Assembly (NCBI RefSeq): GCF_900112765.1 | Contig: NZ_FOMZ01000001.1 | Span: forward strand, 62,001-126,000 | Source: Actinopolyspora alba | GTDB lineage: Bacteria; Actinomycetota; Actinomycetes; Mycobacteriales; Pseudonocardiaceae | Direction: 5' to 3' | DNA length: 64,000 bases | In this document: piece by piece, positions 1 through 64,000 of the stretch | How positions within the stretch are numbered: position 1 is the first letter of the stretch | How the letters are laid out: each line of letters starts with the position of its first letter | Translations under genes and position numbers: made by a program | The notes under the pieces: generated by a model | The model's input: the letters and a program-made list of their open reading frames with translations, nothing else | Told to the model about the DNA's origin: nothing | The model's database searches: none

Positions 1-15
1 CGAGTGCTCGGTCAC
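1..15 (-). CDS. 5' end of a CDS running off the left edge
   Basis: On the minus strand a GGGAGGTG ribosome binding site (bases 21-28) lies five bases before a GTG at 15-13, followed by codons for T-E-H-S. Only five codons are inside the window, so no product can be read. In mycobacteria the gene downstream of the orthologous channel is a NUDIX NADH pyrophosphatase (nudC). That would fit by position only and is an inference. Confidence 0.5.
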
Positions 16-268
16 CGCTTCACCTCCCGACACGTTCCGCCACGGCGCACGCGGAACGGACCTGGGGATGTCTCCCTGTTCCACATATCACCATGAGTAT
101 CGGCACATTAACGAAGCGTGACTAGATCACGACAGTGGGCATCTTGTTAGCCGTCGGTTCGAATCATCGCTTCGCGCCGGAACAGCCGACCAGACCGGCC
201 CGCCGCGCGAACGCACTCCGAACATCCGAGCGGGCCGCCCACTCGCTGACTCCACGACGGATGCCCGT
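16..268. other. intergenic spacer, no gene seen
   Basis: This stretch lies between the stop of the potassium channel gene and the start of the partial gene at the left edge, both on the minus strand. Apart from the ribosome binding site of the partial gene I see no coding frame and no convincing hairpin. Confidence 0.5.
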
Positions 269-1255
269 TCAGGCGGTGGTGACCTTCTTGACGTAGAGCA
301 GCCGGTCGCCCGCCTCGATCGCGTCGGCCTCCGGAGCGTCCACCCGGTAGAGCTGCCCCTCGCGGACCAACCCGAGCACGATGTCGGAGAGATGGCGCGG
401 CGATCCTCCCACTTCGGTGCGCTCGACCTCGCGCTCCGCGATGGCCAGCCCGAGGTCCGGACTGAGCAGGTCCTCGAACATCTCCACGACCGAGGGCGTG
501 GAAGTGGCTATCCCCAGCAGCCTGCCCGAGGTCTCACTGGAGATGACCACGGAATCGGCACCCGACTGCCGCAGCAGGTGGACGTTCTCCGCCTCGCGCA
601 CCGCGGCCACGATCTGCGCCTTGGGAGCCAGTTCCCTGGCGGTGAGCGTCACCAGCACCGCGGTGTCGTCCCGCGGCGGGGCCACCACCACGGCACGCGC
701 CCGCGGGATTCCGGCGACCCGCAGCACGTCCGATCTGGTGCCGGAGCCGTTGACGGTCACCAGGCCCAGTGAGGACGCGGCCTCCAACGCGGTGGGTTCG
801 GTGTCCACCACGACGATGTTGCCCGCTTCGGCACCCTCTCCGAGCAGGGCCGTCACGGCGGACCTGCCCTTGGTGCCATAACCGATCACGACGACGTGGT
901 CGCGCACCCTGGACCTCCAGTGTTGGATCTTGAACGCTTGGCGGGAACGTTCGGTGAGCACTTCCAGTGTGGTTCCGACCAGCACGATCAGGAACAGCAC
1001 CCGCAGCGGCGTGATGACCAGCACGTTGACCAGGCGGGCCGAGGGGCTCACCGGGGCGATGTCCCCGTAGCCGGTGGTGGAGAGCGAGACCGTCGCGTAG
1101 TACAACGCGTCCAGCACGCTCAACGGGGTCCCGTCGGTGTCGCTGTAACCGCCCCGATCGAGATACACCAGCAGCACGGTGACGGCGAGCGCCAGACTGG
1201 CGCCGATCACCCTGCGCACGATCGATTTGACCGGACCGATGGCGGTGGCGGGCAT
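269..1255 (-). CDS. potassium channel with cytoplasmic RCK/TrkA domain
   Basis: A two-transmembrane ion channel joined to a nucleotide-sensing RCK domain; it should conduct K+ across the cytoplasmic membrane under ligand control. The order is a hydrophobic helix just after the start, a pore helix with the selectivity filter TTGYGD, a second long membrane helix, a Rossmann domain opening with VVVIGYGTKG, and a C-terminal RCK_C-like region. The frame stays open upstream to 1801, but that extension is arginine-rich, without domain character, and overlaps the divergent GH43 gene. I take the ATG at 1255 (328 aa); an in-frame GTG just upstream is possible. Its place beside adnBA matches mycobacterial Rv3200c. 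K+ selectivity is inferred from the filter. Confidence 0.86.
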   Translation of the reverse strand: MPATAIGPVKSIVRRVIGASLALAVTVLLVYLDRGGYSDTDGTPLSVLDALYYATVSLSTTGYGDIAPVSPSARLVNVLVITPLRVLFLIVLVGTTLEVLTERSRQAFKIQHWRSRVRDHVVVIGYGTKGRSAVTALLGEGAEAGNIVVVDTEPTALEAASSLGLVTVNGSGTRSDVLRVAGIPRARAVVVAPPRDDTAVLVTLTARELAPKAQIVAAVREAENVHLLRQSGADSVVISSETSGRLLGIATSTPSVVEMFEDLLSPDLGLAIAEREVERTEVGGSPRHLSDIVLGLVREGQLYRVDAPEADAIEAGDRLLYVKKVTTA

Positions 1256-1713
1256 TCGAACCACCCCGACCAGCGCGTGGTCCGGACGGTCCGTCAGGCG
1301 GTCGGTCAGCGCTGCCTCGGAGCGACGTCCGGACAGCGAACGACGTCCGAGTCGCGCGGGTCGGCCCTTGTGCTTGTCCACGGGCGGAAACGGTAACGCC
1401 CCGGCGAGAAGGGAATACTCGCGCTCCCGCCCGGGAGCGTTTTCGCCGGTGCCGAATCCTTCCTCCCGAGCAGAACACGCGCTGGCGTGGACCTCACGGA
1501 CTTGATCGATATCGACACGCTCCGCCGTTGACTCGTACGCGGTCCGCGCATTAAGTTTTCGAACATCGTTCGGAATGCCGAACAATATCTCCCGGTCGGA
1601 GCACAGGAATCCGTCCCGGAGAAGACCCCGATCGTCACGGCTTTTCGGACAGCGCATCACACCGCACGACAGAAGCACCCGTGGAACCGGCTCAGGTTGG
1701 GGAAATTTCGCGC
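1256..1713. other. divergent intergenic region between channel and GH43 genes
   Basis: About 460 bases. The minus-strand frame of the channel remains open across the region, but no start in it has a Shine-Dalgarno sequence and the predicted peptide is not protein-like. Promoters for both divergent genes should lie here; I cannot pick them out with confidence. Confidence 0.4.
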
Positions 1714-2877
1714 ATGCCAGGAAATTCGTTTCGCACCGGAATTCGAGCGGCGTCCGCGTACACCGCTCTGACGTTGTCGCTGCTGCTCGGTGGAGTGTCA
1801 CTCGCTCCGCTCGGAACCGGCGTGGCCGAGGGGACGACCTCGACGGCGCACGGGCCGACCGCGAACGAGCCCGACGAGGAACGCGAGAAAGCTCCGCCGC
1901 CGGAGCGGAGACCGAAGAAGGGCTACCTGTTCACCTACTTCACCGGATCGGGCAGCGCCGACGGCGAACAGGTGCATTTCGCCGTCAGCCGGGGCAACGA
2001 CGCGCTGCGTTGGGACGAGCTCAACAACGGTGACCCCGTGCTGACTTCCACCAAGGGCGAGAACGGAGTCCGGGATCCGTTCATCATTCGCTCGCCCGAG
2101 GGTGACAAGTTCTACCTCATCGCCACCGACCTGCGGATGCACGGCGACGGGAACTGGGACGAGGCACAGCGGCACGGCAGCAAGCACATCGAGGTCTGGG
2201 AATCGACCGACCTGATCCACTGGTCCGAACAGCGCCACGTCCGGGTCGCACCCGACAACGCGGGCAACACCTGGGCGCCGGAGGCCTACTACGACGAGTC
2301 GATCGACGCGTACGTGGTGTTCTGGGCGTCCAAGCTGTACGACGCGGACGACCCGAACCACACCGGCGACAGCTACAACCGCATGATGTACGCGACCACC
2401 CGCGACTTCCACACCTTCAGCGAACCGAGGGTGTGGCAGGATCCCGGCCACTCGGTGATCGATTCCACCGTGGTCTCGAAGGACGGCACCTACTACCGGT
2501 TCACCAAGGACGAGCGAACCAACTCCGGCTCGGCCCCGTGCGGCAAGTACATCACCGCGGAGAGATCACCGAACCTGCGCAGCACCGACTACGAGCTCAT
2601 CGCGGACTGCGTCGGCAAGCCATCGGGGTCCGAGCCGGGAATCAGCCGCGGTGAGGGGCCGACCGTTTTCGAGTCCAACACCGAGGACAAGTGGTACATG
2701 TTCATCGACGAATTCGGTGGTCGTGGCTACGTTCCGTTCGAGACCACCGACCTGGACTCCGGCGAGTGGACCATCTCGGAGAACTACGACCTGCCGGACA
2801 GCCCGCGACACGGCACCGTGCTCCCGATCACCGCCGACGAGTTGCAACGGCTGCGCACCGAGTACGGGAATCGGTAG
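1714..2877 (+). CDS. secreted family 43-like glycoside hydrolase
   Basis: A probable exported enzyme acting on arabinose- or xylose-containing polysaccharides. The first 35 or so residues form a signal peptide: basic start, hydrophobic stretch around residues 15-32, then small residues and an Ala-rich end. A Pro/Glu-rich linker follows, then one five-bladed propeller domain from YLFTYFTG onward with repeated blade motifs. These include GVRDPFI with a likely catalytic Asp, WAPEAYY, DSTVV and GEGPTVF with a likely Glu acid. I chose the ATG at 1714 because GGGGA lies 11 bases upstream; the GTG at 1681 has no such site. The gene stands alone, ends in a strong hairpin, and has no sugar transporter beside it. 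Substrate unknown. Confidence 0.75.
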   Translation: MPGNSFRTGIRAASAYTALTLSLLLGGVSLAPLGTGVAEGTTSTAHGPTANEPDEEREKAPPPERRPKKGYLFTYFTGSGSADGEQVHFAVSRGNDALRWDELNNGDPVLTSTKGENGVRDPFIIRSPEGDKFYLIATDLRMHGDGNWDEAQRHGSKHIEVWESTDLIHWSEQRHVRVAPDNAGNTWAPEAYYDESIDAYVVFWASKLYDADDPNHTGDSYNRMMYATTRDFHTFSEPRVWQDPGHSVIDSTVVSKDGTYYRFTKDERTNSGSAPCGKYITAERSPNLRSTDYELIADCVGKPSGSEPGISRGEGPTVFESNTEDKWYMFIDEFGGRGYVPFETTDLDSGEWTISENYDLPDSPRHGTVLPITADELQRLRTEYGNR

Positions 2878-2958
2878 CACCTGTTGCCGCGGTTTCCGTG
2901 GTGGCGGCGCACGGAGGAACCTCCCGCCGACGTCCACGCTGAGATCCAGTTCGAACAA

Positions 2959-3006
2959 GCGGCCACCTCGTCTCCGGTCACGCGCGATCGGAGACGAGGT
3001 GGCCGC
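2959..3006. terminator. perfect 18-bp hairpin after the GH43 gene
   Basis: Arms 2959-2976 and 2989-3006 are perfect reverse complements around a 12-base loop. The hairpin starts 81 bases after the GH43 stop and has no U-run, as is usual for GC-rich actinobacterial terminators. Confidence 0.8.
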
Positions 3007-3085
3007 ACGGATTCGCGGCACCCGGAACCGGATCACCGCGCCTCGTTGATTGCCGACGACGCGATTCCGTGCCACGGTAGCCGTT

Positions 3086-3457
3086 ATGAAACGCCCAAGT
3101 TCTGCAACTGTGCTGGCGGGCTCGCTCACGCTCACCGGGGCGCTGCACTTCCTGCTACCACGCCCGTTCGACTCGATCGTGCCGCGCCGCCTGCCCGGCT
3201 CGCCACGCGGCTGGACCTACCTCTCCGGAGCCGCCGAACTGGGGTGCGCCGCCGCCGTGGCGCATCCCCGGACCCGGCGGGCGGGCGCCTCGGCCACCAC
3301 CGCCCTGTTCGCGGCCGTTTTCCCGGCCAACGTGAAGATGGCACTGGACTACCGTAATCGGAGCATTCCGCTACGCTTCGTGGCCTACGCCAGACTCCCC
3401 CTGCAGCTGCCCCTGATCCAGTGGGCGCTACGCGTACGCAGGAACACCGGTCGGTAA
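3086..3457 (+). CDS. DoxX-like small integral membrane protein
   Basis: A 123-aa protein with about four hydrophobic segments. The sequence TGALHFLLPRPFDSIVPRRL near the N-terminus resembles the DoxX-like family, whose members carry an H-F-x-x-P-x-x-F/Y-x-x-I-V-P motif. A helix with PANVKMALDY in the second half also fits. DoxX-like proteins have been linked to quinol or thiol redox work, but the role of this subfamily is not known. The start is the ATG at 3086; an in-frame TTG at 3050 would add 12 unconserved-looking residues. The gene is monocistronic, after the GH43 terminator. Confidence 0.65.
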   Translation: MKRPSSATVLAGSLTLTGALHFLLPRPFDSIVPRRLPGSPRGWTYLSGAAELGCAAAVAHPRTRRAGASATTALFAAVFPANVKMALDYRNRSIPLRFVAYARLPLQLPLIQWALRVRRNTGR

Positions 3458-3521
3458 CACTTTCGTAATCTCATACGTGCGGAGTTGTTGAATGCTGAGC
3501 CTTCCTGCTTACCATTCATAG

Positions 3522-4088
3522 GTGCAGCAGTTCGAGCACGCGGCCCGCGTACTGGGCTGGCACGGTCATCTCGTGTCGAATGTGGAGGTCCTCGGCTCCC
3601 GTTTCACAGCCGTCACGCGGCTTCGCCCCGACGTGCACCAGTGGCGCACCGCGCACGACTGGCCACCACAGGCGGAGCCCTCCGGTGTGCACGCCTGGGC
3701 CGAACCCGACGGTCCCGAGCAGGTCCCGGTGCCCGCCGTCGACCTGATCGGTGTGATGGTGCGCGTCTCGAAGGCTCGGCGAGCCACCAGAGCGTGCGGA
3801 ACACTGCTCACGATCGCCCCGTGCGCGGCGGTGCTTCCCGGGGACCACCCCTACCGCCCCTGGGCGCTCACCGAGCTGGACTACTACGGCATCGGCGCGG
3901 TCACCACCTACCGGGAAGGCCCGGCCAGACTCGTGCTGTCCCCGGAGGACCGAAGAGCCGAGTTCGGCACCTCGCTGTTCGAGAGGTGGCTGTTGGAACT
4001 GCTGTACCAGCGCGTGCTGCGACAGGAGTCGCACAGCACCGAGAGCACCTCCAACACCGCGGAGGGCGGGGGCGCCGATTTCCCGTGA
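3522..4088 (+). CDS. conserved-looking hypothetical protein, 188 aa
   Basis: I do not recognise a family. The product is soluble, mixed alpha/beta in character, with no signal peptide or membrane segment. Visible landmarks are DWPPQAEPSGVHAWAEP, a hydrophobic strand VDLIGVMVRV, ALTELDYYGIGAVTTYR and a C-terminal helix FERWLLELLYQRVL. Start is GTG at 3522, 65 bases after the DoxX-like gene. The end of the gene overlaps an interrupted palindrome of the repeat type found elsewhere in the window (4076-4093), and the last codons G-A-D-F-P are encoded by it. It is convergent with the next gene. The frame has normal high third-position GC. Confidence 0.55.
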   Translation: MQQFEHAARVLGWHGHLVSNVEVLGSRFTAVTRLRPDVHQWRTAHDWPPQAEPSGVHAWAEPDGPEQVPVPAVDLIGVMVRVSKARRATRACGTLLTIAPCAAVLPGDHPYRPWALTELDYYGIGAVTTYREGPARLVLSPEDRRAEFGTSLFERWLLELLYQRVLRQESHSTESTSNTAEGGGADFP

Positions 4089-4093
4089 AATCG
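4076..4093. repeat. variant copy of the 18-bp interrupted palindrome
   Basis: CGATTTC and GAAATCG arms around a CCGT loop. The same arms with TCGC or GCGA loops occur at 13 other places in the window. Here it spans the stop codon (4086-4088) of the upstream gene and sits between two convergent genes. Confidence 0.7.
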
Positions 4094-4104
4094 ACGCCGG
4101 GCGA

Positions 4105-4728
4105 TCAGACCGCCTCGTACTCGTGCCAGTTGAGGCTCTCCGCGTTCCACCGCAGCAGATAGCCGGAGCGCACCGAGCACAGCGCACGCATGGTGTGGGG
4201 CCAGCGGCGAATCACGTTGGCCATCGCCACCGAGGCCAGTTGATCACTGGTGCGATGCTGCTCGCCGGGACCGAGCATCGCGATCCTGCCCGAGGTGTAG
4301 AGGATGTTGGTGAGCACCTCCTGCCCCGAGAGCGCCGTCTCCTCCACGCTGACGAGATCCTCGGGATCCAGCTCCCCGGGCCAGGTACGGCGATCCAGAT
4401 CCGTGGCCACCGGCTGCTCGCACTCGCCGCAGGTGCACTCGAACTCGCTCGTCCAGCCGTGGCTGTCCCAGGACCACACCGCGGCGGACCCCGGTTCCAA
4501 CTCGGCCAGGGCCGAGACGTGCGGCCATGCGTTGACCACGGCACCGAGCACGGTTCGCACCGTGGGCCGAGGGGACTCGCCCGGCCCCTCGAAGATCCAC
4601 TCACCCTGATCGTTCCGCCGCACCAGCACCAGCGGTGCGCGCAACGCGAGGACGTCCTCGTCCACGGACACCTCTTGCTGCATGGAGGCGTCCAGCCTGT
4701 TCTCCGTGTTCTGCGCCATCGCGGGCAT
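4105..4728 (-). CDS. hypothetical protein with a compact Cys cluster
   Basis: About 207 aa, acidic and soluble. The centre has ECTCGECEQP, three Cys within about seven residues that could bind a metal, with no fourth ligand nearby. The C-terminal third (ANVIRRWPHTMRAL...SGYLLRWNAESLNWHEYE) looks like a small conserved domain, and a related half-motif (VVNAWPHVSAL...AVWSWDSHGW) appears earlier, so the protein may hold two degenerate repeats of one module. I know no function. The ATG at 4728 follows AGGAAT; the ATG at 4719 is an alternative with better spacing. Confidence 0.55.
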   Translation of the reverse strand: MPAMAQNTENRLDASMQQEVSVDEDVLALRAPLVLVRRNDQGEWIFEGPGESPRPTVRTVLGAVVNAWPHVSALAELEPGSAAVWSWDSHGWTSEFECTCGECEQPVATDLDRRTWPGELDPEDLVSVEETALSGQEVLTNILYTSGRIAMLGPGEQHRTSDQLASVAMANVIRRWPHTMRALCSVRSGYLLRWNAESLNWHEYEAV

Positions 4729-4827
4729 ATTCCTGCGTGATCGACACCCGAGACAAGCTGAGCCACTCGAAAGTGTGGTTTTCGAATCGTTGACCGGGGC
4801 TTCCACCTCAGTCTGGGCTTCCGGTCC

Positions 4828-4860
4828 GCCCGGGGCACGCCTCCCTTCGGGCACCCGGGC
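4828..4860 (-). terminator. hairpin after adnB
   Basis: GCCCGGG (4828-4834) and CCCGGGC (4854-4860) pair around 19 bases that contain a further GTGCCC/GGGC pairing. On the minus strand the hairpin begins nine bases after the adnB stop. Confidence 0.55.
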
Positions 4861-4869
4861 GAACCCCGG

Positions 4870-7800
4870 TCAGCTCTCGGGCGGGACCGTCAGGATGAGC
4901 TTCCGAAGTCCTTCCGCGTCGTGCGGGTCGGCGGGATGCAACGTGCGGTCGTGGCGCACGTAGTGCATGGCCGCGCGGACCCGCTCCAGCGGAACACCGG
5001 CCATCTCCGACCAGGCCAGTCGGTAGGCTGCCAGCTGCACCGCCGCGGCGGGCATCCGATGCTCGTCCGGCACCGCACCGGTCTTCCAGTCGACCACGGT
5101 CCAGCCGCCGTCCTCGTCGGCGAACACGGCGTCCATCCGCCCGCGTACGACCACCCCGGCGATGCGCGTCTCGAACGGGACCTCGATCCGGTGGGGAGTA
5201 CGCTCGGCCCACTCGCTGGCCAGGAAAGCCGCGCGCAGCCGTTCCAGGTCCTCATCCCGCGGCGCCGAGTCGTCCCCCGCGCCGGGCAGCTCGTCCACCT
5301 CGAGCAACGCGTCGGAAGTGAACCGTCGCTCCAGCCACGTGTGAAAGGCGGTGCCGCGCCGCGTGACCGGATTGGGACGGGTGGGCAACGGGCGACGCAG
5401 TCTCCGCGCGAACGCCTCCGGGGAATCGGCGAGCTCCACCAACTGACTCACCGAGAGCTGCTCCGGCAGCCGCACCCGTTCGCCCCGCACGGCGCGGTCG
5501 CGTTCCGCGAGCAGCACGTCGACGTCGCGCCGCCACCGCGCCGTCTCCTCGTCATCGACCGGCTGCCCATCCATCGGCGACTCGTCCACCGGCCGCTCAT
5601 CCACCGAGGAGTCGTCCACCGGAACCTCGCCGTCCGGTTCGGCCTCGGTGAGTCGCCCCGCTTCCCCGGCCGCGGCCCCCGAGGCAGCGCTTTCCGCCGC
5701 TGTTTCCGCCATCGCACGACGAACCAGGTCAGCTCCTTCGACGACCTCATCCCGGCGGGTACCCAGCGGGTCGACCGGCCAGCGCACACTGCGCTCGATC
5801 TCGGCGAGCGGGTTCTCCGCCGTCTCGTCCGGCTCGGGCTCCCAGTGCTCCAACTCGCCGTACTCCAGCCCGCGGTCCGCGAGCTCCGCCGGGGAACCGT
5901 CCAGCTGCCGTGCCGCCTCGGTGAGGAAGGTGGACGGCCCCTTCGGTTCGCGTCCGCTCTCGGCCCACCAGTGCCCGGACAGCAACAGCGTCCGCTCCGA
6001 ACGGGTCAGCGCCACGTAGAACAACCGGCGCTCCTCGGTCAGGCGCCGCTGCTCGAACTCCTCGTCGTGCCCGCGCAGCTCCTGTTGCAGTTCCTTGCGG
6101 GTCATACCGGCGAGCCGCTGCGCGTCCAGCGCGGGCAGGTCGGCCCCGTCCCCGCGCAGTTCGGGGGGAAGTTCGGGGACCGAGCGCAACCAGCAGGAGG
6201 ACTTGCGTTTGCCGGGAAACACGCCGGCCACCAGGTGCGGCAGGGCCACCAACTGCCACTCCAGCCCCTTGGCCGAATGGACGGTCAGCAGCTGGACACG
6301 GCCTTCAGCCACCTCGACCTCGCCCGGTTCCAGGCCGTCCTCGGCGTGCTCTGCCGTGGTGAGATAGTCCAGCAGTGCCGGAAGCGTCGCCGTGGGAGTG
6401 GCGGTGGCGAACTCGGTCACCACCCGCGAGAAGGCGTCCAGGTGCGCCCTGCCGACCCCGTCGGTCCGGGACATGCTCTCGATGTCGAGCAGCAGGGTGC
6501 GCTCCACATCGGCCACCAACTCCGGCAGGGGCTGCTCCAGCCGCTGCCGCAGCGAGGCGAGCTCGCCGCCCAGTCTGGCGATACGGCGATACCCCTCGGC
6601 CGAGTAACGCGTGTGCTCACCCGGATCGTCGATCGCGTCCACCAGACCGGCCTGTTCGGACTGTTCACCGGGGAGGGCGGCGGCGAGCGCCCCGTCGACG
6701 TCACCGCCCTCCTCCCCCGGAGCAGTACGCGCCCCGAGCTCGCTCGCACGCGCCGACAGCGCGGCCAGGTCCGCGGCACCGATGCGCCACCGGGAACCGG
6801 TCAGCAACCGCACGGCCGCGGTTCCGGCCAGCGGGTCCACCAGCGCCCGCAGCGCGCTGACCAGATCCCGCACCTCCGGCTCGTCCAGCAGACCGCCGAG
6901 CCCGACCACCTCGACCGGCAGCCCCTCGGCGCGCAACGCGTCGGCCATGTCGGCCATGTCGGCTCGGCGCCGCACCAGCACGGCGGCGGTCGGTGGCTCG
7001 CCGTCCCGCGCCACCGTCTCGTGCCAACGCAGCGCCAGTCGTTCCGCCACCCAGCGACGCTCCGCCCGCACGTCACCGAGCAGTGCGGCACGGACATCGG
7101 CGGGTGGCGCGTCGTCCCTGGCACGCAGTGGTTCGACGTCCAACCCCGACTCGCGCAACGGTTCGGCGACGACGTTGGCCAACCGCAGGATCCCGGCCGG
7201 ATTGCGGAAGCTCGTCAGCAGGCCGTAACGCGCTGCGGGAGTCGGCCGGGGCGGTGCAGCACCCGAGTCGGCGGAGTCCTGCCGGTCCCACTCCCGGTCG
7301 CCGCTGTGGTCCCCGTCGTGGTCGCCACCGTGCTCCCCGTCGTACTCCTGCTCGTTACCCCCGTCGGGGAAATCGGTGGTGAATCTGGGCAGGTTGGCCG
7401 CGCTGGCGCCGCGCCAACCGTAGATGGCCTGCGCGGGGTCCCCCACCGCGGTGACCGGCAGTGACGACGTGCTCGCGGAGTCGCCGAACAGCGAGCGCAG
7501 CATCACACGTTGCGAGTGCCCGGTGTCCTGGTACTCGTCCAGCAGCACGGCCGCGAACCGCTCGCGCTCGCCGAGCGCCACTTCCGGGTGGCGCCGCGCC
7601 AACAGGGCCGCCAGCGACATCTGGTCGGAGAAATCCATGGCGCCGTCGGCGCGTTTTCGCCTGGTGTAAGCCGCTACCAGCGGCAGCAGCGCGGCGCGCA
7701 GCCGCTGGGCGGAGCGGATCTGTCGCAGTTCCTGCGGCGGGTCGGCCCGCTGGCCCTTCTCGCGGGGCGCGTTGTCCAGTATTCCGGTGAGCAGCTCCGC

Positions 7801-8379
7801 GTGGTCGCTCACCCGCTCCGGTTCGACCAGATGCTCGGCCAGCTCCCCGGCGAGCGAGAGCACGTTCGCGGTCACGGTGGACGGAACCCGGTCGGTGTCG
7901 AGGTCCTCGGTCCAGTTCGAGACGACACTGTGCGCCAGCTGCCAGGAGGCCGTGCCGGGAAGCAGCCTGGCGCCCGGCTCCACGGGAACACGCAGCCCGT
8001 GCTCGGAGACGATCCTGCCCGCGTAGGAGTGGTAGGTGAGCACCGTGGGCTCCTCGGCCAGCACCACCGAACGCAGCGTTCCCGAGGGGTCCACCTCCTC
8101 CAGCAGCCCGGATCCCGCAAGCCGCCGCAGCCTGGCCCGCACCCGGTCGGAGAGCTGTCGTGCCGCCTTGCGGGTGAACGTCAATCCCAGCACCCGCTCG
8201 GGAGTCACGATCCGGTTGGCGACGAGCCAGAGCACCCTGGCGGCCATCGTCTCGGTCTTGCCCGCCCCCGCCCCGGCCACGACCAGCGCGGGCCGGGCGG
8301 GCGCTCCGACCACTGCCGCCTGTTCCTCGGTGGGTGTGGGCATCCCGAGCGCCTGGGCGATGCGCTGCGGCGTGATCAC
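4870..8379 (-). CDS. adnB: AdnB-like helicase-nuclease subunit
   Basis: UvrD-type 3'-5' DNA motor with a C-terminal RecB-family nuclease, expected to pair with AdnA in the actinobacterial machine that resects double-strand breaks. Walker A AGAGAGKT is at residues 35-42 and the Walker B-type DEYQDT near 281. The nuclease core GRMDAVF...VVDWKTG...QLAAYRLAW is near 1080-1120. At 1169 aa it is somewhat longer than mycobacterial AdnB, partly because of a Gly/Asp/His/Glu-rich insert (bases 7269-7368) and an acidic V-D-E repeat before the nuclease (about 5550-5633). The GTG at 8379 overlaps the adnA stop as GTGA, implying translational coupling. An upstream in-frame start at 8433 would overlap adnA needlessly. 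Confidence 0.9.
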   Translation of the reverse strand: MITPQRIAQALGMPTPTEEQAAVVGAPARPALVVAGAGAGKTETMAARVLWLVANRIVTPERVLGLTFTRKAARQLSDRVRARLRRLAGSGLLEEVDPSGTLRSVVLAEEPTVLTYHSYAGRIVSEHGLRVPVEPGARLLPGTASWQLAHSVVSNWTEDLDTDRVPSTVTANVLSLAGELAEHLVEPERVSDHAELLTGILDNAPREKGQRADPPQELRQIRSAQRLRAALLPLVAAYTRRKRADGAMDFSDQMSLAALLARRHPEVALGERERFAAVLLDEYQDTGHSQRVMLRSLFGDSASTSSLPVTAVGDPAQAIYGWRGASAANLPRFTTDFPDGGNEQEYDGEHGGDHDGDHSGDREWDRQDSADSGAAPPRPTPAARYGLLTSFRNPAGILRLANVVAEPLRESGLDVEPLRARDDAPPADVRAALLGDVRAERRWVAERLALRWHETVARDGEPPTAAVLVRRRADMADMADALRAEGLPVEVVGLGGLLDEPEVRDLVSALRALVDPLAGTAAVRLLTGSRWRIGAADLAALSARASELGARTAPGEEGGDVDGALAAALPGEQSEQAGLVDAIDDPGEHTRYSAEGYRRIARLGGELASLRQRLEQPLPELVADVERTLLLDIESMSRTDGVGRAHLDAFSRVVTEFATATPTATLPALLDYLTTAEHAEDGLEPGEVEVAEGRVQLLTVHSAKGLEWQLVALPHLVAGVFPGKRKSSCWLRSVPELPPELRGDGADLPALDAQRLAGMTRKELQQELRGHDEEFEQRRLTEERRLFYVALTRSERTLLLSGHWWAESGREPKGPSTFLTEAARQLDGSPAELADRGLEYGELEHWEPEPDETAENPLAEIERSVRWPVDPLGTRRDEVVEGADLVRRAMAETAAESAASGAAAGEAGRLTEAEPDGEVPVDDSSVDERPVDESPMDGQPVDDEETARWRRDVDVLLAERDRAVRGERVRLPEQLSVSQLVELADSPEAFARRLRRPLPTRPNPVTRRGTAFHTWLERRFTSDALLEVDELPGAGDDSAPRDEDLERLRAAFLASEWAERTPHRIEVPFETRIAGVVVRGRMDAVFADEDGGWTVVDWKTGAVPDEHRMPAAAVQLAAYRLAWSEMAGVPLERVRAAMHYVRHDRTLHPADPHDAEGLRKLILTVPPES

Positions 8380-11300
8380 TGTCCGACCTGCCTTCCCTCG
8401 GAACGAACCGGACAGCTGGTGCGCACCGGGCACCGGGCGCAGTCGGAGTTCTCCACCGCGAGGAAACCGGGGCCGGTACTGGCGGCCGCGGCGTCGTGGA
8501 CCACGTCCAGCCAGACCCGGATGCCCTCCTCACCGAGTCCGCTCTGGCCGCGCTCGGTGGCCGCACCGTCACGGGAGTCGGGTTTGGCCACGTACAACAA
8601 CCGCGCCCCGCCCGGTTGCGTCTCCCCGTCCGAGCCGAAGGCGCCCAGCGCCGCCGCCAGCTGGTACACCGCGAGCTGGGTGTGCTGTTCGGCGCTGTCC
8701 TTGCTGACCGGGGTCTTGGACGTCTTGACGTCGACGACGACGGGTCTGCCCCGCTCGTCGGCCTCGAGCCGGTCGACCCTGCCGCGCAGGCGCAGCCACG
8801 GACCGTCCTCCCTGGCGGGGATCTTCAGGTCCAGATCGTGTTCCACCCCGAGCTGTGTGAGTTCGGCGCGGGACTGCCGCAGCCAGTTCAGAAAGGAGTC
8901 CAGCATGGACCTGACCCGTTCGCGCTCGCGGCGGGAGTACCAGGGGGCACCCGCGTCGACCGATTCCCACGCCCGGTCCAGTGCCTGTTCCAGGTGCTCG
9001 CGATCCGCTCCCTCCGCGGCTGCCTGCACCAGGGCGTGCACCACGGTGCCCGCCACCGAGGCCAGCTCGGCGGCGTCCCTGCCGCCGTGGCGCTCGATCA
9101 TCCAGCGTAGCGGGCAGGTGGCGAGCACGTCGACCGTGGACGGTGTCACCCGAACCGGTTCGGCGCCGTCGACCAGTGGGGCCGTACTGGAGGGCTCGGG
9201 CAGGCCGTACCAGGTGTCGGGGTCGGCACCGGGCACACCGGCCCGCGCGAGTCTGGCGAGCTGGCCGGCGGCCCGCTCGCGTCGCGCGGGCTCCGTCCCG
9301 CCGTCGGTGACCACCCTGCGCAGTTCACCCACCAACTCGGGCAGGCTCAGTCCGCGTTCCGGAGTGGACACCGGGCGCTCGACCGCTTCCGGCTCGTCGG
9401 CGAGGCCGTCCAGCTCGTCCAGGAACCGGGAAGGCTGCTCGTCCTCGCCACGTACCGCGCTGACCAGCAGACTCCCGCGGGCGCGGCTGGCTGCCACGAG
9501 CAGCAGCCGCCGCTCCTCGGCCAGCAGCGGCGCGGAGGCGGAAACCACCTCGTCGGAGTCCAGTCCGGACAGCACGTCGACGAGCCGTTCCGTCCCCAGC
9601 AGCGAGCCACGCAGCCGCAGGTCCGGCCAAATGCCCTCCTGCACGTCGGGAACGGCGACCACTTCCCACTCCCTGCCGACCGAGGCGTGCGCGGTCAGCA
9701 CCGCCACACCGTCCCCGGTCGGTGCGCGCGGCGCCAGCGAGTCGCCGGAGATGCGCTGGCCGGCCAGGTGATCCGCGAAGGCCGCGGCGTCCGCACCGGG
9801 CAGCCTGTCGACGTAGCGGGCGGCCTCCTCGAACAGCGCGACCACGGCGTCGAGATCGCGATCGGCCCGCGCGCCGTGCACCCCGCCGCGCTCGGAACGG
9901 GACAACAGGGTCCGTTCCACTCCGCTCTCGCGCCACACCTCCCAGAGTGTTTCCTCGACGCTGCGTCGTTCCTGGCAGGAGCGGGTCGCCGATGCCAGCA
10001 GCGCTGCCACTCTTCGGGCGGGCTCGGCGGCGACGTCCCGCAGCGCGGTGAGCGCGTCCCGTTGCCACAGCGCCTCGACCAGCAACTCCCCGCTGGGACG
10101 GTCGTTGCCCGCGGCCTGGTCCAACCTGCGCAGACCCCGGCGCAGCCGACGCAGCGCGAGCGAATCGGCCCCGCCCAGTATCGACCCCAGCAGGTACTCC
10201 GCGGTCTCCGAGTCCAGAGCGGACGGACGCGCGGCACAGCGCAGCAGGGTGAGCAACGGCCGCACGGTGGGACGCTGGGCGAGCGGCAGCTCCTCGTCGT
10301 CGAGCACCAGCGGCACTCCCGCGGCGAGCAGCGCTCTGCGCAGCACCGGCAGCGACAGTCCGGTGGACTTGACGATGACGGCCATGTCCGACCAGGCGAC
10401 TCCCCGCAGCAGGTGGGCACGGCGAAGCTGGTCCGCCACCCACGCGGCCTGCTGCGCCTGGGACGCCAGCAGTCGTACCCGCACCGAACCGCCGGAGTCG
10501 GACTCGGCACCGTCCGGTTCCGCGCCGTCGGTGGTATCGGCGGACTCCGGCCCCGTCAGCCCGCGCTGCTCACCCGCACCCGGCAACCTCGCCAACAGCC
10601 TTCGGACGGCGGTGCGGATACGTCGCGACATGCGGTGACCGGTGGTGAGCACGCTGGTCCGGTCCCCGTCGGGGTCGGCTTCGGACAGACAGCGCGGATC
10701 GGCGCCGCGGAAGGAGAACACCGCCTGATCCGGATCACCGACCAGCAGGAACTCCGCGGCGGTGTCACCGACACGGCGGCAGAGCCGGTACTGCTGGGGG
10801 TCCAGGTTCTGCGCGTCGTCGACCAGCAGGTGCCGCACCCTGGCCCGTTCGGTACGCAGCAGGTCGGGGTCGTTGTCGAGCGCGAGCAACGCGGTGGAAA
10901 CCAGTTCCGCGGCGTCCAGCGGAGCGGCGGTCTCGCCGGAAGCACCGGCGAGTTGCCGCACACGTTCGTACTGCGCACCGAAAACACCGGCGGCCACCCA
11001 CTCGGGACGTTCGTGGTGCCTGCCGAGCCGAACCAGCCGATCCGGCCCGACACCGCGTTCGGCGGCACGTAGCAGCAGATCCCTGAGCTCGCCGACGAAG
11101 CCCTCGGTACCCAGCGCGGCACGTAACGAATCCGGCCAGTAGTCGACCTGGTCCTCGATGTCACCGGCGAGGAGTTCACGAATCCACAGGTCCTGCTCGG
11201 GGCCGTTGAGCAGCTTCGGCTGCGGCTTCCCGTCGCGGGCCGCCAGCAACCGCAGCACACCGTACGCATAGGAGTGCACGGTGCGTACCAACTGTCCCCC

Positions 11301-11600
11301 GCCGGTGCTGATGTCGACTCCGGCGGACAGCAACCTGCTGTTGATGGCACTGCGCAGCAACGCCGCGTTGGTGCGGTTCGATGCCAGCACGAGGGTGTTG
11401 TCGGAGTCGGCCCGGCCGCTCGACAACCGATCGACGACCACTTCGGCCAGTAGGGTCGTCTTCCCCGTCCCGGGACCGCCGAGAACACGCAGGAAACCGT
11501 CCTCGTGCCGCAACGCACGACGTCCCGCCTCGGACCAGTCACACTGCTCGACCGTCGGGCCGGTCGAGCGTACGAGAGTCGGTGCGGAGAATGTCGCCAC
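8376..11600 (-). CDS. adnA: AdnA-like helicase-nuclease subunit with Fe-S staple
   Basis: First gene of the adnAB operon; 1074 aa. Walker A GGPGTGKT lies at residues 41-48, and the motor motif II is the variant LLVDDAQNLDP. The C-terminal nuclease has GRVDRLE...VVVDVKTSKT...QLAVYQLA. One Cys (LATCPLRW) before the nuclease and three after it (DCARCPVRTSC) match the four-Cys pattern of AddB-type nucleases, where a 4Fe-4S cluster staples the fold. The start is a GTG at 11600 with a weak GAAGA upstream; 91 bases separate it from the divergent alkyltransferase-like gene. In M. smegmatis both AdnA and AdnB carry motor and nuclease modules, as here. Confidence 0.9.
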   Translation of the reverse strand: MATFSAPTLVRSTGPTVEQCDWSEAGRRALRHEDGFLRVLGGPGTGKTTLLAEVVVDRLSSGRADSDNTLVLASNRTNAALLRSAINSRLLSAGVDISTGGGQLVRTVHSYAYGVLRLLAARDGKPQPKLLNGPEQDLWIRELLAGDIEDQVDYWPDSLRAALGTEGFVGELRDLLLRAAERGVGPDRLVRLGRHHERPEWVAAGVFGAQYERVRQLAGASGETAAPLDAAELVSTALLALDNDPDLLRTERARVRHLLVDDAQNLDPQQYRLCRRVGDTAAEFLLVGDPDQAVFSFRGADPRCLSEADPDGDRTSVLTTGHRMSRRIRTAVRRLLARLPGAGEQRGLTGPESADTTDGAEPDGAESDSGGSVRVRLLASQAQQAAWVADQLRRAHLLRGVAWSDMAVIVKSTGLSLPVLRRALLAAGVPLVLDDEELPLAQRPTVRPLLTLLRCAARPSALDSETAEYLLGSILGGADSLALRRLRRGLRRLDQAAGNDRPSGELLVEALWQRDALTALRDVAAEPARRVAALLASATRSCQERRSVEETLWEVWRESGVERTLLSRSERGGVHGARADRDLDAVVALFEEAARYVDRLPGADAAAFADHLAGQRISGDSLAPRAPTGDGVAVLTAHASVGREWEVVAVPDVQEGIWPDLRLRGSLLGTERLVDVLSGLDSDEVVSASAPLLAEERRLLLVAASRARGSLLVSAVRGEDEQPSRFLDELDGLADEPEAVERPVSTPERGLSLPELVGELRRVVTDGGTEPARRERAAGQLARLARAGVPGADPDTWYGLPEPSSTAPLVDGAEPVRVTPSTVDVLATCPLRWMIERHGGRDAAELASVAGTVVHALVQAAAEGADREHLEQALDRAWESVDAGAPWYSRRERERVRSMLDSFLNWLRQSRAELTQLGVEHDLDLKIPAREDGPWLRLRGRVDRLEADERGRPVVVDVKTSKTPVSKDSAEQHTQLAVYQLAAALGAFGSDGETQPGGARLLYVAKPDSRDGAATERGQSGLGEEGIRVWLDVVHDAAAASTGPGFLAVENSDCARCPVRTSCPVRSEGRQVGQ

Positions 11601-11691
11601 TCTTCGATGTAACCATGTGGGAGCTACCGCCCAGCGAACCTGGTCACGAGCGTGTCGCGGACATCACCGGTTGCCGTGCGAGACTGGCCGG

Positions 11692-11991
11692 ATGGACGAG
11701 CGTACGTGGGAGCGGGTGCGGGAGGTGGTCGCCGGGATCCCCGCCGGGAGAGTACTGGGCTACGGTGACGTGGCCCGACACGCCGGAATACGTTCGGCGC
11801 GGCTGGTGGGGCGAATCCTGGCCGAGGACGGTGCCGACCTTCCCTGGCACCGCGTACTGCGCTCGAACGGAACGGTGGCCGAGCAGTTGCGGCACCGACA
11901 GCTCGCGGAGCTGCGGACCGAGGGCGTTCTCGCCGACAACGGCAGGGTCGACATGCGCCGCTACCGCTGGGAGCCCGAGTCGGGGCAGTAG
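11692..11991 (+). CDS. alkyltransferase-like (Atl1-type) DNA-binding protein
   Basis: A 99-aa single-domain relative of O6-alkylguanine-DNA alkyltransferase. The helix-turn-helix region (IPAGRVLGYGDVARHAG, then RLVGRILAE) is intact. The active-site PCHR is PWHR, so the alkyl-accepting Cys is replaced by Trp, the hallmark of Atl proteins. These bind alkylated bases and hand them to nucleotide excision repair rather than repairing them directly. Start is the ATG at 11692. The same family sits beside adnAB in mycobacteria (Rv3204), so the neighbourhood is a small DNA-repair island. Confidence 0.85.
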   Translation: MDERTWERVREVVAGIPAGRVLGYGDVARHAGIRSARLVGRILAEDGADLPWHRVLRSNGTVAEQLRHRQLAELRTEGVLADNGRVDMRRYRWEPESGQ

Positions 11992-11993
11992 AC

Positions 11994-12023
11994 CGCTCGT
12001 GAGCGCCCCACCCATCACGAGCG
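11994..12023. terminator. hairpin between convergent genes
   Basis: CGCTCGTGA (11994-12002) and TCACGAGCG (12015-12023) are perfect 9-bp arms with a 12-base loop, three bases after the stop of the Atl-like gene and facing the end of the HemD-like gene. Confidence 0.7.
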
Positions 12024-12050
12024 AAGGAACCGCCACATCCGAGGAAACGC

Positions 12051-12878
12051 TCAGGAACCGCTGGACAGGCGTTCGGCAAGCAGCCTCACCAACGAACTCG
12101 TCCTGGAGCGTTCCGGCGTCACGTAGGGCAATCCGGCCCTGTCCACCGGGGCGGCCGTGACGGGGCCGACACATCCCAGCAGCACACCGTCGAGCACAGC
12201 GGTTCGCAGCGATTCGAAGCGGCCGTCACGCTCGGCTCTGGTCAGCAGATTGGCGGCGGCCGGAGCGCTGGTGAACGTCAGGGCGTGCACTTCACCGGCC
12301 ACGGTGCGGTCGATCAGGTCGTCGAGCTTGTGCGGTTCCAGCGGGTCGGTCCAGCGGTAGACCATCACCGGAATCACCTCGGCACCCGCTTCGGTGAGGC
12401 GTTGCCGGAACGAGAGCATGGGATCACCGTGCACCTGCACCACCACGCGTCTGCCGCTGAGCTCGTGGTCCAGCAGGTACCGCAGCACCTCGGCGGACTC
12501 CTCCGAGGGAGCGCTCCACTCGGTCCGCAGCCCGGCACCGTGGATGGCTCCGGTCGCCTTCGAGCCCCGTGCCAGCAGCGTCGCGGTGCCGAGATGACGA
12601 CGCAGCGCCTCCCCGCTGCCCGTCTCGTCCGCGGCCTCCATCCAACCCCGGAACCCCATGCCGGTGGAGGCGACCACGAAATCCACGTCGCCTGCCAACA
12701 CTTCGCGGGTGGAAGCGGCCAGCTCGCCGTCCTGCGGCAGCGGCACGGTGTGCATCGCGGGAGCGTGCACCACTCGCGCACCCCGCCTGGTCAGCAACGA
12801 CGCCAGTTCGTCAGCCTTGCGTTCCGCGGTTATGCCCACGGTAAAGCCGCGCAACGGCTCCGGTGCGGTCGAGTCCAC
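12051..12878 (-). CDS. uroporphyrinogen-III synthase (HemD)-like protein
   Basis: A 275-aa two-lobed HemD fold. It opens with LRGFTVGITAERKADELASL and carries VHAPAMHTVPL, DFVVASTGMGFRGWMEAA in the first lobe, VVVQVHGD, and HALTFTSAPAAANLL with GCVGPVTAAP in the second. These are the usual HemD landmarks, the enzyme that closes and inverts ring D in tetrapyrrole synthesis. No other haem gene is nearby, so it may be the second, stand-alone HemD paralogue that many actinobacteria carry rather than the pathway enzyme. The GTG at 12878 is chosen because GAGGA lies seven bases upstream; the GTG two codons earlier is too close to it. Confidence 0.75.
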   Translation of the reverse strand: MDSTAPEPLRGFTVGITAERKADELASLLTRRGARVVHAPAMHTVPLPQDGELAASTREVLAGDVDFVVASTGMGFRGWMEAADETGSGEALRRHLGTATLLARGSKATGAIHGAGLRTEWSAPSEESAEVLRYLLDHELSGRRVVVQVHGDPMLSFRQRLTEAGAEVIPVMVYRWTDPLEPHKLDDLIDRTVAGEVHALTFTSAPAAANLLTRAERDGRFESLRTAVLDGVLLGCVGPVTAAPVDRAGLPYVTPERSRTSSLVRLLAERLSSGS

Positions 12879-12922
12879 ACCCACATCCTCGCACGTCACT
12901 GCCGGTGGCCTCCGGCGCTCTC

Positions 12923-13729
12923 CTAGAGCACTTCCAGCACGGTCTGCGAGGCGGTTTCCAGCCCCCCCAGGGAAGTCGTCGTCGCCCGCGGATGCAGCGC
13001 GTGCAGCGCCAGCCGGAACAGCAACGCCCGCAGCAGCATCTGCGGCCACTCGGACAGATGGGACCAGCGCTCCACTATGGCCGGATCGGAGCCTCCCCAG
13101 GCCATCGCGTCGATCACCACCACGGCGGCGGCCCACTCCGGGGGACGCCAGTAGGGCACGAAGTCGATCAGCCCCGGGGGCGCGTTGCCGGAGAACAACA
13201 CGTTTCCGAAGAGGTCGCCGTGCACCACCTGCGGCCGCAGCGAAACGCTCCGGCGGGAGGCCGCCAGCACGTCGAACAGCCGTCCGCCCTTCTCCGGCGA
13301 CAACGACACGTAGGTCTCGCCCCAGGCCATCCGGTCGGCGATGGCGTAGATGTCCTGCCTGGAGTCCACCAGCCTGGGTCTGTCGAGCACACTGCTCGCG
13401 TTGTGCAGCCGCAGCGACATGGCGATGACCTCGTCGTGTCGCGGCTCCGGGCGTCCCGCCATGTCACGGCGCGCCGACCAGCCGGAAACGACCCACCTGC
13501 CGTCGGTGGACCGCAGTGGCCGCGCGACCCGCGTCTCCTCCGGATCGAGCGTGTCCAGTGCCTGCGCCACCCAGGCCGCCTCGGCGGTGTCCGTGGCGGG
13601 CTTGATCAGCACATCCCCGTCGGCGCCGCAACGCCAGGCGAGACCACCCTCGAGCAGTTCGACGTCCTCCCCCGGCGCGCCGAAGGCGGCACGCACGTGC
13701 GTGGGAGGTGGCTCGGCCGTAGCACTCAC
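12923..13729 (-). CDS. aminoglycoside phosphotransferase-fold protein (TIGR02569-like)
   Basis: A 268-aa protein with the kinase-type catalytic loop VVHGDLFGNVLF and the following metal-binding segment GLIDFVPYWRPPEW. Upstream are a lysine strand (GDVLIKPA) and an acidic helix. This is the APH/choline-kinase fold. The family is widespread in actinobacteria beside moeZ (Rv3205c in M. tuberculosis) and its substrate is not known, so no resistance role should be assumed. Start is the GTG at 13729, without a good ribosome binding site, so the start is uncertain. It lies 44 bases upstream of the HemD-like gene on the same strand. Confidence 0.7.
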   Translation of the reverse strand: MSATAEPPPTHVRAAFGAPGEDVELLEGGLAWRCGADGDVLIKPATDTAEAAWVAQALDTLDPEETRVARPLRSTDGRWVVSGWSARRDMAGRPEPRHDEVIAMSLRLHNASSVLDRPRLVDSRQDIYAIADRMAWGETYVSLSPEKGGRLFDVLAASRRSVSLRPQVVHGDLFGNVLFSGNAPPGLIDFVPYWRPPEWAAAVVVIDAMAWGGSDPAIVERWSHLSEWPQMLLRALLFRLALHALHPRATTTSLGGLETASQTVLEVL

Positions 13730-13900
13730 GCGCCAAACGCTACCCGTACTCGAATTCGCACGGTCGCAGACGCTCCGATCAACCGCGCGATTCGACACGA
13801 TCAAACCGACGCGCCGGGGTGCCGCGGCCTCACGCGGAGCCGCGGTCCCGATGTGGCAGCCCGGTCCCGTCCCCACTACCGGAACGGCCCCGCGCGGCGT

Positions 13901-14155
13901 CGATTTCTCGCGAAATCGCCGGGCCGCTGGGGCTGTGCGGCCTCAAGGGGCGTCAATTTCTCGCGAAATCGCCGGGCGGTGGGACGGCACGGGGCCGCAC
14001 TCCCACCACTCCCGCGAGCCGCACTCCCACCACGCACACAGCCCAAGCACCCGCGGGTTCTCCCGTGCGGCTCTCGCGAGGACGGCCCCGACGTTGTGTA
14101 GTACCTACCCGATGTCGGGGCACCCGCGGCGAGAGCCGTGCGAGAGGTTCCGCCA
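13901..14155 (+). repeat. composite structured repeat, copy 1
   Basis: Two 18-bp interrupted palindromes at 13901-13918 and 13954-13971 are followed by about two 24-bp C-rich units (roughly 13994-14044) and a long nested hairpin (14053-14155). Hairpin parts: outer arm CGGCTCTCGC at 14068-14077 with GCGAGAGCCG at 14129-14138; inner arm GCCCCGAC at 14085-14092 with GTCGGGGC at 14114-14121; apical GTAG-TAC-CTAC at 14098-14108. The element fills the gap between the kinase-like gene and the 3' end of moeZ. Orientation is the same as the four other copies. Confidence 0.85.
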
Positions 14156-14161
14156 CGGAAG

Positions 14162-14183
14162 CACCCCGGCAAGCCGTACCGCG
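14162..14183 (+). repeat. 22-bp repeat next to the moeZ stop
   Basis: A 22-bp stretch beginning CACCCCGGCAAGCC is repeated identically at 27193-27214. In both places it ends 4-6 bases before the stop codon of the minus-strand gene on its right. It links copy 1 of the composite element with the second hairpin family. Confidence 0.7.
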
Positions 14184-14189
14184 TGCTCC

Positions 14190-15392
14190 TTAATACGTCG
14201 GGAGGCTCTGGTCGACCTGATTGGCCCACCCGAGCACCCCGCCGCCGACATGCACGGCGTCGGAGAAGCCCGCCTTGTGCAGCGCCGACAGCGCCTCGGC
14301 CGAACGTCCACCGGACTTGCAGTGCAACACGATCTGGCGATCCTGCGGCAGCTCGGCCAGTGCCTCACCGGAGAGGATCCGGTCCTTCGGGATCAGCTTG
14401 GACCCCTCGATGTGCACGATGTCGTACTCGTGCGGCTCCCGGACGTCGATCAACTCGAACTTCTGCTCGGAGTCGAACTTGTCCTTGAGCTCCTGGGGCG
14501 TGATCGTGCTGTCCGCGGCAGCCTGCTGCGCGTCGTCGGAAACCACTCCGCAGAAGGTCTCGTAGTCGATCAGCTCGGTGACCTTGTCCGCGTTCGGGTC
14601 CTTGCGGATCTTGACCGTGCGGTAGCTCATCTCCAGCGCGTCGTAGATCATCAACCTGCCGAGCAGGGTCTCACCGATACCGGTGATGAGCTTGATGGCC
14701 TCGTTGACCATGATCGAGCCGATGGAGGCGCACAGCACGCCCAGCACACCGCCCTCGGCGCAGGAGGGCACCATCCCGGGCGGCGGCGGCTCGGGGTAGA
14801 GGTCACGGTAGTTCGGGCCGTAGGCCTCCCAGAACACGCTGGCCTGGCCCTCGAAGCGGAAGATCGAGCCCCAGACGTAGGGCTTGCCCTGCAGCACCGC
14901 CGCGTCGTTGACCAGGTAACGCGTCGCGAAGTTGTCGGTGCCGTCCAGGATCAGATCGTAGTCGTCGAAGATCTCGAGCGCGTTGTCGGAGGTCAGGTTG
15001 GTCTGGTGCAGGTTGACCCGCACGAACGGGTTGACCTCGGCGATGGAGTCGCGCGCCGACTCGGCCTTGGAACGCCCGAGATCGGACTGGCCGTGGATGA
15101 TCTGGCGGTGCAGGTTCGACTCGTCGACCTCGTCGAACTCCACGACGCCCAGCGTGCCCACCCCGGCGGCGGCGAGATACAGCAGGGCGGGGCTGCCGAG
15201 ACCGCCCGCTCCGATAACCAGCACCTTGGCGTTCTTGAGCCGCTTCTGCCCCACCATCCCGACGTCCGGGATGATCAGATGACGACTGTAGCGCGCCACC
15301 TCGTCCTTCGTCAGTTCCGCGGCGGGCTCCACCAACGGCGGGAGCGTCGTCCCGCCGCCGTCGGAGCCCTGTGGGGATGTGTTGCCGGTCAT
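14190..15392 (-). CDS. moeZ: MoeZ: adenylyltransferase/sulfurtransferase fusion
   Basis: A 400-aa ThiF/MoeB-type E1 domain joined to a rhodanese domain. It adenylates the C-terminal Gly of ubiquitin-like sulfur carriers (MoaD, ThiS, CysO) and thiolates them for molybdopterin and cysteine pathways. Nucleotide site VLVIGAGGLGSPAL lies near residue 57, LDGTDNFATRYLVND near 150, and PSCAEGG near 200. The C-terminal rhodanese runs from ELIDVREPHEYDI to the active-site loop LHCKSGGRS, with its catalytic Cys present. The ATG at 15392 follows GGAGGAGC. Gene order with the kinase-like gene and DUF3152 follows Rv3205c-Rv3207c. Its 3' end faces composite repeat copy 1. Confidence 0.92.
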   Translation of the reverse strand: MTGNTSPQGSDGGGTTLPPLVEPAAELTKDEVARYSRHLIIPDVGMVGQKRLKNAKVLVIGAGGLGSPALLYLAAAGVGTLGVVEFDEVDESNLHRQIIHGQSDLGRSKAESARDSIAEVNPFVRVNLHQTNLTSDNALEIFDDYDLILDGTDNFATRYLVNDAAVLQGKPYVWGSIFRFEGQASVFWEAYGPNYRDLYPEPPPPGMVPSCAEGGVLGVLCASIGSIMVNEAIKLITGIGETLLGRLMIYDALEMSYRTVKIRKDPNADKVTELIDYETFCGVVSDDAQQAAADSTITPQELKDKFDSEQKFELIDVREPHEYDIVHIEGSKLIPKDRILSGEALAELPQDRQIVLHCKSGGRSAEALSALHKAGFSDAVHVGGGVLGWANQVDQSLPTY

Positions 15393-15693
15393 CTCCCAGC
15401 TCCTCCTCCGTTGCCTGGATGTACGGCGCTGTACGGCCGTGTCCGTTCGGCGGTTGTCTCGTCCCGGAAGCTCCCGGCCGGTACCAACCGCGCCACCGCT
15501 CCGTGTAACGCAAGCCTGGCCGATGGTCTTCCCACCCCCAAACCGTTCCCAGGTAATGGGACGCCACCGGGCGTCGGCGGGCGGTACCGGACCGACGGCT
15601 CGGCCCCGCCCCGGGATTCACGGCGGGATTCACGCACCTCGGTGAACCGGGGCCACCCACGACCGAGCTCTCGTCCGGGGTGGCAACGCGGAC
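15393..15693. other. intergenic region upstream of moeZ
   Basis: About 300 bases between the DUF3152 stop and the moeZ start, both genes on the minus strand. It must hold the moeZ promoter; only the GGAGGAGC ribosome binding site is clear. I see no small gene or repeat. Confidence 0.4.
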
Positions 15694-16674
15694 TCAATTC
15701 GAATTGTTCCCCAGCGGGAAGGGCCAAGCGTTCGGCTTGCACACGACCCCGTTGGCGGGAATCTCGGTACCCTGCGAGACCCGTTCGTTGAGCCGGTGCA
15801 GCACGTCGTTGGAGAGGCTGAAGGTCTGCTGCATCATCACCGGGGCGAGTTCGCCCTGCGCGCCGCAGGGGACGTGATCGTTGCCGAAGAAGTGACCGAC
15901 CTCGTGGTTGATGACGTAACGCCGGTAACTGCCGATGTCCCCGTCGAACGCGATCGCGCCCCGGACCCAGCGTGCGGCGCTGATGTAGGCCCGGCCCTGG
16001 ATGTGGCAGGAGGAGTCGTAGGGCAACCCGTTCCCGTAGCCACACACCTCGCGCGCGGTGTTCCGGCTGACCAGGGTCACGCGGAAATCGGGTTCGGGAC
16101 CGTCCGGTCCGACCCGCTGCACCGAGATGTCGCCACCACGAGGATTGATCCAGCCACGCGGATCGGACAGGGTCTGCTGCACCAGTCGCCCGAAGGAGTC
16201 GTTGCCCTCGGTGAGCCGGACTCCCTGCTCGATCTCGACGGCGTAGCGGTACAACTCGCCCGAACCGGCCGGACCGGTGCTGCCCGGCACGACCCGGAAC
16301 GTTCCACTTCCCTGTTTCGGCACCGGCGCTCCCGGTGGCAACTTCGCGGAGTGGATGTCGTCGGGATACTCCCGGCTCTTGTTCCCCTCGGTGACGACGG
16401 CGGCCTCGTCATCGGAGGAAGAGCTCCCCGCCGACTCCGCTCGCCGGTCCTGATCCGAATCGTCTCCGGGAACCCGCAGCACCGCGAAAACGGTCAGTAC
16501 CAGCAGTACGGGAATCGCGTAGACCCCCCAGCCGTAGCGCGACCATCCGCGACGAGCGCGGCGGCTGCCTCCCCTGCGACGGGACCCATCGCCCGCGGTG
16601 TCCCCTTCCGGCCGCGGTTGCCAGGACGCCGCCAGGGGGTCCCCCCTGTGCCGCCCACCTTTCCCGGATCTCAA
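15694..16674 (-). CDS. DUF3152 protein, membrane-anchored with metzincin-type zinc motif
   Basis: 326 aa: a basic Arg/Gly-rich cytoplasmic start, one membrane helix near residues 50-68, an acidic Ser-rich linker, then an extracellular DUF3152 domain. That domain contains NHEVGHFFGNDH, an HExGHxxGxxH pattern as in metzincin proteases, and paired Cys (CGYGNG...SSCHIQG, VPCGAQ, VVCKPN) that could form disulfides. A peptidase activity is plausible but I know of no proof for the family. The start is a TTG at 16674, unusual here, but AGGAG lies four bases upstream and no other start fits. The mycobacterial counterpart (Rv3207c) has the same neighbours. Confidence 0.8.
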   Translation of the reverse strand: MRSGKGGRHRGDPLAASWQPRPEGDTAGDGSRRRGGSRRARRGWSRYGWGVYAIPVLLVLTVFAVLRVPGDDSDQDRRAESAGSSSSDDEAAVVTEGNKSREYPDDIHSAKLPPGAPVPKQGSGTFRVVPGSTGPAGSGELYRYAVEIEQGVRLTEGNDSFGRLVQQTLSDPRGWINPRGGDISVQRVGPDGPEPDFRVTLVSRNTAREVCGYGNGLPYDSSCHIQGRAYISAARWVRGAIAFDGDIGSYRRYVINHEVGHFFGNDHVPCGAQGELAPVMMQQTFSLSNDVLHRLNERVSQGTEIPANGVVCKPNAWPFPLGNNSN

Positions 16675-17126
16675 TGAACTCCTAGTAGAACTTCGTTACC
16701 TCGTGCGTCGAGGTGATCACTCGGTGATCCCTTCGGCCCTCGCCGCGGGAGCGGGTGTCGAACAGCCACGATCACCCGTTCCGACGTGGCCGGACCACCA
16801 CCGGCGCCGGACTCGTACTTACCCCGTTCAGGTTGCCACACTATGCGAGTTGACCTGCGAAGCCGGGACATTCGGCGTGCCTCGGCGTGTTCCGGGGCCG
16901 GACAGTGACGAACCGGTGGCACGGCGACGCGGTTGCCGGACGAGGTTGCCCGCGGTGATTCACTACTCAACAGCGGGAACCGACGCTTCCCCTCGTGGAT
17001 TCGAGGGGCGGGTAGCACGGGTAAGCCGATCAGGTAACCGGCACAACCGCTCTACCGACAAGTAAAGTTGGGGAGCCCGACACGCACACGACCGCCGGGT
17101 CGACATTTTTCGGTGGAGGCTTTCAA
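16675..17126. other. divergent intergenic region, DUF3152 / TetR
   Basis: 452 bases carrying both promoters. A short inverted repeat, GATCAC-TCG-GTGATC, lies at 16715-16729 close to the DUF3152 start and could be an operator for the adjacent TetR. TAAAGT at about 17061-17066 is a possible minus-10 box for the TetR gene. No coding frame is convincing. Confidence 0.4.
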
Positions 17127-17762
17127 ATGACCGAGACCGCGCAGCAGAGCACCGATCAGCCCGCTCGGGGGGTGCGGCTTCCGCGCGACGCGCGGCGGGC
17201 CCAGCTGCTCTCCGCGGCTCAGGAAGTGTTCGTCAACAACGGCTACCACGCGGCGGCGATGGACGACATCGCCGAACGCGCGGGCGTGAGCAAACCGGTG
17301 TTGTACCAGCACTTCCCCGGCAAGCTGGAGCTCTACCTCGCGCTGCTGGAGACCCACGGCGCCGAGCTGGTCAACCGGGTCAGGGAAGCCATCGAGTCCA
17401 ACTCCGAGAACAAGCAGCGGGTGCGCGCCTCGGTAGCGGCTCTCTACGAGTTCGTCGACCGGGACGATCAGGCTTTCAGACTGGTCTTCGAATCGGACCT
17501 GCGCGGTGAACCCGCGGTGGAACGGGCGGTCGAGAAGGCCTCCTCCGGGTGCATAGACGCGGTGGCCGAAGCAGTCACCGCAGACGCGGGACTGGACAAC
17601 GAACGGGCGCGGCTGCTGGCCGTCGGGCTGGTGGGCCTCAGCCAGGTGACGGCCCGCGACTGGCTGGACTCGAACAGCTCCATCTCCAGGGAAGAGGCCG
17701 TGCACCTGATGTCCACCCTGGCGTGGAAGGGGCTGGCGGGTTTCCCGCTGCAACAGGGTTGA
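17127..17762 (+). CDS. TetR-family transcriptional regulator (Rv3208-like)
   Basis: 211 aa. The N-terminal helix-turn-helix reads RRAQLLSAAQEVFVNNGYHAAAMDDIAERAGVSK (residues about 24-57), followed by PVLYQHFPGKLELYLALL. The C-terminal ligand domain is all-helical. GGAGG sits eight bases before the ATG. Targets are not known; it is divergent from the DUF3152 gene, which is the simplest candidate. A convergent hairpin terminates it. Confidence 0.85.
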   Translation: MTETAQQSTDQPARGVRLPRDARRAQLLSAAQEVFVNNGYHAAAMDDIAERAGVSKPVLYQHFPGKLELYLALLETHGAELVNRVREAIESNSENKQRVRASVAALYEFVDRDDQAFRLVFESDLRGEPAVERAVEKASSGCIDAVAEAVTADAGLDNERARLLAVGLVGLSQVTARDWLDSNSSISREEAVHLMSTLAWKGLAGFPLQQG

Positions 17763-17783
17763 CCGAGCTACGCCGCCGGGATC

Positions 17784-17838
17784 GTGTGGTGGGGTACCGG
17801 GGCAGCGGAACAGCGCCCGGTGGTTCCCCACACACCAC
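17784..17838. terminator. nested hairpin between convergent genes
   Basis: Inner arms ACCGGG (17796-17801) and CCCGGT (17816-17821) pair, and outer arms GTGTGGTGGGG (17784-17794) and CCCCACACACCAC (17826-17838) pair with a small bulge. It lies between the TetR stop and the stop of the convergent hypothetical gene. Confidence 0.65.
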
Positions 17839-17846
17839 GGTCGTTG

Positions 17847-18206
17847 TCACCGACTGCGCTTCTTGCCTCCGACCGGCACCAACGGGGTGGACGCGCAACG
17901 ACAGTCCGCCTCGGGAACGGACACGGCGCTGATGGTGGGGCCGCGCAGCAGACCGGTGGTGATGGTCTCGCCCGAATGGGCGTATTTGACCCACTGGTCC
18001 CACTCGTCCTTGAACGCGACCTCGTCCTCGGACTTACCCATCGCGGCGCGCAGCGTGCTGGCCAACCACTGCGCCACCTCGTCCGGAGTGTGCAGGATTT
18101 CCACGGCGTCGAGCCGGGACAACCGCTCGTGGGCGGACATCGCCTGGTTCAACGGCGCGTCCTCGACGTAGCCGTGATGATGAGTGCCGCTGGTGTGCTG
18201 TCCCAC
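17847..18206 (-). CDS. hypothetical protein, 119 aa
   Basis: A short soluble protein with a His-rich start (GTHHHGY), an acidic helical middle (DEVAQWLASTLRAAMGKSEDEVAFKDEWDQWVKYA) and a tail containing DCRC and GGKKRSR. I do not recognise a family. The GTG at 18206 follows AAAGGACT; the frame upstream of it is arginine-rich and unlikely to be coding. It is on its own between the TetR gene and the alpha/beta hydrolase. Confidence 0.55.
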   Translation of the reverse strand: MGQHTSGTHHHGYVEDAPLNQAMSAHERLSRLDAVEILHTPDEVAQWLASTLRAAMGKSEDEVAFKDEWDQWVKYAHSGETITTGLLRGPTISAVSVPEADCRCASTPLVPVGGKKRSR

Positions 18207-18422
18207 GGAAGTCCTTTCAGCCGGTTGGTTCCGTCCGAACGGTGGGGCGCCCCGCTGCTCGAACCGAGCGACGGGTCGCCCCACCGACGGGTACCGCCGT
18301 TGGCCACCGTACCGAACGTCGGGCCGGAATCACCCGATCACGACCGCGGCGGGGCGGTGAACCGCCCGGCCTCCCGGTGCTCTCGGGCGGCGCGGGAAAC
18401 CGTGGGAACCGTCCGGTGCGGA

Positions 18423-19358
18423 TCAGCCCGGCACGGATCGCGTGACGTCGGCGATGCGGTCGGTGACCTCGTCGGCCCGCTCCATCGGGAGCATGTGCCC
18501 GGCACCGCCGTAGAGGTAGAACCCCGCTTCGGGGAGTCGCTCCGACATGCGACGAGCGTGCGGCAGCGGACACAGCCTGTCGGACAGACCGGCCAGAATC
18601 ACGGTCGGCACCGCGGGCAGGCTCGCCAGCGCGGCTCCCCGTTCGTGTTCGGCCAGGGACTGCCGGAAACCGGCGAAGCTGGCCGGATGACAACCGGCCA
18701 CCCAGTCCGCGCTCTCGGCGACATCGGCCGCGGCGGGACCGCTGCCGAACAGCAGCCAGCGCAGCCCGGGGCGCATCCACCCCGAGCGGGGGCTGACCCG
18801 GCGCGCGGACGAACGGGCCAGCACGGTTCGCAACTTTCGCTCCCCCGCGTTGAACACCCTGGCGAGCGGGTCCGGCAGCCGCAGCCCGGGGGCCGAGAGC
18901 CCACCGCTGGAAGTGGCCACCAGCGCCACACCGGTGACACGCTCCGCCAACAGCCGCGGATGCCGCTCCGCGAGCGCCATGATGGTCATGCCTCCCATGG
19001 AGTGACCGGCCAGCACGATCGGTCCCTCCGGCACCCGATCCGCTATCACCTCGGCGAGGTCGTCGGCGCACTGCGCGATGGTCGCCGTCCCCTCGGGCGA
19101 GGGATCCGAGTCACCGTGCCCACGGTGGTCGAACCGCACGATCCGGACCGGTCCGCCGAGAGCCGCGGGCAACCGGTCGGTCACCCGGTCCCAGGTGTGC
19201 CGGGTGAGTGTCCAGCCGTGTATCAGCACAACCGTGACCGGCGCGTCCGGGCTGCCGCTCTCGTCGACCGCGAGGCGCGTACCGTCGGAAGTGCGCAGCA
19301 GCCGTGTTCCCTGTTCGAGTTGTTGTGCTGTCAACGGATCAGTCCAGCCTTCCGCCAC
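18423..19358 (-). CDS. alpha/beta-hydrolase fold protein
   Basis: 311 aa, cytoplasmic. The oxyanion region VVLIHGWTLTRHTWD is near residue 43, RFDHRGHGDSD near 75, and the nucleophile elbow GHSMGG near 117. The acid is probably Asp in LAGLSDRLCPL and the His lies in GAGHMLPMER near the end. A lipase/esterase-type hydrolase is the safe call; substrate unknown. Its GTG start lies 28 bases inside the 3' end of the AurF-like gene, so the two are co-transcribed and probably act on the same compound class. Confidence 0.8.
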   Translation of the reverse strand: MAEGWTDPLTAQQLEQGTRLLRTSDGTRLAVDESGSPDAPVTVVLIHGWTLTRHTWDRVTDRLPAALGGPVRIVRFDHRGHGDSDPSPEGTATIAQCADDLAEVIADRVPEGPIVLAGHSMGGMTIMALAERHPRLLAERVTGVALVATSSGGLSAPGLRLPDPLARVFNAGERKLRTVLARSSARRVSPRSGWMRPGLRWLLFGSGPAAADVAESADWVAGCHPASFAGFRQSLAEHERGAALASLPAVPTVILAGLSDRLCPLPHARRMSERLPEAGFYLYGGAGHMLPMERADEVTDRIADVTRSVPG

Positions 19359-20230
19359 AGGGCCATCCCGGGTTTGCCGATCAGGCCGACCTCGTCCAGA
19401 AACGACATGATCCTCTCACCGCTCCAGCGCACGGTCTCCCACCAGTTCGGGTTGGCCATGGCCGCCGCGTAGGCGTCCCTGGGGCGCAGCCCGACCGACT
19501 TGTAGATCCTGGGATTGATCAGTGCCTTGACGATGCAGAACCCGACCAGCGCCGTCATGAACTGGTGGTAGGCGCGCTGGGCGGCGTTGCACTCCCGCAT
19601 CCGGCGGGTGACCTCCTCGCGGGCGAAGGTGACGTGCCGCGCCTCCTCCATCACGTGGATGCGGTTGACCATCCGCACCAGCGGCTGCACCCGCTCGTCG
19701 TACATCTGGTCGCGCTGGAACCGGTCCAGGAGTTCCTCCGCGACCAGGATGGAGGCATAGGCCGAAGGGCCCTTCAGGATGGCGGGCAGCACCCGCCCCC
19801 CGGCGTGCAGGATCCGGACCGGCCCGTACGCGGGGGCACCGATGCGGTCGCAGGCCTTGGCGAACATGGTGGAGTGCCTGCACTCGTCGGCCACCTCGGT
19901 CAACGCGTACTGGGCGTGATTGGTGCGCGGGTCCCGGTTGTAGAAGTCCTTGAGCAGCATCTGCATCAGCAGCACCTCGAACCAGAGGCCGTTCGAGGCG
20001 ATGCTGGCGAACTCGTGCTTGGTCAGTTCGACGCGCTGCCGCTCGGTGAGCCGATCCCAGAACCGAGTGCCGTAGAGCGTACTGCGGTGGAAGGGGATGT
20101 AGGGCTGATCCTGCGCCAGTGGCGCGTCCCAGTCGATGTCGACCTCGGGGTCGTAGCTGTTCTTGGCCGATGACTTGAGTAATCGGGAAGCCGTTTTTTC
20201 CCTGTCGTTGACCTGGAGAGCCTTGGTCAT
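19331..20230 (-). CDS. AurF-like non-haem di-iron oxygenase
   Basis: 299 aa in the family of AurF, the p-aminobenzoate N-oxygenase. Ligand helices are visible: KHEFASIASNG, EVADECRHSTMF (E-x-x-H type), VAEELLDRF and HVMEEARHVTFA (E-E-x-R-H). This is the four-helix ferritin-like core with a mu-oxo di-iron site. In secondary metabolism these enzymes oxidise aryl amines; stand-alone actinobacterial copies such as this have no assigned substrate. Start is the ATG at 20230 after AAAGGTGA. It is divergent from a TetR gene and upstream of a hydrolase it overlaps. Confidence 0.75.
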   Translation of the reverse strand: MTKALQVNDREKTASRLLKSSAKNSYDPEVDIDWDAPLAQDQPYIPFHRSTLYGTRFWDRLTERQRVELTKHEFASIASNGLWFEVLLMQMLLKDFYNRDPRTNHAQYALTEVADECRHSTMFAKACDRIGAPAYGPVRILHAGGRVLPAILKGPSAYASILVAEELLDRFQRDQMYDERVQPLVRMVNRIHVMEEARHVTFAREEVTRRMRECNAAQRAYHQFMTALVGFCIVKALINPRIYKSVGLRPRDAYAAAMANPNWWETVRWSGERIMSFLDEVGLIGKPGMALWRKAGLIR

Positions 20231-20274
20231 GATCGCTGGTCACCTTTCGGAGGGAAACCCTGCGGACAATTGCG

Positions 20275-20306
20275 TGTTACGGCAAGTAACAGCTACCTTG
20301 GGTAGC
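20275..20306. promoter_or_regulatory. twin inverted repeats in the AurF / TetR divergent promoter
   Basis: TGTTAC-GGCAA-GTAACA (20275-20291) is followed directly by GCTACC-TTG-GGTAGC (20292-20306), which abuts the TetR start codon at 20307. TACCTT within the second repeat is a candidate minus-10 box seven bases from that start. The arrangement fits a TetR operator controlling both divergent genes; binding is inferred. Confidence 0.55.
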
Positions 20307-21038
20307 GTGAGCCAGATCTCCCGGCCTGTCAAGGCCAAGCAGTCAACGGGACACGGCGACGCCCGCAGGGAACGCTGGCGCGGACACCGGCAGGCCAGGC
20401 GAGCCGAGTTCGTCGAGGCCGCCGTTCGGGCCATCGGCAGCTGCGGAGCCGAAGTCGGTATGGACGACATCGCCGCTGAGGCGGGGGTGAGCAAGCCCGT
20501 GCTGTACCGACACTTCAGCGACAAGAGCGATCTGTACCTCGCCGTCGGCGAGTGGGGAACGAATCTGCTCATGGAGCGGATCAGCCCGACCCTGCGGCAG
20601 GAGGGCAGCGCCCGCGAACGGATCCGCCGAATCATCGGCACCTATCTGGGGGTCATCGAGGAGTACCCGGAGCTGTACCGCTTCGTCGTGCGACGCAACT
20701 TCGCCGACCGGCCGGTACAGACCGACCCCGTCACCACCGAGAAGACGGTGATAGCCAACTCGCTCTCCCGGCTACTGGGCGAGTACATGCGCAGCCTGGA
20801 ACTGGATTCGGGCGGCGTGGAGGCCTGGAGCCACGGTCTCGTCGGAATGGTGCAGGCCAGCGGTGACTGGTGGCTGGACCGGCACTCGATGAGCAGGGAC
20901 GACCTGACCGAGTACCTGACGAAGATCATCTGGTTCGCCATCGACGGGGTGCTGCGCGCGGGGGGCATCGTCATCGACCCGGACGAACCACTGGAGATCG
21001 TCCCGCACCTGCGGGTCGTCGAGGACGACGTGGACTGA
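20307..21038 (+). CDS. TetR-family regulator divergent from the AurF-like gene
   Basis: 243 aa. A basic N-terminal tail precedes the helix-turn-helix RRAEFVEAAVRAIG...GMDDIAAEAGVSKPVLYRHF. The ligand domain includes FVVRRNFADRP, and the C-terminal segment GDWWLDRHSMSRDDLTEYLTKIIW resembles TetR_C domains of mycobacterial lipid regulators. The GTG at 20307 has no Shine-Dalgarno sequence but a minus-10-like TACCTT seven bases upstream, so the mRNA may be leaderless. It most likely represses itself and the AurF/hydrolase pair through the repeats at 20275-20306. Confidence 0.8.
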   Translation: MSQISRPVKAKQSTGHGDARRERWRGHRQARRAEFVEAAVRAIGSCGAEVGMDDIAAEAGVSKPVLYRHFSDKSDLYLAVGEWGTNLLMERISPTLRQEGSARERIRRIIGTYLGVIEEYPELYRFVVRRNFADRPVQTDPVTTEKTVIANSLSRLLGEYMRSLELDSGGVEAWSHGLVGMVQASGDWWLDRHSMSRDDLTEYLTKIIWFAIDGVLRAGGIVIDPDEPLEIVPHLRVVEDDVD

Positions 21039-21248
21039 CCGAGATCTCCCGCGCACTCGACGAGTGCTCACCGAGCGGAAATCACCGGGCGGAACTCCAC
21101 GGGCGAAAGCTCCCACCGACAGCCGCCGTGGCGACCGCGGGATCGAGCGACCACCGCACGGTGGACGGCGCGAGCGTCATCGGAGGGCAACACGGGAACC
21201 GGACAGGTCCAGTCACCGGTTCCAGCCAAGGGAACGAAGGGCGATCAG

Positions 21249-21602
21249 ATGTCACAGCGGGTCGAGGAACCACCGCGGGACGACGAGCACGGTGACGACG
21301 ACTACCACGGCTCCGCCGTGGTCTTCACCGCCGAACGAGAGGCCAACGTGGAGGTGGTGCTGCGGGGCAACTTCCAGCCCATCGACGGAAGGTTCCACTG
21401 GTACGGCCGCGCGACGGCGGGCAGCGAGCTGGACGAGCTCGTGGACGGGCGCAGGGCAGAGGTCGTGCTGCGCACCCCGCACGGCGATGCCGTGGCCACC
21501 CTTTCCGACCCGGACCCGTGGAACCGCTATCGCATCACCGGACTGGGGCGCCCCCCGTTCCCGATCGACTCGGAGCTGGTCGAGCTCGGCGAGACGGACT
21601 GA
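21249..21602 (+). CDS. DUF4873 domain protein
   Basis: 117 aa, acidic at the N-terminus (DDEHGDDDYHG), then one beta-rich domain containing VEVVLRGNFQPIDGRFHWYGR, the signature of DUF4873. This domain also occurs fused to flavin monooxygenases in actinobacteria, but its own role is unknown. The ATG at 21249 follows GAAGGG. It is 210 bases downstream of the TetR gene and followed by a strong hairpin. Confidence 0.75.
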   Translation: MSQRVEEPPRDDEHGDDDYHGSAVVFTAEREANVEVVLRGNFQPIDGRFHWYGRATAGSELDELVDGRRAEVVLRTPHGDAVATLSDPDPWNRYRITGLGRPPFPIDSELVELGETD

Positions 21603-21607
21603 ACGGC

Positions 21608-21641
21608 GCCGCTTCCCGACGGCGCCCCGCCGGGAAGCGGC
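21608..21641 (+). terminator. hairpin after the DUF4873 gene
   Basis: GCCGCTTCCCG (21608-21618) and CGGGAAGCGGC (21631-21641) are perfect 11-bp arms with a 12-base loop, starting six bases after the stop. Confidence 0.8.
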
Positions 21642-21687
21642 CCGGCCGGACGGCACGGCTCGTCGGGAAACCGGGAAAGCATTCGAG

Positions 21688-21723
21688 CACGCCGGTGCCT
21701 CGCGGACGCGACGCACCGGCGTG
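21688..21723 (-). terminator. hairpin after the DUF3107 gene
   Basis: CACGCCGGTGC (21688-21698) and GCACCGGCGTG (21713-21723) are perfect 11-bp arms around 14 bases, ending 28 bases from the DUF3107 stop on the minus strand. The pair with 21608-21641 insulates the convergent genes. Confidence 0.75.
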
Positions 21724-21750
21724 TCGACGTTCACACCGGCACTGGCCGGA

Positions 21751-21975
21751 TCAACCCACTCCGAAACCGACGCGATGGGTCTCCGAAGCACCGATCTCGA
21801 CGTAGGTGATCTTGGCGCTGGGCACGATGTAGCGCGTGCCCTTCTCGTCGTCGATCCGCAGGTTCCCCTCGGTGCTGCCCAGCGCCTCGGAAACCAGCTT
21901 CTCGACTTCCTCCTGGGACTGACCACTGTTCAGCGTGAGCTCGCGCGAGCCCTCGACGCCGACCTTGACCTCCAC
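21751..21975 (-). CDS. DUF3107 small protein
   Basis: 74 aa: VEVKVGVEGSRELTL, then an acidic helix, then RYIVPSAKITYVEIGASE. This matches DUF3107, a short ATP-binding-protein-like family conserved in actinobacteria (Rv3208A, TB9.4 in M. tuberculosis) without proven function. The GTG at 21975 is seven bases after AGGAGG, a strong start, so the longer open frame to 22029 is not needed. It lies between the DUF4873 and ferritin-like genes as part of the conserved block. Confidence 0.85.
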   Translation of the reverse strand: MEVKVGVEGSRELTLNSGQSQEEVEKLVSEALGSTEGNLRIDDEKGTRYIVPSAKITYVEIGASETHRVGFGVG

Positions 21976-22204
21976 GTCACTGCCTCCTGTCGTAGCTGTG
22001 CACTCATAGCTGTCTACCGCGTTGACCACAGACTATCTGCTCGACCGGGCACGACGCGGAACGATCCCCGGCGCGGATCACCTCGGACGCGCGACGGAGC
22101 CGCACGGTATGCCGGTACCGGCACCGCCCGAGGGCTCCGAACGAACACGGCACGGTGTCCCGCCGACGGAGATCGGCTCCGCGCCCCCGCGACCGGTTCG
22201 ACGA

Positions 22205-22924
22205 TCAGCCCAACCCGAGCCGGGACATCCGCTTGTTGTGGTTGTTCTGCAACCTGCGGAACAACGAGCCGATCCCCGCGAGATCCCCGGACCCCCTGAT
22301 GATCAGTTCGGCGAGCGCGTCCCGTTCGGCCACGACCCACTGCGCGTTCGTCACCGCTTCCCCCAGCAGCCTGCGGCCCCAGAGGGTCAGCTTGTCCCGC
22401 AGCGTCTCGTCCTCGGCGCAGGCGGCCGAGACCTCGCGCTCCGCGAAGGCCGAGTGCCCGGTGTCCGACAACACCGTCAGCACCAGATCACGGGTCTCCT
22501 CGTCGAGCCAGTTGGCGACCTCGCGGTAGAAATCGGCTGCCAGCCCGTCCCCGACATAGGCCTTCACCAACGACTCCAACCAGGAGTGCGGTGCGGTCGA
22601 GGCGTTGAACGCGTCGAAGGAACTCGCGAACGGACGCATCGCGTCCTCGACCGCGACGCCCCGGCTCGCGAGCCGTTCCTCCAGCAACCGGAAGTGCCCC
22701 ATCTCGGCGGCGGCCATGCTCGCCAGTGCCGCTCGACCCGTCAGGGTGGGTGCCTCCCTGGAGTCCTCGGCCAGCCTGTCGAACGCGGAGAGCTCACCGT
22801 AGGCCAACGCGCCGAGCAGATCCTTCACCCCTTCGTTGTACTCGGCATGCGGCTCTTCGGACTCCGCCGCATCCTCGGAGCCCGCCACTCCGGAAGCCAC
22901 AACGCTGTGCTCAGCCTCGCTCAT
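22205..22924 (-). CDS. ferritin-like fold protein (MiaE-like superfamily)
   Basis: 239 aa, almost all helical with an acidic start. Helices carry potential metal ligands typical of the ferritin-like di-iron fold: [32 protein letters not shown] (E-x-x-H), [12 protein letters not shown] and [12 protein letters not shown]. Distant relatives include the tRNA hydroxylase MiaE, but substrate assignment would be a guess. The start is the ATG at 22924. An orthologue-like gene (Rv3210c) precedes the DEAD-box helicase in mycobacteria. Confidence 0.7.
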
Positions 22925-23669
22925 GCCGCGAGCGTACCGCTCCCGCCCGGCACGCGGGATTACGGAACGGTTTCCGCCGTGTCGGGAGCAGCGCCGATCC
23001 CGCCCCCCTCCCGACCTGGGACAACGAGACAACTCCGAGGTCCATTAACGCATCCACGCCGATTACGCAAGAGGTGGCGTTCGCCATCCGGAGCCCGCAG
23101 GGTATGGGAAAACGGGTAGGCTCCCGGGAAGGGAGGTTTATTGGCGTCAGGCGGAGACCGTGACGTCGGCAGCCGATCCCGCGAGCGGCCGAGGACGGCG
23201 CTCGTCGGTGGACCACCCCGGTTGGCAGTACGCCGGTGGCAGGGGTCCGAGGTTATCGGCCCGACCGACGGAACACTTCGCGCACGGACACCACCACCTC
23301 GCTACAGGACCGAAGTGGGCAGCCACCGCCCGATGTGCCGGTGGGACACCGGGCACACGGCCCGATCACGACTCGGCGAACGCGGCCACGTGAGAGCGAA
23401 CGGACATCGCTCGCACTCCGTGACACGCGCGGCGCGTACGGGTCAACGGGCCGAGGCGGACCGGGCGCCGACACAGTTCGCCACCTCGGCAGGGCAGGAG
23501 CCGGGAATCGTGCGGCCGAAAACGGCCCTCGTCCCGACCCCCGAGCCCGAGTGTGGTCACAAACCGATATCGCCACCCGTCGGTAAGCCGAGGCATCGGA
23601 ACGACAGCCTGCGGAAACACGGTGTGAGCGAGAACGAGAGAGGCGATTATTCTGACGAACAGCGACGAG
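22925..23669. other. 745-bp intergenic region upstream of the DEAD-box helicase
   Basis: The longest gap of the window outside the repeat-bearing ones. It lies between the divergent ferritin-like and helicase genes. Open frames exist on both strands but are arginine/serine-rich and have no usable starts. I see no palindromes of the repeat families. A long 5' leader for the helicase mRNA, with cold- or growth-dependent control as in other DEAD-box genes, is possible but not shown. Confidence 0.4.
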
Positions 23670-25295
23670 GTGACCGAGCCCGATCACTCCGGTGCGGAAG
23701 CCACTGCTGAGCAGCAGGGGTCAACCGAACAGCGGGAAGCGACGCAACCGGAAGCGGCGGTCAACGCGAACAGCCCCACTTTCGCCGAGTTGGGGGCGAA
23801 CGAGGAGATCACGCGTGCGCTGCGCGAAGCGGGCATCGAACGCACCTTCACGATCCAGGAGATGACCCTACCGCTGGCGCTGCGTGGAGCGGACCTGATC
23901 GGGCAGGCCCGAACGGGTATGGGCAAGACTCTCGGGTTCGGCGTTCCCCTGCTGCAACGGATGCGGCTGCCCGGCGACGGAACACCGCAGGCACTGGTCG
24001 TGGTTCCCACCCGGGAACTGTGCATGCAGGTCACACGTGACCTGGAAGCGGCAGCGAGCTACCTGGGGGTGCGCAGTCTCGCGGTCTACGGCGGCAGGCC
24101 CTACGAACCGCAGATCGAAGGGCTGCGAGCGGGCGTGGACGTGGTCATCGGCACCCCGGGCAGACTGCTGGACCTGGCCGAGCAGAAACATCTCGTTCTC
24201 GGCAAGGTCGAGACCCTGGTGCTCGACGAGGCAGACGAGATGCTCGACCTGGGCTTTCTGCCCGACATCGAACGGATTCTGGGCATGGTCCCCGAGCAGC
24301 GTCAGACGATGCTGTTCTCCGCGACGATGCCCGACGCGATCATCAAACTCGCTCGCGACTTCCTGCACCAGCCGACCCAGATCCGGGCCGAGCAGGCCGA
24401 CGAGAGCGCGGTGCACGAACGGACCCACCAGTTCGTCTACCGAGCGCACGCGATGGACAAACCGGAGCTGCTGGCTCGGACGTTGCAGGCCCGCGACCGC
24501 GGACTGACGATGATCTTCAGCCGCACCAAGCGCTCGGCCCAGAAACTGGCGGACGAACTCGTCGAACGAGGTTTCGCCGCGGGTTCGGTACACGGTGATC
24601 TCGGGCAGACCGCCAGGGAGAAGGCACTGCGTGCGTTCCGGAGCGGAAAGATCGACATCCTGGTGGCGACCGACGTCGCCGCGCGGGGGATCGACGTCGC
24701 GGGCGTGACCCACGTGATCAACCTGCAGTGCCCCGAGGACGAGAAGACCTACGTGCACCGGATCGGGCGAACCGGCCGTGCCGGACGCACCGGGGTGGCC
24801 GTAACGCTGGTGGACTGGGACGAGGAGAGCCGCTGGCAGCTGATCAACACTGAGCTCGGGTTGAACATGCCCCAGCCCGTGGAGACCTACTCCACCTCGG
24901 CTCACCTGTTCGAGGACCTCGACATTCCCTCCGACGCGGGCGGCAGGCTACCGCTGTCGATGCGCACCAGGACCGGTCTGGGCTCCGAGGAGGAGGAAAA
25001 CGACGGCGGCAAGGGCAACCGGGGCAGGAGCAGGAAGCGCTCGGCACGCTCCGAGAAGCAGGCGGGCCGCACCGAGAACAACGAGGATGCCGGGAACCGG
25101 CCAGCACGGCGGAAGCGGCGTCGTACGCGGGGAGGCAAGCCGGTCGACGAGACGGTGAACCAGTCCGAGTCCACCTCCGACGCGGACGGTGGGCAGCAGA
25201 ACTCGCAGCGACCGGCGCGCAGGCGCAACCGGACGCGACGCGGTTCCCCGGCGAAGAGCCGCACCGAGGAGGTGGCGGGTTCCTCAGGGCACTGA
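23670..25295 (+). CDS. rhlE: DEAD-box RNA helicase (RhlE/CsdA-like)
   Basis: 541 aa. Q-motif region FAELGANEEITRALREAGIERTFTIQ, motif I ARTGMGKT, Ia PTRELCMQ, Ib TPGRLLD, II DEADEM, III SATMP, IV IFSRTK, V ATDVAARGID, VI HRIGRTGRAGR. The tail beyond residue 430 is basic and disordered (GRSRKRS, RRKRRRTRGG, RRRNRTRRGSP), typical of helicases that bind structured RNA or ribosomes. The GTG at 23670 has only a weak GACGAG upstream. Codons CTG at 23652 and ATT at 23646 lie in frame closer to GAGAGG, so a rare start codon cannot be excluded. Orthologue in position: Rv3211. Confidence 0.9.
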   Translation: MTEPDHSGAEATAEQQGSTEQREATQPEAAVNANSPTFAELGANEEITRALREAGIERTFTIQEMTLPLALRGADLIGQARTGMGKTLGFGVPLLQRMRLPGDGTPQALVVVPTRELCMQVTRDLEAAASYLGVRSLAVYGGRPYEPQIEGLRAGVDVVIGTPGRLLDLAEQKHLVLGKVETLVLDEADEMLDLGFLPDIERILGMVPEQRQTMLFSATMPDAIIKLARDFLHQPTQIRAEQADESAVHERTHQFVYRAHAMDKPELLARTLQARDRGLTMIFSRTKRSAQKLADELVERGFAAGSVHGDLGQTAREKALRAFRSGKIDILVATDVAARGIDVAGVTHVINLQCPEDEKTYVHRIGRTGRAGRTGVAVTLVDWDEESRWQLINTELGLNMPQPVETYSTSAHLFEDLDIPSDAGGRLPLSMRTRTGLGSEEEENDGGKGNRGRSRKRSARSEKQAGRTENNEDAGNRPARRKRRRTRGGKPVDETVNQSESTSDADGGQQNSQRPARRRNRTRRGSPAKSRTEEVAGSSGH

Positions 25296-25313
25296 GCCCG
25301 CTACGCACCACGA

Positions 25314-25368
25314 ACCCGCCGCGGGGATCCCGGGTCCCACGACCGCGGGAACCAACTCGGCGGCGGGT
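25314..25368 (+). terminator. GC-rich hairpin after the helicase gene
   Basis: ACCCGCCGC (25314-25322) and GCGGCGGGT (25360-25368) pair around 37 bases that contain a further CCGCGG pairing. It begins 18 bases after the stop. Confidence 0.55.
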
Positions 25369-25477
25369 GCCCACTGGCGGTCTCGCGGGCGGTCGTGCAC
25401 CGCGAGAACCGGGCCTGCGACGTCCTACTAGTCTCGAGGGGACGGAACTGTCGTAGCAGCGAGCAACCGGGAGCGAC

Positions 25478-26686
25478 GTGGTACGGCCCGAACGGCGCAC
25501 GAAGAGCGACATCGCCGTGACGCTGTTGCTCACCGTCGCGGTACTGAGCGGCGCCGGAACGCTCTGGTGGTTCAGCTCGGCCCGCGCGACCGAGCTGCAC
25601 ACCGCCGACCGACCGATCGAGCCGGCGCCGAGCGCGAGAACCGTGCCGGAGGATCTGAACCCGGTATGGCGGTCGCCGAGCTCGGCGACCCCTCACCCCG
25701 TGGTCGCGGGACCGGCCGTGGTGACGGGGAACGACGGTGCGGTGGTTGGCCGTGACCCCACCACCGGTGAGATCCGGTGGCGTTACAGCCGGGAGCGGGA
25801 ACTGTGCACGGTGGGGTCCGAATGGGGTAACGCGATCGCGGTTTACCGCACGGCGCACAACTGCAGTGCCGTTACCACACTGCACGGTTCCGACGGTGAA
25901 CGCGGTCCGCAACGCAACTCCGACGTGGGCTTCGGAACCCGGCTGCTGTCCGACGGGAGCTACGTGACCGCCACCGGAAGGCAGCTGTTCGAGACGTGGC
26001 GCTCGGACATGGTCCGTACACAGCAGTACGGCATCCCCACCGACATCAAGAACCCTGACAACAACCTGACCCGCCCGAACTGCGATTACTCGGCGACAGC
26101 GGTCGGTGATCGCAGGGTCGCGGTCATCGCCGAGTGCGCGGGTTCGGCCAGGGACCGGTTGACCGTGCTCAGGGCCAACCCCGAGGACGGCGAACAGCCC
26201 GAGGAAGTGATGACCACCCTGCTCGGCGGCGAGCGGGCAGGCGTGGTGGCGGTGAACCGGGAGCGGGTCGCCGTGGTGCTGCGGGACAGCGCGACGCTGG
26301 TGATCTACGACATGTCGGGAAAGCGCCGCGCGAGTTACGACGTCCGTCTCGGCGCCACCCCGGATCGGGGGTCGGCCGTGCGGGTGGAAGCGACCTCGGG
26401 CTCGGCGGGAACCTACTGGTACACCGGTCGGGATACGATAGCGCTCGACGAGAGCACGCTGCGCCCGCGCTGGACCGTGCGCGACACCTTGGGGACTCCC
26501 GCCGCGATGGCCGACGATCGGCTGGTTCCGGTGGCGGGCGGCCTGGCGGTGCACGACTCCGCTACGGGGGAGAAGCTCGGCGAGATCCCGATCGACCGGA
26601 AGAGCACGAGGGCACCTGTCCGAGTCGCGACCGTGGGAGACGTGGTGATGGAACAGCGCGGGGACACCGTCTTCGCCTACCGATGA
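25478..26686 (+). CDS. membrane-anchored PQQ-like beta-propeller protein
   Basis: 402 aa. One membrane helix near residues 13-32 anchors an outside domain with repeated propeller blades: GNDGAVVGRDPTTGEIRWRY, then YVTATGRQLFETW, and IALDESTLRPRWTVRD, the aromatic-W ending typical of PQQ-type repeats. Paired Cys (ELCTVG, HNCSAV, PNCDYS, AECAGS) suggest disulfides. GGGAG precedes the GTG at 25478. The position after the DEAD-box helicase matches Rv3212, a conserved unknown of mycobacteria. Function unknown; a scaffold role in the envelope is a guess. Confidence 0.75.
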   Translation: MVRPERRTKSDIAVTLLLTVAVLSGAGTLWWFSSARATELHTADRPIEPAPSARTVPEDLNPVWRSPSSATPHPVVAGPAVVTGNDGAVVGRDPTTGEIRWRYSRERELCTVGSEWGNAIAVYRTAHNCSAVTTLHGSDGERGPQRNSDVGFGTRLLSDGSYVTATGRQLFETWRSDMVRTQQYGIPTDIKNPDNNLTRPNCDYSATAVGDRRVAVIAECAGSARDRLTVLRANPEDGEQPEEVMTTLLGGERAGVVAVNRERVAVVLRDSATLVIYDMSGKRRASYDVRLGATPDRGSAVRVEATSGSAGTYWYTGRDTIALDESTLRPRWTVRDTLGTPAAMADDRLVPVAGGLAVHDSATGEKLGEIPIDRKSTRAPVRVATVGDVVMEQRGDTVFAYR

Positions 26687-26718
26687 CGCCGTGCTCTTCG
26701 GCGCGGCGACGCCGCCGT

Positions 26719-27018
26719 CAATTTCTCGCGAAATCGCGGGCCGATGGGCAGGTGCGGCCCCGGCCGGCGTCAATTTCTCGCGAAATCGCCGCGCCGCTGT
26801 GACGCGGAGCCGAACCCCCACCACCCCCGCAGGGCGAGCTACCACCACTCCCGCAGGGCGAACTCCAGCCACTCACGCAAACCGCACTCCTACCACCCTG
26901 GCAACCGGCACCGCCGCGGGTTCTCCCGTGCGGCTCTCGCGAGGACGCCGGAGACGTTGTGTAGTACCTCCCCGATGTCGCCGGACCCGCAGCGAGAGCC
27001 GTGCGAGAGGTTCCGCCA
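26719..27018 (+). repeat. composite structured repeat, copy 2
   Basis: Palindromes at 26719-26736 and 26771-26788, four 24-bp units at 26810-26905, then the long hairpin 26914-27018. Outer arms are CGGCTCTCGC 26931-26940 and GCGAGAGCCG 26992-27001. The inner stem differs from copy 1: CCGGAGAC pairs with GTCGCCGG, one mismatch, so most changes are compensatory. The apical GTAG is kept. The copy lies between the convergent propeller and small-membrane-protein genes. Confidence 0.85.
26810..26905 (+). repeat. four tandem 24-bp units inside composite copy 2
   Basis: Units at 26810-26833, 26834-26857, 26858-26881 and 26882-26905 follow the pattern CCGAACTCCCACCACTCCCG plus four bases, with 60-85 percent identity by eye. 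Copies 1, 4 and 5 of the composite element have about two units and copy 3 about one, so this is a variable-number module. There are no spacers, so it is not a CRISPR array. Confidence 0.8.
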
Positions 27019-27066
27019 AGCGACCAGTTACGTGAACCAAGCCGCAGACCCCCATCATGCCGCGTA

Positions 27067-27200
27067 AGCAGCGCGGGTGTCCCCGGTGCGTGAGTCGGAT
27101 GCATCGCGAGGCCGGGCCGCTCGCCGCGTAGGTCGCTACTCAAGAGCCGGCCCAACGAAGCAAGGCGCCGACTCACGTGCCGGTTACGCAACCACCCCGG
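27067..27200 (+). repeat. second hairpin family, copy A
   Basis: Stem CGTGAGTCGG (27089-27098) with CCGACTCACG (27168-27177); inner GGGCCG-CTC with GAGCCGGCCC; apical loop region GCGTAGGTCGCTAC. The near-identical copy is at 53742-53875. The apical sequence is the same as in composite copy 3, although the stems are unrelated. It sits between composite copy 2 and the stop of the minus-strand gene at 27219. Confidence 0.85.
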
Positions 27201-27218
27201 CAAGCCGTACCGCGGGTT

Positions 27219-27656
27219 CTAGAGCCACCACCAGTAGGTGAGGGTTCCGAGCACTACCAGCATGGCCGCGAGGGAGCACCACAAGGCCACCGGCCGCCTC
27301 CCCCTGTCGGCCGCGAGCTGCAGCAGCAACGCGGCGACGGAGGCCAGGCCGTGCCCCAACAGCATCCGCCATCCGGGGCCGACCCCTCCCAGAGCACTCC
27401 CCCAGAGCTGCACCCCGACGAGAGTGACCGCGAGCACCAGCAGCCCGGCGGTCAGCGCTCCCGTCAAACCGCGGAACGCCCTGCCGACAGCTCCTGGTCG
27501 GCGGGCTCCGTCGACGATGTGGAAGGCGTCCGTCGCTCGGTCCGCGTTCTCCCGGTGGTGTCCGGCGGCGATTCGCGGGCGTGTGGTCACTTCGTCGGCA
27601 CCTCGGTCAGCGGATGCCCGCATCGCCCCGTCCTCGTCGGCTCCGGTCGGTCGCAC
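27219..27656 (-). CDS. small integral membrane protein, unknown
   Basis: 145 aa. The first half is polar and Arg/Asp-rich; the second half has three or four hydrophobic helices (about residues 62-82, 88-112 and 122-142), ending TYWWWL. I do not recognise a family. The GTG at 27656 lies one base after the stop of the RecB-like gene with GGAG six bases upstream, so translation is coupled and the two share an operon. An internal in-frame GTG would give a shorter form. Confidence 0.65.
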   Translation of the reverse strand: MRPTGADEDGAMRASADRGADEVTTRPRIAAGHHRENADRATDAFHIVDGARRPGAVGRAFRGLTGALTAGLLVLAVTLVGVQLWGSALGGVGPGWRMLLGHGLASVAALLLQLAADRGRRPVALWCSLAAMLVVLGTLTYWWWL

Positions 27657-27659
27657 GAT

Positions 27660-28526
27660 TCACTCCCCCAGCAGGGCCCAGGGCTCTGTTTCGGGAACGG
27701 CACGCGTTCCCTCCGGACAATGCCGCCGGAACTCACACCCCGCGCACTGCGCACCTGGCCGTGCCGGGAAGACCCGGTCCGGATCGGCCCCTTCCGCGAC
27801 CGACGTGGCCGCGTCACGGGATTCGCGGGCCAGCCGTTCGGCTCGTTGCCGGTGCTCGGCCAGCGAGTCGGCGGTGTGTCGCCATGTCACGATCTCCGAG
27901 GTTCGGAGGTGGTGCAACTCGACCTGCGGACAGGGGGTGTGCAACATGCGCCGGGTCGCCAGGGCGTACAGCGCGAGCGGTAACGAGTTCCGCGCGGCGT
28001 CGACGTCGGGGGGCTTCCTGCCCGCCTTGTAGTCGACGATCACCAGTTCACCGTCGCGCTCGTCGATGCGATCCACTCGCCCCTGCACGATGATCGTACC
28101 GACCGTAGCGCTGACCCACTTCTCGACTCCCACGGGCTCCCGCCGGACGCGGTCCCGCTCGACGTAGTCGCTCAGCCAGTCCAGGGCTCGTGCCAGGTAG
28201 TCCGCCGACTGTTCCGCACCGGCGAATCCGTCGGATTTCCAGTACCGGTTGACCAGCTCGCGCAGGCGGGCGGCCGTGCGTTGTTCGGAGGACAGTTCGT
28301 AGTAGGCGCGCAGCGCGTTGTGCAGCACCGCTCCCAGCGTGGTGTGCGCCATCGCGGGCCCCCGCGGCGGTTGGGGACGATCCACGTAGGCGAACCGGTA
28401 TCGCCGGGGGCAGGACGACCAAGTGGTCAGCTTGGCCGGTGTGACCCGCACGAGCCGTTCCGGAATCCCGTCGAAAGCGAGTTGCCCCTGCACGGGCTCC
28501 ACACTACGCAGCCGCTCCGTCGTCAC
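27660..28526 (-). CDS. RecB-family exonuclease with Fe-S Cys staple
   Basis: 288 aa: stand-alone PD-(D/E)XK nuclease of the Cas4/AddB-like group. Catalytic core: LGAVLHNALRAYY (motif H), GRVDRID, VIVDYKAG and PLALYALA. One Cys near residue 39 (SSCPRRYRF) and three near the C-terminus (QCAGCEFRRHC) form the four-ligand pattern of a 4Fe-4S staple. Together with adnA this makes two such nucleases in the window. Start is a GTG at 28526 with no clear ribosome binding site. A single-strand DNA exonuclease role in repair is the family expectation. Confidence 0.85.
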   Translation of the reverse strand: MTTERLRSVEPVQGQLAFDGIPERLVRVTPAKLTTWSSCPRRYRFAYVDRPQPPRGPAMAHTTLGAVLHNALRAYYELSSEQRTAARLRELVNRYWKSDGFAGAEQSADYLARALDWLSDYVERDRVRREPVGVEKWVSATVGTIIVQGRVDRIDERDGELVIVDYKAGRKPPDVDAARNSLPLALYALATRRMLHTPCPQVELHHLRTSEIVTWRHTADSLAEHRQRAERLARESRDAATSVAEGADPDRVFPARPGAQCAGCEFRRHCPEGTRAVPETEPWALLGE

Positions 28527-28576
28527 GACCCGGGCGGGTCGCGTGCCGTCGGGGAAAGTGGATCGACGAAGCGCTA

Positions 28577-29452
28577 CTAGCCGATGATCTTGCTTCCGGT
28601 GCAGTCGCCGAGCAATCGGTCCAGCGAGTCGGGCGGGGTGTTCTCGCTGCCTATCCGGATGTTCTTGTTCGTGCCGTGATAGTCGCTGCCCCCGGTGGGG
28701 ACCAGACCGAGTTCGGCGACGAGCTCGCGCAGCCGGTGCCTAGCCGGTTCGTCGTGGTCGGGGTGCTCGACCTCCACACCGCGCAGACCGTGGCCCGCGA
28801 GTTCGGTGATCACTTCGGCGGTGACCGTCTGTCCCCTGCTGACCGCGAAGGGGTGTGCCAGCACGGTGGTGCCGCCCGCATCGGCGATCATGCGGATGGC
28901 GCGTTCGACCGGTGTGTCGGTGCGTGGCATGTAGTAGGGCGCGTGGGTACCCAGGTACCTGTCGAAGGCCTCGCTGACCGTGCTTACGGTGCCCCCCTCG
29001 ACGAGCGCCCGCGCCAGATGGGGGCGTCCCCCCGGTGAGTCCGGCGGCAGCCCCGCCATCAGCGCCTCGGGATCGACCGGGAACCCGTCGTCGGCCATGC
29101 GCCGGGCCATCTGCTCGAGGCGTCCGCGACGCTCCGCCCGCAACCGCAGCTGCTCGTCCCGCAACGCGGGAGAATCGGGGTCGAACAGATATGCCAGCAG
29201 ATGAACGGTGACGGTACCGCCCCGCCCGTCGGAGCTTTCGCAGGAGAGTTCCGCTCCGGGCACCAGTCGTAGCGCCGGTGGGGCGGACTCGCGCACCGCC
29301 TGCTCGGCTTCCGCCCAACCCGCCGAGGTGTCGTGATCGGTCAGGGCAACGACGTCCAGCCCCGCCGCCACCGCCGTTCGCACGACACCGGCGGGCGTGT
29401 CGGTGCCGTCGGATTCACTGGAGTGGACGTGCATGTCGATTCGCACGTCCAC
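28577..29452 (-). CDS. PHP-domain phosphoesterase (TrpH/YciV-like)
   Basis: 291 aa. Metal-site motifs of the PHP fold in order: DMHVHSSESDGT near the N-terminus, ALTDHDT near residue 38, PGAELSCES near 66, VLAHPFAVS near 195, EVEHPDHD near 225 and GGSDYHG near 256. The E. coli relative removes the 3' phosphate of nucleoside 3',5'-bisphosphates and trims RNA 5' ends, so a similar soluble hydrolase is likely. Start GTG at 29452; an internal Met six codons later is possible. It is 50 bases upstream of the RecB-like gene on the same strand. Confidence 0.85.
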   Translation of the reverse strand: MDVRIDMHVHSSESDGTDTPAGVVRTAVAAGLDVVALTDHDTSAGWAEAEQAVRESAPPALRLVPGAELSCESSDGRGGTVTVHLLAYLFDPDSPALRDEQLRLRAERRGRLEQMARRMADDGFPVDPEALMAGLPPDSPGGRPHLARALVEGGTVSTVSEAFDRYLGTHAPYYMPRTDTPVERAIRMIADAGGTTVLAHPFAVSRGQTVTAEVITELAGHGLRGVEVEHPDHDEPARHRLRELVAELGLVPTGGSDYHGTNKNIRIGSENTPPDSLDRLLGDCTGSKIIG

Positions 29453-29584
29453 CAGTGTGACCGATACGGGCTCCGTTCGACACGGTCCGTCCGATCACTT
29501 TCCCGGTCCGAAAGTGTGAGCGGGAACGTCGTCCCCGGAAACCGGCTCAGCGGAAGTCCCGAAGGGACCACCCCGCGTTCCGCG

Positions 29585-30157
29585 CTACTCGGTCTTGACC
29601 TTGGTCCTTCCCCTGCCGACGGCGGCACGCCGGGCCTTGAGCATCGAGAAACGATCCTGCTGCGCCTTCTTCTCGCCGAACACGAGCGAGGAGATCGCGT
29701 CGAACACCTCTTCCGGGTTGGGCAGGTACTCGATGCGGTTGAGGGCCTGAATCTGTCCGGCGGACTCCACGATCAGCGTGCCGTACCCGAACACCCGGCC
29801 GGGAACGCTACGGGAATAGGTCAGATCGGTGACCTTGGTCACGGGCATCATCTGCACCGAGGTCATCAGGATGCCTTCGGTGATCATGAATCGTTTGTCC
29901 GTTACCACGATGCGTTCCACGTACCAGTCCAGCACCTGGTAGATGAATCGCAGCAGCACGAAGAGACCCGCGTACCACAGGATGTTCTGCAGCAGCCAGT
30001 TCTCTCCGGGGAACAGGTAGGAGATCATCATGAAGCCCGCGAGCAAGCCGGCGGCCTCGAAGATGTCCCACACGAGACAGGCCCAGTGCCTGCGCACTCT
30101 GATAACCCGTCGCTCGGTCTCCAGCAGGTACTCGTCCGGATCCCGTGGTGCGAACAT
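29585..30157 (-). CDS. membrane protein with bacterial PH domain
   Basis: 190 aa. A short polar start (LLETERRVIRVRRHW) is followed by two hydrophobic helices near 35-52 and 60-78. Then comes a bPH2-type domain (VDWYVERIVVTDKRFMITEGI...MPVTKVTDLTYSRSVPGRVFGYGTLIVESAG), the pattern of YdbT/YdbS-like proteins, and a basic C-terminus. The ATG at 30157 is eight bases after GAGGG. Role unknown. It is upstream of the PHP gene and downstream of a 53-aa membrane protein on the same strand. Confidence 0.8.
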   Translation of the reverse strand: MFAPRDPDEYLLETERRVIRVRRHWACLVWDIFEAAGLLAGFMMISYLFPGENWLLQNILWYAGLFVLLRFIYQVLDWYVERIVVTDKRFMITEGILMTSVQMMPVTKVTDLTYSRSVPGRVFGYGTLIVESAGQIQALNRIEYLPNPEEVFDAISSLVFGEKKAQQDRFSMLKARRAAVGRGRTKVKTE

Positions 30158-30313
30158 AGCCACCACCCTCGCGTGGTTCGACTTTCCCGACCGGGACCGA
30201 TCACGGTGTTCACAGTGCCAGTCACGGCCCCGAGCCGGGCTGTGCGCTCGTACGGCTCTTCACCGGTCGCGTGGCCGTTCGGCCGATGCCCCGCCCGGAG
30301 AAGAACCTCTCAC

Positions 30314-30475
30314 TCAGCGGAACAGATTGCGCATGAACGTGATCACCGCCTCCGCGGACTGACGCAGGCTGTCGAGGATGCCGTCGACGACATCACTGGC
30401 CTCGTTCGGCGCGGAGATGAGGAAAAACAGCAGGAACGCGATCCCGGCCCAGGTGAGGATCTTCTTGATGTTCAC
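30314..30475 (-). CDS. 53-aa single-span membrane protein
   Basis: GTG at 30475 to TGA at 30314. The peptide starts V-N-I-K-K-I-L-T-W-A-G-I-A-F-L-L-F-F-L-I, a clear membrane helix. An amphipathic tail follows (PNEASDVVDGILDSLRQSAE, then AVITFMRNLFR). GGGGTG lies about eight bases upstream. Small proteins of this composition occur next to PH-domain genes in other actinomycetes, as I recall. It faces the divergent NUDIX gene and precedes the PH-domain gene by 156 bases. The sequence is protein-like throughout, with no rare codons. Confidence 0.65.
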   Translation of the reverse strand: MNIKKILTWAGIAFLLFFLISAPNEASDVVDGILDSLRQSAEAVITFMRNLFR

Positions 30476-30620
30476 TGTCACGCACCCCGTCTGATCTGAC
30501 CTGTATTAGTGCTGGCACCTGCTGATCCGTTGTACCGCACTCATCGCCTGTACGGCAGGTTTTTAGCGCACTTGGGTCAGTGGGCGGGAACCGGCATCGA
30601 ATTCACTACCCTGTGTGTCC

Positions 30621-31049
30621 ATGACGGACTTCGGGAACGTGGTGATCCGCTGCGTGGGGGCGGTGGTACACGATCGGCACGGCCGGTTGTTGTTGATCAA
30701 ACGAGCCAACGATCCTGGTCAGGGGAAGTGGTCGCTTCCAGGCGGCAAGGTCGAGGAGAACGAGGACGACGAGGCGGCCCTGCGGCGTGAGCTCGCGGAG
30801 GAGACGGGGCTGTCGGTAGCGATCGGCCCGGCGGTGGGGCGGCTGACGCGAGCGGGATCACACTACACGTACGACATAGTCGACTACTCCTGTCGTGTGA
30901 CAGACACGAACATCATCCCAGGTGACGACGCTAGCGATGCGATGTGGACGGATCATGCGACATTCGCCACACTGCACCGGTCCGATGCGCTCACCGAGGG
31001 GCTGGCGGAGCTGCTGGAGCAGTGGAACTGCCTGCCCCGCGAAGCCTGA
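30621..31049 (+). CDS. NUDIX hydrolase
   Basis: 142 aa. The complete NUDIX box [20 protein letters not shown], continuing ETGL (residues about 41-64), satisfies GX5EX7REUXEEXGU, and [11 protein letters not shown] precedes it. These enzymes cleave nucleoside diphosphates linked to another group; substrate cannot be read. The ATG at 30621 has no Shine-Dalgarno sequence but TACCCT at 30607-30612 is eight bases upstream, so a leaderless transcript is likely. A GTG at 30615 is a less likely start. It stands alone. Confidence 0.85.
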
Positions 31050-31619
31050 ACCGAATCCCGAGAAACCCCTTATCGGGGGACGTTGCGGTCCTGGCGCACA
31101 CATGTTGTCGACCACGCCCCAACAACGGGGGTAACCACATTGATCGACACTCGTCCCTGAAACCTCCAAATCTCACTCGAAAAGACGCGTTGCCGCACTA
31201 TGCAATCCGGGACGGGCACCGGGAGAGCCACCGCCGAGTCGTCGCCCCGCCCGAAGCGGTTGTGCGTCCGGCGATCAAGTGAACACGCGGAGCACACCGG
31301 TTCGGACACCCCGCCGACCGGCGAGTAGGATGCACGGGTGGTCGGCCACCGACCCAGGACTCGTAGTCGAGCCGAACGGAGGTGAGGATACGTGCCAGAC
31401 GCTGCCGGCGGCTCAAGCAGTGCGGACAGCGCACTGCCGTGCAGTATCGGCCGCATCCCCGCCGAACGATTCGGTCGGCACGGCTCGGGGCGTGCCGCGG
31501 TTCGCGGGTGATCCACCGGGCCGACTCCGGTGATCCACCGGAACGGGCGGGGATGCGCAGACGTGACACCGGATCCGGGTGTCACGGAACAGCCACGAAA
31601 TCCCGCCCGGAGGTCCACC
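31050..31619. other. 570-bp region between NUDIX and corA
   Basis: No convincing gene. Small hairpins follow the NUDIX stop (CCCGA/TCGGG near 31066-31085 and CCCC/GGGG near 31119-31133). A 13-bp direct repeat, GGTGATCCACCGG, occurs near 31507 and 31529. The leader could hold magnesium-dependent control for corA, but I do not recognise a known riboswitch. Confidence 0.35.
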
Positions 31620-32705
31620 GTGCCAAGTCTGCCCAATCTGGGGTTGCGTAACCGCATCAGCCGCGGTGAACGCGGTTCCCGAAACGTCTCGGCCGTCACG
31701 GCTCGCCCCGCCTCTGTCGTGGACTGCGCCGTTTACGTCGAGGGCAAGCGATTGCCCGGTGAATGGTCCTACGAGGACGCGATGGCCGAGGTCCGCAGCA
31801 GGAGGAACGGTTTCGTCTGGATCGGACTGCACGAGCCGGAGCAGGATCGCATCAACGGAGTCGCGGACACCTTCGGGCTGCACGAGCTCGCCGTGGAGGA
31901 CGCGGTGCACGCGCACCAGCGCCCCAAGCTGGAACGCTACGACGAGACGCTGTTCATGGTGCTCAAAACGGTGCGGTACGTACCGGACCGGGCCAGGGCC
32001 ACCAACAGCGAGATCGTCAAGAGCGGCGAGCTCATGATCTTCCTCGGCCGGGACTTCGTGATCACCGTGCGGCACGGCAGCCAGGCCGCGCTCACCCGGG
32101 TGCGGACGGAACTCGAAGAGTCACCCGAGCAGTTGGCCCTGGGACCGTCGGCCGTGGTGCACGGTATCGCGGACCACGTGGTGGACAGCTACCTCGAGGT
32201 CACCGAGTCGATCCAGGACGACATCGATTCGATCGAGACGGAGGTCTTCGCCCCGCGCACCAGCATCGACGCGGAACAGATCTATCTGATGAAGCGCGAG
32301 GTCATGCAGCTGCGTCGTGCGGTCATGCCGCTTTCGCAACCGCTGCAACGGCTCGCGGGCGGGTACACCCCGCACGTCGCCGATCAGGTTCGGTCCTACT
32401 TCCGCGACGTCGAGGACCACCTCGCCACCGTCTCGGAACGGGTGGCCTCGTTCGACGAGCTGCTGACGACACTGGTCGACGCGACGCTCGCCAAGATCAC
32501 GCTGCAGCAGAACACCGACATGCGCAAGATCTCCGCGTGGGTGGCGATCATCTCCACCCCCACCATGATCGCCGGCGTATACGGGATGAACTTCGACAGA
32601 ATGCCGGAGACGAATTGGGCGTTCGGCTATCCCGTGACACTGCTGGTGATGATGGTGTGCTGCGTGGTGCTGTTCAAGATATTCCGCAAGAACAACTGGC
32701 TGTGA
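31620..32705 (+). CDS. corA: CorA-family magnesium/cobalt channel
   Basis: 361 aa. A large cytoplasmic alpha/beta funnel (WIGLHEPEQDRINGVADTF; then the conserved VEDAVHAHQRPKLERYDETLFMVL) is followed by long coiled helices. At the C-terminus, two membrane helices are joined by the ion-selecting YGMNFDRMPE loop, and the protein ends with KKNNWL-like KIFRKNNWL. Pentameric Mg2+ uptake is expected. The GTG at 31620 has CGGAGG six bases upstream; the frame is open to 31530 but that part is not needed. Monocistronic. A mycobacterial corA (Rv1239c) lies in the matching conserved block. Confidence 0.92.
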   Translation: MPSLPNLGLRNRISRGERGSRNVSAVTARPASVVDCAVYVEGKRLPGEWSYEDAMAEVRSRRNGFVWIGLHEPEQDRINGVADTFGLHELAVEDAVHAHQRPKLERYDETLFMVLKTVRYVPDRARATNSEIVKSGELMIFLGRDFVITVRHGSQAALTRVRTELEESPEQLALGPSAVVHGIADHVVDSYLEVTESIQDDIDSIETEVFAPRTSIDAEQIYLMKREVMQLRRAVMPLSQPLQRLAGGYTPHVADQVRSYFRDVEDHLATVSERVASFDELLTTLVDATLAKITLQQNTDMRKISAWVAIISTPTMIAGVYGMNFDRMPETNWAFGYPVTLLVMMVCCVVLFKIFRKNNWL

Positions 32706-33282
32706 CCGGTGCGGTAACGAATCGCGAATCGACGACGACACACCGGGCGGGGCCAGCCCCGGAGGGCGGGGCCGATCCGACCCGGCCGACGAAAACAGCA
32801 AGCCACGACGAACGACCGCGGGTGGGTACTTCACCGGTGGGTGCTCCACTGAAAGACCACGGACGGCTCGTATCGAACAAGTGGTGGTGCCACCGGCTCC
32901 GGGCGGACGGCACCGCGTGCGGCGGGTCGAGGGGATCGCTGCTGAACAGGGGAAACCGTTCCGTGAAGTTCCACGGACTCGAAGATCGTGGTTGGGAGGG
33001 AATCGTGCGACACATTCGGTGTGGACGGACCTCGGAACCGACACGGGAGGCGACGGCGCGGGCAGCGACGTCGTCCGGGCCACGAGAGCGGCGAAACGTC
33101 CGGCACGAACGAAAACCCGGCGCGATGTGGCACGTGACTCCCACACCCGCGCGCGGGGAATCCGTGACGTACTAGATTCATCCGGGAGACACCACGGGCC
33201 ACATCGTGCGGCGAATCCCGTTCGCCCGGCGGTTCATACCGGGCGCGGAAATCGTTTCGATCTGCACAATGGGAGTACCGTC
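32706..33282. other. 577-bp region after corA
   Basis: GC-rich inverted stretches right after corA (around 32745-32795) may end its transcript. Beyond that I find no protein-like frame until the 31-codon membrane peptide at 33283. Confidence 0.35.
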
Positions 33283-33378
33283 ATGCCCCGTCTGGTCACC
33301 AATAAACTCGCCCTGTTGTTCACGCTGATCAACGGCTGGATTCTCACGCTGTTCGTGATCATCGCGAGTCAACTCTGA
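33283..33378 (+). CDS. 31-aa membrane peptide
   Basis: ATG at 33283 with GGGAG seven bases upstream, stop at 33376-33378. The peptide is M-P-R-L-V-T-N-K then a continuous hydrophobic helix LALLFTLINGWILTLFVIIA and S-Q-L. The strong ribosome binding site and clean basic-then-hydrophobic design argue for a real micro-protein: toxin-like, regulatory or envelope-stress peptide. No antisense RNA or partner gene is visible. It is isolated between corA and the CAP-domain gene. Confidence 0.5.
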   Translation: MPRLVTNKLALLFTLINGWILTLFVIIASQL

Positions 33379-33657
33379 AACTTCCTCGGGGACGCGTTCC
33401 GGCGTGAACCACGGCTACACCGCCGAAGAATTCAGCGGCAACGTGTCCCTGCGAAGGAGTCGCCGCTCCGCCGGTCGGGGCACTCGCCGAGCTGTGCGAA
33501 CACGCCTCGCGAGTATGCCGGCCGGGGAAGGCAACCATTCCCCTTACGGGTGAAAATACGGCGCCGGTTATCCCCCGGCGGAGCCGATTCGGCACGTGTG
33601 TGCGCCGGATGAGGTACAAATTCCGTTGTCAGCACAGGTGAACGACGGAAGTTGTAT

Positions 33658-34494
33658 ATGGTCAGGACACCGCCACGGTTGTTGCTCGCCGCCGCACCAC
33701 TGACACTGCTGCTCGGTGCGTGGCAGTTGGCCCCGGCCGAGCAACACGACGCCGAAACGACCAAACAGACCAAGGGAATCGCCTACACCGCGGAGCCCCC
33801 CAAGCCGGAGCGGATCGACAGGACCGACAGCGACGAGGAGCTCTACGATCCGCACGAGATCGACCAGCTCGAACGGCCGGACGGTACCGGTGAGTCCGCC
33901 GTTCCCGGAACAACCGAGAGCACGAGCGGGAACGAGCCGCCGGAAGAGACCGGGAGCACCCACGAACCGAGTGAGATCGACAGGCCCGGCGGGCAGGGTT
34001 CGTCCGGCGAGGCCGACTCTTCCGGCGAGGCAGAGCGGCCCGGGAACGCTGCCAAGCCCGACGATACTGCCGAGTCCGGTGCGGCGGACGGCCGCGGCAA
34101 GGCCGAACGGATGCTCCGGTTGACCAACGAGGCGCGCGGCCTGGCCGGCTGTCCGGACCTGCGGTTGAACGAGACGCTGAACGACGCCGCGCAGCGGCAC
34201 AGCGCGCAGATGGCCCGGCAGGACTATCTCGGTCACCGGAGCGCCGACGGTGCCGATCACATCAATCGCGCCAAACGAGCGGGCTATCCCTCGGTCTACG
34301 TGGGGGAGAACGTGGCGGCGGGCAACGCCGACGTGGCGAAGACGTTCCGGCAGTGGATGAACAGCCCGCAACACCGGGAGAACATCCTGAACTGCTCGTT
34401 CACCGAACTCGGTGTGGGATACGCCAGCGATCGGGACAGCCGGTGGACCCACTACTGGACCCAGATGTTCGGTAAAACCGACTCAGCGAAATGA
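33658..34494 (+). CDS. secreted CAP/SCP-domain protein
   Basis: 278 aa. A signal peptide occupies residues 1-28 (VRTPPRLLLAAAPLTLLLGA and a small-residue end). An acidic, Ser/Gly/Glu-rich low-complexity linker runs to about residue 140. A CAP domain follows with LTNEARGLAGCPDLRLNETL, AQRHSAQMARQDYLGH, GENVAAG, NSPQHRENILNC and ELGVGYA; two Cys may form a disulfide. Bacterial CAP proteins are exported and of uncertain activity. The ATG at 33658 follows GGAAG. Confidence 0.85.
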   Translation: MVRTPPRLLLAAAPLTLLLGAWQLAPAEQHDAETTKQTKGIAYTAEPPKPERIDRTDSDEELYDPHEIDQLERPDGTGESAVPGTTESTSGNEPPEETGSTHEPSEIDRPGGQGSSGEADSSGEAERPGNAAKPDDTAESGAADGRGKAERMLRLTNEARGLAGCPDLRLNETLNDAAQRHSAQMARQDYLGHRSADGADHINRAKRAGYPSVYVGENVAAGNADVAKTFRQWMNSPQHRENILNCSFTELGVGYASDRDSRWTHYWTQMFGKTDSAK

Positions 34495-34649
34495 CGTCGG
34501 ACCGGAATGACCATCGGTCCGGTGTCCCAGAACTCCGGTATCCCAGCGCTCCAGGGCCACGGTGGGACGCGGCCCGGCACGATCACGGACCGGCGTGCGG
34601 GAACCGGAACGTGGTGGACAGCCGAGTGCCGCCCCGGCGGGAGGAGCAA

Positions 34650-34683
34650 CGGATGTGTCGGCACTGCCGCGCCGACACATCCG
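34650..34683. terminator. hairpin between convergent genes
   Basis: CGGATGTGTCGGC (34650-34662) and GCCGACACATCCG (34671-34683) are perfect 13-bp arms around eight bases, extended by further GCC/GGC pairing on both sides. It lies between the CAP-domain gene and the convergent stress-type membrane protein gene. Confidence 0.8.
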
Positions 34684-34819
34684 CGGGCTCCCCGGCGGCT
34701 GCGTGAAACTCACGGACAGCCGGTAGTAGTACTTCGTCGACCCGGTGCTCGTGGTCGTTTCCGTGGCAGAACCTCTCGCGGGCTCTCGCTCCGGAGAGGC
34801 CCGGCATCGAGTAGGTGGG

Positions 34820-35344
34820 TCACTGCTGCGAAGCCTGGCCGCCCATGGCGAGTCGAGCCAGCATGTCCCGGGCCTGTTCGGCGTGGCTGGGTTGGCTCAG
34901 TACGTCGTACCGTCCGGCCACGACCTGACTGGACGAGGAGAAGTCACGGCGGCCGCGCATGGAGGCGTACGTGATCGCGGCCGAGACCATGCCGAAAACG
35001 ATCCCCGCCGCCAGCACCACCAGCACCGGCCCGAACCAGGGGTCCTGCACCGTCAGGATACTGATCACCAGTCCGATGAACAGTCCGAACCAACCACCGG
35101 AGAGCGCTCCGCTGCCGAGCACCCTTGCCCAGTTCAACCGTCCCGTGACGCGTTCGACCAGCATGAGGTCGACCCCGACGATCGTTACCTCCTGCACCGG
35201 AAAATTGTTGTCGGCGAGGTGATCGACGGCACGCTGCGCCTCCTCGTACGTGCCGTAGGAACCGATCGGCCAACCAGTCGGCGGCGTGGGCAAGCTGGGA
35301 AGCCCCGGAGCCGACCGGGCGGAGCCGGGAAACAGGCTGCTCAC
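34820..35344 (-). CDS. GSP17M-like (YflT) membrane protein
   Basis: 174 aa. The N-terminal half holds a general-stress-protein-17M-type fold (GSYGTYEEAQRAVDHLADNN, then FPVQEVTIVGVDL). A glycine-rich hairpin of two membrane helices follows (GALSGGWFGLFIGLVISIL and FGPVLVVLAAGIVFGMV), then a cytoplasmic Ser-rich tail. Similar proteins are called in the mycobacterial block (Rv1234). The GTG at 35344 is eight bases after GGAGG; the in-frame GTG at 35353 is too close to that site. Role unknown, probably stress-linked. Confidence 0.75.
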   Translation of the reverse strand: MSSLFPGSARSAPGLPSLPTPPTGWPIGSYGTYEEAQRAVDHLADNNFPVQEVTIVGVDLMLVERVTGRLNWARVLGSGALSGGWFGLFIGLVISILTVQDPWFGPVLVVLAAGIVFGMVSAAITYASMRGRRDFSSSSQVVAGRYDVLSQPSHAEQARDMLARLAMGGQASQQ

Positions 35345-35668
35345 CGTAGACACCTCCGTAGAGACCGACGTCCCGCGCAGGAGCGTCGTCAGTGTTGTTC
35401 ACCGGGGAACAACCGGTTGCTCCGGTGACCGGACCACGTTGATCCCGGCTCGTACGACCCGGGTTCGCACCGCGGCACGGCCCGAAACCTGCCGAATGTC
35501 CCTTCACCACCAGTCTACCTCGCCCGCCGCGGCGGGCAGCGTCCGTGATGATCTCCCTCCCGTTCGGGGCTGGCCGTTCGGGGCTGGCCGTTCGGGGACG
35601 GTCGGTAGCGGACCGGCCGGCTCCCGATACGAGCGGGACGGTGCGGGACCGCGAGAGCCCCGAGCGGA
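35345..35668. other. intergenic region with 14-bp tandem repeat and 16-bp palindrome
   Basis: Between two minus-strand genes. A 16-bp perfect palindrome lies at 35522-35537 (GCCCGCCG then CGGCGGGC). A 14-bp unit CGTTCGGGGCTGGC is repeated 2.7 times at 35561-35598. These may terminate the CPBP gene or simply reflect slippage. Confidence 0.5.
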
Positions 35669-36709
35669 TCAGTGACGCGGCGCGAGGGTGACCGGATCGA
35701 TCCGGACCCGGCCGCCGACCACGGTCCCGACTCCACGACGTGCCGCTCGGCGATCGACCACCCAGGCGAAGAGCAGCACCGCGACGATCATCGGAATCAC
35801 CTGGATCACCGGGTAGTCCCCCGACTGCTCGGTACTGGGAACCCCGCTCAGTCCGGCGACGAGCAGACTCAGCGCGTTGTTGGCGGTGTGCATGGCCACC
35901 GCCGCCTCCAGACCTCCGGTGCGGATGCTCAGCCAGCACATGATCGTGGCCATCAGGAAGAGCTCGACCCACACGAGCGGGTCGGTGTAGCCGTGGCCCA
36001 GCAGAAACACCAGCGAGGACAGCAGAATCCCCGGCCAGGGGGTGCGGAACCAGGCCGTCAGCGTCTGCAGCAGCAGACCGCGGAAGAACAGTTCCTCCGC
36101 GGCACTCTGCGCCGGCACCACGAGCACGGCCAGCAACGCCACCGCCAGATAGCGTCGCCAACCTGGGAAAGCGGGCATCGGCGCCCCGGACATCAGCTGC
36201 AGTGTGAGAATCGCGGCGAACAGCACGCCGAACACCAGCAGCGCCCAGAGCATCGTCTCGCCGAACCAACGAACCCGGGGCGTTCCGAGGACGCCGACCA
36301 CGCTGCCGAAGCCACGTCGCTGCACCCATCGTGCCGTCAGCGCCACCGGAGGGATGAGCGCGATCAGCACGGCGAAGCTCAGGAACAGCACCGGCAACGG
36401 TGACGAGAGCACTTCCACGAGATGCCCGGGGGGCAGCACGATGCTCAGCGCCCCCAACGGCCCGGCGAAAACGATCATCCCGACCAACAGCACGGCGGCC
36501 AGCACCGACGCCGACAGGCTCAGGCCGAGCAACACCAGCAGCGCCACGGCGGGACGCCACCAGCGATGGGCCGAGTTGCGCGCGAGCAGGTGGAAGGGCG
36601 TTCCCTCCGGCACCAGGGCCGGGAAGTCGGGCTTCGGCGGAGGGCGCCGTGGGGACACCGCTCGGGCGTCACCACTGTTGTGGGAGGGGTAAGCAGCGGG
36701 GTCGGACAC
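35669..36709 (-). CDS. CPBP-family intramembrane metalloprotease homologue
   Basis: 346 aa with about seven or eight membrane helices after a 55-residue polar start. The CPBP motifs are intact: AAEELFFRGLL (E-E-x-x-x-R), LLGHGYTD (motif 2 His) and AMHTANN (motif 3 H-x-x-x-N/B). The family includes CAAX prenyl-protease relatives and bacteriocin-immunity proteins. The GTG at 36709 follows AGGA. It is 78 bases downstream of no same-strand partner; the patatin-like gene ends at 36788 on the same strand upstream, so read-through is possible. Confidence 0.85.
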   Translation of the reverse strand: MSDPAAYPSHNSGDARAVSPRRPPPKPDFPALVPEGTPFHLLARNSAHRWWRPAVALLVLLGLSLSASVLAAVLLVGMIVFAGPLGALSIVLPPGHLVEVLSSPLPVLFLSFAVLIALIPPVALTARWVQRRGFGSVVGVLGTPRVRWFGETMLWALLVFGVLFAAILTLQLMSGAPMPAFPGWRRYLAVALLAVLVVPAQSAAEELFFRGLLLQTLTAWFRTPWPGILLSSLVFLLGHGYTDPLVWVELFLMATIMCWLSIRTGGLEAAVAMHTANNALSLLVAGLSGVPSTEQSGDYPVIQVIPMIVAVLLFAWVVDRRAARRGVGTVVGGRVRIDPVTLAPRH

Positions 36710-36787
36710 AACAGCATCCTAGGAGAGCTCGGTTCACCGTCCCATCACGACGCGCACGGGCGGCACTGGCAGCCAAGCCGCCCCCGT

Positions 36788-39700
36788 TCAGGTGCGCGAG
36801 GGTGTGTCCAGCGAACCACGCGGTCGCGGTTCGAGCACATCGGCGATGCTCAGCAACATCGTCTGTCCCCAGGCCGTGAGGAGCAGCGCCGCCAGGAGCC
36901 AGGACGAAACCGACCAGTCATGCAGCACCGCGGGAAGCAACAGCAGGCCGGGTATCACCGCACTGAGCACAGTGGCACCAACTCTGCCGGTCGTGCGCAG
37001 GGCGAAGGTGGCGTACCAGGTGATCGCGGCCCCGACCAGCGTCAGTCCCAACGGCCCCAGCCGCACTCCGAGACCGAACAGCCAGCAGCCGACGGCGACC
37101 AGCAGACCGGCTGCCGCCAGCCCGACCAGCGCTCGGGTGAGGGCGGCCGCACCGGAGGTCTTCAACCATCCCCAGCGCAACGCGGCGATCACCGCGAGCA
37201 GCGCGGCTACCCACCCCACCGCCCCCGGCCAGGAGTCGGACATCTCGATCACGTGCAGCCAGCGCCAGGTTTCGAGTTCCTCGACACGTCGCGCCTCGCG
37301 CATCGTGATGAACGCGAGCTCGTTCGTGCCCGGCGAGGAGGAGTCGCCATCGGACAGGGAGTCGATCACCGGGGAACGCATGAATTCGGTCAACGCGACG
37401 GCCGTGCCGCTCAGCGCCGTGCCCAGCGAGGCGCGACGGGGAGCTGCGAGTGCGAAGGCGAGCAGCATCGAGAGCGGTTTGAGCACGATCATGCTCGCGG
37501 TGGCGAGGGAACGGCGGAACCCCCGCCAGCCGGGCAGCAACGCCCGGTGGGCGAGCAGCGCGCAACGGGTGGCCAGCGAAGCCATTCGCCGTTCTTCCAG
37601 ATCACTCGGACGTTGTTTGCCCACGTCGTAGGCACGTACCTGCTGGTCCAGCAAGCCGGGATCCCGCACCGCCCGGGCGTCGCCCGCGTTGGGGTCGGCC
37701 CCGGAGCCGACGGCGGCCACGAACGGGATCTCCTCGGCGGCAACCGTCCACTGCAACCGCTCCACCACGGCACGGCGGGTCACGGTCAGCGGGTGCTCGT
37801 CGGTGGGGTTGGCGAACAGGGCCTCGAGCTCGCTCCGCACCGCGCCGGAGTGCTCCGCCCAGCGCCCGGCGAGGAACTCGTGCCACTTTCTCGCGCTGGT
37901 CTCGTCGATTTCTCCCAGTTCCGCCTCGGTCGGCCGGCTGAGGATTCGCTGCAGCGCGTCTCCCAGACCGTCGGCTCCCAACTGTCCGTTGTGCCGGACC
38001 AACCGGTCCGGTTCGATCAGCATGGGGACCAGACCGGCCACCGCGTCCAGCCTGCCCCACATCCAGTCGTTGGCGCGCCACTTGGCGGACAGGAAGGCAC
38101 CGAAGTTGCCCAGACCGGAGCCGCGCACCTTGTCCGCCAACGGGATCTCGCCCGCCGAGTCACGTAACGCGGTGAACGGCAACGGGCTCGAGTTGTCACC
38201 CGCCAGGCGGTGCAGCAGGATGTGCGAATCCGCGCCGGTGTCGACCTGCATGGGCGTGGTGAGTACGACCAGCTCGCGGAGCAGCCGCATCGGGTCGACG
38301 TCGGCGGCGAGTTCGAGCAGCGAGCGCGTCACTCCGTCGATCTCGACGAGGTCGCCCGGGGAGAGGGCCGCCATCAGGTCCCTCACCAGGCGCTCCAGGG
38401 TGGCCCAGCTCTCGGCGACCGCGTCCACGCCGAGGTCGTTCTCGGCGGCTTCCACACCCGAGGAGTTCACTATGGCGGACAGTTCGGCGTTGAACTCCGC
38501 CAGTCGCTGCCGAAACAACGATCCGAGCTCGGCCCCACTGTCGAGTGAGGCGGTGTCGAGGTTCCCCTCGCCGTGCTCCCCGAGCTCGGCACGCCCGCCA
38601 TCGGGGTTCCGCTCGTCGAGCCCCCTCTCGTCGAGGACGCTGTCCAGCAGCGGCGCGAGCAGCGCCCCCACCGGGGAGGGCAACGCGTGCTGCAACCTGT
38701 GGTGCCGGTCGAGCACGCACTCGATCCAGCCGTCCAGCTCGGCCCGCACGAAAACGGGTTCGGTGCCGGCCGCGTGGATCCAGCAACGGTCGGTGTGCCC
38801 GCACACGGTCTCGGCGACGGTGCGCAGTCGGTACAGCGAAGCCTTCACGGCGGCGATCCGAGGGGACCGCCGGTGCGCCTCCAGTTCGCGGACCCAGCGC
38901 AGACATTCGTCCACTGCGGACAGCAGTGTGCGCACGTCGTCGAAGACCTCGCCGGGACGCCGCAGGGCGCGCGAGCGGTACTGCTCGGTCAGTCGATCGC
39001 GCAGCCCCGTGCACGCGGTCGCGGGCCACTCCAGCAGCGGCTGTTTCGGGATCGGGTCCAGCAACGGGGTGCCGGTGGTGTCCTCGGGAGCGGTGAGCAG
39101 CTCGTGCACCCGGAAAGCCCGGGTCTCGGCGAGCCGGGAGGCGTACTCGCCGGAAACCGCCCGTACCCGGTCGCCGAGCAGGCGAGCGCGGCGGGATCGC
39201 GGTGTCACGGCGAGTTCGGTGAGCACGGCGTCCCTGCGGCCGACGGCCCGGCGTACCGAGTCGTTGTGCCTGCCGATGCTGTCGATGTCGGTCAGCAGAC
39301 TCTCCTGGCCGAGCTTCGCCCGCAGCGCCGTCGCGGTGACGGCTCGGGCGAACCGTTCGCCACGGGTCTCGGCACCGGGCGAGTCCGGCTCCGGATTGAG
39401 GTAGAGCAACCAGCGTTCGGTCGGGGCATCGGCCTCGAGCCGCCGGATGGCGTCGACCGCCGCGGTGACGGGGATGTTGTCCAGCACTCCACCGTCGATC
39501 ACCCGGAAACGCTGCTCCTCGGAGGCGGCGATCTCGGAGAACCGGCCGTACAGGTTGGGCACCGAACCGTCCCGGGAGTCACCGTTCCGGTGGACCGGCG
39601 TGTCGCCGGAATCATCGGCGCGGAACACGGCGGGCTCGAAGGCCATCGGGAACGAGGAGGTGGCTCTGGCGGCCTGTGCGAGCAGGCGCGCGGTGGTTCG

Positions 39701-40348
39701 GGCCCGCTCGGCCGGACCGAAGTCGCTGAGCGGTTCGCCCGGTCTCCCGCGGTGCCGGAACCGGAACATCGCTCGCCTGCGTGCTTTGCCGAACTCACTG
39801 CCCACCGCGTCGAAATGCCGCTCGGCCACGGGATCCAGCAGTGTCGCGGTCAGCAGGAGTTCGACGCGTTCGACCGGTTCGGTCCGCCGTTCGCGGCCGA
39901 TCTGCTCGGTGAGCAGTTCGGTCAGCTCCGCGCGGAAGTACTCGTCGCCCTCCAGCAGCGATTCCGGTTTGGGCTGCCAGGGCCGGGGAACCGTGCGGGC
40001 CATCGCCTCCAGGTCGGCCAGGCGGATCCAGGCGCGGCGCGTGGTCGTGAACGGCATGCCGTAGACCAACGATGCCGAGAGCAGTGTCGCGTTGAGACCT
40101 CCAGCCGAAGTACCGGCGAGCACGTCCACCTCGACGGACTCGTAACCGGCCAGCTCGGCCAGCTCGGCCCAGGGGTGGCGCTTCTCCGCCCGCTCCGCTC
40201 CGGCGCTTTCCACCGGGGCCCAGCGGCGCAACCGATCGATCTCGGCTACCGCTCCCCCGATCCAGACAGCCATGCTGGCGCCACCACGCAACGCGAGCGC
40301 GAGTCGCAACTGCCGCGAGGAATGCGAGTTGGGTTCACCACTGGACAC
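36788..40348 (-). CDS. patatin-like phospholipase with DUF3376 and membrane tail
   Basis: 1186 aa. The patatin domain starts at residue 14 (LRLALALRGGASMAVWIGG) with the nucleophile elbow VLAGTSAGGLNA near 78 and the catalytic Asp in VIDGGVLDNIP near 285. A long middle region of DUF3376 type follows. The last 170 residues hold about six hydrophobic helices, so the protein is likely anchored in the cytoplasmic membrane. Serine-Asp dyad lipid acyl hydrolase activity is expected. GAGAGGCGAG precedes the GTG at 40348. Similar long patatin/DUF3376 proteins occur in mycobacteria and streptomycetes; substrate unknown. Confidence 0.85.
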   Translation of the reverse strand: MSSGEPNSHSSRQLRLALALRGGASMAVWIGGAVAEIDRLRRWAPVESAGAERAEKRHPWAELAELAGYESVEVDVLAGTSAGGLNATLLSASLVYGMPFTTTRRAWIRLADLEAMARTVPRPWQPKPESLLEGDEYFRAELTELLTEQIGRERRTEPVERVELLLTATLLDPVAERHFDAVGSEFGKARRRAMFRFRHRGRPGEPLSDFGPAERARTTARLLAQAARATSSFPMAFEPAVFRADDSGDTPVHRNGDSRDGSVPNLYGRFSEIAASEEQRFRVIDGGVLDNIPVTAAVDAIRRLEADAPTERWLLYLNPEPDSPGAETRGERFARAVTATALRAKLGQESLLTDIDSIGRHNDSVRRAVGRRDAVLTELAVTPRSRRARLLGDRVRAVSGEYASRLAETRAFRVHELLTAPEDTTGTPLLDPIPKQPLLEWPATACTGLRDRLTEQYRSRALRRPGEVFDDVRTLLSAVDECLRWVRELEAHRRSPRIAAVKASLYRLRTVAETVCGHTDRCWIHAAGTEPVFVRAELDGWIECVLDRHHRLQHALPSPVGALLAPLLDSVLDERGLDERNPDGGRAELGEHGEGNLDTASLDSGAELGSLFRQRLAEFNAELSAIVNSSGVEAAENDLGVDAVAESWATLERLVRDLMAALSPGDLVEIDGVTRSLLELAADVDPMRLLRELVVLTTPMQVDTGADSHILLHRLAGDNSSPLPFTALRDSAGEIPLADKVRGSGLGNFGAFLSAKWRANDWMWGRLDAVAGLVPMLIEPDRLVRHNGQLGADGLGDALQRILSRPTEAELGEIDETSARKWHEFLAGRWAEHSGAVRSELEALFANPTDEHPLTVTRRAVVERLQWTVAAEEIPFVAAVGSGADPNAGDARAVRDPGLLDQQVRAYDVGKQRPSDLEERRMASLATRCALLAHRALLPGWRGFRRSLATASMIVLKPLSMLLAFALAAPRRASLGTALSGTAVALTEFMRSPVIDSLSDGDSSSPGTNELAFITMREARRVEELETWRWLHVIEMSDSWPGAVGWVAALLAVIAALRWGWLKTSGAAALTRALVGLAAAGLLVAVGCWLFGLGVRLGPLGLTLVGAAITWYATFALRTTGRVGATVLSAVIPGLLLLPAVLHDWSVSSWLLAALLLTAWGQTMLLSIADVLEPRPRGSLDTPSRT

Positions 40349-40606
40349 TTCGGACTCGCCTCTCGATCGACCGGCCGATTGATTGGCACCTCCCGAAATC
40401 TACCCCCGGAAGGCGCCACCGGGAACTGCCGATCCGAGCATGGCGTGTTCCGACGTTTCCACCAACCACGGTGACTTCGCGAGGACGGTCCGACGACGTG
40501 TGCGGCGCTGCCCGAGTTCGGGGACGACCACGGCGAGAGCCATGAGCGACCCCGCCGAGCGAGCGCCGGGGAAACCGGGCGGAGGAAGTCCTAATAGCAT
40601 CCTGCC

Positions 40607-41269
40607 GTGGAGTTTCGCGAGCTGTCGGACGAGCAACGGATGCGACGTCCCGAATTCGACGTCGAACAGCTCGAACCGAGGGAAGTGACGTTCCGGGGTG
40701 AGTTCGAGGAGGAGGAGATCAGGGTTTCCTCCGGCGAGTGCGCCGGTGCCGAGGGGAGCGGACAGCTGGCGCGTGCGCTGGTCCGCGACACCGACCTCTC
40801 CGGATCCCGGTTCGCACGGCTGGTGCTTTCCGACGTCCGGTTCGGCAACACGGATCTGTCCAACGCCTCGTGGCAGGCGGTTCACGCGAGACGGGTCGAG
40901 TTCGAACGCAGTCGGGCCATCGGACTGCGGATATCGTTGGAATCGGCGCTGGACGTTTACGCCGCGGAGTGTCGGTTCGACTACGCGATGATCCACGTGA
41001 ACAAGGTCAAGGGGCTGCTCGTGTTCGACGAGTGCGACTTGCGCGAGACCGTGTTCACCGGCGATCTGTCGAACGTGGTTTTCCGGGGTTGCGCATTGGA
41101 CGACGCCGAGTTCGATCCCAGCGGGGCGAACGACTGCGACCTGCGCGGATCGACGCTGGACGACACTCGTGGGCTGTCCAGGATGCGCGGGGCGCGGATC
41201 TCGGTGGACCAGGCAGCCTCGGCGGCGGTGCTGCTGGCCACCGAGGTCGGGCTGCGGATCCGGGACTGA
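40607..41269 (+). CDS. pentapeptide-repeat protein
   Basis: 220 aa. Residues about 58-185 follow the A(D/N)LXX rhythm: DTDLSGSRFARLVLSDVRFG, NTDLSNASW, ECRFDYA, ECDLRETVFTGDLSNVVFRG, CALDDAEF, CDLRGSTL. This predicts a right-handed quadrilateral beta-helix. Some relatives mimic DNA and shield gyrase; nothing here decides that. TAGCAT ends six bases before the GTG at 40607 and the GGAGGAAG is too far away (about 20 bases), so the mRNA may be leaderless. It is divergent from the patatin-like gene. Confidence 0.8.
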   Translation: MEFRELSDEQRMRRPEFDVEQLEPREVTFRGEFEEEEIRVSSGECAGAEGSGQLARALVRDTDLSGSRFARLVLSDVRFGNTDLSNASWQAVHARRVEFERSRAIGLRISLESALDVYAAECRFDYAMIHVNKVKGLLVFDECDLRETVFTGDLSNVVFRGCALDDAEFDPSGANDCDLRGSTLDDTRGLSRMRGARISVDQAASAAVLLATEVGLRIRD

Positions 41270-41370
41270 AACGCGGGGAGCCGGGTGCCCGCTCGGTTCG
41301 CCGGGAGGTGCTGGTGGCGGTGCCGACCGCGTGAGTGGCGGGAATTCGGCACCGCGTCGTAGCGGCGCGG

Positions 41371-41388
41371 CGATTTCGCGAGAAATCG
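41371..41388. repeat. solitary 18-bp interrupted palindrome, GCGA loop
   Basis: CGATTTC-GCGA-GAAATCG, reverse orientation to the pairs in the composite elements. It lies between the convergent pentapeptide-repeat and ferredoxin genes, 102 bases after the former's stop. Confidence 0.75.
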
Positions 41389-41479
41389 ACACCGCACCGA
41401 GGTCAGGGTCGGGATCTCTCGCGGGCCTCGCCGCGGCGAGGCCCCACATCGGCAGGCGACTGTCGGGCACCGCCGCGAG

Positions 41480-41692
41480 TCAGCGCACGAAACCGCTCTG
41501 CCCCTCGACCCGAATGGCACGGGCAGGGCACAGCGCGGCGGCCTGCCGCACGTCCTCGGCCCGATCCTCGGTGGGCTGATCCTCGAGGAGCTCCACGATA
41601 CCGTCCTCGTCGCGCTGGTCGAACACGTCGGCGGCGGTCATTACACACTGGCCGGAGGCCACGCAGCTCTCCTGATCGACGGTAACCTTCAC
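41480..41692 (-). CDS. single-cluster ferredoxin, P450 partner
   Basis: 70 aa. Cys pattern SCVASGQC (C-x5-C) and a late CP (ALCPARAI) give three ligands, as in 3Fe-4S ferredoxins that feed actinobacterial P450s. Pattern DVFDQRDEDGIVELL is shared with the second ferredoxin at 44393. GGGAG lies five bases before the GTG at 41692. It is the last gene of the P450 cluster, 179 bases downstream of P450-1, with a palindromic repeat in between. Confidence 0.85.
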   Translation of the reverse strand: MKVTVDQESCVASGQCVMTAADVFDQRDEDGIVELLEDQPTEDRAEDVRQAAALCPARAIRVEGQSGFVR

Positions 41693-41765
41693 GGTTCTCC
41701 CCTCTCCGTGTCCGCTTGTTCCCGTTCGTCGTGGGTGCTCGGTTCGTCGTGGGCGCTCGCCGCGC

Positions 41766-41799
41766 GGGGGTGTCGATTTCGCGAGAAATCGACACCCCC
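41766..41799. repeat. 34-bp perfect hairpin form of the palindromic repeat
   Basis: The 18-bp core at 41774-41791 is extended by GGGGGTGT before and ACACCCCC after, giving perfect 15-bp arms with a GCGA loop. It sits between P450-1 and the downstream ferredoxin and could end or process the transcript there. A close relative is at 58294-58325. Confidence 0.8.
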
Positions 41800-41870
41800 G
41801 GCAAGGTGACCCGCCCCGGCCGGAACGACGACAGGCCGAGGCCCGCCCCAGGGGCGGCGATCGGAGTCGG

Positions 41871-43112
41871 TCACCAGGTGACCGGCAGCTCGTATACCCC
41901 GTAGACCGAACCGTCGTGTTTGAACGAGATGTTCTCCCGGTCGGTGGCCAACCGCAGGGTGGGGATGCGCCGGTAGAGCGTGCTGTAGACGACCCGCAGC
42001 TCCATCCGGGCCAGTGGCTGCCCCAGACACTGGTGAACCCCGAACCCGAAAGCCATGTGGTGCCGGGCGTCGCGCCGGATGTCGAGCCGGTCGGGCTCGG
42101 CGAAGGCGTCCGGATCGCGGTTGCCGATGTCGTTGGGCACGATCACCCCTTCGCCCGCTCGGATGACCTCATCGGCGATCTCGACGTCCTCCAACGCCAC
42201 TCGGCGCCGACCGTTGTGGGTGATGTGCAGGTAGCGCAGCAACTCCTCCACCGTCGAGGCGACCAGTTCGGAGTCGTCGCCGGCCTCACGCAGCTCCGCC
42301 AGCTGCCGGGGGTGCTCCAACAGGGCCAACGTACCGAGCGCGATCATGTTCGCGGTGGTCTCGTGTCCGGCGATCAGCAGCAGCACCCCCATCCGGGAGG
42401 CTTCCCGCCTGGGCAGCTCGCCGGACTCCACGCGCGCCGCCAGGTCGGAGAGCAGGTCCTCCCCAGGATCGGTGAGTTTCCGCCCCACCAACCCGTCCAG
42501 GTACTCGGCCAGCGCACCGAGGGCGGCATTACGCTGTTCGGTGGTCGAGTCCCGGTGGACGATGACCTTGCTGTTGCGCTGGAAGAAGTCGTGATCGGCG
42601 TAGGGAACCCCGAGCAACTGGCAGATCACCAGTGACGGGACCGGCAGCGCGAAGGCCTCCACCAGGTCCACCGGCCCGTCGGCGGTCAGCATCTCGTCGA
42701 TCCGCTCATCGACGATCCGCTGCACGAACGGACGCATCGCCTCCACCCGTTTGATGGTGAAGGGAGCCGTGACCATGCGGCGCAGCCGCGCGTGCTCGGG
42801 ATCGTCCATCAGGATGAAGCTGACGGGGGAACCCTCGCTGTGCTCGTCACTGACCGGAGCCGGAGCCGGATAACCGGGGTTGGTCGGGTCGGAACTGATC
42901 CTGGAATCGGCCAGCAGCGCCCGCTGCTCGTCGTAACGGGTCACCAACCAGGGTGTGCTGCCGTCCCACAACCGGACCCGGCGCAGCGGAGCCTCTCGCT
43001 GCATGGTCCGCAACTGGGGCGGTGGATCGAACGGGCACCCCTCGGCCCTGCTCATGGGGTATTCGGGAACCTCGGCCGCGTTCGCGTCGGCCGAACCCAA
43101 TGTGCTGGTCAT
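41871..43112 (-). CDS. cytochrome P450 (P450-1)
   Basis: 413 aa, soluble bacterial class I type. I-helix LLIAGHETTANM, K-helix EELLRYL (E-x-x-R), and haem loop FGFGVHQCLGQPLAR with the Cys thiolate ligand. The N-terminal MSRAEGCPFDPPP is typical of the CYP105/CYP107-like group. GGAGG is five bases before the ATG at 43112. Electrons would come through the two ferredoxins and the reductase encoded next to it. Substrate unknown; no biosynthetic core enzyme is in the window. Confidence 0.9.
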   Translation of the reverse strand: MTSTLGSADANAAEVPEYPMSRAEGCPFDPPPQLRTMQREAPLRRVRLWDGSTPWLVTRYDEQRALLADSRISSDPTNPGYPAPAPVSDEHSEGSPVSFILMDDPEHARLRRMVTAPFTIKRVEAMRPFVQRIVDERIDEMLTADGPVDLVEAFALPVPSLVICQLLGVPYADHDFFQRNSKVIVHRDSTTEQRNAALGALAEYLDGLVGRKLTDPGEDLLSDLAARVESGELPRREASRMGVLLLIAGHETTANMIALGTLALLEHPRQLAELREAGDDSELVASTVEELLRYLHITHNGRRRVALEDVEIADEVIRAGEGVIVPNDIGNRDPDAFAEPDRLDIRRDARHHMAFGFGVHQCLGQPLARMELRVVYSTLYRRIPTLRLATDRENISFKHDGSVYGVYELPVTW

Positions 43113-43208
43113 CAACTCCTCCAATGAGATCCGTGACACGGATTCCCGGCGGCGGGGCGGCACGGAGCGCCACCCCGGTCCCGGCTTACGCAACCGGGGT
43201 GAGAATGG

Positions 43209-44396
43209 TCAGCTCGGTTCGAGGGCGGGCACGCTGAAGGTCTCGACGACCTCCTGGCGACGCGCGCGGACCTGTTTGGGCCTGTTCCAGCCGAGTACGG
43301 CGACCGGTGCCCCCCGCCTGGCGTAGCGCGCGACGAAACGGCGCTCGGCCGGATCGCCCTCCACGACGGTCACTTCGGATTCGGGGTGCGGCACACCGTG
43401 CACCTGGATCTTGGCGTCGAACTGGTCGGTCCAGAAGTGCGGAACCGGCGCGTAGGGACGATCGGCGCCGAGCAGATTGGCGGCCACTGCCCGGGCCTGT
43501 TCGGTGGCGTTGGTCCGGTTCTCCAACCGCATCGACTGGTCGAGCCCTTCGTGGTGCCAGCGCGCCACGTCACCGACCGCGTAGACTCCCGCCGCCGCTC
43601 GGCAGCGCGAGTCGCACACCACCCCGTCGTCGAGTCGGAGTCCGCTGTCGGCGAGCCAGTCCGTGGCGGGGGCGGCGCCGATCGCCACCACCACGGCGTC
43701 GGCGGGCAACGTCTCGCCGGTTTCGAGCCGCACCCCCGTCACCCGGCCGTGGTCCGCCTGCAACGCCTCGACACCGGCACGGGATCGGAGCCGGACGCCC
43801 CGTTCGGCGTGCAGCTCGCCCAGCATCCCGGCGACACGCGGACCGAGCTGGTCGGCCATGGGGGCGGCCTGCGGCCCCACCAGGGTGACGTCCGATTCCA
43901 TGTCGCGGGCGGTGGCGGCGATCTCCGATCCGAGCACACCGTCGCCGACGACCACGACATTTCGCGCCCGCGACAGCTCTGCCCGCAGCCGCAACGAATC
44001 GTCGAGGGTGCGCAGCACGTGAACCCCCGCCGCGTCCCGACCGGGCAGCCGCTTCGGCCGAAGTCCCGTGGCGAGTACGACCGCCTCGGCGCGCAGCGTG
44101 CGACCGGATGCGGTGTGGACGGTGCGGTCGGCCGGGTCCAGCCGGACCGCCGGGTCGGCGAGGACGAACTCGGCGCCGGTTTCGACCAGTGCGGATTCCG
44201 TTCGCAACCTGCTGCGATCGGACTCCCAGTTACCGGAGAGGACCTGTTTGGACAGCGGCGGCCGGTCATAGGGTGCGTGTTCCTCCTCGCCCACCACCGT
44301 GACCGTCCCCCGGTACCCGCCGCGTCGCAGGGACTCCACCGTCGCGAGCCCGGCTGCCGAGGCACCGACCACCAGCACGCTGCTCGGCTCGCTCAT
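43209..44396 (-). CDS. FAD-dependent ferredoxin reductase
   Basis: 395 aa. FAD site VLVVGASAAGLATVESLR at the N-terminus, YDRPPLSKQVLSG, ATGLRPKRL, NAD(P)H site VVVVGDGVLGSEIAAT near residue 150, and the second FAD motif GVYAVGDVARW near 285. This matches putidaredoxin-reductase-like enzymes. The start ATG overlaps the ferredoxin stop as ATGA (44393-44396), so the two are coupled. It supplies electrons to P450-1 and P450-2. The middle of motif one reads GASAAG rather than GxGxxG, which is common in this family. Confidence 0.9.
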   Translation of the reverse strand: MSEPSSVLVVGASAAGLATVESLRRGGYRGTVTVVGEEEHAPYDRPPLSKQVLSGNWESDRSRLRTESALVETGAEFVLADPAVRLDPADRTVHTASGRTLRAEAVVLATGLRPKRLPGRDAAGVHVLRTLDDSLRLRAELSRARNVVVVGDGVLGSEIAATARDMESDVTLVGPQAAPMADQLGPRVAGMLGELHAERGVRLRSRAGVEALQADHGRVTGVRLETGETLPADAVVVAIGAAPATDWLADSGLRLDDGVVCDSRCRAAAGVYAVGDVARWHHEGLDQSMRLENRTNATEQARAVAANLLGADRPYAPVPHFWTDQFDAKIQVHGVPHPESEVTVVEGDPAERRFVARYARRGAPVAVLGWNRPKQVRARRQEVVETFSVPALEPS

Positions 44397-44593
44397 GCGC
44401 CCTCGCTCACTTCGATGGCGGCGGCCGGGCAGGCATCCGCGGCCTCCCGGACCGGCCCGTGCAGGTTCTCGGAGGGCTGTTCGTCCAGCAGGATCACCAC
44501 CCCGTCCTCGTCGCGCTGGTCGAACACCTCCGGAGCGAGCAGCACGCACTGCCCGGCACCGCAGCACTTCTCCTCGTCGACAGCGACCTTCAC
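44393..44593 (-). CDS. second single-cluster ferredoxin
   Basis: 66 aa. CCGAGQC supplies a C-x5-C pair and DACPAAAI the third ligand, as in 3Fe-4S ferredoxins. It shares EVFDQRDEDGVVILLDEQPSE with the ferredoxin at 41480, so the two are paralogues. GGGGAG is five bases before the GTG at 44593. It overlaps the ferredoxin reductase start by four bases and follows the TetR gene by 63 bases. Confidence 0.87.
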   Translation of the reverse strand: MKVAVDEEKCCGAGQCVLLAPEVFDQRDEDGVVILLDEQPSENLHGPVREAADACPAAAIEVSEGA

Positions 44594-44656
44594 TGGTACT
44601 CCCCTTCTCGTCGTATCGGTATCGCCCACAGCGGCCCCCTGGAGCCCGGTGGGTGA

Positions 44657-45316
44657 TCAGGACTCGGTGACGTGTGCCAACCACAGTCCGGTGATGGCGT
44701 CGATCAGTCCGGTGGCCGCCTCCTGCCAGCTGGCCCGTGGGGTGGGTGTTCCCTCCGCGAGGGCACGTTCCCGCTCGGCGTAGGTGTGCACGATCAGTTG
44801 CCTGGCCATGTCGGCGCGCTCGGCCCGCACCTCGTCCGGCAGTTCGGGAAGACACCGGTGCAGCCCGTCGAGGATGCGGTGCATGGCCGGAGAGCTCAGC
44901 GACTCCTCGACGGCGATGTCCCGCAGCGAGGGCTCGGTCATCACCTGCGCGCTGAACCTGGCGAACCAGGTGGGACTGTCCAGCTCCGCCAGGTTGTCGG
45001 CGCTGGGGCGCACCAGGCAGGTGACCCAGTCCCGGACCCGCGGACTGTCGCCGATCTCCTTCAGCCACTCGATGCGCAGCCCCTCGACCGGCTCGTTGCG
45101 CTTGCGCACGATGGCCCGGACCAGATCCGCCTTGGTCCCGAAGTGGTAGCTGACCGCGGTGTTGTTGCCCTGTTCGGCGGCCTCGCTGATCTGCCGGTTG
45201 GACACGGCCAGTACGCCGTGCTCGGCGAACAGCCGTTCCGCCGCGAGCAGGATCGCCTGCCGCGTGGCGTTGATGCGTTCTTCCCGTACGGTTCTGCCAG
45301 TCATGGCTCTCACCAT
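44657..45316 (-). CDS. TetR-family regulator of the P450 cluster
   Basis: 219 aa. Helix-turn-helix ATRQAILLAAERLFAEHGVLAVSNRQISEAAEQ is followed by NNTAVSYHFGTKADLVRAIV, a variant in which N-N-T-A-V-S-Y-H-F replaces the common K-x-x-L-Y-x-H-F. The ligand domain is helical. The ATG at 45316 overlaps the end of P450-2 by seven bases, placing the regulator inside the operon. The palindrome at 46595-46606 in the divergent promoter is the obvious operator candidate, so a ligand of the cluster probably induces both P450s and the exporter. Confidence 0.85.
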   Translation of the reverse strand: MVRAMTGRTVREERINATRQAILLAAERLFAEHGVLAVSNRQISEAAEQGNNTAVSYHFGTKADLVRAIVRKRNEPVEGLRIEWLKEIGDSPRVRDWVTCLVRPSADNLAELDSPTWFARFSAQVMTEPSLRDIAVEESLSSPAMHRILDGLHRCLPELPDEVRAERADMARQLIVHTYAERERALAEGTPTPRASWQEAATGLIDAITGLWLAHVTES

Positions 45317-46530
45317 CGCACCGGCACTTCACGCAGCCCGCCGACGACCAGCCCTTCGACCTGCCGCAGTTCCTCGGCGGGAACGGCGAGCTCGAGCGAG
45401 GGAAGCCTGCGAAGCAGCACCTCCAGCACTCCTTGCAGCTCGGTGCGGGCCAGCGACTGCCCCAGGCAGGAGTGCGCTCCCGCGCCGAAGGCCAAGTGCG
45501 GGTTGGGGCCGCGGTCCAGCACCATGTCGTCGGCGCTCTCGAAGACGGACTCGTCGCGATTGGCCGAGGCCATGCTGCACACCACGGTCGTCCCCCTGGG
45601 CAGGGAGGTGTCGCCGATCTCGGATTCCTCGGTGATGTAGCGGGGCATCCCGAACCCCGGGTTGGCGTCGAACCGCAGCGCCTCCTCGACGGTGCCGCGT
45701 ACGAGCGATCGGTCCGCCAGCAGGCGTTCCCAGCGCCGCCGGTCGGACAGCAGCATGGACACCATCTTGCCGATCATGTTGGCCGTGGTCTCGTGCCCGG
45801 CGACCAACAGTCCCTGACCGGTTGCGACCAACTCCTCGTTCGACATTCCCCGGCCCTCGGAATCCGTCTCGGCGAGCAGCGAGCTGATCAGGTCGTCACC
45901 GGGTTCGGCGCGCTTGTTCTCGACGTGGGCCGCCATGTACTCGACGAACTCGCGCTGCGCCGCGGCGATCTCCTCCTTGCCGTAGCGGGTCATGTTCAGC
46001 AGCGTGTCCGACCAGTAGGAGAACCTGTCGCGGTCGGCGGCGGGCACGCCCAGCAGATCGCAGATCACGTAGACCGGCAGCGGGAAGCCGAGGCTCGCCT
46101 TGAGATCGGCGGGCTGCCCCTGCTCGACCATGTCGTCGATCAGCCGCTCGGCCATTTCCTCGATGCCCGGCCGCAACGCCATCATGCGCTTGGCGGTGAA
46201 CCACTTGCCGACCATCCGCCGCCAGCGCAGGTGCCCCTCACCGGTCTGCGGCAGCGCGGAGGACATCGAGGTGTTGAAAACGCCGCCGGATTCGTTGTCG
46301 GCGACCCGCGCCGCGTCGTCGGCGTCGAGCTGGCGGGTGAACCGGGGATCGGACAGCACCTGCTTGACGTCCTCGTAGCGGGTCACCAGCTTGGCCTCGT
46401 CCCCGCTGGGCAGCCGCACGCCCGCCACCGGGCATCCGCCGCGTAGCCGCTCCCACTCCTCCGGCGGATCCAGCGGCGCCGGATTCGGGATCGGGTAGTT
46501 CAGCGTTCGCTCGCCCTCGCTGTGGACCAT
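45310..46530 (-). CDS. cytochrome P450 (P450-2)
   Basis: 406 aa. I-helix LLVAGHETTANMI, K-helix VEEALRFD (E-x-x-R), PERF-region substitute, and haem loop LAFGAGAHSCLGQSLAR with the Cys ligand. N-terminus YPIPNPAPLDPPEEWERLR is typical of actinobacterial CYP105-like enzymes. GGAGGGAG lies four bases before the ATG at 46530. It is the first gene of the cluster and divergent from the MFS exporter. Confidence 0.9.
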   Translation of the reverse strand: MVHSEGERTLNYPIPNPAPLDPPEEWERLRGGCPVAGVRLPSGDEAKLVTRYEDVKQVLSDPRFTRQLDADDAARVADNESGGVFNTSMSSALPQTGEGHLRWRRMVGKWFTAKRMMALRPGIEEMAERLIDDMVEQGQPADLKASLGFPLPVYVICDLLGVPAADRDRFSYWSDTLLNMTRYGKEEIAAAQREFVEYMAAHVENKRAEPGDDLISSLLAETDSEGRGMSNEELVATGQGLLVAGHETTANMIGKMVSMLLSDRRRWERLLADRSLVRGTVEEALRFDANPGFGMPRYITEESEIGDTSLPRGTTVVCSMASANRDESVFESADDMVLDRGPNPHLAFGAGAHSCLGQSLARTELQGVLEVLLRRLPSLELAVPAEELRQVEGLVVGGLREVPVRW

Positions 46531-46594
46531 CGCGCTCCCTCCACGTGATTCGTGTCTCTGTTGCCGACCAGTCAACCGCAGATGCTAACTTAAG

Positions 46595-46606
46595 TCAATC
46601 GATTGA
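46595..46606. promoter_or_regulatory. 12-bp perfect palindrome in the P450 / exporter promoter
   Basis: TCAATCGATTGA, extended by AA on the left and TT on the right after one unpaired base each side. It lies 65 bases before the P450-2 start and 50 before the MFS start. AT-rich compared with its surroundings. The encoded TetR is the likely ligand; inferred. Confidence 0.65.
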
Positions 46607-46655
46607 TTTAGAGTTTCTCGTAGTCCCCATTCGCGACAAACCGAAAGGACGAACC

Positions 46656-48131
46656 GTGTCGCATGCCGACGCCGCCCCCGCACGGGGCGCTGCCGCACCA
46701 CCGACGAACCTCGTCGTGGTGGTGCTGGCGTTCGGCGGGATCGTGGTCTCGCTGATGCAGACCCTGGTGATCCCGCTGGTTCCCGAACTCCCCCGGCTGC
46801 TGGACGCCCCGGCCACGGGAACCGCCTGGGTGGTCACCGTCACGCTGCTCGGCTCCGCCGTGGCCACCCCGTCCGCCGGACGCCTGGGCGACATGTACGG
46901 CAAGCGGCGAGTACTACTGGTCAGCCTGGTGCTGCTGACCTTCGGTTCCGTGATCGCCGCGCTGAGCGACTCGCTGGCACCGATGATCGTCGGGCGCGCG
47001 CTGCAGGGTCTGTCCGCGGGCGTCATTCCGCTGGGCATCAGCATCATGCGCGACGAGCTGCCGTCCGAACGGCTCGGCTCGGCGATCGCCCTGATGAGCG
47101 CCTCGCTCGGAATCGGCGGCGCGCTCGGACTGCCGGCAGCGGCGTTCCTGGCCGAGTACACCGACTGGCACGTGCTGTTCTGGACCTCCGGCGTGCTCGG
47201 TGCCGTGGCCGCCCTCGTGGTACTCGCGGTGGTGCCCGAGTCCTCGGTCCGCACCGGCGGTCGATTCGACCTGCTGGGCGCACTGGGGCTCTCGATCGGG
47301 TTGATCTGCCTGCTGCTGCCGATCTCCAAGGGAGGTGACTGGGGCTGGGGCAGCGGACCTGTCATCGGCCTGTTCGTCGCCGCGGTGATCGTGCTGCTGC
47401 TGTGGGGCCTGTGGGAGACCCGCTCCACGCGACCGCTGGTGGACCTGCGCGTGAGCGCGCGTCGCCAGGTGCTGCTGACCAACCTGGCTTCCACGGTGTT
47501 CGGCTTCGCCATGTTCGCGATGTCGCTGGTGATCCCGCAGCTGTTGCAGCTGCCGGAGGCCGCCGATTACGGCATGGGCCGGGGAATGGTGGTCGTGGGC
47601 CTGGTCATGGCGCCGTCCGGCCTGGTGATGATGGCCATGGCGCCGGTTTCCGCACGGATCTCGAAGTTGTACGGCCCGAAGGTCACCCTGATGGTCGGTG
47701 CGGTCGTGGTCGCGATCGGATACGCACTCAACATCGCGCTCATGTCGGCCATCTGGCACCTGGTGCTGATCTCCAGCGTGATCGGCGTCGGCGTGGGACT
47801 CGCCTACGGCGCCATGCCCGCACTGATCATGGCCGCGGTACCGGTATCCGAGACCGGAGCCGCGAACAGCCTGAACACGCTGATGCGATCGATCGGCACC
47901 TCGAGCGCCAGCGCGATAGCGGGCGTGATCCTCGCCCAGATGACCGTCTCGTTCGGCCCGGTGAGCTTCCCGTCGCAGGACGGGTTCCGGCTGGTGATGG
48001 GAATCGGCGCGGGCTCGGCCATCGGTGCCCTGCTCATCGCGGCCTTCCTGCCGAAACAACGATCGGTCTCGGAAGGTTCGGAGACGCGAGCGACCGAGGA
48101 GAAGGCATCCGTCGGCGAGGCCACGACCTGA
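46656..48131 (+). CDS. MFS transporter, DHA2-type (14-helix) exporter
   Basis: 491 aa with about 14 hydrophobic helices. Motif A GRLGDMYGKRRVLLVSL follows helix 2, and motif C-like GIGGALGLPAAAFLAEY follows helix 5, which marks drug/proton antiporters. AAAGGA lies before the GTG at 46656. Being divergent from the P450 operon across a palindrome, it probably exports the product or substrate of that cluster. It ends in a strong hairpin convergent with pstB. Confidence 0.88.
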   Translation: MSHADAAPARGAAAPPTNLVVVVLAFGGIVVSLMQTLVIPLVPELPRLLDAPATGTAWVVTVTLLGSAVATPSAGRLGDMYGKRRVLLVSLVLLTFGSVIAALSDSLAPMIVGRALQGLSAGVIPLGISIMRDELPSERLGSAIALMSASLGIGGALGLPAAAFLAEYTDWHVLFWTSGVLGAVAALVVLAVVPESSVRTGGRFDLLGALGLSIGLICLLLPISKGGDWGWGSGPVIGLFVAAVIVLLLWGLWETRSTRPLVDLRVSARRQVLLTNLASTVFGFAMFAMSLVIPQLLQLPEAADYGMGRGMVVVGLVMAPSGLVMMAMAPVSARISKLYGPKVTLMVGAVVVAIGYALNIALMSAIWHLVLISSVIGVGVGLAYGAMPALIMAAVPVSETGAANSLNTLMRSIGTSSASAIAGVILAQMTVSFGPVSFPSQDGFRLVMGIGAGSAIGALLIAAFLPKQRSVSEGSETRATEEKASVGEATT

Positions 48132-48176
48132 GCGGAGTTCGCCGAACGGGATTCGCCGCGCTGGGTGATGGCCGAC

Positions 48177-48223
48177 CGGCGGATGGTTCTTCGGGGCCGT
48201 GAGCGCCGAAGAACCATCCGCCG
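48177..48223. terminator. perfect 18-bp hairpin between MFS and pstB genes
   Basis: Arms 48177-48194 and 48206-48223 are perfect complements around 11 bases. It serves both convergent transcripts. Confidence 0.85.
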
Positions 48224-48243
48224 AGGTGATCGGCACGGTTCGA

Positions 48244-49023
48244 TCAACCGAACCGGCCGGAGATGTACTCCTCGGTCGCCGTGTGCGTCGGGGTCGAGAA
48301 GATGGTGGGGGTCTCGTCGATCTCCACCAGCTCGCCGGGCTGACCGGTCCCGGCGATGTTGAAGAAACCGGTGTAGTTGCTGACCCGGGCGGCCTGCTGC
48401 ATGTTGTGCGTGACGATGACGATCGTGTAGTTCTCCTTGAGCTGGGCCATCAGATCCTCCACGGCGTGCGTGGAGATGGGGTCCAGCGCGGAGCAGGGCT
48501 CGTCCATCAGCAGCACGTCCGGCCGCACGGCGATGGCACGCGCGATGCACAACCGTTGCTGCTGCCCACCGGACAGGCCGGACCCGGGCTTGCGCAGCCG
48601 GTCCTTGACCTCCTCCCAGAGGTTGGCACCGCGCAACGACTCCTCGACCACGTCGTCCGTTTCGGACTTGCGCAGCCGCTTGTTGTTCAGCCGCAGACCC
48701 GCCGCGACGTTGTCGTAGATCGACATGGTGGGAAACGGGTTGGGACGCTGGAACACCATGCCGACGTGCTTGCGCACGTCCACGGGATCCATCCCCGGTG
48801 CGTAGAGATCCTGATCGTCCATGACGACCTTTCCCTCCACCCGGGCCGACGGGATCAACTCGTGCATCCGGTTCAGCGCCCGCAGGTAGGTCGACTTGCC
48901 ACAACCGGAAGGACCGATCAGGGCGGTCACGGCGCGCGGTTGGATCGTCATGGACACGCTGCGCACCGCGCGGAAGGAGCCATAGTAGATGTCCAGATCC
49001 TTGACGTCGATGCGTTTTGCCAT
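48244..49023 (-). CDS. pstB: PstB, phosphate ABC transporter ATPase
   Basis: 259 aa. Walker [11 protein letters not shown]-loop [15 protein letters not shown] typical of PstB, signature LSGGQQQR, Walker [14 protein letters not shown] and H-loop VTHNM. It energises PstA/PstC for high-affinity phosphate import. Start ATG at 49023, 90 bases downstream of pstA. No phoU follows; transcription ends at the hairpin shared with the MFS gene. Confidence 0.95.
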
Positions 49024-49113
49024 AGCCCCTCGGCTCCTATCAGTAACACGGCGGGTAAGCGTCGGTGCGGCTGTTCGCCGCGGCGCAGGCCCTCGCGGCG
49101 CGGCGGTGGCGAC

Positions 49114-50202
49114 TCAGCGCCCCGCTTTCGGTGCGAACAACAGCGATATCGATCGGGCCACCAGATTGAGCACCATCACGATGAGCATGAGCGTCAGCGC
49201 GGCCGTCCACGCGCGGTCCAGCGACGGATCGATCGGGACCCCGGGGCTGGCGTACTCGTAGTAGGAGAACACCGAAAGGGTCGCCATCTGCCCCGAGAAC
49301 GGGTTGAGATTGGTACTGCCGGTGGCACCCGTCGCGATGAGCAACGGCGCGGTCTCCCCCACCACACGTGCGATGGCCAGGGTGACTCCGGTGCTGATAC
49401 CGGCCACGGCGGTCGGTAGCACGACACGCAGGACCACCTTCCACTTCGGAGTCCCCAGTGCGAAGGCGGCCTCCCGCAGATCGTCCGGAACGATCTTGAG
49501 CATTTCCTCGCTGGAGCGCACCACGATCGGGATCATCAGCACGCTCAGCGCGACGGCACCGGCGAACCCGTTGACGGTGCCCGGTCCGAAAACCAGCGCG
49601 AACAGCGCGTAGGCGAACAACCCGGCGACGATGGAGGGAATACCGGTCATCACGTCGACGAAGAAGGTGATCGCACGGGCGAGCCTGCCGTGGCCGTACT
49701 CCACCAGGTAGATCGCGGTGGCCAACCCGATCGGCACCGACATCAGCGTGGCGAGACCACTGGTGATCAGCGTTCCCATGATCGCGTGGTACGCGCCGCC
49801 GCCATCGCCCACCACGCCACGCATCGAATAGGTGAAGAACCGCCCGTCGAAGCGGTCCAGCCCCTTCGAGATGACGGTGACCACCACCGAGACCAGCGGA
49901 GTGAGCGCCAGCAGGAACGCCGAGGTGACAACGGCGGTGAACGCACGGTCGGTTGCTTTCCTGCCGCCTTCGATCCAACGCGACCAGCCGGAGATCCCGA
50001 CCGCGTAGAGCACCGCGGTCAACAGCACGAACGGGGCGACACCGAAACCCAGCAGTCGGGCGATCAGGGCCGCGAGCACGGCCGCCGCGCCGAGAACGCC
50101 CCAGGAGGCCCATCTCGGTAAGGTGCCCCGAACCAGCGACTTCGTCCCGTTCGGCGGTTCGACGCTTTCCGTTGGGGTGGGCGGAGAAGTGGTGGTGCTC
50201 AT
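49114..50202 (-). CDS. pstA: PstA, phosphate ABC permease
   Basis: 362 aa, longer than the common 290 because of an N-terminal extension with two extra hydrophobic segments. Permease core contains the EAA-type loop KIVPDDLREAAFALGTPKWK near residue 255, and FFVDVMTGIPSIVAGLFAY. The ATG at 50202 shares its A with the pstC stop (TGATG), so the two are translationally coupled. Confidence 0.93.
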   Translation of the reverse strand: MSTTTSPPTPTESVEPPNGTKSLVRGTLPRWASWGVLGAAAVLAALIARLLGFGVAPFVLLTAVLYAVGISGWSRWIEGGRKATDRAFTAVVTSAFLLALTPLVSVVVTVISKGLDRFDGRFFTYSMRGVVGDGGGAYHAIMGTLITSGLATLMSVPIGLATAIYLVEYGHGRLARAITFFVDVMTGIPSIVAGLFAYALFALVFGPGTVNGFAGAVALSVLMIPIVVRSSEEMLKIVPDDLREAAFALGTPKWKVVLRVVLPTAVAGISTGVTLAIARVVGETAPLLIATGATGSTNLNPFSGQMATLSVFSYYEYASPGVPIDPSLDRAWTAALTLMLIVMVLNLVARSISLLFAPKAGR

Positions 50203-51149
50203 CAACTGGCTCCGGAGAAGTCGGTGCGGCGGTTGATGACCGCGCGGGCGATCATGTTCACGACCAGCGTGATGGCGAACAGCACCAGGCCGGACGCGAT
50301 GAGGGTGTCGATGGCGACACCGGAGGACTCGGGAAACTCCAGGGCGATGTTGGCGGCGATCGTGGCCGGGTTACCGGAGCTGATCAGGTTGAACGTGACC
50401 CCGCCGGAGGCGGAGAGCACGATCGCCACCGCCATCGTCTCCCCCAGCGCGCGCCCGAGTCCGAGCATGGAGCCACTGATGATGCTGGAGCTGCCGAACG
50501 GCAGCACCGCCATGCGGATCATCTCCAGCCTGGTGGCTCCCAGCGCCAGCGAGGCCTCCTCGTGCAGTTTGGGGGTCTGCAGGAACGCCTCGCGGATCAC
50601 GGCCGTGACGATGGGAAGGATCATCACCGCGAGCACCAGTGCCGTGGTGAGCATGGTTCTGCCGGTGGTCGAGGGTGGACCGGCGAACAGGGGGATGAAT
50701 CCGAGGTACTCGTGCAGCCATTCGGCGGGTCCCCGGGTGGCGGGCGCCAGCACGGTGAATCCCCACAGGCCGTAGATGATGCTCGGTACCGCGGCGAGCA
50801 GATCCACGACGTAGCCGAGGAACTGCGCGAGCTTGCGCGGCGCGTAGTGCGTGATGAACAGGGCGATGAGCACCGCCAAGGGGGCGGCTATCACCAGCGC
50901 CAGCACGGAGGCCAGCAGCGTGCCGAACACCAGCGGCCAGATGTAGAGGACGAGTCCCCCTTCACCCGGAATCTCCTCGGCGGGCGCCACGAAGGAAGGC
51001 CAGGCCTCGATCAGCAGGAACGCCGCGACTCCGGCCAGCACCACCAGGATCAACACACCGGCACCGGTGGTTATCCCACGAAACGCCTGGTCGGCGGGCC
51101 GCTTACGTACTCGACGGGCGGTCGCGGCACCTTGCCCGGTATTGCTCAC
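50202..51149 (-). CDS. pstC: PstC, phosphate ABC permease
   Basis: 315 aa, about six membrane helices. Core motifs DLLAAVPSIIYGLWGF and the EAA-type loop PKLHEEASLALGATRLEMIR are clear. AAGGGA lies six bases before the GTG at 51149. It follows pstS after 115 bases that hold a hairpin. Confidence 0.94.
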   Translation of the reverse strand: MSNTGQGAATARRVRKRPADQAFRGITTGAGVLILVVLAGVAAFLLIEAWPSFVAPAEEIPGEGGLVLYIWPLVFGTLLASVLALVIAAPLAVLIALFITHYAPRKLAQFLGYVVDLLAAVPSIIYGLWGFTVLAPATRGPAEWLHEYLGFIPLFAGPPSTTGRTMLTTALVLAVMILPIVTAVIREAFLQTPKLHEEASLALGATRLEMIRMAVLPFGSSSIISGSMLGLGRALGETMAVAIVLSASGGVTFNLISSGNPATIAANIALEFPESSGVAIDTLIASGLVLFAITLVVNMIARAVINRRTDFSGAS

Positions 51150-51216
51150 GAGCGATCCCTTCGGGGTTGACCTGTGGTGGGGCGGGCGAAAATTCCTCGA
51201 TCGCCGACGACCAAGA

Positions 51217-51248
51217 TTCCGGGGTCACCCTCGCGGTGATCCCCGGAA
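51217..51248 (-). terminator. hairpin between pstS and pstC
   Basis: TTCCGGGG and CCCCGGAA pair, with TCACC/GGTGA continuing inside after a one-base bulge. Placed 17 bases after the pstS stop, it could partly terminate or protect pstS mRNA, allowing more binding protein than permease. Confidence 0.6.
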
Positions 51249-51264
51249 CCGTGGCTGGCGTGGT

Positions 51265-52359
51265 TCAGCTGCTCGCGCCGATCGCCTCGACCGCGGGCTG
51301 CAGCTTCTCGCGCAGTCCGGCCGAGATCGGGGCCGAGCCGGCGGCGTCGGCCGCGGCCTGCTGCCCTTCCTCGCTGATGAGGTACTCGAAGTAGGAGCGG
51401 ACGAGCTCTCCGGTGTTCGCGTCGTCGTAGCTGCCGCAGGCCATGCCGTAGGAAACCAGCACGATCGGGTAAGTACCGGATTCGGTGGTGTCCCGCGCCA
51501 GGTCGTAGGCGTAGACGTGCTCGCCCTGCCCGGTCTTGCGCTCCGAGACCTCCAGCACCTTGGCGGCGGCCTCGGGCGAGTAGGAGACGAACTCGCCACC
51601 GACACCGACCGCGACCGTGCCGAGGTCGCCTGCCTGGCTGGCGTCGAGGTAACCGATGGTGCCCTGCCCGGCGTCGATGGCGCTCTTCACACCGGAGGTT
51701 CCCTTCGCCGCCTCGCCACCGGAAACCGGCCAGTTACCGCTGACCTCGTGCGGCCAGGCGTTCGGGGCGGCGGTGGACAGGTAGTCCACGAAGTTCTCCG
51801 TCGTGCCCGACTCGTCGGAACGGTTCACCGGCGTGATGGGCAGATCGGGGAGATCGGCGTTCGGGTTGGTTTTCTTGATCGCCTCGGCGTTCCACTTGGT
51901 GATCTTCTGGTTGAAGATCTTGGCGATCGTTTCGGGGGTCAGTTTCAGTTCGTCGATGCCGTCGAGATTGAACGCGACGGCGACCGGCGAAACGTAGACC
52001 GGCATCTCGACGAGGGTGCCGCAACGCTGTTTGGCGCCCTTGAGTTCCTCGCCCTCCAGCGCGGCGTCGGTGCCACCGAAATCGCTCGCCCCGTTGACGA
52101 AACGCTCCCGGCCACCGCCGGAACCGATCGGCGAGTAGTTGACCGTCACATCGGGATTCTGCTCGGAAAAGGCCGCGCGCCAGGCCTGCTGTGCGGCCTC
52201 CTGGGAGCTGGCTCCCGCCCCGTCGAGCGTTCCGGAGAGTCCCGACCCCTGGTCCGAGTTGCCCGAGGACTCGTTGGCGGCGCCGCACGCTCCGAGAACC
52301 ACGGTCAGCGCTGCTGCCGCCGCACCGGCGGCAGTACGTCTGACAATACTGCGCTGCAC
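51265..52359 (-). CDS. pstS: PstS, phosphate-binding lipoprotein
   Basis: 364 aa. Signal peptide with lipobox LGAC near residue 24 (ALTVVLGACGA), so lipid-anchored outside the membrane. Phosphate-binding features: LDGAGASSQEAAQQAW, RERFVNGASDFGGTDAAL, NRSDESGTTENFVDYL and the late VLVSYGMACGSY. AAAGGGG lies six bases before the GTG at 52359; the upstream in-frame codons lack a site. The promoter region carries 11-bp direct repeats like a PHO box. Confidence 0.95.
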   Translation of the reverse strand: MQRSIVRRTAAGAAAAALTVVLGACGAANESSGNSDQGSGLSGTLDGAGASSQEAAQQAWRAAFSEQNPDVTVNYSPIGSGGGRERFVNGASDFGGTDAALEGEELKGAKQRCGTLVEMPVYVSPVAVAFNLDGIDELKLTPETIAKIFNQKITKWNAEAIKKTNPNADLPDLPITPVNRSDESGTTENFVDYLSTAAPNAWPHEVSGNWPVSGGEAAKGTSGVKSAIDAGQGTIGYLDASQAGDLGTVAVGVGGEFVSYSPEAAAKVLEVSERKTGQGEHVYAYDLARDTTESGTYPIVLVSYGMACGSYDDANTGELVRSYFEYLISEEGQQAAADAAGSAPISAGLREKLQPAVEAIGASS

Positions 52360-52784
52360 AGGTAGCCCCTTTTCACGCTGCTGCGGCCGATGGGCACCGG
52401 CCGTCTTCTGCACTGGCGAGAGTGACACTAGAGCGAAAAGGTGACGTGCCGAATCAACTCAGATGAACAGCAGTGGAATAGCGAACCACAGAAATCACTC
52501 ATCACGGATGAATCACGAAACAACCACGAACCGAAAACTGTGGTAACGCCGCACCTCGTGGTTTTCCGCGAGCCCGCCCCGAACAGCGCGGCGATCCCTT
52601 TTCGGGACACGCTGTTTTCAGCGCGACACAAAGCGTAACCGAAAATCGGAAAACGCGCATCCCCCGGAAGATCCGGCAGGACTCGCACTCCGGGGGACGA
52701 CAACCGACACATCGGCTCACGGAAGGAGGAACGGCACCCGCGCGACGGTTCGTGCGGCGGACCGCGACTCAGCCGCGACGACGG
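52360..52784. other. pstS upstream region, unusually AT-rich
   Basis: 425 bases between the pstS start and the stop of the next minus-strand gene. The part near 52440-52620 is visibly AT-richer than the rest of the window, as expected for a regulated promoter. Besides the PHO-like repeats at 52500-52532 I see no gene. Confidence 0.5.
52500..52532 (-). promoter_or_regulatory. three 11-bp direct repeats, candidate PhoP box
   Basis: On the minus strand, moving toward pstS, three consecutive 11-mers read GGTTCGTGGTT, GTTTCGTGATT and CATCCGTGATG. The 11-base period and the TTC/GTG core resemble the PHO-box direct repeats bound by actinobacterial PhoP. They end about 140 bases upstream of the pstS start. 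Confidence 0.5.
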
Positions 52785-53303
52785 CTACCCGACATCTCCC
52801 GAAGCGGTGAACAACCGCTGCTCGGTGACCCGCAGCGCCAACGATCGATCCATTTTGGACAAAACAGATTCCGCGCCGGCCGCGCGCAGCAGTCTGCCCG
52901 CGCAACCCCCGCCGGAGAACCCGAACGCGAGCACACCCGCACGGCGGGCAGCGACGATCTCCTCCTCGGTACTTCCCACGAAAGCCAGCCGAGGGTACTC
53001 CACGCGCAGCCTCGCCAGTTCGGTCACCCTGTCGCGACTACCCGGGATCACAATGGACAACCGGTCGGCGACGCGTAGCCTGCGTGCCTGGGCCGCGACT
53101 TCTCGCAACGGCTGTTCGGTGAGCACGATCACCGGGATCGAGGCGAGGCGCGCCCCCAACAACGCGTCATCGGCGCCGGGAACCAGCCGGGCGCGGCCAC
53201 GGTGGTACTGAACGAGGGTGCCGCTCCAACCCAGCACCACGGCACGATTCGGATCGTCGTACACGGCAAAGGGCTCCCGGTCCCGATGAGCAGATGCGCA
53301 CAC
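52785..53303 (-). CDS. HAD-fold protein lacking catalytic acids
   Basis: 172 aa. The layout is that of a small haloacid-dehalogenase-type phosphatase: strand one AVVLGWSGTLV, SIPVIVLTEQPLREVAAQARRL, and a last motif AFVGSTEEEIVAARRAGV. In active members these read D-x-D-G-T and G-D-x-x-x-D. Here the nucleophile and acid Asp are Gly and Ser, and the last pair is S/E. The fold seems kept and the chemistry lost. Start is a GTG at 53303 with AGCAGGG upstream, not strongly supported. It is between pstS and composite repeat copy 3. A binding or regulatory role is possible; not known. Confidence 0.55.
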   Translation of the reverse strand: MCASAHRDREPFAVYDDPNRAVVLGWSGTLVQYHRGRARLVPGADDALLGARLASIPVIVLTEQPLREVAAQARRLRVADRLSIVIPGSRDRVTELARLRVEYPRLAFVGSTEEEIVAARRAGVLAFGFSGGGCAGRLLRAAGAESVLSKMDRSLALRVTEQRLFTASGDVG

Positions 53304-53409
53304 CCTGCTTCACCGGCGGGAACGAGAGCCACCCACACCGGATTAACGAATTCCCAACACTGGATTACACGCATCGAACGGAGGACGCGGCGCGCTCCGG
53401 TGGCGGCGT

Positions 53410-53662
53410 CGATTTCTCGCGAAATCGCCGCGCCGCTGGACGAGGCCGACGGTGGACATGGGGCGGTTCCCCGCGCGGAGGCCGTCAATTTCTCGCGAAA
53501 TCGCCGCGCCGCTACGACGCAGCGCCGAACTCCCACCACTTACGCAGTCGGCACCGCCGCGGGTTCTCCGGTGCGGCTCTCGCGAGGAAGGCCCGACGTG
53601 GCGTAGGTCGCTACCCGATGTCGGGCCTCCCCGCAGCGAGAGCCGTGCCAGAGGTTCCGCCA
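53410..53662 (+). repeat. composite structured repeat, copy 3
   Basis: Palindromes 53410-53427 and 53486-53503, about one 24-bp unit, and the hairpin 53557-53662 with outer arms CGGCTCTCGC 53574-53583 and GCGAGAGCCG 53636-53645. The inner stem is AGGCCCGAC with GTCGGGCCT, and the apical part GCGTAGGTCGCTAC. An extra palindrome lies at 53684-53701. The spacing between the two palindromes is 76 bases, longer than in copies 1 and 2. Confidence 0.85.
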
Positions 53663-53683
53663 CCCCACCTCGGGGCGGCGTCG

Positions 53684-53701
53684 ATTTCTCGCGAAATCTC
53701 C
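53684..53701. repeat. extra palindrome copy downstream of composite copy 3
   Basis: CGATTTC-TCGC-GAAATCT: one arm base is changed. Flanking CGGGG/CCCCG extends the pairing. It separates composite copy 3 from the second hairpin family copy B. Confidence 0.7.
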
Positions 53702-53741
53702 ACCCCGAAGACCGCCGTGGGGACGCGACCATACGGCGTGA

Positions 53742-53875
53742 GCAGCGTACGTGTCCCTGGTGCGTGAGTCGGATGCATTGCCAGGCCGGGCCGCTCGCCG
53801 CGTAGGTCGCTACTCAAGAGCCGGCCCAACACTCCCAAGGCGCCGACTCACGTGCCGGTTACCCAGCCACGTAAC
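53742..53875 (+). repeat. second hairpin family, copy B
   Basis: Near-identical to 27067-27200. Outer stem CGTGAGTCGG 53763-53772 and CCGACTCACG 53843-53852, and the same apical GCGTAGGTCGCTAC. It ends about 15 bases from the stop of the citE-like gene on the minus strand. Confidence 0.85.
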
Positions 53876-53889
53876 CAAGACACTCGAAT

Positions 53890-54849
53890 TCAATTCTCCG
53901 GAGGTTGCCAGGGATCTTCCCTGGGGAGCCCGGCGGCACGCCCCTTGGCCGCCACCACGAGCGCCATCTTGCGGGAAGCCTCGTCGATCATCTCGTCACC
54001 CAGCATGGCGGCACCACGCCTGCCACCGGCTTCCGAGGTGTACCAGGCATAGGCGTCGAGGATGTTCTCCGCCCGCTCGTAGTCCCGCTGCCGCGGCGAG
54101 AACACCTCGTTGACGGGCTCGACCTGGCCGGGGTGCAGCACCCACTTGCCGTCCAGACCGAGCGCGGCGGAACGACCGGCCACCCGGCGAAGTCCCTCGA
54201 GGTCCTTGATCTGCAGGTACGGCCCGTCGATGGCCTGCAGACCGTTGGCGCGGGCCGCGGTGAGCAACCGCATCAGCACGTGATGGTAGGCGTCGCCCAC
54301 GTCGTATCCGGGAGGCTGCTCACCGACCACGAGCGAGGGCATGTTGATGGAGGCCATGAAATCGGCCGGGCCGAACACCAGTGCGCGCAGCCGGCCCGAG
54401 GCGGCGGCTATCGAGTCGACCGAGGTCAGCCCCTTGGCGTCCTCGATCTGCGCCTCGATACCGATCGTCCCCACGGCGAGCCCCAGTGCCCGTTCGATCT
54501 GGGTGATCGTGAGGTCGAGCCAACTCACCTGCTCGGGACCGGTGACCTTGGGGAGCATGACGGTGTCCAGCGACCGGCCCGCCCCCTCCACCACGTCCAC
54601 CACGTCGCGGTAGGCCCACTGGCTTTCCGGATCGTTGATCCGGACGGTGCGGATCCGGTCTCCCCAGCCTCCCTCGTTCAGCGCGGCGACGACGTTCTCG
54701 CGTGCCTGGGCCTTGGCCAACGGGGCAACCGCGTCCTCCAGATCGAGGAAGAACTGGTCCGACCCCAGCCCCCTGGCCTTGTCGATCATCTTCGGGCTGG
54801 AGCCGGGCACCGCGAGACAGCTGCGGCGGGAACGTTGCGGATCGGCCAC
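53890..54849 (-). CDS. HpcH/HpaI-fold CoA-ester lyase (CitE-like)
   Basis: 319 aa. TIM-barrel C-C lyase of the citrate lyase beta / L-malyl-CoA lyase group: SRRSCLAVPGSSPKMIDKA, FFLDLEDAVAP (metal Asp/Glu pair), RINDPES, VMLPKVTGPEQ, IEAQIEDAKGL, ALVFGPADFMAS, and GKWVLHPGQ. The order of acids fits Mg2+-dependent cleavage of 3-hydroxyacyl-CoA esters such as malyl-CoA or citramalyl-CoA. GGAGT is eight bases before the GTG at 54849. No partner alpha or gamma subunits are present, so it is a stand-alone CitE-like enzyme. Confidence 0.88.
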   Translation of the reverse strand: MADPQRSRRSCLAVPGSSPKMIDKARGLGSDQFFLDLEDAVAPLAKAQARENVVAALNEGGWGDRIRTVRINDPESQWAYRDVVDVVEGAGRSLDTVMLPKVTGPEQVSWLDLTITQIERALGLAVGTIGIEAQIEDAKGLTSVDSIAAASGRLRALVFGPADFMASINMPSLVVGEQPPGYDVGDAYHHVLMRLLTAARANGLQAIDGPYLQIKDLEGLRRVAGRSAALGLDGKWVLHPGQVEPVNEVFSPRQRDYERAENILDAYAWYTSEAGGRRGAAMLGDEMIDEASRKMALVVAAKGRAAGLPREDPWQPPEN

Positions 54850-55096
54850 GTCGGGCACTCCTTCGCGCGGGAACACTGCTGTCCGATCCTCCGCCCGCCG
54901 GGCTCACCGGACGGAAGCGGCCCGGTCTCACCATGTGGACAGGCGGAGACATCGAGTGGTCACGTCGGCGATTCCGGGCGAGGTGTCACCACGAACCGCC
55001 GCGAACCGGGTTTTGTCTACCACGAGGCGACCGGCATGCGGTCCTCGCCGCGTTTCGCCGCTGCTCAGCCCGGTCGGAACAACTAGCCTGATCGGC

Positions 55097-56395
55097 GTGG
55101 CTGGCAGCAGCAGGGTATTCGCGGCGCGCATGTCCGGCCTTGTCGTCTTCGGACCCGACGGGCAGTCCATAGGCAAGGTGCGCGACGTCGTGGCGGGGCT
55201 GCGCAAGGACCGACGCCCACCACGCGTGCTGGGGATCGTGGTCGAGGTCGCCACCCACCGCCGCATCTTCGTCCCCATGCTGCGGGTCACCGGTATCGAC
55301 TCCAATGCGGTGCTGCTTTCCACCGGCAGCGTTAACATGCGCCGGTTCCACCAGCGTCCGAACGAGGTGCTGGTGCTCGGCCAGCTGCTGGACGCGCGGG
55401 TGACGCTGCTCCCCTCCGGCAGGTCGGCCGTGCTCGTCGACGCGGCGCTGGAACAGCAGCGCAACCGGGAGTGGCAGCTCGGCAAGGTGGCCGTGCACGT
55501 GCGCAGCGGACCGCTGGGACGCAAGGGACCGATACAGGTGCTGGCCTGGGACCAGGTCGCCGGACCCGCCACGGCACAGCTGACGGAGCAACCGCAGGAG
55601 GTCAACGAGCTGCTCGGCGTCCTCGACGAGATGCGCGCGGTCGACGTGGCCAGCGCGCTGCACGACCTGCCGGAGAAGCGGCGGTACGAGGTGGCGGAGG
55701 CTCTGGACGACGAGCGGCTGGCCGACGTCGTCGAGGAACTCCCGGAGGAGGACCAGAAGGATCTGGTGGCACATCTCGACGAGGACCGGGTGGCCGACCT
55801 GCTCGAGGCGATGAACCCGGACGACGCCGCCGACCTGCTGGCCGAGTTGACCGAACCGGACAAGGAACGACTGCTCAACCTGATGGCCCCCGAGGAGTCC
55901 GAACCCGTCAAACGGCTGCTGGCGTACTCGGCCGACACCGCGGGCGGTCTGATGACCCCCGACCCGGTGGTGCTGGCACCGGACGCCACCGTCGCGGAGG
56001 CCCTCGCCCGCGTGCGCAACGCGGAACTGCCGGTCGCGCTGGCGAGCATGGTCTTCGTCTGCCGCCCGCCCTCGGAGACCCCGACGGGCCCGTATCTCGG
56101 CTGCGTCCACATCCAGCGGCTGCTGCGCGAGCCCCCGTCCAACCTCGTCGCCGGAGCGGTGGACACCGATCTCGCCAGCCTGCCGACCGGAGCCAAACTG
56201 GCCGAGATCACCCGGTACTTCGCCGCCTACAACCTGGTCTGCGGAGCGGTGCTGGACGACCAGGAACATCTGCTCGGCGCCGTCACCGTCGACGACGTGC
56301 TGGACCACCTGCTCCCGGAGAACTGGCGCGAGGGAGGTCTTCCCGACGCCGGGACTCCCGACTTCGAGCCGAAGACGGACGGTGAGCATGCCTGA
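55097..56395 (+). CDS. MgtE N-domain plus CBS protein without membrane domain
   Basis: 432 aa. The first 150 residues form a PRC-barrel-like region (RMSGLVVFGPDGQSIGKVRDVVAG). An MgtE_N-type superhelix with repeated leucine/acid helices follows (LPEKRRYEVAEALDDERLADVVEELPEED, then QKDLVAHLDEDRVADLLEAM). CBS motifs LMTPDPVVLAPDATVAEAL and DLASLPTGAKLAEITRYFAAYN then LLGAVTVDDVLDHLLP come last. The MgtE pore is missing, so this may sense Mg2+ or nucleotides rather than transport. TAGCCT ends seven bases before the GTG at 55097 with no Shine-Dalgarno, suggesting a leaderless mRNA. Orthologue in order: Rv1232c. Confidence 0.82.
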   Translation: MAGSSRVFAARMSGLVVFGPDGQSIGKVRDVVAGLRKDRRPPRVLGIVVEVATHRRIFVPMLRVTGIDSNAVLLSTGSVNMRRFHQRPNEVLVLGQLLDARVTLLPSGRSAVLVDAALEQQRNREWQLGKVAVHVRSGPLGRKGPIQVLAWDQVAGPATAQLTEQPQEVNELLGVLDEMRAVDVASALHDLPEKRRYEVAEALDDERLADVVEELPEEDQKDLVAHLDEDRVADLLEAMNPDDAADLLAELTEPDKERLLNLMAPEESEPVKRLLAYSADTAGGLMTPDPVVLAPDATVAEALARVRNAELPVALASMVFVCRPPSETPTGPYLGCVHIQRLLREPPSNLVAGAVDTDLASLPTGAKLAEITRYFAAYNLVCGAVLDDQEHLLGAVTVDDVLDHLLPENWREGGLPDAGTPDFEPKTDGEHA

Positions 56396-56936
56396 ACTCT
56401 TCCCGCGCAGACGGCTCGACCAGCCACGCAGACGCCACCGCCTCGCCTTCGAGCTCGACCCGGAGATGTTCGGCAAGTTCTCCGAACGGATCGCGCGCCT
56501 CCTCGGCACCGGCAAGTTCCTGTTCTGGCAGACCGTGCTCGTCACCAGCTGGATCACGATCAACCTCGTGGCGGTACGATTGGCCTGGGACCCCTACCCG
56601 TTCATCCTGCTCAACCTGGCGTTCTCCACGCAGGCCGCCTACGCGGCACCGTTGATCCTGCTGGCGCAGAACCGGCAGGACGACCGGGACCGGGTGTCGC
56701 TCGAGGAGGACCGTGCGCGGGCGGAGCGGACCAAGGCCGACACCGAGTACCTCGCTCGGGAGCTCGCCGCCCTTAGACTGGCTGTCGGCGAGGTCGCCAC
56801 ACGGGACTACCTGCGCGGCGAACTGGATCGGTTGCGTGACGACCTCCCCGGCACGGAGAGCCCGGAAAGCAGGCGACGAAGAAGCAGCGCACGGGGTGAA
56901 GGATCCGACAGCTCCGGAGCCGTCGAGCAGGATTGA
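56382..56936 (+). CDS. DUF1003 membrane protein
   Basis: 184 aa. Polar basic start, then KFLFWQTVLVTSWITINLVA and PFILLNLAFSTQAAYAAPLIL, the two DUF1003 helices. A cytoplasmic coiled coil follows (about residues 105-150, QNRQDDRDRVSLEEDRARAE), then a Ser/Glu tail. It overlaps the upstream MgtE-N/CBS gene by 14 bases, so both are one operon. Start may be the GTG at 56382 or the ATG at 56388. Function unknown; pairing with an MgtE-like sensor is conserved in actinobacteria. Confidence 0.82.
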   Translation: MSMPELFPRRRLDQPRRRHRLAFELDPEMFGKFSERIARLLGTGKFLFWQTVLVTSWITINLVAVRLAWDPYPFILLNLAFSTQAAYAAPLILLAQNRQDDRDRVSLEEDRARAERTKADTEYLARELAALRLAVGEVATRDYLRGELDRLRDDLPGTESPESRRRRSSARGEGSDSSGAVEQD

Positions 56937-57032
56937 ACGGAACGATTGCCGGTCGGGCTGTGAATCCTCGGGTACTCGTCCGTAACATGAGTGTCGGCAC
57001 ACCAGCTCAGGAAAGGTCGGTGTCGCGTAACC

Positions 57033-58172
57033 GTGACCACTACGCAGCCCACTCCCACCGAGGACGCGGTGCGGCAGGCCCTCACCAAGGTGGAGGACCC
57101 GGAGATCCACAAGCCGATCACCGATCTCGGCATGGTCAAGGACGTGACCATCGGCTCCGAGGGTGACGTCAAGGTCGGCGTGTACCTGACGGTGCAGGGC
57201 TGTCCGATGCGGGAGACCATCACCCAGCGGGTCGACTCAGCCGTTTCCGAGGTCACCGGGGTCAGCTCCGTCGAGGTGGAACTCGACGTGATGAGTGACG
57301 AACAGCGCACCGAACTGCGCAAGCAGCTGCGCGGTGACTCCGAGGAACCCCGCATTCCCTTCGCCGAGCCGGGATCGCTCACCCGGGTTTACTGTGTCGC
57401 CTCCGGCAAGGGCGGCGTCGGCAAGTCCAGCGTGACCGTCAACCTCGCGGCCTCGATGGCCGAGCGCGGCCTGTCCGTCGGTGTCGTCGACGCCGACATC
57501 TACGGCCACTCGGTGCCACGAATGCTGGGGACCGAGAGCAAGCCCACCCAGGTCGAGAACATGATCATGCCGCCGCAGGCGCACGGGGTCAAGCTGATCT
57601 CGATCGGCATGTTCACCCCGGGAAACACGCCGGTGGTCTGGCGTGGCCCGATGCTGCACCGCGCGTTGCAGCAGTTCCTCTCGGACGTCTTCTGGGGGGA
57701 CCTGGACGTGCTGCTGCTGGACCTGCCACCGGGTACCGGCGACGTCGCGCTGTCCACCGCCCAGCTGATCCCGAACGCGGAGATCCTGGTGGTCACCACA
57801 CCGCAGCAGGCCGCGGCAGAGGTGGCCGAGCGTGCGGGCGCCATCGCGATGCAGACCCGACAGCGCATCGCCGGTGTCGTGGAGAACATGTCGTGGATGG
57901 AGCTGCCCGACGGTCAGCGCGTGGAGGTATTCGGCACCGGCGGCGGTCAGATCGTCTCGGACTCGCTGACGCGCTCCGTCGGTTCGGATGTCCCGCTGCT
58001 CGGACAGGTACCGCTGGACACCCGACTTCGCGAGGCCGGGGACAGCGGCTCCCCACTGGTGCTGGAGGATCCCGACTCGCCCGCGAGCCAGGTGCTGGCC
58101 GACGTCGCCAAGAAGTTGTCGACCAGGGCACGGGGACTGGCAGGGCAGTTGCTCTCCGTCTCCCCCGCATGA
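57033..58172 (+). CDS. mrp: Mrp/ApbC-type iron-sulfur carrier ATPase
   Basis: 379 aa. An N-terminal MIP18/DUF59-type domain (residues about 1-90, TDLGMVKDVTI, GCPMRETI) is followed by a P-loop domain with the deviant Walker A GKGGVGKSSV, DADIYGHSVPRM, LLLDLPPGTGD and NMSWMELPDG. The CxxC of E. coli Mrp that binds the bridging Fe-S cluster is absent here (GQRVEVFGTGG instead), as I recall for actinobacterial Mrp. Role in Fe-S cluster delivery is expected. Start GTG at 57033 has its AAAGG 14-18 bases away, so the start is less certain; GTG 56991 is in frame. Confidence 0.85.
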   Translation: MTTTQPTPTEDAVRQALTKVEDPEIHKPITDLGMVKDVTIGSEGDVKVGVYLTVQGCPMRETITQRVDSAVSEVTGVSSVEVELDVMSDEQRTELRKQLRGDSEEPRIPFAEPGSLTRVYCVASGKGGVGKSSVTVNLAASMAERGLSVGVVDADIYGHSVPRMLGTESKPTQVENMIMPPQAHGVKLISIGMFTPGNTPVVWRGPMLHRALQQFLSDVFWGDLDVLLLDLPPGTGDVALSTAQLIPNAEILVVTTPQQAAAEVAERAGAIAMQTRQRIAGVVENMSWMELPDGQRVEVFGTGGGQIVSDSLTRSVGSDVPLLGQVPLDTRLREAGDSGSPLVLEDPDSPASQVLADVAKKLSTRARGLAGQLLSVSPA

Positions 58173-58210
58173 GACAGCGGGAGTCCGACCGGTTTGCGTG
58201 GCTGGCTTCG

Positions 58211-58261
58211 TGGCGGAACCTCGCGTGCGGTGCCGACTCACGTGCCGGCTACGCAACCACC
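58211..58261. repeat. chimeric fragment of both hairpin families
   Basis: The first 20 bases (from TGGCGGAACC) are the reverse complement of the 3' flank of the long hairpin. They are followed at once by the 3' half of the second hairpin family (GTGCCGACTCACGTGCCGGC and on). It begins 39 bases after the mrp stop, in inverted orientation to composite copy 4. Confidence 0.7.
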
Positions 58262-58293
58262 TGTGCAACCGGCACCCGACCAATCCACCATCA

Positions 58294-58555
58294 GGGGTGT
58301 CGATTTCGCGAGAAATTGACACCCCGGCATGGCGGTGTGGCCCCGGCTCCGTCAATTTCTCGCGAAATCGCCGGGCGGTGGGACGAGGCGGTGCCGAACT
58401 CCCGCCACTCCCGCAGGCCGAACTCCCGCCGCCCTCGCAGTCGGCACCGCCGCGGGTTCTCGCGTGCGGTTCTCGCGAGGAAGGCCCGACGTGGCGTAGG
58501 TGGCTACTCGATGTCGGGCCTCGCCGGAGCGAGAGCCGTGCGCGAGGTTCCGCCA
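58294..58555 (+). repeat. composite structured repeat, copy 4
   Basis: First palindrome 58301-58318 is in the reverse orientation and extended to a hairpin at 58294-58325. The second is at 58353-58370. About two 24-bp units follow, then the hairpin 58450-58555 with arms CGGTTCTCGC 58467-58476 and GCGAGAGCCG 58529-58538. The C-to-T change in the arm keeps a G-U pair. Inner stem AGGCCCGAC/GTCGGGCCT; apical GTAG-GTGG-CTAC. It lies between mrp and the convergent methyltransferase-like gene. Confidence 0.85.
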
Positions 58556-58594
58556 CCCGCACCGCTGTGCGGACCGGGTGGAGCAAGGTCACGC

Positions 58595-59140
58595 TCAGGT
58601 GCGGGCGATGGCCAGCAGACCGCTGCCGATGGGCAGGGCGACCGGGACCAACCTGGGATCGGCGTGAATGGCGTTCAGGATGTCGCGGGGCATCTGCGGA
58701 CCGCCGTCGGGATCGAACACCCTGTCACCAGCGGCATGCCGAAACGCCCCGTTGAGAATCAACGTCGCACCGGGGCGCAGCAGCGGTGCGGCCAGTTCCA
58801 ACAGCTCCGCCATGGGCGAGTTCCCGACCACGACGTGCACCAGGTCGTAGGCGTCCTCGGCCAGCCTGGGCAGCACCTCCGCCCCCACACCGGTGATCAT
58901 CCGAAGCTTATTGCCCGACAGTCCGGCCTCGGCGACCGCCTCGCGGGTCGCCCGCTGCGCCTCGGTGTCGAGTGTGATACACGTCAGGGTGCCTTCCGGG
59001 ATCATTCCCTCGCACAGGGCGAGCGCCGTGGACGACGAACCGGCGACCTCCACCGCCGCCCTGGCGCGCAACGCCGATGCCAGGAAACGCAACATCGCCT
59101 CGGGCGACCCGAACCGTTCCTCCACGACCCCGTCGGTCAT
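58595..59140 (-). CDS. O-methyltransferase-like protein with lost motifs
   Basis: About 181 aa, aligned by eye with the class I O-methyltransferase that precedes sigE in actinobacteria (Rv1220c, about 215 aa). The scaffold is recognisable: AAVEVAGSSSTALALCEG, VLPRLAEDAYDLVHVVVGN, APLLRPGATLILNGAF, LVPVALPIGSGLLA. The SAM-binding G-x-G-x-G after VEV has become AGSSS. The metal-binding D-A-D-K has become VVGN and F-D-N has become L-N-G. The N-terminal 30-40 residues are also missing. It is probably not an active metal-dependent methyltransferase. Start ATG at 59140 with GGGGA upstream. Confidence 0.6.
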   Translation of the reverse strand: MTDGVVEERFGSPEAMLRFLASALRARAAVEVAGSSSTALALCEGMIPEGTLTCITLDTEAQRATREAVAEAGLSGNKLRMITGVGAEVLPRLAEDAYDLVHVVVGNSPMAELLELAAPLLRPGATLILNGAFRHAAGDRVFDPDGGPQMPRDILNAIHADPRLVPVALPIGSGLLAIART

Positions 59141-59541
59141 CGGCGGTTCCCCGACCAGCTCCACTGGGGCGCGAGCGGAGTTCCGGACGCGGCCGGGTAT
59201 ACCCCCGCCGCGGTCGCGGGGTGGCGGAGGGCCACTACCCATCGGCACGGGGGAGGAAATCTCGGGTTGCACAATTGCACAGGTTATCGTTGCGGGAGTG
59301 GCTACTCGCCGAGGTGGGGTACAACGATCGCGTAACCTCTGCCCACCGCCGGGTAACGCTCCGGGAGTCCACGTACGCACCGTTCCGGCAGCTCCCGCCG
59401 CACGAATTTCCGAATCCGACTCACAACAGAGCGAAACGAGTTCGGAAGAGATCGGTTACGCATGGAACCCGGCCGCGGCCCCGGAGGACCGGACCGTTCG
59501 CGGGAGACCCCGGTACTCACCGGGATGGCGGGCCGATGGGT

Positions 59542-59569
59542 GAGAACAAGTTCTCAGGAGCTTCTCAGG
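59542..59569 (+). promoter_or_regulatory. inverted and direct repeats upstream of sigE
   Basis: GAGAAC-AA-GTTCTC at 59542-59555 overlaps TTCTCAGG at 59551-59558; the same octamer recurs at 59562-59569, 11 bases on. Such 11-base-spaced direct repeats suit an OmpR-type response regulator dimer. In M. tuberculosis sigE is controlled by MprA through paired direct repeats; equating the two is inference. Confidence 0.5.
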
Positions 59570-59674
59570 CTCTTATCACGGTCACCTAATCCCCGGGAAG
59601 CACACTCGAAGGGTGACAGTCGGCAGGATTTGCGACGCATCGCCGCTACGTCCCCACGAAGAGCCGCGGTGCCG

Positions 59675-59700
59675 GGAACAAACCGGCCGAGGCGATCGTT
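59675..59700 (+). promoter_or_regulatory. ECF sigma-type promoter of sigE
   Basis: GGAAC (59675-59679), 17 bases, then CGTT (59697-59700). This matches the GGAAC / CGTT pattern used by the SigE/SigH group. A transcript would start about 59707 and carry a 35-nt leader before the ATG at 59742, which suggests autoregulation. Confidence 0.6.
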
Positions 59701-59741
59701 CTACCGGGCGCAACCGCCCGCAGGAGGTGCCTTCTCGCCAC

Positions 59742-60416
59742 ATGGCCACCCACACGGCAGCACCGAGCCCGATTCCACCGAACACCACGGGAACAGCACG
59801 TTCCGACAGCGGAACCACGGCCCCCCGGTCGGTGGATTCGGAAGAGCACGGCGAACAACACGTGGTTTCCCCCGAGGAGACCACCGCCAACTGGACACCC
59901 CCCTCGTGGGAGGAAGTGGTCCGGGAACACGCTGACCGCGTGTACCGGTTGGCGTTCCGGCTCTCCGGCAACAAGCACGACGCGGAGGATCTCACTCAGG
60001 AGACCTTCATCCGGGTGTTCCGGTCACTGGCGTCGTACCGCCCCGGCACCTTCGAGGGATGGCTGCACCGCATCACGACCAACCTCTTCCTGGACATGGC
60101 ACGCAGGCGCTCCAGACTGCGCATGGAGGGACTGCCGGAGGACACCGATCGCATTCCGGGACGCGGCCCGAGTCCGGAGCAGGTTTTCCAGGACACCCAT
60201 CTGGATCCGGACCTGCAGGCTGCCCTGGAGGAGCTCTCTCCGGAGTTCCGTGCGGCGATCGTGCTGTGTGACGTCGAAGGGCTCTCCTACGAGGAGATCG
60301 GTGCCACGCTGGGCGTCAAGCTGGGAACCGTACGTAGCCGCATCCACCGCGGGCGGCAGTTGCTGAAGTCGGCCCTGGAAGCTCGCCGTGAGCTCACTCG
60401 GGAGGAAACAGCATGA
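59742..60416 (+). CDS. sigE: ECF RNA polymerase sigma factor SigE
   Basis: 224 aa. A 60-residue Thr/Ser/Pro-rich start precedes region 2 ([30 protein letters not shown], then the DNA-melting part [14 protein letters not shown]). Region 4 follows ([28 protein letters not shown]). It directs envelope-stress genes. ATG 59742 lies 13 bases from AGGAGGT; a GTG at 59727 and a GTG at 59613 are in frame, and sigE of mycobacteria is known for more than one start. It overlaps its anti-sigma gene by ATGA. Confidence 0.92.
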
Positions 60417-61156
60417 CCGGTCTTCGAGGGTGGGGGCTGCCTGAGCAGCATCTGGCGCTGGACGCGCTCGTGGCTTTCGTGGACGGCGAGCTCAGCCCGG
60501 GGGCGCACGACCGCGCCGCCGCGCACCTGGCCACCTGCCCGAGTTGTGCCACGGAGGCGGACGCACAGCGGCAGGCACGTTCGGCCGTACGAACCGCGTC
60601 GACACCTTCGATCTCCCCGCAACTGCTGCAGTCGCTGCAGTCGATCCCCGCGACCGCCGAGCTACCCGAGCAGCCGGACAACCTGGCGCTGAGCGAGGAC
60701 GGACAGCTCGTCACGCTCAACCGGCGTCCGGGGAGCTCGAAATCCGCACCCTTAGGGACGAGCACCCCGTTGGGAAAAGGTTCCGGCCGATTCGGATCCG
60801 TCTCCGAGGGCGGCTCGCTCCCGACCGACACGGGGACGCAGCAATCGAGGCTCGGCGGACGTCGCGCCAAACAGAGTGCCGGTGTGGTGTTCTCCGGCCT
60901 CGTGCTGGGGGCGCTGGCATTCATGAACACCCCGGCGGACGGAGCACGTAACCCGGCGAACACGGTGCCCGATCCGATGCCGCAGGGCGGAGCTGTCGAG
61001 GAGGCGGGCAGCTCGGCCACGCCGAGCGAGGGCGCCCCGACCACCGCGGCGACGATTCCCACGGCCGAGTCGACGACAGCTCCGGCCACCAGTGTCTCCG
61101 TGCGGCCGGACTCGCTGGACAGGAGTTCCACTCCCGAGCCCGACCCGGCTTCGTAA
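60413..61156 (+). CDS. rseA: zinc-binding anti-sigma factor (RseA-like)
   Basis: 247 aa. An N-terminal anti-sigma domain contains the ZAS motif H-x3-C-x2-C ([11 protein letters not shown]) near residues 43-50. A long Ser/Gly-rich linker follows. One hydrophobic segment ([17 protein letters not shown], about residues 160-176) could cross the membrane, followed by an acidic Pro/Thr-rich outer tail. It should hold SigE inactive. Start overlaps the sigE stop by four bases. The pairing and order sigE-rseA-htrA-tatB is that of M. tuberculosis Rv1221-Rv1224. Confidence 0.88.
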
Positions 61157-61362
61157 CCGCCACACACCGAGTTCACGCGCGGAAGCCAACGAGGACTTCA
61201 CTCCCGCTCGGGCAACATGGCACGTGCGCCGAAGTGTCGAGCGCGGGAGACGGCCGGAGGATTCGCCGAGCGGCTATCCCACTCCGGTGAGCGCGATGTC
61301 TCCTTCGTGTGATGCACTCAGGGCAGCCGGCCGAACCGACACGTGCGTAAAACCGGGGAGCG

Positions 61363-62952
61363 ATGAGCGAGCAGCCGAGGACATCCGCGCATCAGGGGGA
61401 TCCGGGAGAGCATTCGGGCACGGATGGACCCGCTGCGAGCGTCGAGCACGATGAGCCGACGAAACACCCGGAGACAGCGCCGCGGTACTCCTCAGCCGGG
61501 AACGGCTCGGAAGAGCATCCGCCCGAGGCCGCCGTCTTCGGCAGGCCCGAGGGAGTTCGAGGCAGCTTCGACCACCGGGGGATCGACAGCACTCCCCGGG
61601 TGAATCACGCGCCACCGACCCCGGAATCACTGGCGCACGCGTTCGGTCGTCCGGCGGGCGCCTCGGAACCATTACAACGCGCACCGTGGGAAACGGGAGC
61701 ACGGCAGTCGGGCGAGGACGGCGCCGACGAACCGGTCTTCTGGAACGAGCAGGGCGAACGGGATCCCTGGCGCGATCCAACCTCCGGAGCGGTACTCGGT
61801 GGCCCCGCGCTGGAGGAGAACCGCTCGGAGTCGGGGACGACCCCCGGTGATGGGCCGCTGCTCAGTGCCCGCGAAGTGCTGTTCGGACGCAGGGTCCGTC
61901 CCCGTTCCCTGCTCACCCTTGGACTGGTGGTGTTGCTGCTCGGAGCGGCCGGGGGATTCGTGGGGCGTATCACCGCCGAGGAGGGCAATCCGCTCACCAA
62001 TCCGGACGTGACGCTGGCCAGTGTGGAGCCGGGCAACGACCGCCCCGCGGGTTCGGTTTCGGGAGTCGCCTCTCGCGTGGTGCCCGCTGTGGTCTCGGTC
62101 GAGGTGAGAATAGGTTCCGAGGGGGGTACCGGCTCGGGTGTCGTGATCGACGGCAACGGCTACGTCGTGACGAACAACCACGTGGTCTCGATGGCCGCGG
62201 AAACACCGAACGCGAAGATATTCACGGTTTTCTCGGACGGCACCAGGACATCGGCTCGAATCGTCGGACGCGATCCGCAGACCGACCTCGCGGTGCTCAA
62301 GGTGGAGGTCAGCAATCCGACCGTCGCGCGGTTGGGGTCCTCGGAGGATCTGCGCGTCGGGGACAGAGTACTGGCCATCGGTTCCCCGCTGGGGCTGGAC
62401 AACACCGTCACCAGCGGCATCGTCAGTTCGATTGACCGGCCGATGCGACTCGCCGGTGAGGGCACCGACACCAACGCCGTGATCGACGCCATTCAGACCG
62501 ACGCGGCCGTGAACCCGGGCAACTCGGGCGGAGCGTTGGTGTCGGGGAACGGAGCCGTGGTGGGCATCAACACGGCCATCAGGACGTTGGGCACGGGCGG
62601 CAGCAGCGGATCGATCGGTCTCGGGTTCGCGATACCGATCGACAAGGTCCGCCGGATAGCCCAACAGCTCATCCGCACCGGTGAGGTACGGCACGCCGAG
62701 CTCGGCGTGAACACCAAGTCGGTCACCGACGGCATCGCCGACGGTGCCCAGGTCCAGAACGTGCAGCAGGGCAGCGCCGCCGAGAAGGCCGGAATCGTCG
62801 AGGGCGACGTGATCACCAAGGTGGACGACCGTGAGATCACCGGGGCCGACGAGTTGCAGGTCGCGGTGGACGAGCACGACGTGGGTGCGGTCGTTCCGGT
62901 GACCGTGGTTCGCGATGGCAACGAACTCGTCCTGGACGTCACCCTCCAATAG
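61363..62952 (+). CDS. htrA: HtrA/DegP-type serine protease with PDZ domain
   Basis: 529 aa. A 170-residue disordered acidic cytoplasmic region is followed by a membrane helix near 183-200 (SLLTLGLVVLLLGAAGGF). Then comes an exported trypsin-like domain with His in VTNNHVVS, Asp in DPQTDLAVLKV and Ser in NPGNSGGALV. A C-terminal PDZ domain runs from ELGVNTKSV to VLDVTLQ. It would degrade or sense misfolded envelope proteins. GGGGAG precedes the ATG at 61363. It is 206 bases after rseA and shares its stress role. Confidence 0.93.
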   Translation: MSEQPRTSAHQGDPGEHSGTDGPAASVEHDEPTKHPETAPRYSSAGNGSEEHPPEAAVFGRPEGVRGSFDHRGIDSTPRVNHAPPTPESLAHAFGRPAGASEPLQRAPWETGARQSGEDGADEPVFWNEQGERDPWRDPTSGAVLGGPALEENRSESGTTPGDGPLLSAREVLFGRRVRPRSLLTLGLVVLLLGAAGGFVGRITAEEGNPLTNPDVTLASVEPGNDRPAGSVSGVASRVVPAVVSVEVRIGSEGGTGSGVVIDGNGYVVTNNHVVSMAAETPNAKIFTVFSDGTRTSARIVGRDPQTDLAVLKVEVSNPTVARLGSSEDLRVGDRVLAIGSPLGLDNTVTSGIVSSIDRPMRLAGEGTDTNAVIDAIQTDAAVNPGNSGGALVSGNGAVVGINTAIRTLGTGGSSGSIGLGFAIPIDKVRRIAQQLIRTGEVRHAELGVNTKSVTDGIADGAQVQNVQQGSAAEKAGIVEGDVITKVDDREITGADELQVAVDEHDVGAVVPVTVVRDGNELVLDVTLQ

Positions 62953-63042
62953 CGCGCCGAGTTTGGATAGGCTGAGTCCGGACAGCGGTTCCCGCTCACC
63001 CCACAGTGCGGGCACCGACGCGACGCCCCGGAAGGAGTCGAG

Positions 63043-63450
63043 GTGTTCGATAGCATCGGCTGGGGTGAGATCCTGGTTCTCATCGTCGCCGGTCTGTTCA
63101 TCCTCGGACCCGAACGGCTGCCTTCCGCGGCGGCCTGGCTGGGTAAGACGGTTCGTCAGGTCCGCGAGTACGCCACCGGAGCACGAGACCAGCTGCGTTC
63201 CGAGCTGGGACCGGAGTTCGACGATCTGCGCAAGCCGTTGGAGGATCTGCGCGGCATCCGCGATTTCGACCCCAAGCGGGCGGTGAGCAAGCACCTGTTC
63301 GACGACGAGAACCCGCTGGACGGGGTCACCAACGACCGGGGTTCGGGCACGAACGGGCACAAACCGAGATCGGACGCTCCCCCCTCGTTCCGTCGGGAAA
63401 AGCCGCTGGATCCGGGCGAACGCCCACCGTTCGACTCCGACGCCACCTGA
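63043..63450 (+). CDS. tatB: TatB, twin-arginine translocase subunit
   Basis: 135 aa. N-terminal [20 protein letters not shown] then GPERLP, the membrane helix and hinge of Tat[10 protein letters not shown] with Glu in the helix marks TatB. An amphipathic helix ([22 protein letters not shown]) and a charged tail follow. GGAAGGAG is five bases before the GTG at 63043. It is 90 bases downstream of htrA. TatA and TatC are not in the window. Confidence 0.93.
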
Positions 63451-63512
63451 CGGTCGGGACGGTCCCGCGCCCGGACAAGCACCGTGAGTAGCGCGGCGTC
63501 GATTCGCGGCGT

Positions 63513-63781
63513 CGATTTCTCGCGAAATCGCCGCGCGGTTGGGTGGCCCTCGGTGCGTGAGGTGGTGGGACTCCGGCTCCGTCGATTTCTCGCGAAATCG
63601 CCGCGCCGCTACGGCGCAAGTCGAACTCCCACCACTCCCGCAAGTCGAGTCCCGACCGCCCTCGCGATCGGCACCGCCGCGGGTTCTCCGGTGCGGCTCT
63701 CGCGAGGAAGGCCCGACGTCGCGTAGGTGCCTACCCGATGTCGGGCCTCCCGGAGCGAGAGCCGTGCGAGAGGTTCCGCCA
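63513..63781 (+). repeat. composite structured repeat, copy 5
   Basis: Palindromes 63513-63530 and 63583-63600, about two 24-bp units, hairpin 63677-63781 with arms CGGCTCTCGC 63694-63703 and GCGAGAGCCG 63755-63764. Inner stem AGGCCCGAC/GTCGGGCCT; apical GTAGG-TG-CCTAC, a perfect small stem. It lies between tatB and the convergent aminopeptidase gene, 31 bases from the latter's stop. Confidence 0.85.
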
Positions 63782-63812
63782 AGAACCCAGCTACGGAAGC
63801 CGGGAGACCGAC

Positions 63813-64000
63813 CTAGTCACCCAGGCCGGCGACGAATTCGACGAGGGTGCGGGCGGCGAACCCGGTGGCCCCCGCGACCACCTCGTCGTAGGGTTTGTCG
63901 GCGCGCGCGGGACCGGCGATGTCGAGGTGCGCCCACGGCAACTCGCCGGTGAACTCGCGGAGGAACAGTGCCGCCATCAGCGCGCCAGGGCCCTGTGCTG
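63813..64000 (-). CDS. pepA: leucyl aminopeptidase (PepA), C-terminal part
   Basis: The last 61 codons on the minus strand, ending GLGD-stop; the rest is off the right edge. The segment [20 protein letters not shown], then [22 protein letters not shown], is the C-terminal signature of M17 leucyl aminopeptidases: the FLREF helix, then WAHLDIAGP that packs on the active site. The stop is 31 bases from composite repeat copy 5. Confidence 0.88.

Follow-up and report, generated by a model that had tools for sequence, protein, structure and literature searches.

What is the structured element that recurs five times between genes in a 64,000-nt stretch of the Actinopolyspora alba genome (hereafter the window)? 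The first-pass annotation, made from the sequence alone, described a composite of a palindrome, a spacer, a second palindrome, 24-bp units and a nested hairpin. It offered three candidates: a REP/MITE-like mobile family, a family of 3' RNA elements or a nucleoid-protein site. All five copies were present with their parts in that order (Table 1). The spacers separating the 14-nt palindrome cores were 38–62 nt long, and each copy had one to four 24-bp units when counted by eye. As described, all five hairpins lay on the + strand, and none overlapped a gene predicted by our home-made gene caller. Their minimum free energies (MFE) were −61.6 to −79.6 kcal/mol (z −5.6 to −7.6), and for each copy 0 of 200 shuffles were as stable as the native hairpin.

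Table 1 Element parts, related hairpins and neighbouring genes in the window
Feature	Position	Strand	Remark
Copy 1, two palindromes	13894-13925, 13947-13978	+	
Copy 1, type-1 hairpin	14051..14156	+	R1 117.2 bits; MFE −73
Copy 1, antisense ThiF/rhodanese gene	14190-15392	-	Pfam; stop 33 nt past hairpin end
Copy 2, two palindromes	26712..26795	+	
Copy 2, four 24-bp units	26811..26906	+	C-rich on + strand; two by repeat-family search, others by eye
Copy 2, type-1 hairpin	26914..27019	+	R1 105.3 bits
Copy 2, type-2 hairpin	27082..27181	+	37 nt from stop of antisense gene 27219-27656 (-)
Copy 3, two palindromes	53403..53510	+	
Copy 3, type-1 hairpin	53557..53663	+	R1 119.7 bits
Copy 3, type-2 hairpin	53756..53856	+	33 nt from stop of antisense HpcH/HpaI-family gene 53890-54876 (-)
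Inverted element remnant	58173..58225	-	Flank kept, hairpin lost; 3' end of Mrp/NUBPL-type gene 57033-58172 (+)
Copy 4, two palindromes	58294..58377	+	
Copy 4, two 24-bp units	58395..58442	+	One by repeat-family search, second by eye
Copy 4, type-1 hairpin	58450..58556	+	R1 113.7 bits; stop of antisense gene 58595-59164 (-) 38 nt beyond
Copy 5, two palindromes	63506..63607	+	
Copy 5, two 24-bp units	63622..63669	+	One by repeat-family search, second by eye
Copy 5, type-1 hairpin	63677..63782	+	R1 124.7 bits
Copy 5, 3' flank (D)	63783..63808	+	Conserved, ~26 nt; resembles 24-bp unit by eye
Copy 5, antisense M17 aminopeptidase gene	63813 onward	-	Stop 30 nt beyond hairpin

The composite did not hold up as a fixed unit; its palindromes and 24-bp units vary between copies. 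Among the 108 copies of the same genome whose surroundings were available (13 of 121 were left out), 30 had no palindrome of the tested form within 350 nt upstream of the hairpin, and 18 had no 24-bp unit at threshold. The numbers upstream ranged from 0 to 3 palindromes and from 0 to 4 units. What stayed constant was the hairpin, a flank of ~26 nt and the position. The earlier description lacked three features: the 3' flank, the antisense stop codon that follows it and another hairpin type related to the first. Palindromes of the ATTTC-N4-GAAAT type also occurred outside the paired positions, at 4078, 41373, 41776 and 53684 of the window, the last being a third palindrome of copy 3 (53675-53706).

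The type-1 hairpin is ~106 nt long and nested, with conserved internal loops. From its 5' end, the element-sense strand reads the constant foot CCGCGGGTTCT, a variable stem of ~15–17 bp, the constant loop strand GCGAGGACAG, a variable inner stem and an apical helix that is GTAG-CTAC-like or GTAT-ATAC-like. On the 3' side of the apex are the constant box GATCCCG(G/C)AGC, whose first part differs in Actinopolyspora, the stem complement and the constant foot AGGTTCCGCCAC. Past this foot are flank D, about nine unconserved nt on average and the antisense stop codon.

The fold was analyzed with an alignment (A3) of 55 sequences from seven genera, comprising 43 of 68 other-genus copies chosen by eye and 12 others. 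In A3, 96.9% of cells were paired, 24 of 37 base pairs showed double changes, and single stem pairs were made of up to four Watson–Crick types. The covariation score was 0.486, compared with 0.132 for shuffled and 0.06–0.10 for slid alignments. Because the structure came from these 55 sequences, the slid comparison is inflated, and relatedness can lift a score above the shuffles even where there is no structure. Despite these caveats, such varied pair types are hard to obtain otherwise, and the fold, as judged from the alignment, is under selection across genera. Three species of genus g52 provided another view. The search found one copy in each, beyond the stop codon of gatB (named by NCBIfam for one species; the other two proteins are 94–96% identical) and only 12 nt from it, and the three hairpins differed in compensated ways. 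These copies count for the fold because homogenisation between copies is unlikely where the search found one copy.

A covariance model built from 42 copies (R1) was used to search whole genomes. In the source genome (G000, 5.24 Mb) it gave 125 matches at no fewer than 121 places, four matches repeating places already counted; the number is a lower bound, with 150 of 8159 candidates scored. An exact-pattern search of the same genome gave 66 hits and its reversed control gave 0. The annotation had staked its proposal on further copies being found, and they were. Its extrapolation to hundreds per genome is corrected to at least 121 places, so that the window is a rich stretch. Elsewhere R1 found ~140 places in genome G003, 121 matches in G022 and 33 in G021. 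With up to 64 candidates per genome scored, R1 matched 16 of 61 genomes: 10/10 Actinopolyspora and members of six other genera in the same GTDB family. A model built from A3 (R2), with up to 13 candidates per genome scored, was run on 298 genomes sampled from the order and matched 20, every one of them in that family. Absences in both surveys are weak at these sampling depths. Among 79 named loci, R2 hit six, from Saccharopolyspora, Amycolatopsis and Actinomycetospora, with 7 matches in all (E ≤ 0.1). In the NCBI taxonomy Saccharopolyspora belongs to Pseudonocardiaceae, and Actinopolyspora has its own family. Within Actinopolyspora, the 4.2-Mb genome G007 had 3 R1 matches, whereas each of the other nine genomes had at least 64.

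The annotation had also asked whether the unit matches a catalogued RNA family. At the Rfam gathering score no family matched within the window, and the hits below threshold, led by microRNA models, look like chance. An Rfam search of 18 loci from other genomes returned only a tRNA and no match over the hairpin. An RNA motif has been named 'Saccharopolyspora-1'; our literature search found no paper naming it. No description of the hairpin was found in the literature searched, outside subscription papers. The dispersed ~106-nt hairpin of the Actinopolyspora/Saccharopolyspora group is a real and, as far as these searches reach, undescribed family with up to well over a hundred copies per genome.

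Mapping the copies against gene ends, as the annotation had suggested, indicated that the hairpins sit at gene 3' ends, antisense to the gene. Among the own-genome copies, 91/108 faced the stop codon of an antisense gene and 17/108 faced a same-strand gene; some of these assignments will be wrong, as the gene caller missed the HpcH/HpaI gene beside copy 3. With that gene counted, all five copies of the window fit the placement. For 76 of these 91 the distance between hairpin and antisense stop was 25–48 nt; of the remaining 15, 9 had a type-2 hairpin in between, which ended 31–38 nt from the stop. The start codon was 48–58 nt away in 10 of the 17 same-strand cases. In other genera, 58 of 68 copies faced an antisense gene, 46 of them with the stop at 25–48 nt, and in genome G009 33/40 antisense-facing copies were 30–41 nt from it. 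Along 800 kb of G009, hairpins occupied 24/121 convergent, 19/452 tandem and 3/120 divergent gaps. No gene ran into the hairpin at 46 of 108 own copies. In a test for a link with expression, the coding score was 0.733 for genes with an element against 0.687, a difference short of significance (p = 0.09).

Which strand folds can be read from the wobble pairs. In the variable outer stem, G.U outnumbered A.C by 52:13 on the element-sense strand, and the ratio was 58:18 when the inner stem was included, G.U being higher in 7 of 10 groups and equal in 3. Two more G.U pairs were nearly invariant (53/55 and 54/55). The element-sense fold was stabler than that of the opposite strand in 102/108 own and 61/68 other-genus copies, counts that come from related copies and give a consistent direction, not a statistic of independent trials. 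The excess of G.U over A.C suggests that folding probably takes place on the strand antisense to the neighbouring gene.

This bears on another role, in which the hairpin acts in the gene's own mRNA, ~35 nt past the stop codon, and ends transcription or blocks 3' exonucleases, as has been proposed for the REPs of E. coli. Such a gene-sense role accounts more easily for the tight distance to the stop codon, and in the examples inspected either strand folded strongly. On the gene-sense strand, however, the conserved G.U pairs turn into A.C, and the fold is the less stable one in most copies. A plain hairpin of this kind would also need neither one orientation nor the origin polarity described below for convergent pairs. 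We consider the gene-sense role improbable.

The hairpins were also oriented along the chromosome. They pointed toward the origin in 94/140 cases in G003 (140 of 142 rows; the two dropped rows repeat a place on the other strand) and 50/75 in G009. Among the matches listed, the counts were 23/25 in G021 (25 of 33) and 80/100 in G022 (100 of 121), so that the range across the four genomes was 67–92%. The origins of G003, G009 and G022 were placed by parB; that of G021 is set at coordinate 0 by convention. Hairpin density dropped toward the terminus in all four genomes (in G021 and G022, among the matches listed), and in G003 only 4/140 hairpins fell within roughly 1.48–3.23 Mb. Between convergent genes alone, 44/55 hairpins pointed toward the origin, made up of 13/14, 14/17 and 17/24 (p = 0.002, 0.013 and 0.064, respectively; G009 alone is not significant). 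The gene strand is balanced in such pairs, so the polarity seems not merely inherited from it, and this test makes a by-product of gene strand unlikely.

Origin polarity and a density falling to the terminus in four genomes would also suit a chromosome-organising DNA site, serving nucleoid occlusion, segregation or loading through a protein that reads the palindromes or the hairpin; they keep the annotation's nucleoid-protein site among the candidates. The palindrome core ATTTCTCGCGAAAT resembles the Noc site, and 800 kb of G009 held 89 intergenic palindromes of the ATTTC-N4-GAAAT type and none in called genes. Against this, each of seven genomes (7/7) encoded a single protein with a ParB_N match, and with no second match a Noc/ParB-like palindrome binder was set aside for these genomes. 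The palindromes are not constant parts of the element, and an organising site leaves the antisense stop spacing and the covariation unexplained. This reading appears very improbable.

The history of the sites was followed between genomes. Of 27 distinct G003 elements, 21 stood beside the same gene 3' end as in G000, a comparison that took in 78 of the 91 own antisense genes. In G014, which belongs to another genus, the site of copy 5 also holds the element, its stem rewritten. Sharing across genera was otherwise low (2/21, 3/21 and 1/5, counting homologues that are not all proven orthologues, and 0/8 in three more genera). Between G000 and the closer G009, 34 sites were comparable, about 13 of them read as sequence and the rest classed by alignment score. 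The hairpin had the same orientation at 25, was inverted at 2, partial at 1 and absent at 6, and two of these six held a type-2 hairpin. The annotation had proposed looking for empty sites; the hairpin-less G009 sites that were read all kept element remnants, and none was cleanly empty. The window has such a remnant itself (58173..58225), and at this site the hairpin is intact in G004. Since decayed and hairpin-less copies exist, some sites are dispensable.

Although sites were shared, orthologous hairpins of G003 and G000 were hardly closer to each other than non-orthologous ones (0.871 vs 0.834), and the ortholog ranked first in 3/21. Arm chimeras were found in 8/87 classifiable copies, including reciprocal I/III pairs. 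These results indicated that positions are inherited between species while hairpin sequences are homogenised. In two genera, genomes G259 (g52) and G310 (g27) have an element beside homologous genes (L429 and L440, 88% identical), which may be an old shared site or a gene transferred together with its element.

The main rival is a selfish repeat with targeted insertion, close to the REP/MITE-like mobile family of the annotation. A folded single strand (DNA or RNA) would serve a hypothetical recombinase or reverse transcriptase as substrate, and this enzyme would place new copies, all oriented alike, just behind stop codons; homologous recombination would homogenise them, and any benefit would be incidental. 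The 1 to 121 matches per genome, stem subfamilies that by eye differ between genomes, the decayed copies, the chimeras and the weak resemblance of orthologous hairpins all fit such a repeat, as do the two G009 sites with the hairpin inverted and the two with type 2 instead. Of what marks a MITE (terminal inverted repeats, target duplication and empty sites), the sites showed inverted pairs and hairpin-less places with remnants. The conservation of sites between species, mostly in the same orientation, does not suit it, and neither do the compensated differences at apparent single copies, the lack of a clean empty site among those read or the arc around the terminus, which is poor in copies, contrary to expectation for selfish DNA. 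A RAYT/TnpA-type gene, which the annotation had suggested seeking, is not needed. G022 has 121 hairpin matches and 0 Y1_Tnp genes, ruling out a RAYT mobiliser as a requirement; G000 has 1, with no listed hairpin match within 6 kb. We regard the selfish repeat as somewhat unlikely; it may also be how the element originated.

The second family, type 2, reads CCGGTGCGTGAGTCGG...CCGACTCACGTGCC and has two members in the window, both antisense beside stop codons (Table 1). In 800 kb of G009 there were 11, all (11/11) facing an antisense gene and 7 of them at 28–41 nt; type 2 stands in place of type 1 at two orthologous G000/G009 sites. Some odd copies were also seen in G000. In the hybrids C30:7551 and C30:217713, one of which is near parB, the right half has given way to a shared tail that contains a T-arm-like stretch, GGTTCGAACC. 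At C30:263191, the inner stem of a type-1 hairpin runs, by eye, the other way round; R1 matches here on either strand, with 94.1 and 81.8 bits, and the G009 site has no hairpin.

Among known systems, integron attC sites have the feet GTTRRRY and RYYYAAC and are used by the integron integrase. Like them, the element is an imperfect hairpin with conserved feet and a variable stem, adjoins a stop codon and has its folded strand antisense to the gene. A difference is that its feet do not read GTTRRRY/RYYYAAC by eye and that its neighbours at the compared sites are syntenic chromosomal genes. Mycobacterial MIRUs are actinobacterial repeats at gene ends, a likeness by description only; we know of no such long covarying hairpin among them.

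REPs and BIMEs, of the GTAG and CGTC classes, are described in the text of PMC3733652 as dispersed, high-copy intergenic palindromes downstream of coding regions. According to that text they share with our element the location between convergent or unidirectional genes, G–T stem pairs and many close pairs in opposite orientation, but they are 20–40 bp long, whereas the hairpin has 106 nt with conserved internal loops and needs no RAYT. Its single orientation at narrow spacing from an antisense stop and its origin polarity also set it apart from REPs as described there. Like a REP, it is a dispersed intergenic palindrome with more than 100 copies (at least 121 places in G000, ~140 in G003 and 121 matches in G022); it lacks the GTAG/CGTC foot tag, with CCGCGGGTTCT and AGGTTCCGCCAC as feet and GTAG only near the apex in some copies. 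The element thus resembles REPs, as that source presents them, in being a dispersed gene-end palindrome with G–T pairs, but fails on RAYT and foot tag. Neither Saccharopolyspora nor Actinobacteria occurs in the main text of PMC3733652. The stem-loop repeats Ype and Efa are likewise structured, close to the 3' ends of coding sequences and thought to act as RNA, but come from families of Yersinia, Bordetella and Enterococcus; an orientation rule and replication polarity were not found in the sections of PMC1590033 used here.

Rho-dependent terminators are defined, in the sections of PMC6407284 used here, by a 78-nt site with C>G, regular spacing and then a pause hairpin, and in Actinopolyspora a C-rich stretch likewise precedes the hairpin. 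A 78-nt window with C/G ≥ 1.5 was upstream of 81% of copies there, compared with 7% on the other strand and 19% of random intergenic sequence. Other genera lacked the stretch (C 0.364, G 0.337), and a stricter 11–13-nt spacing test (YC-dimer version) was passed by 22/108 own copies, 3/68 other-genus copies and 35/582 random stretches. Rho help is possible in Actinopolyspora; as a family trait this reading, promising there, was weakened by the other genera and the spacing test, and Rho involvement across genera is not supported. An intrinsic-terminator U tract was found on neither strand: T made up 0.064 of flank D in 76 own copies (element-sense), and U ~0.18 of the 50 nt after the hairpin on the other strand.

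Among the annotation's three candidates, the evidence speaks most for the family of 3' RNA elements, through the covariation and the location at gene 3' ends, except that the element is antisense to the gene. We tentatively favour, at less than even confidence, a dispersed REP-like RNA element that acts as a polar barrier against head-on or antisense transcription, since this accounts at once for strand, orientation and polarity. In its active form the element would be a folded RNA with the element-sense sequence (the + strand of the window), standing ~35 nt outside the stop codon of the gene to which it is antisense. A transcript from the other side, from a convergent neighbour or an antisense start, would meet the hairpin before invading the gene, and the hairpin would stop or pause it or mark it for cleavage. 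As the hairpin mostly points to the origin, the transcripts met would run head-on to the replication fork. The selected fold, the placement, the polarity and the persistence of sites with homogenised sequences are observed, and the folded strand is well supported; transcription of that strand, barrier activity and benefit are inferred. In Streptomyces, convergent read-through RNAs are common according to PMC3765725, in the part of it used here. The ~35-nt spacing is the weak point of the barrier, as a gene-sense role in the 3' UTR would explain it no less well, and at the gatB copies the distance is 12 nt. The inconstant neighbour that would transcribe the strand (none runs into 46 of 108 own copies), the missing U tract and the dispensable sites also speak against a barrier.

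A bolder version, which we think doubtful, is a chromosome-wide set of replication-oriented 'transcription guards'. These structured RNAs, antisense beside the stops of mostly co-directional genes, would be read by a dedicated hypothetical factor and maintained by selection for stopping head-on transcripts. Recombination would copy and homogenise them, and their expansion would have taken place independently in several genera. By analogy with attC sites, the folded strand may also be a recombination substrate.

If the polar barrier is real, a large family of covarying RNA elements would be added to actinobacteria related to antibiotic producers. Its narrow placement and polarity yield testable predictions, and it would offer an unusually clean natural system for a question that is hard to address elsewhere, namely whether scattered devices that sense direction protect genomes from antisense and head-on transcription.
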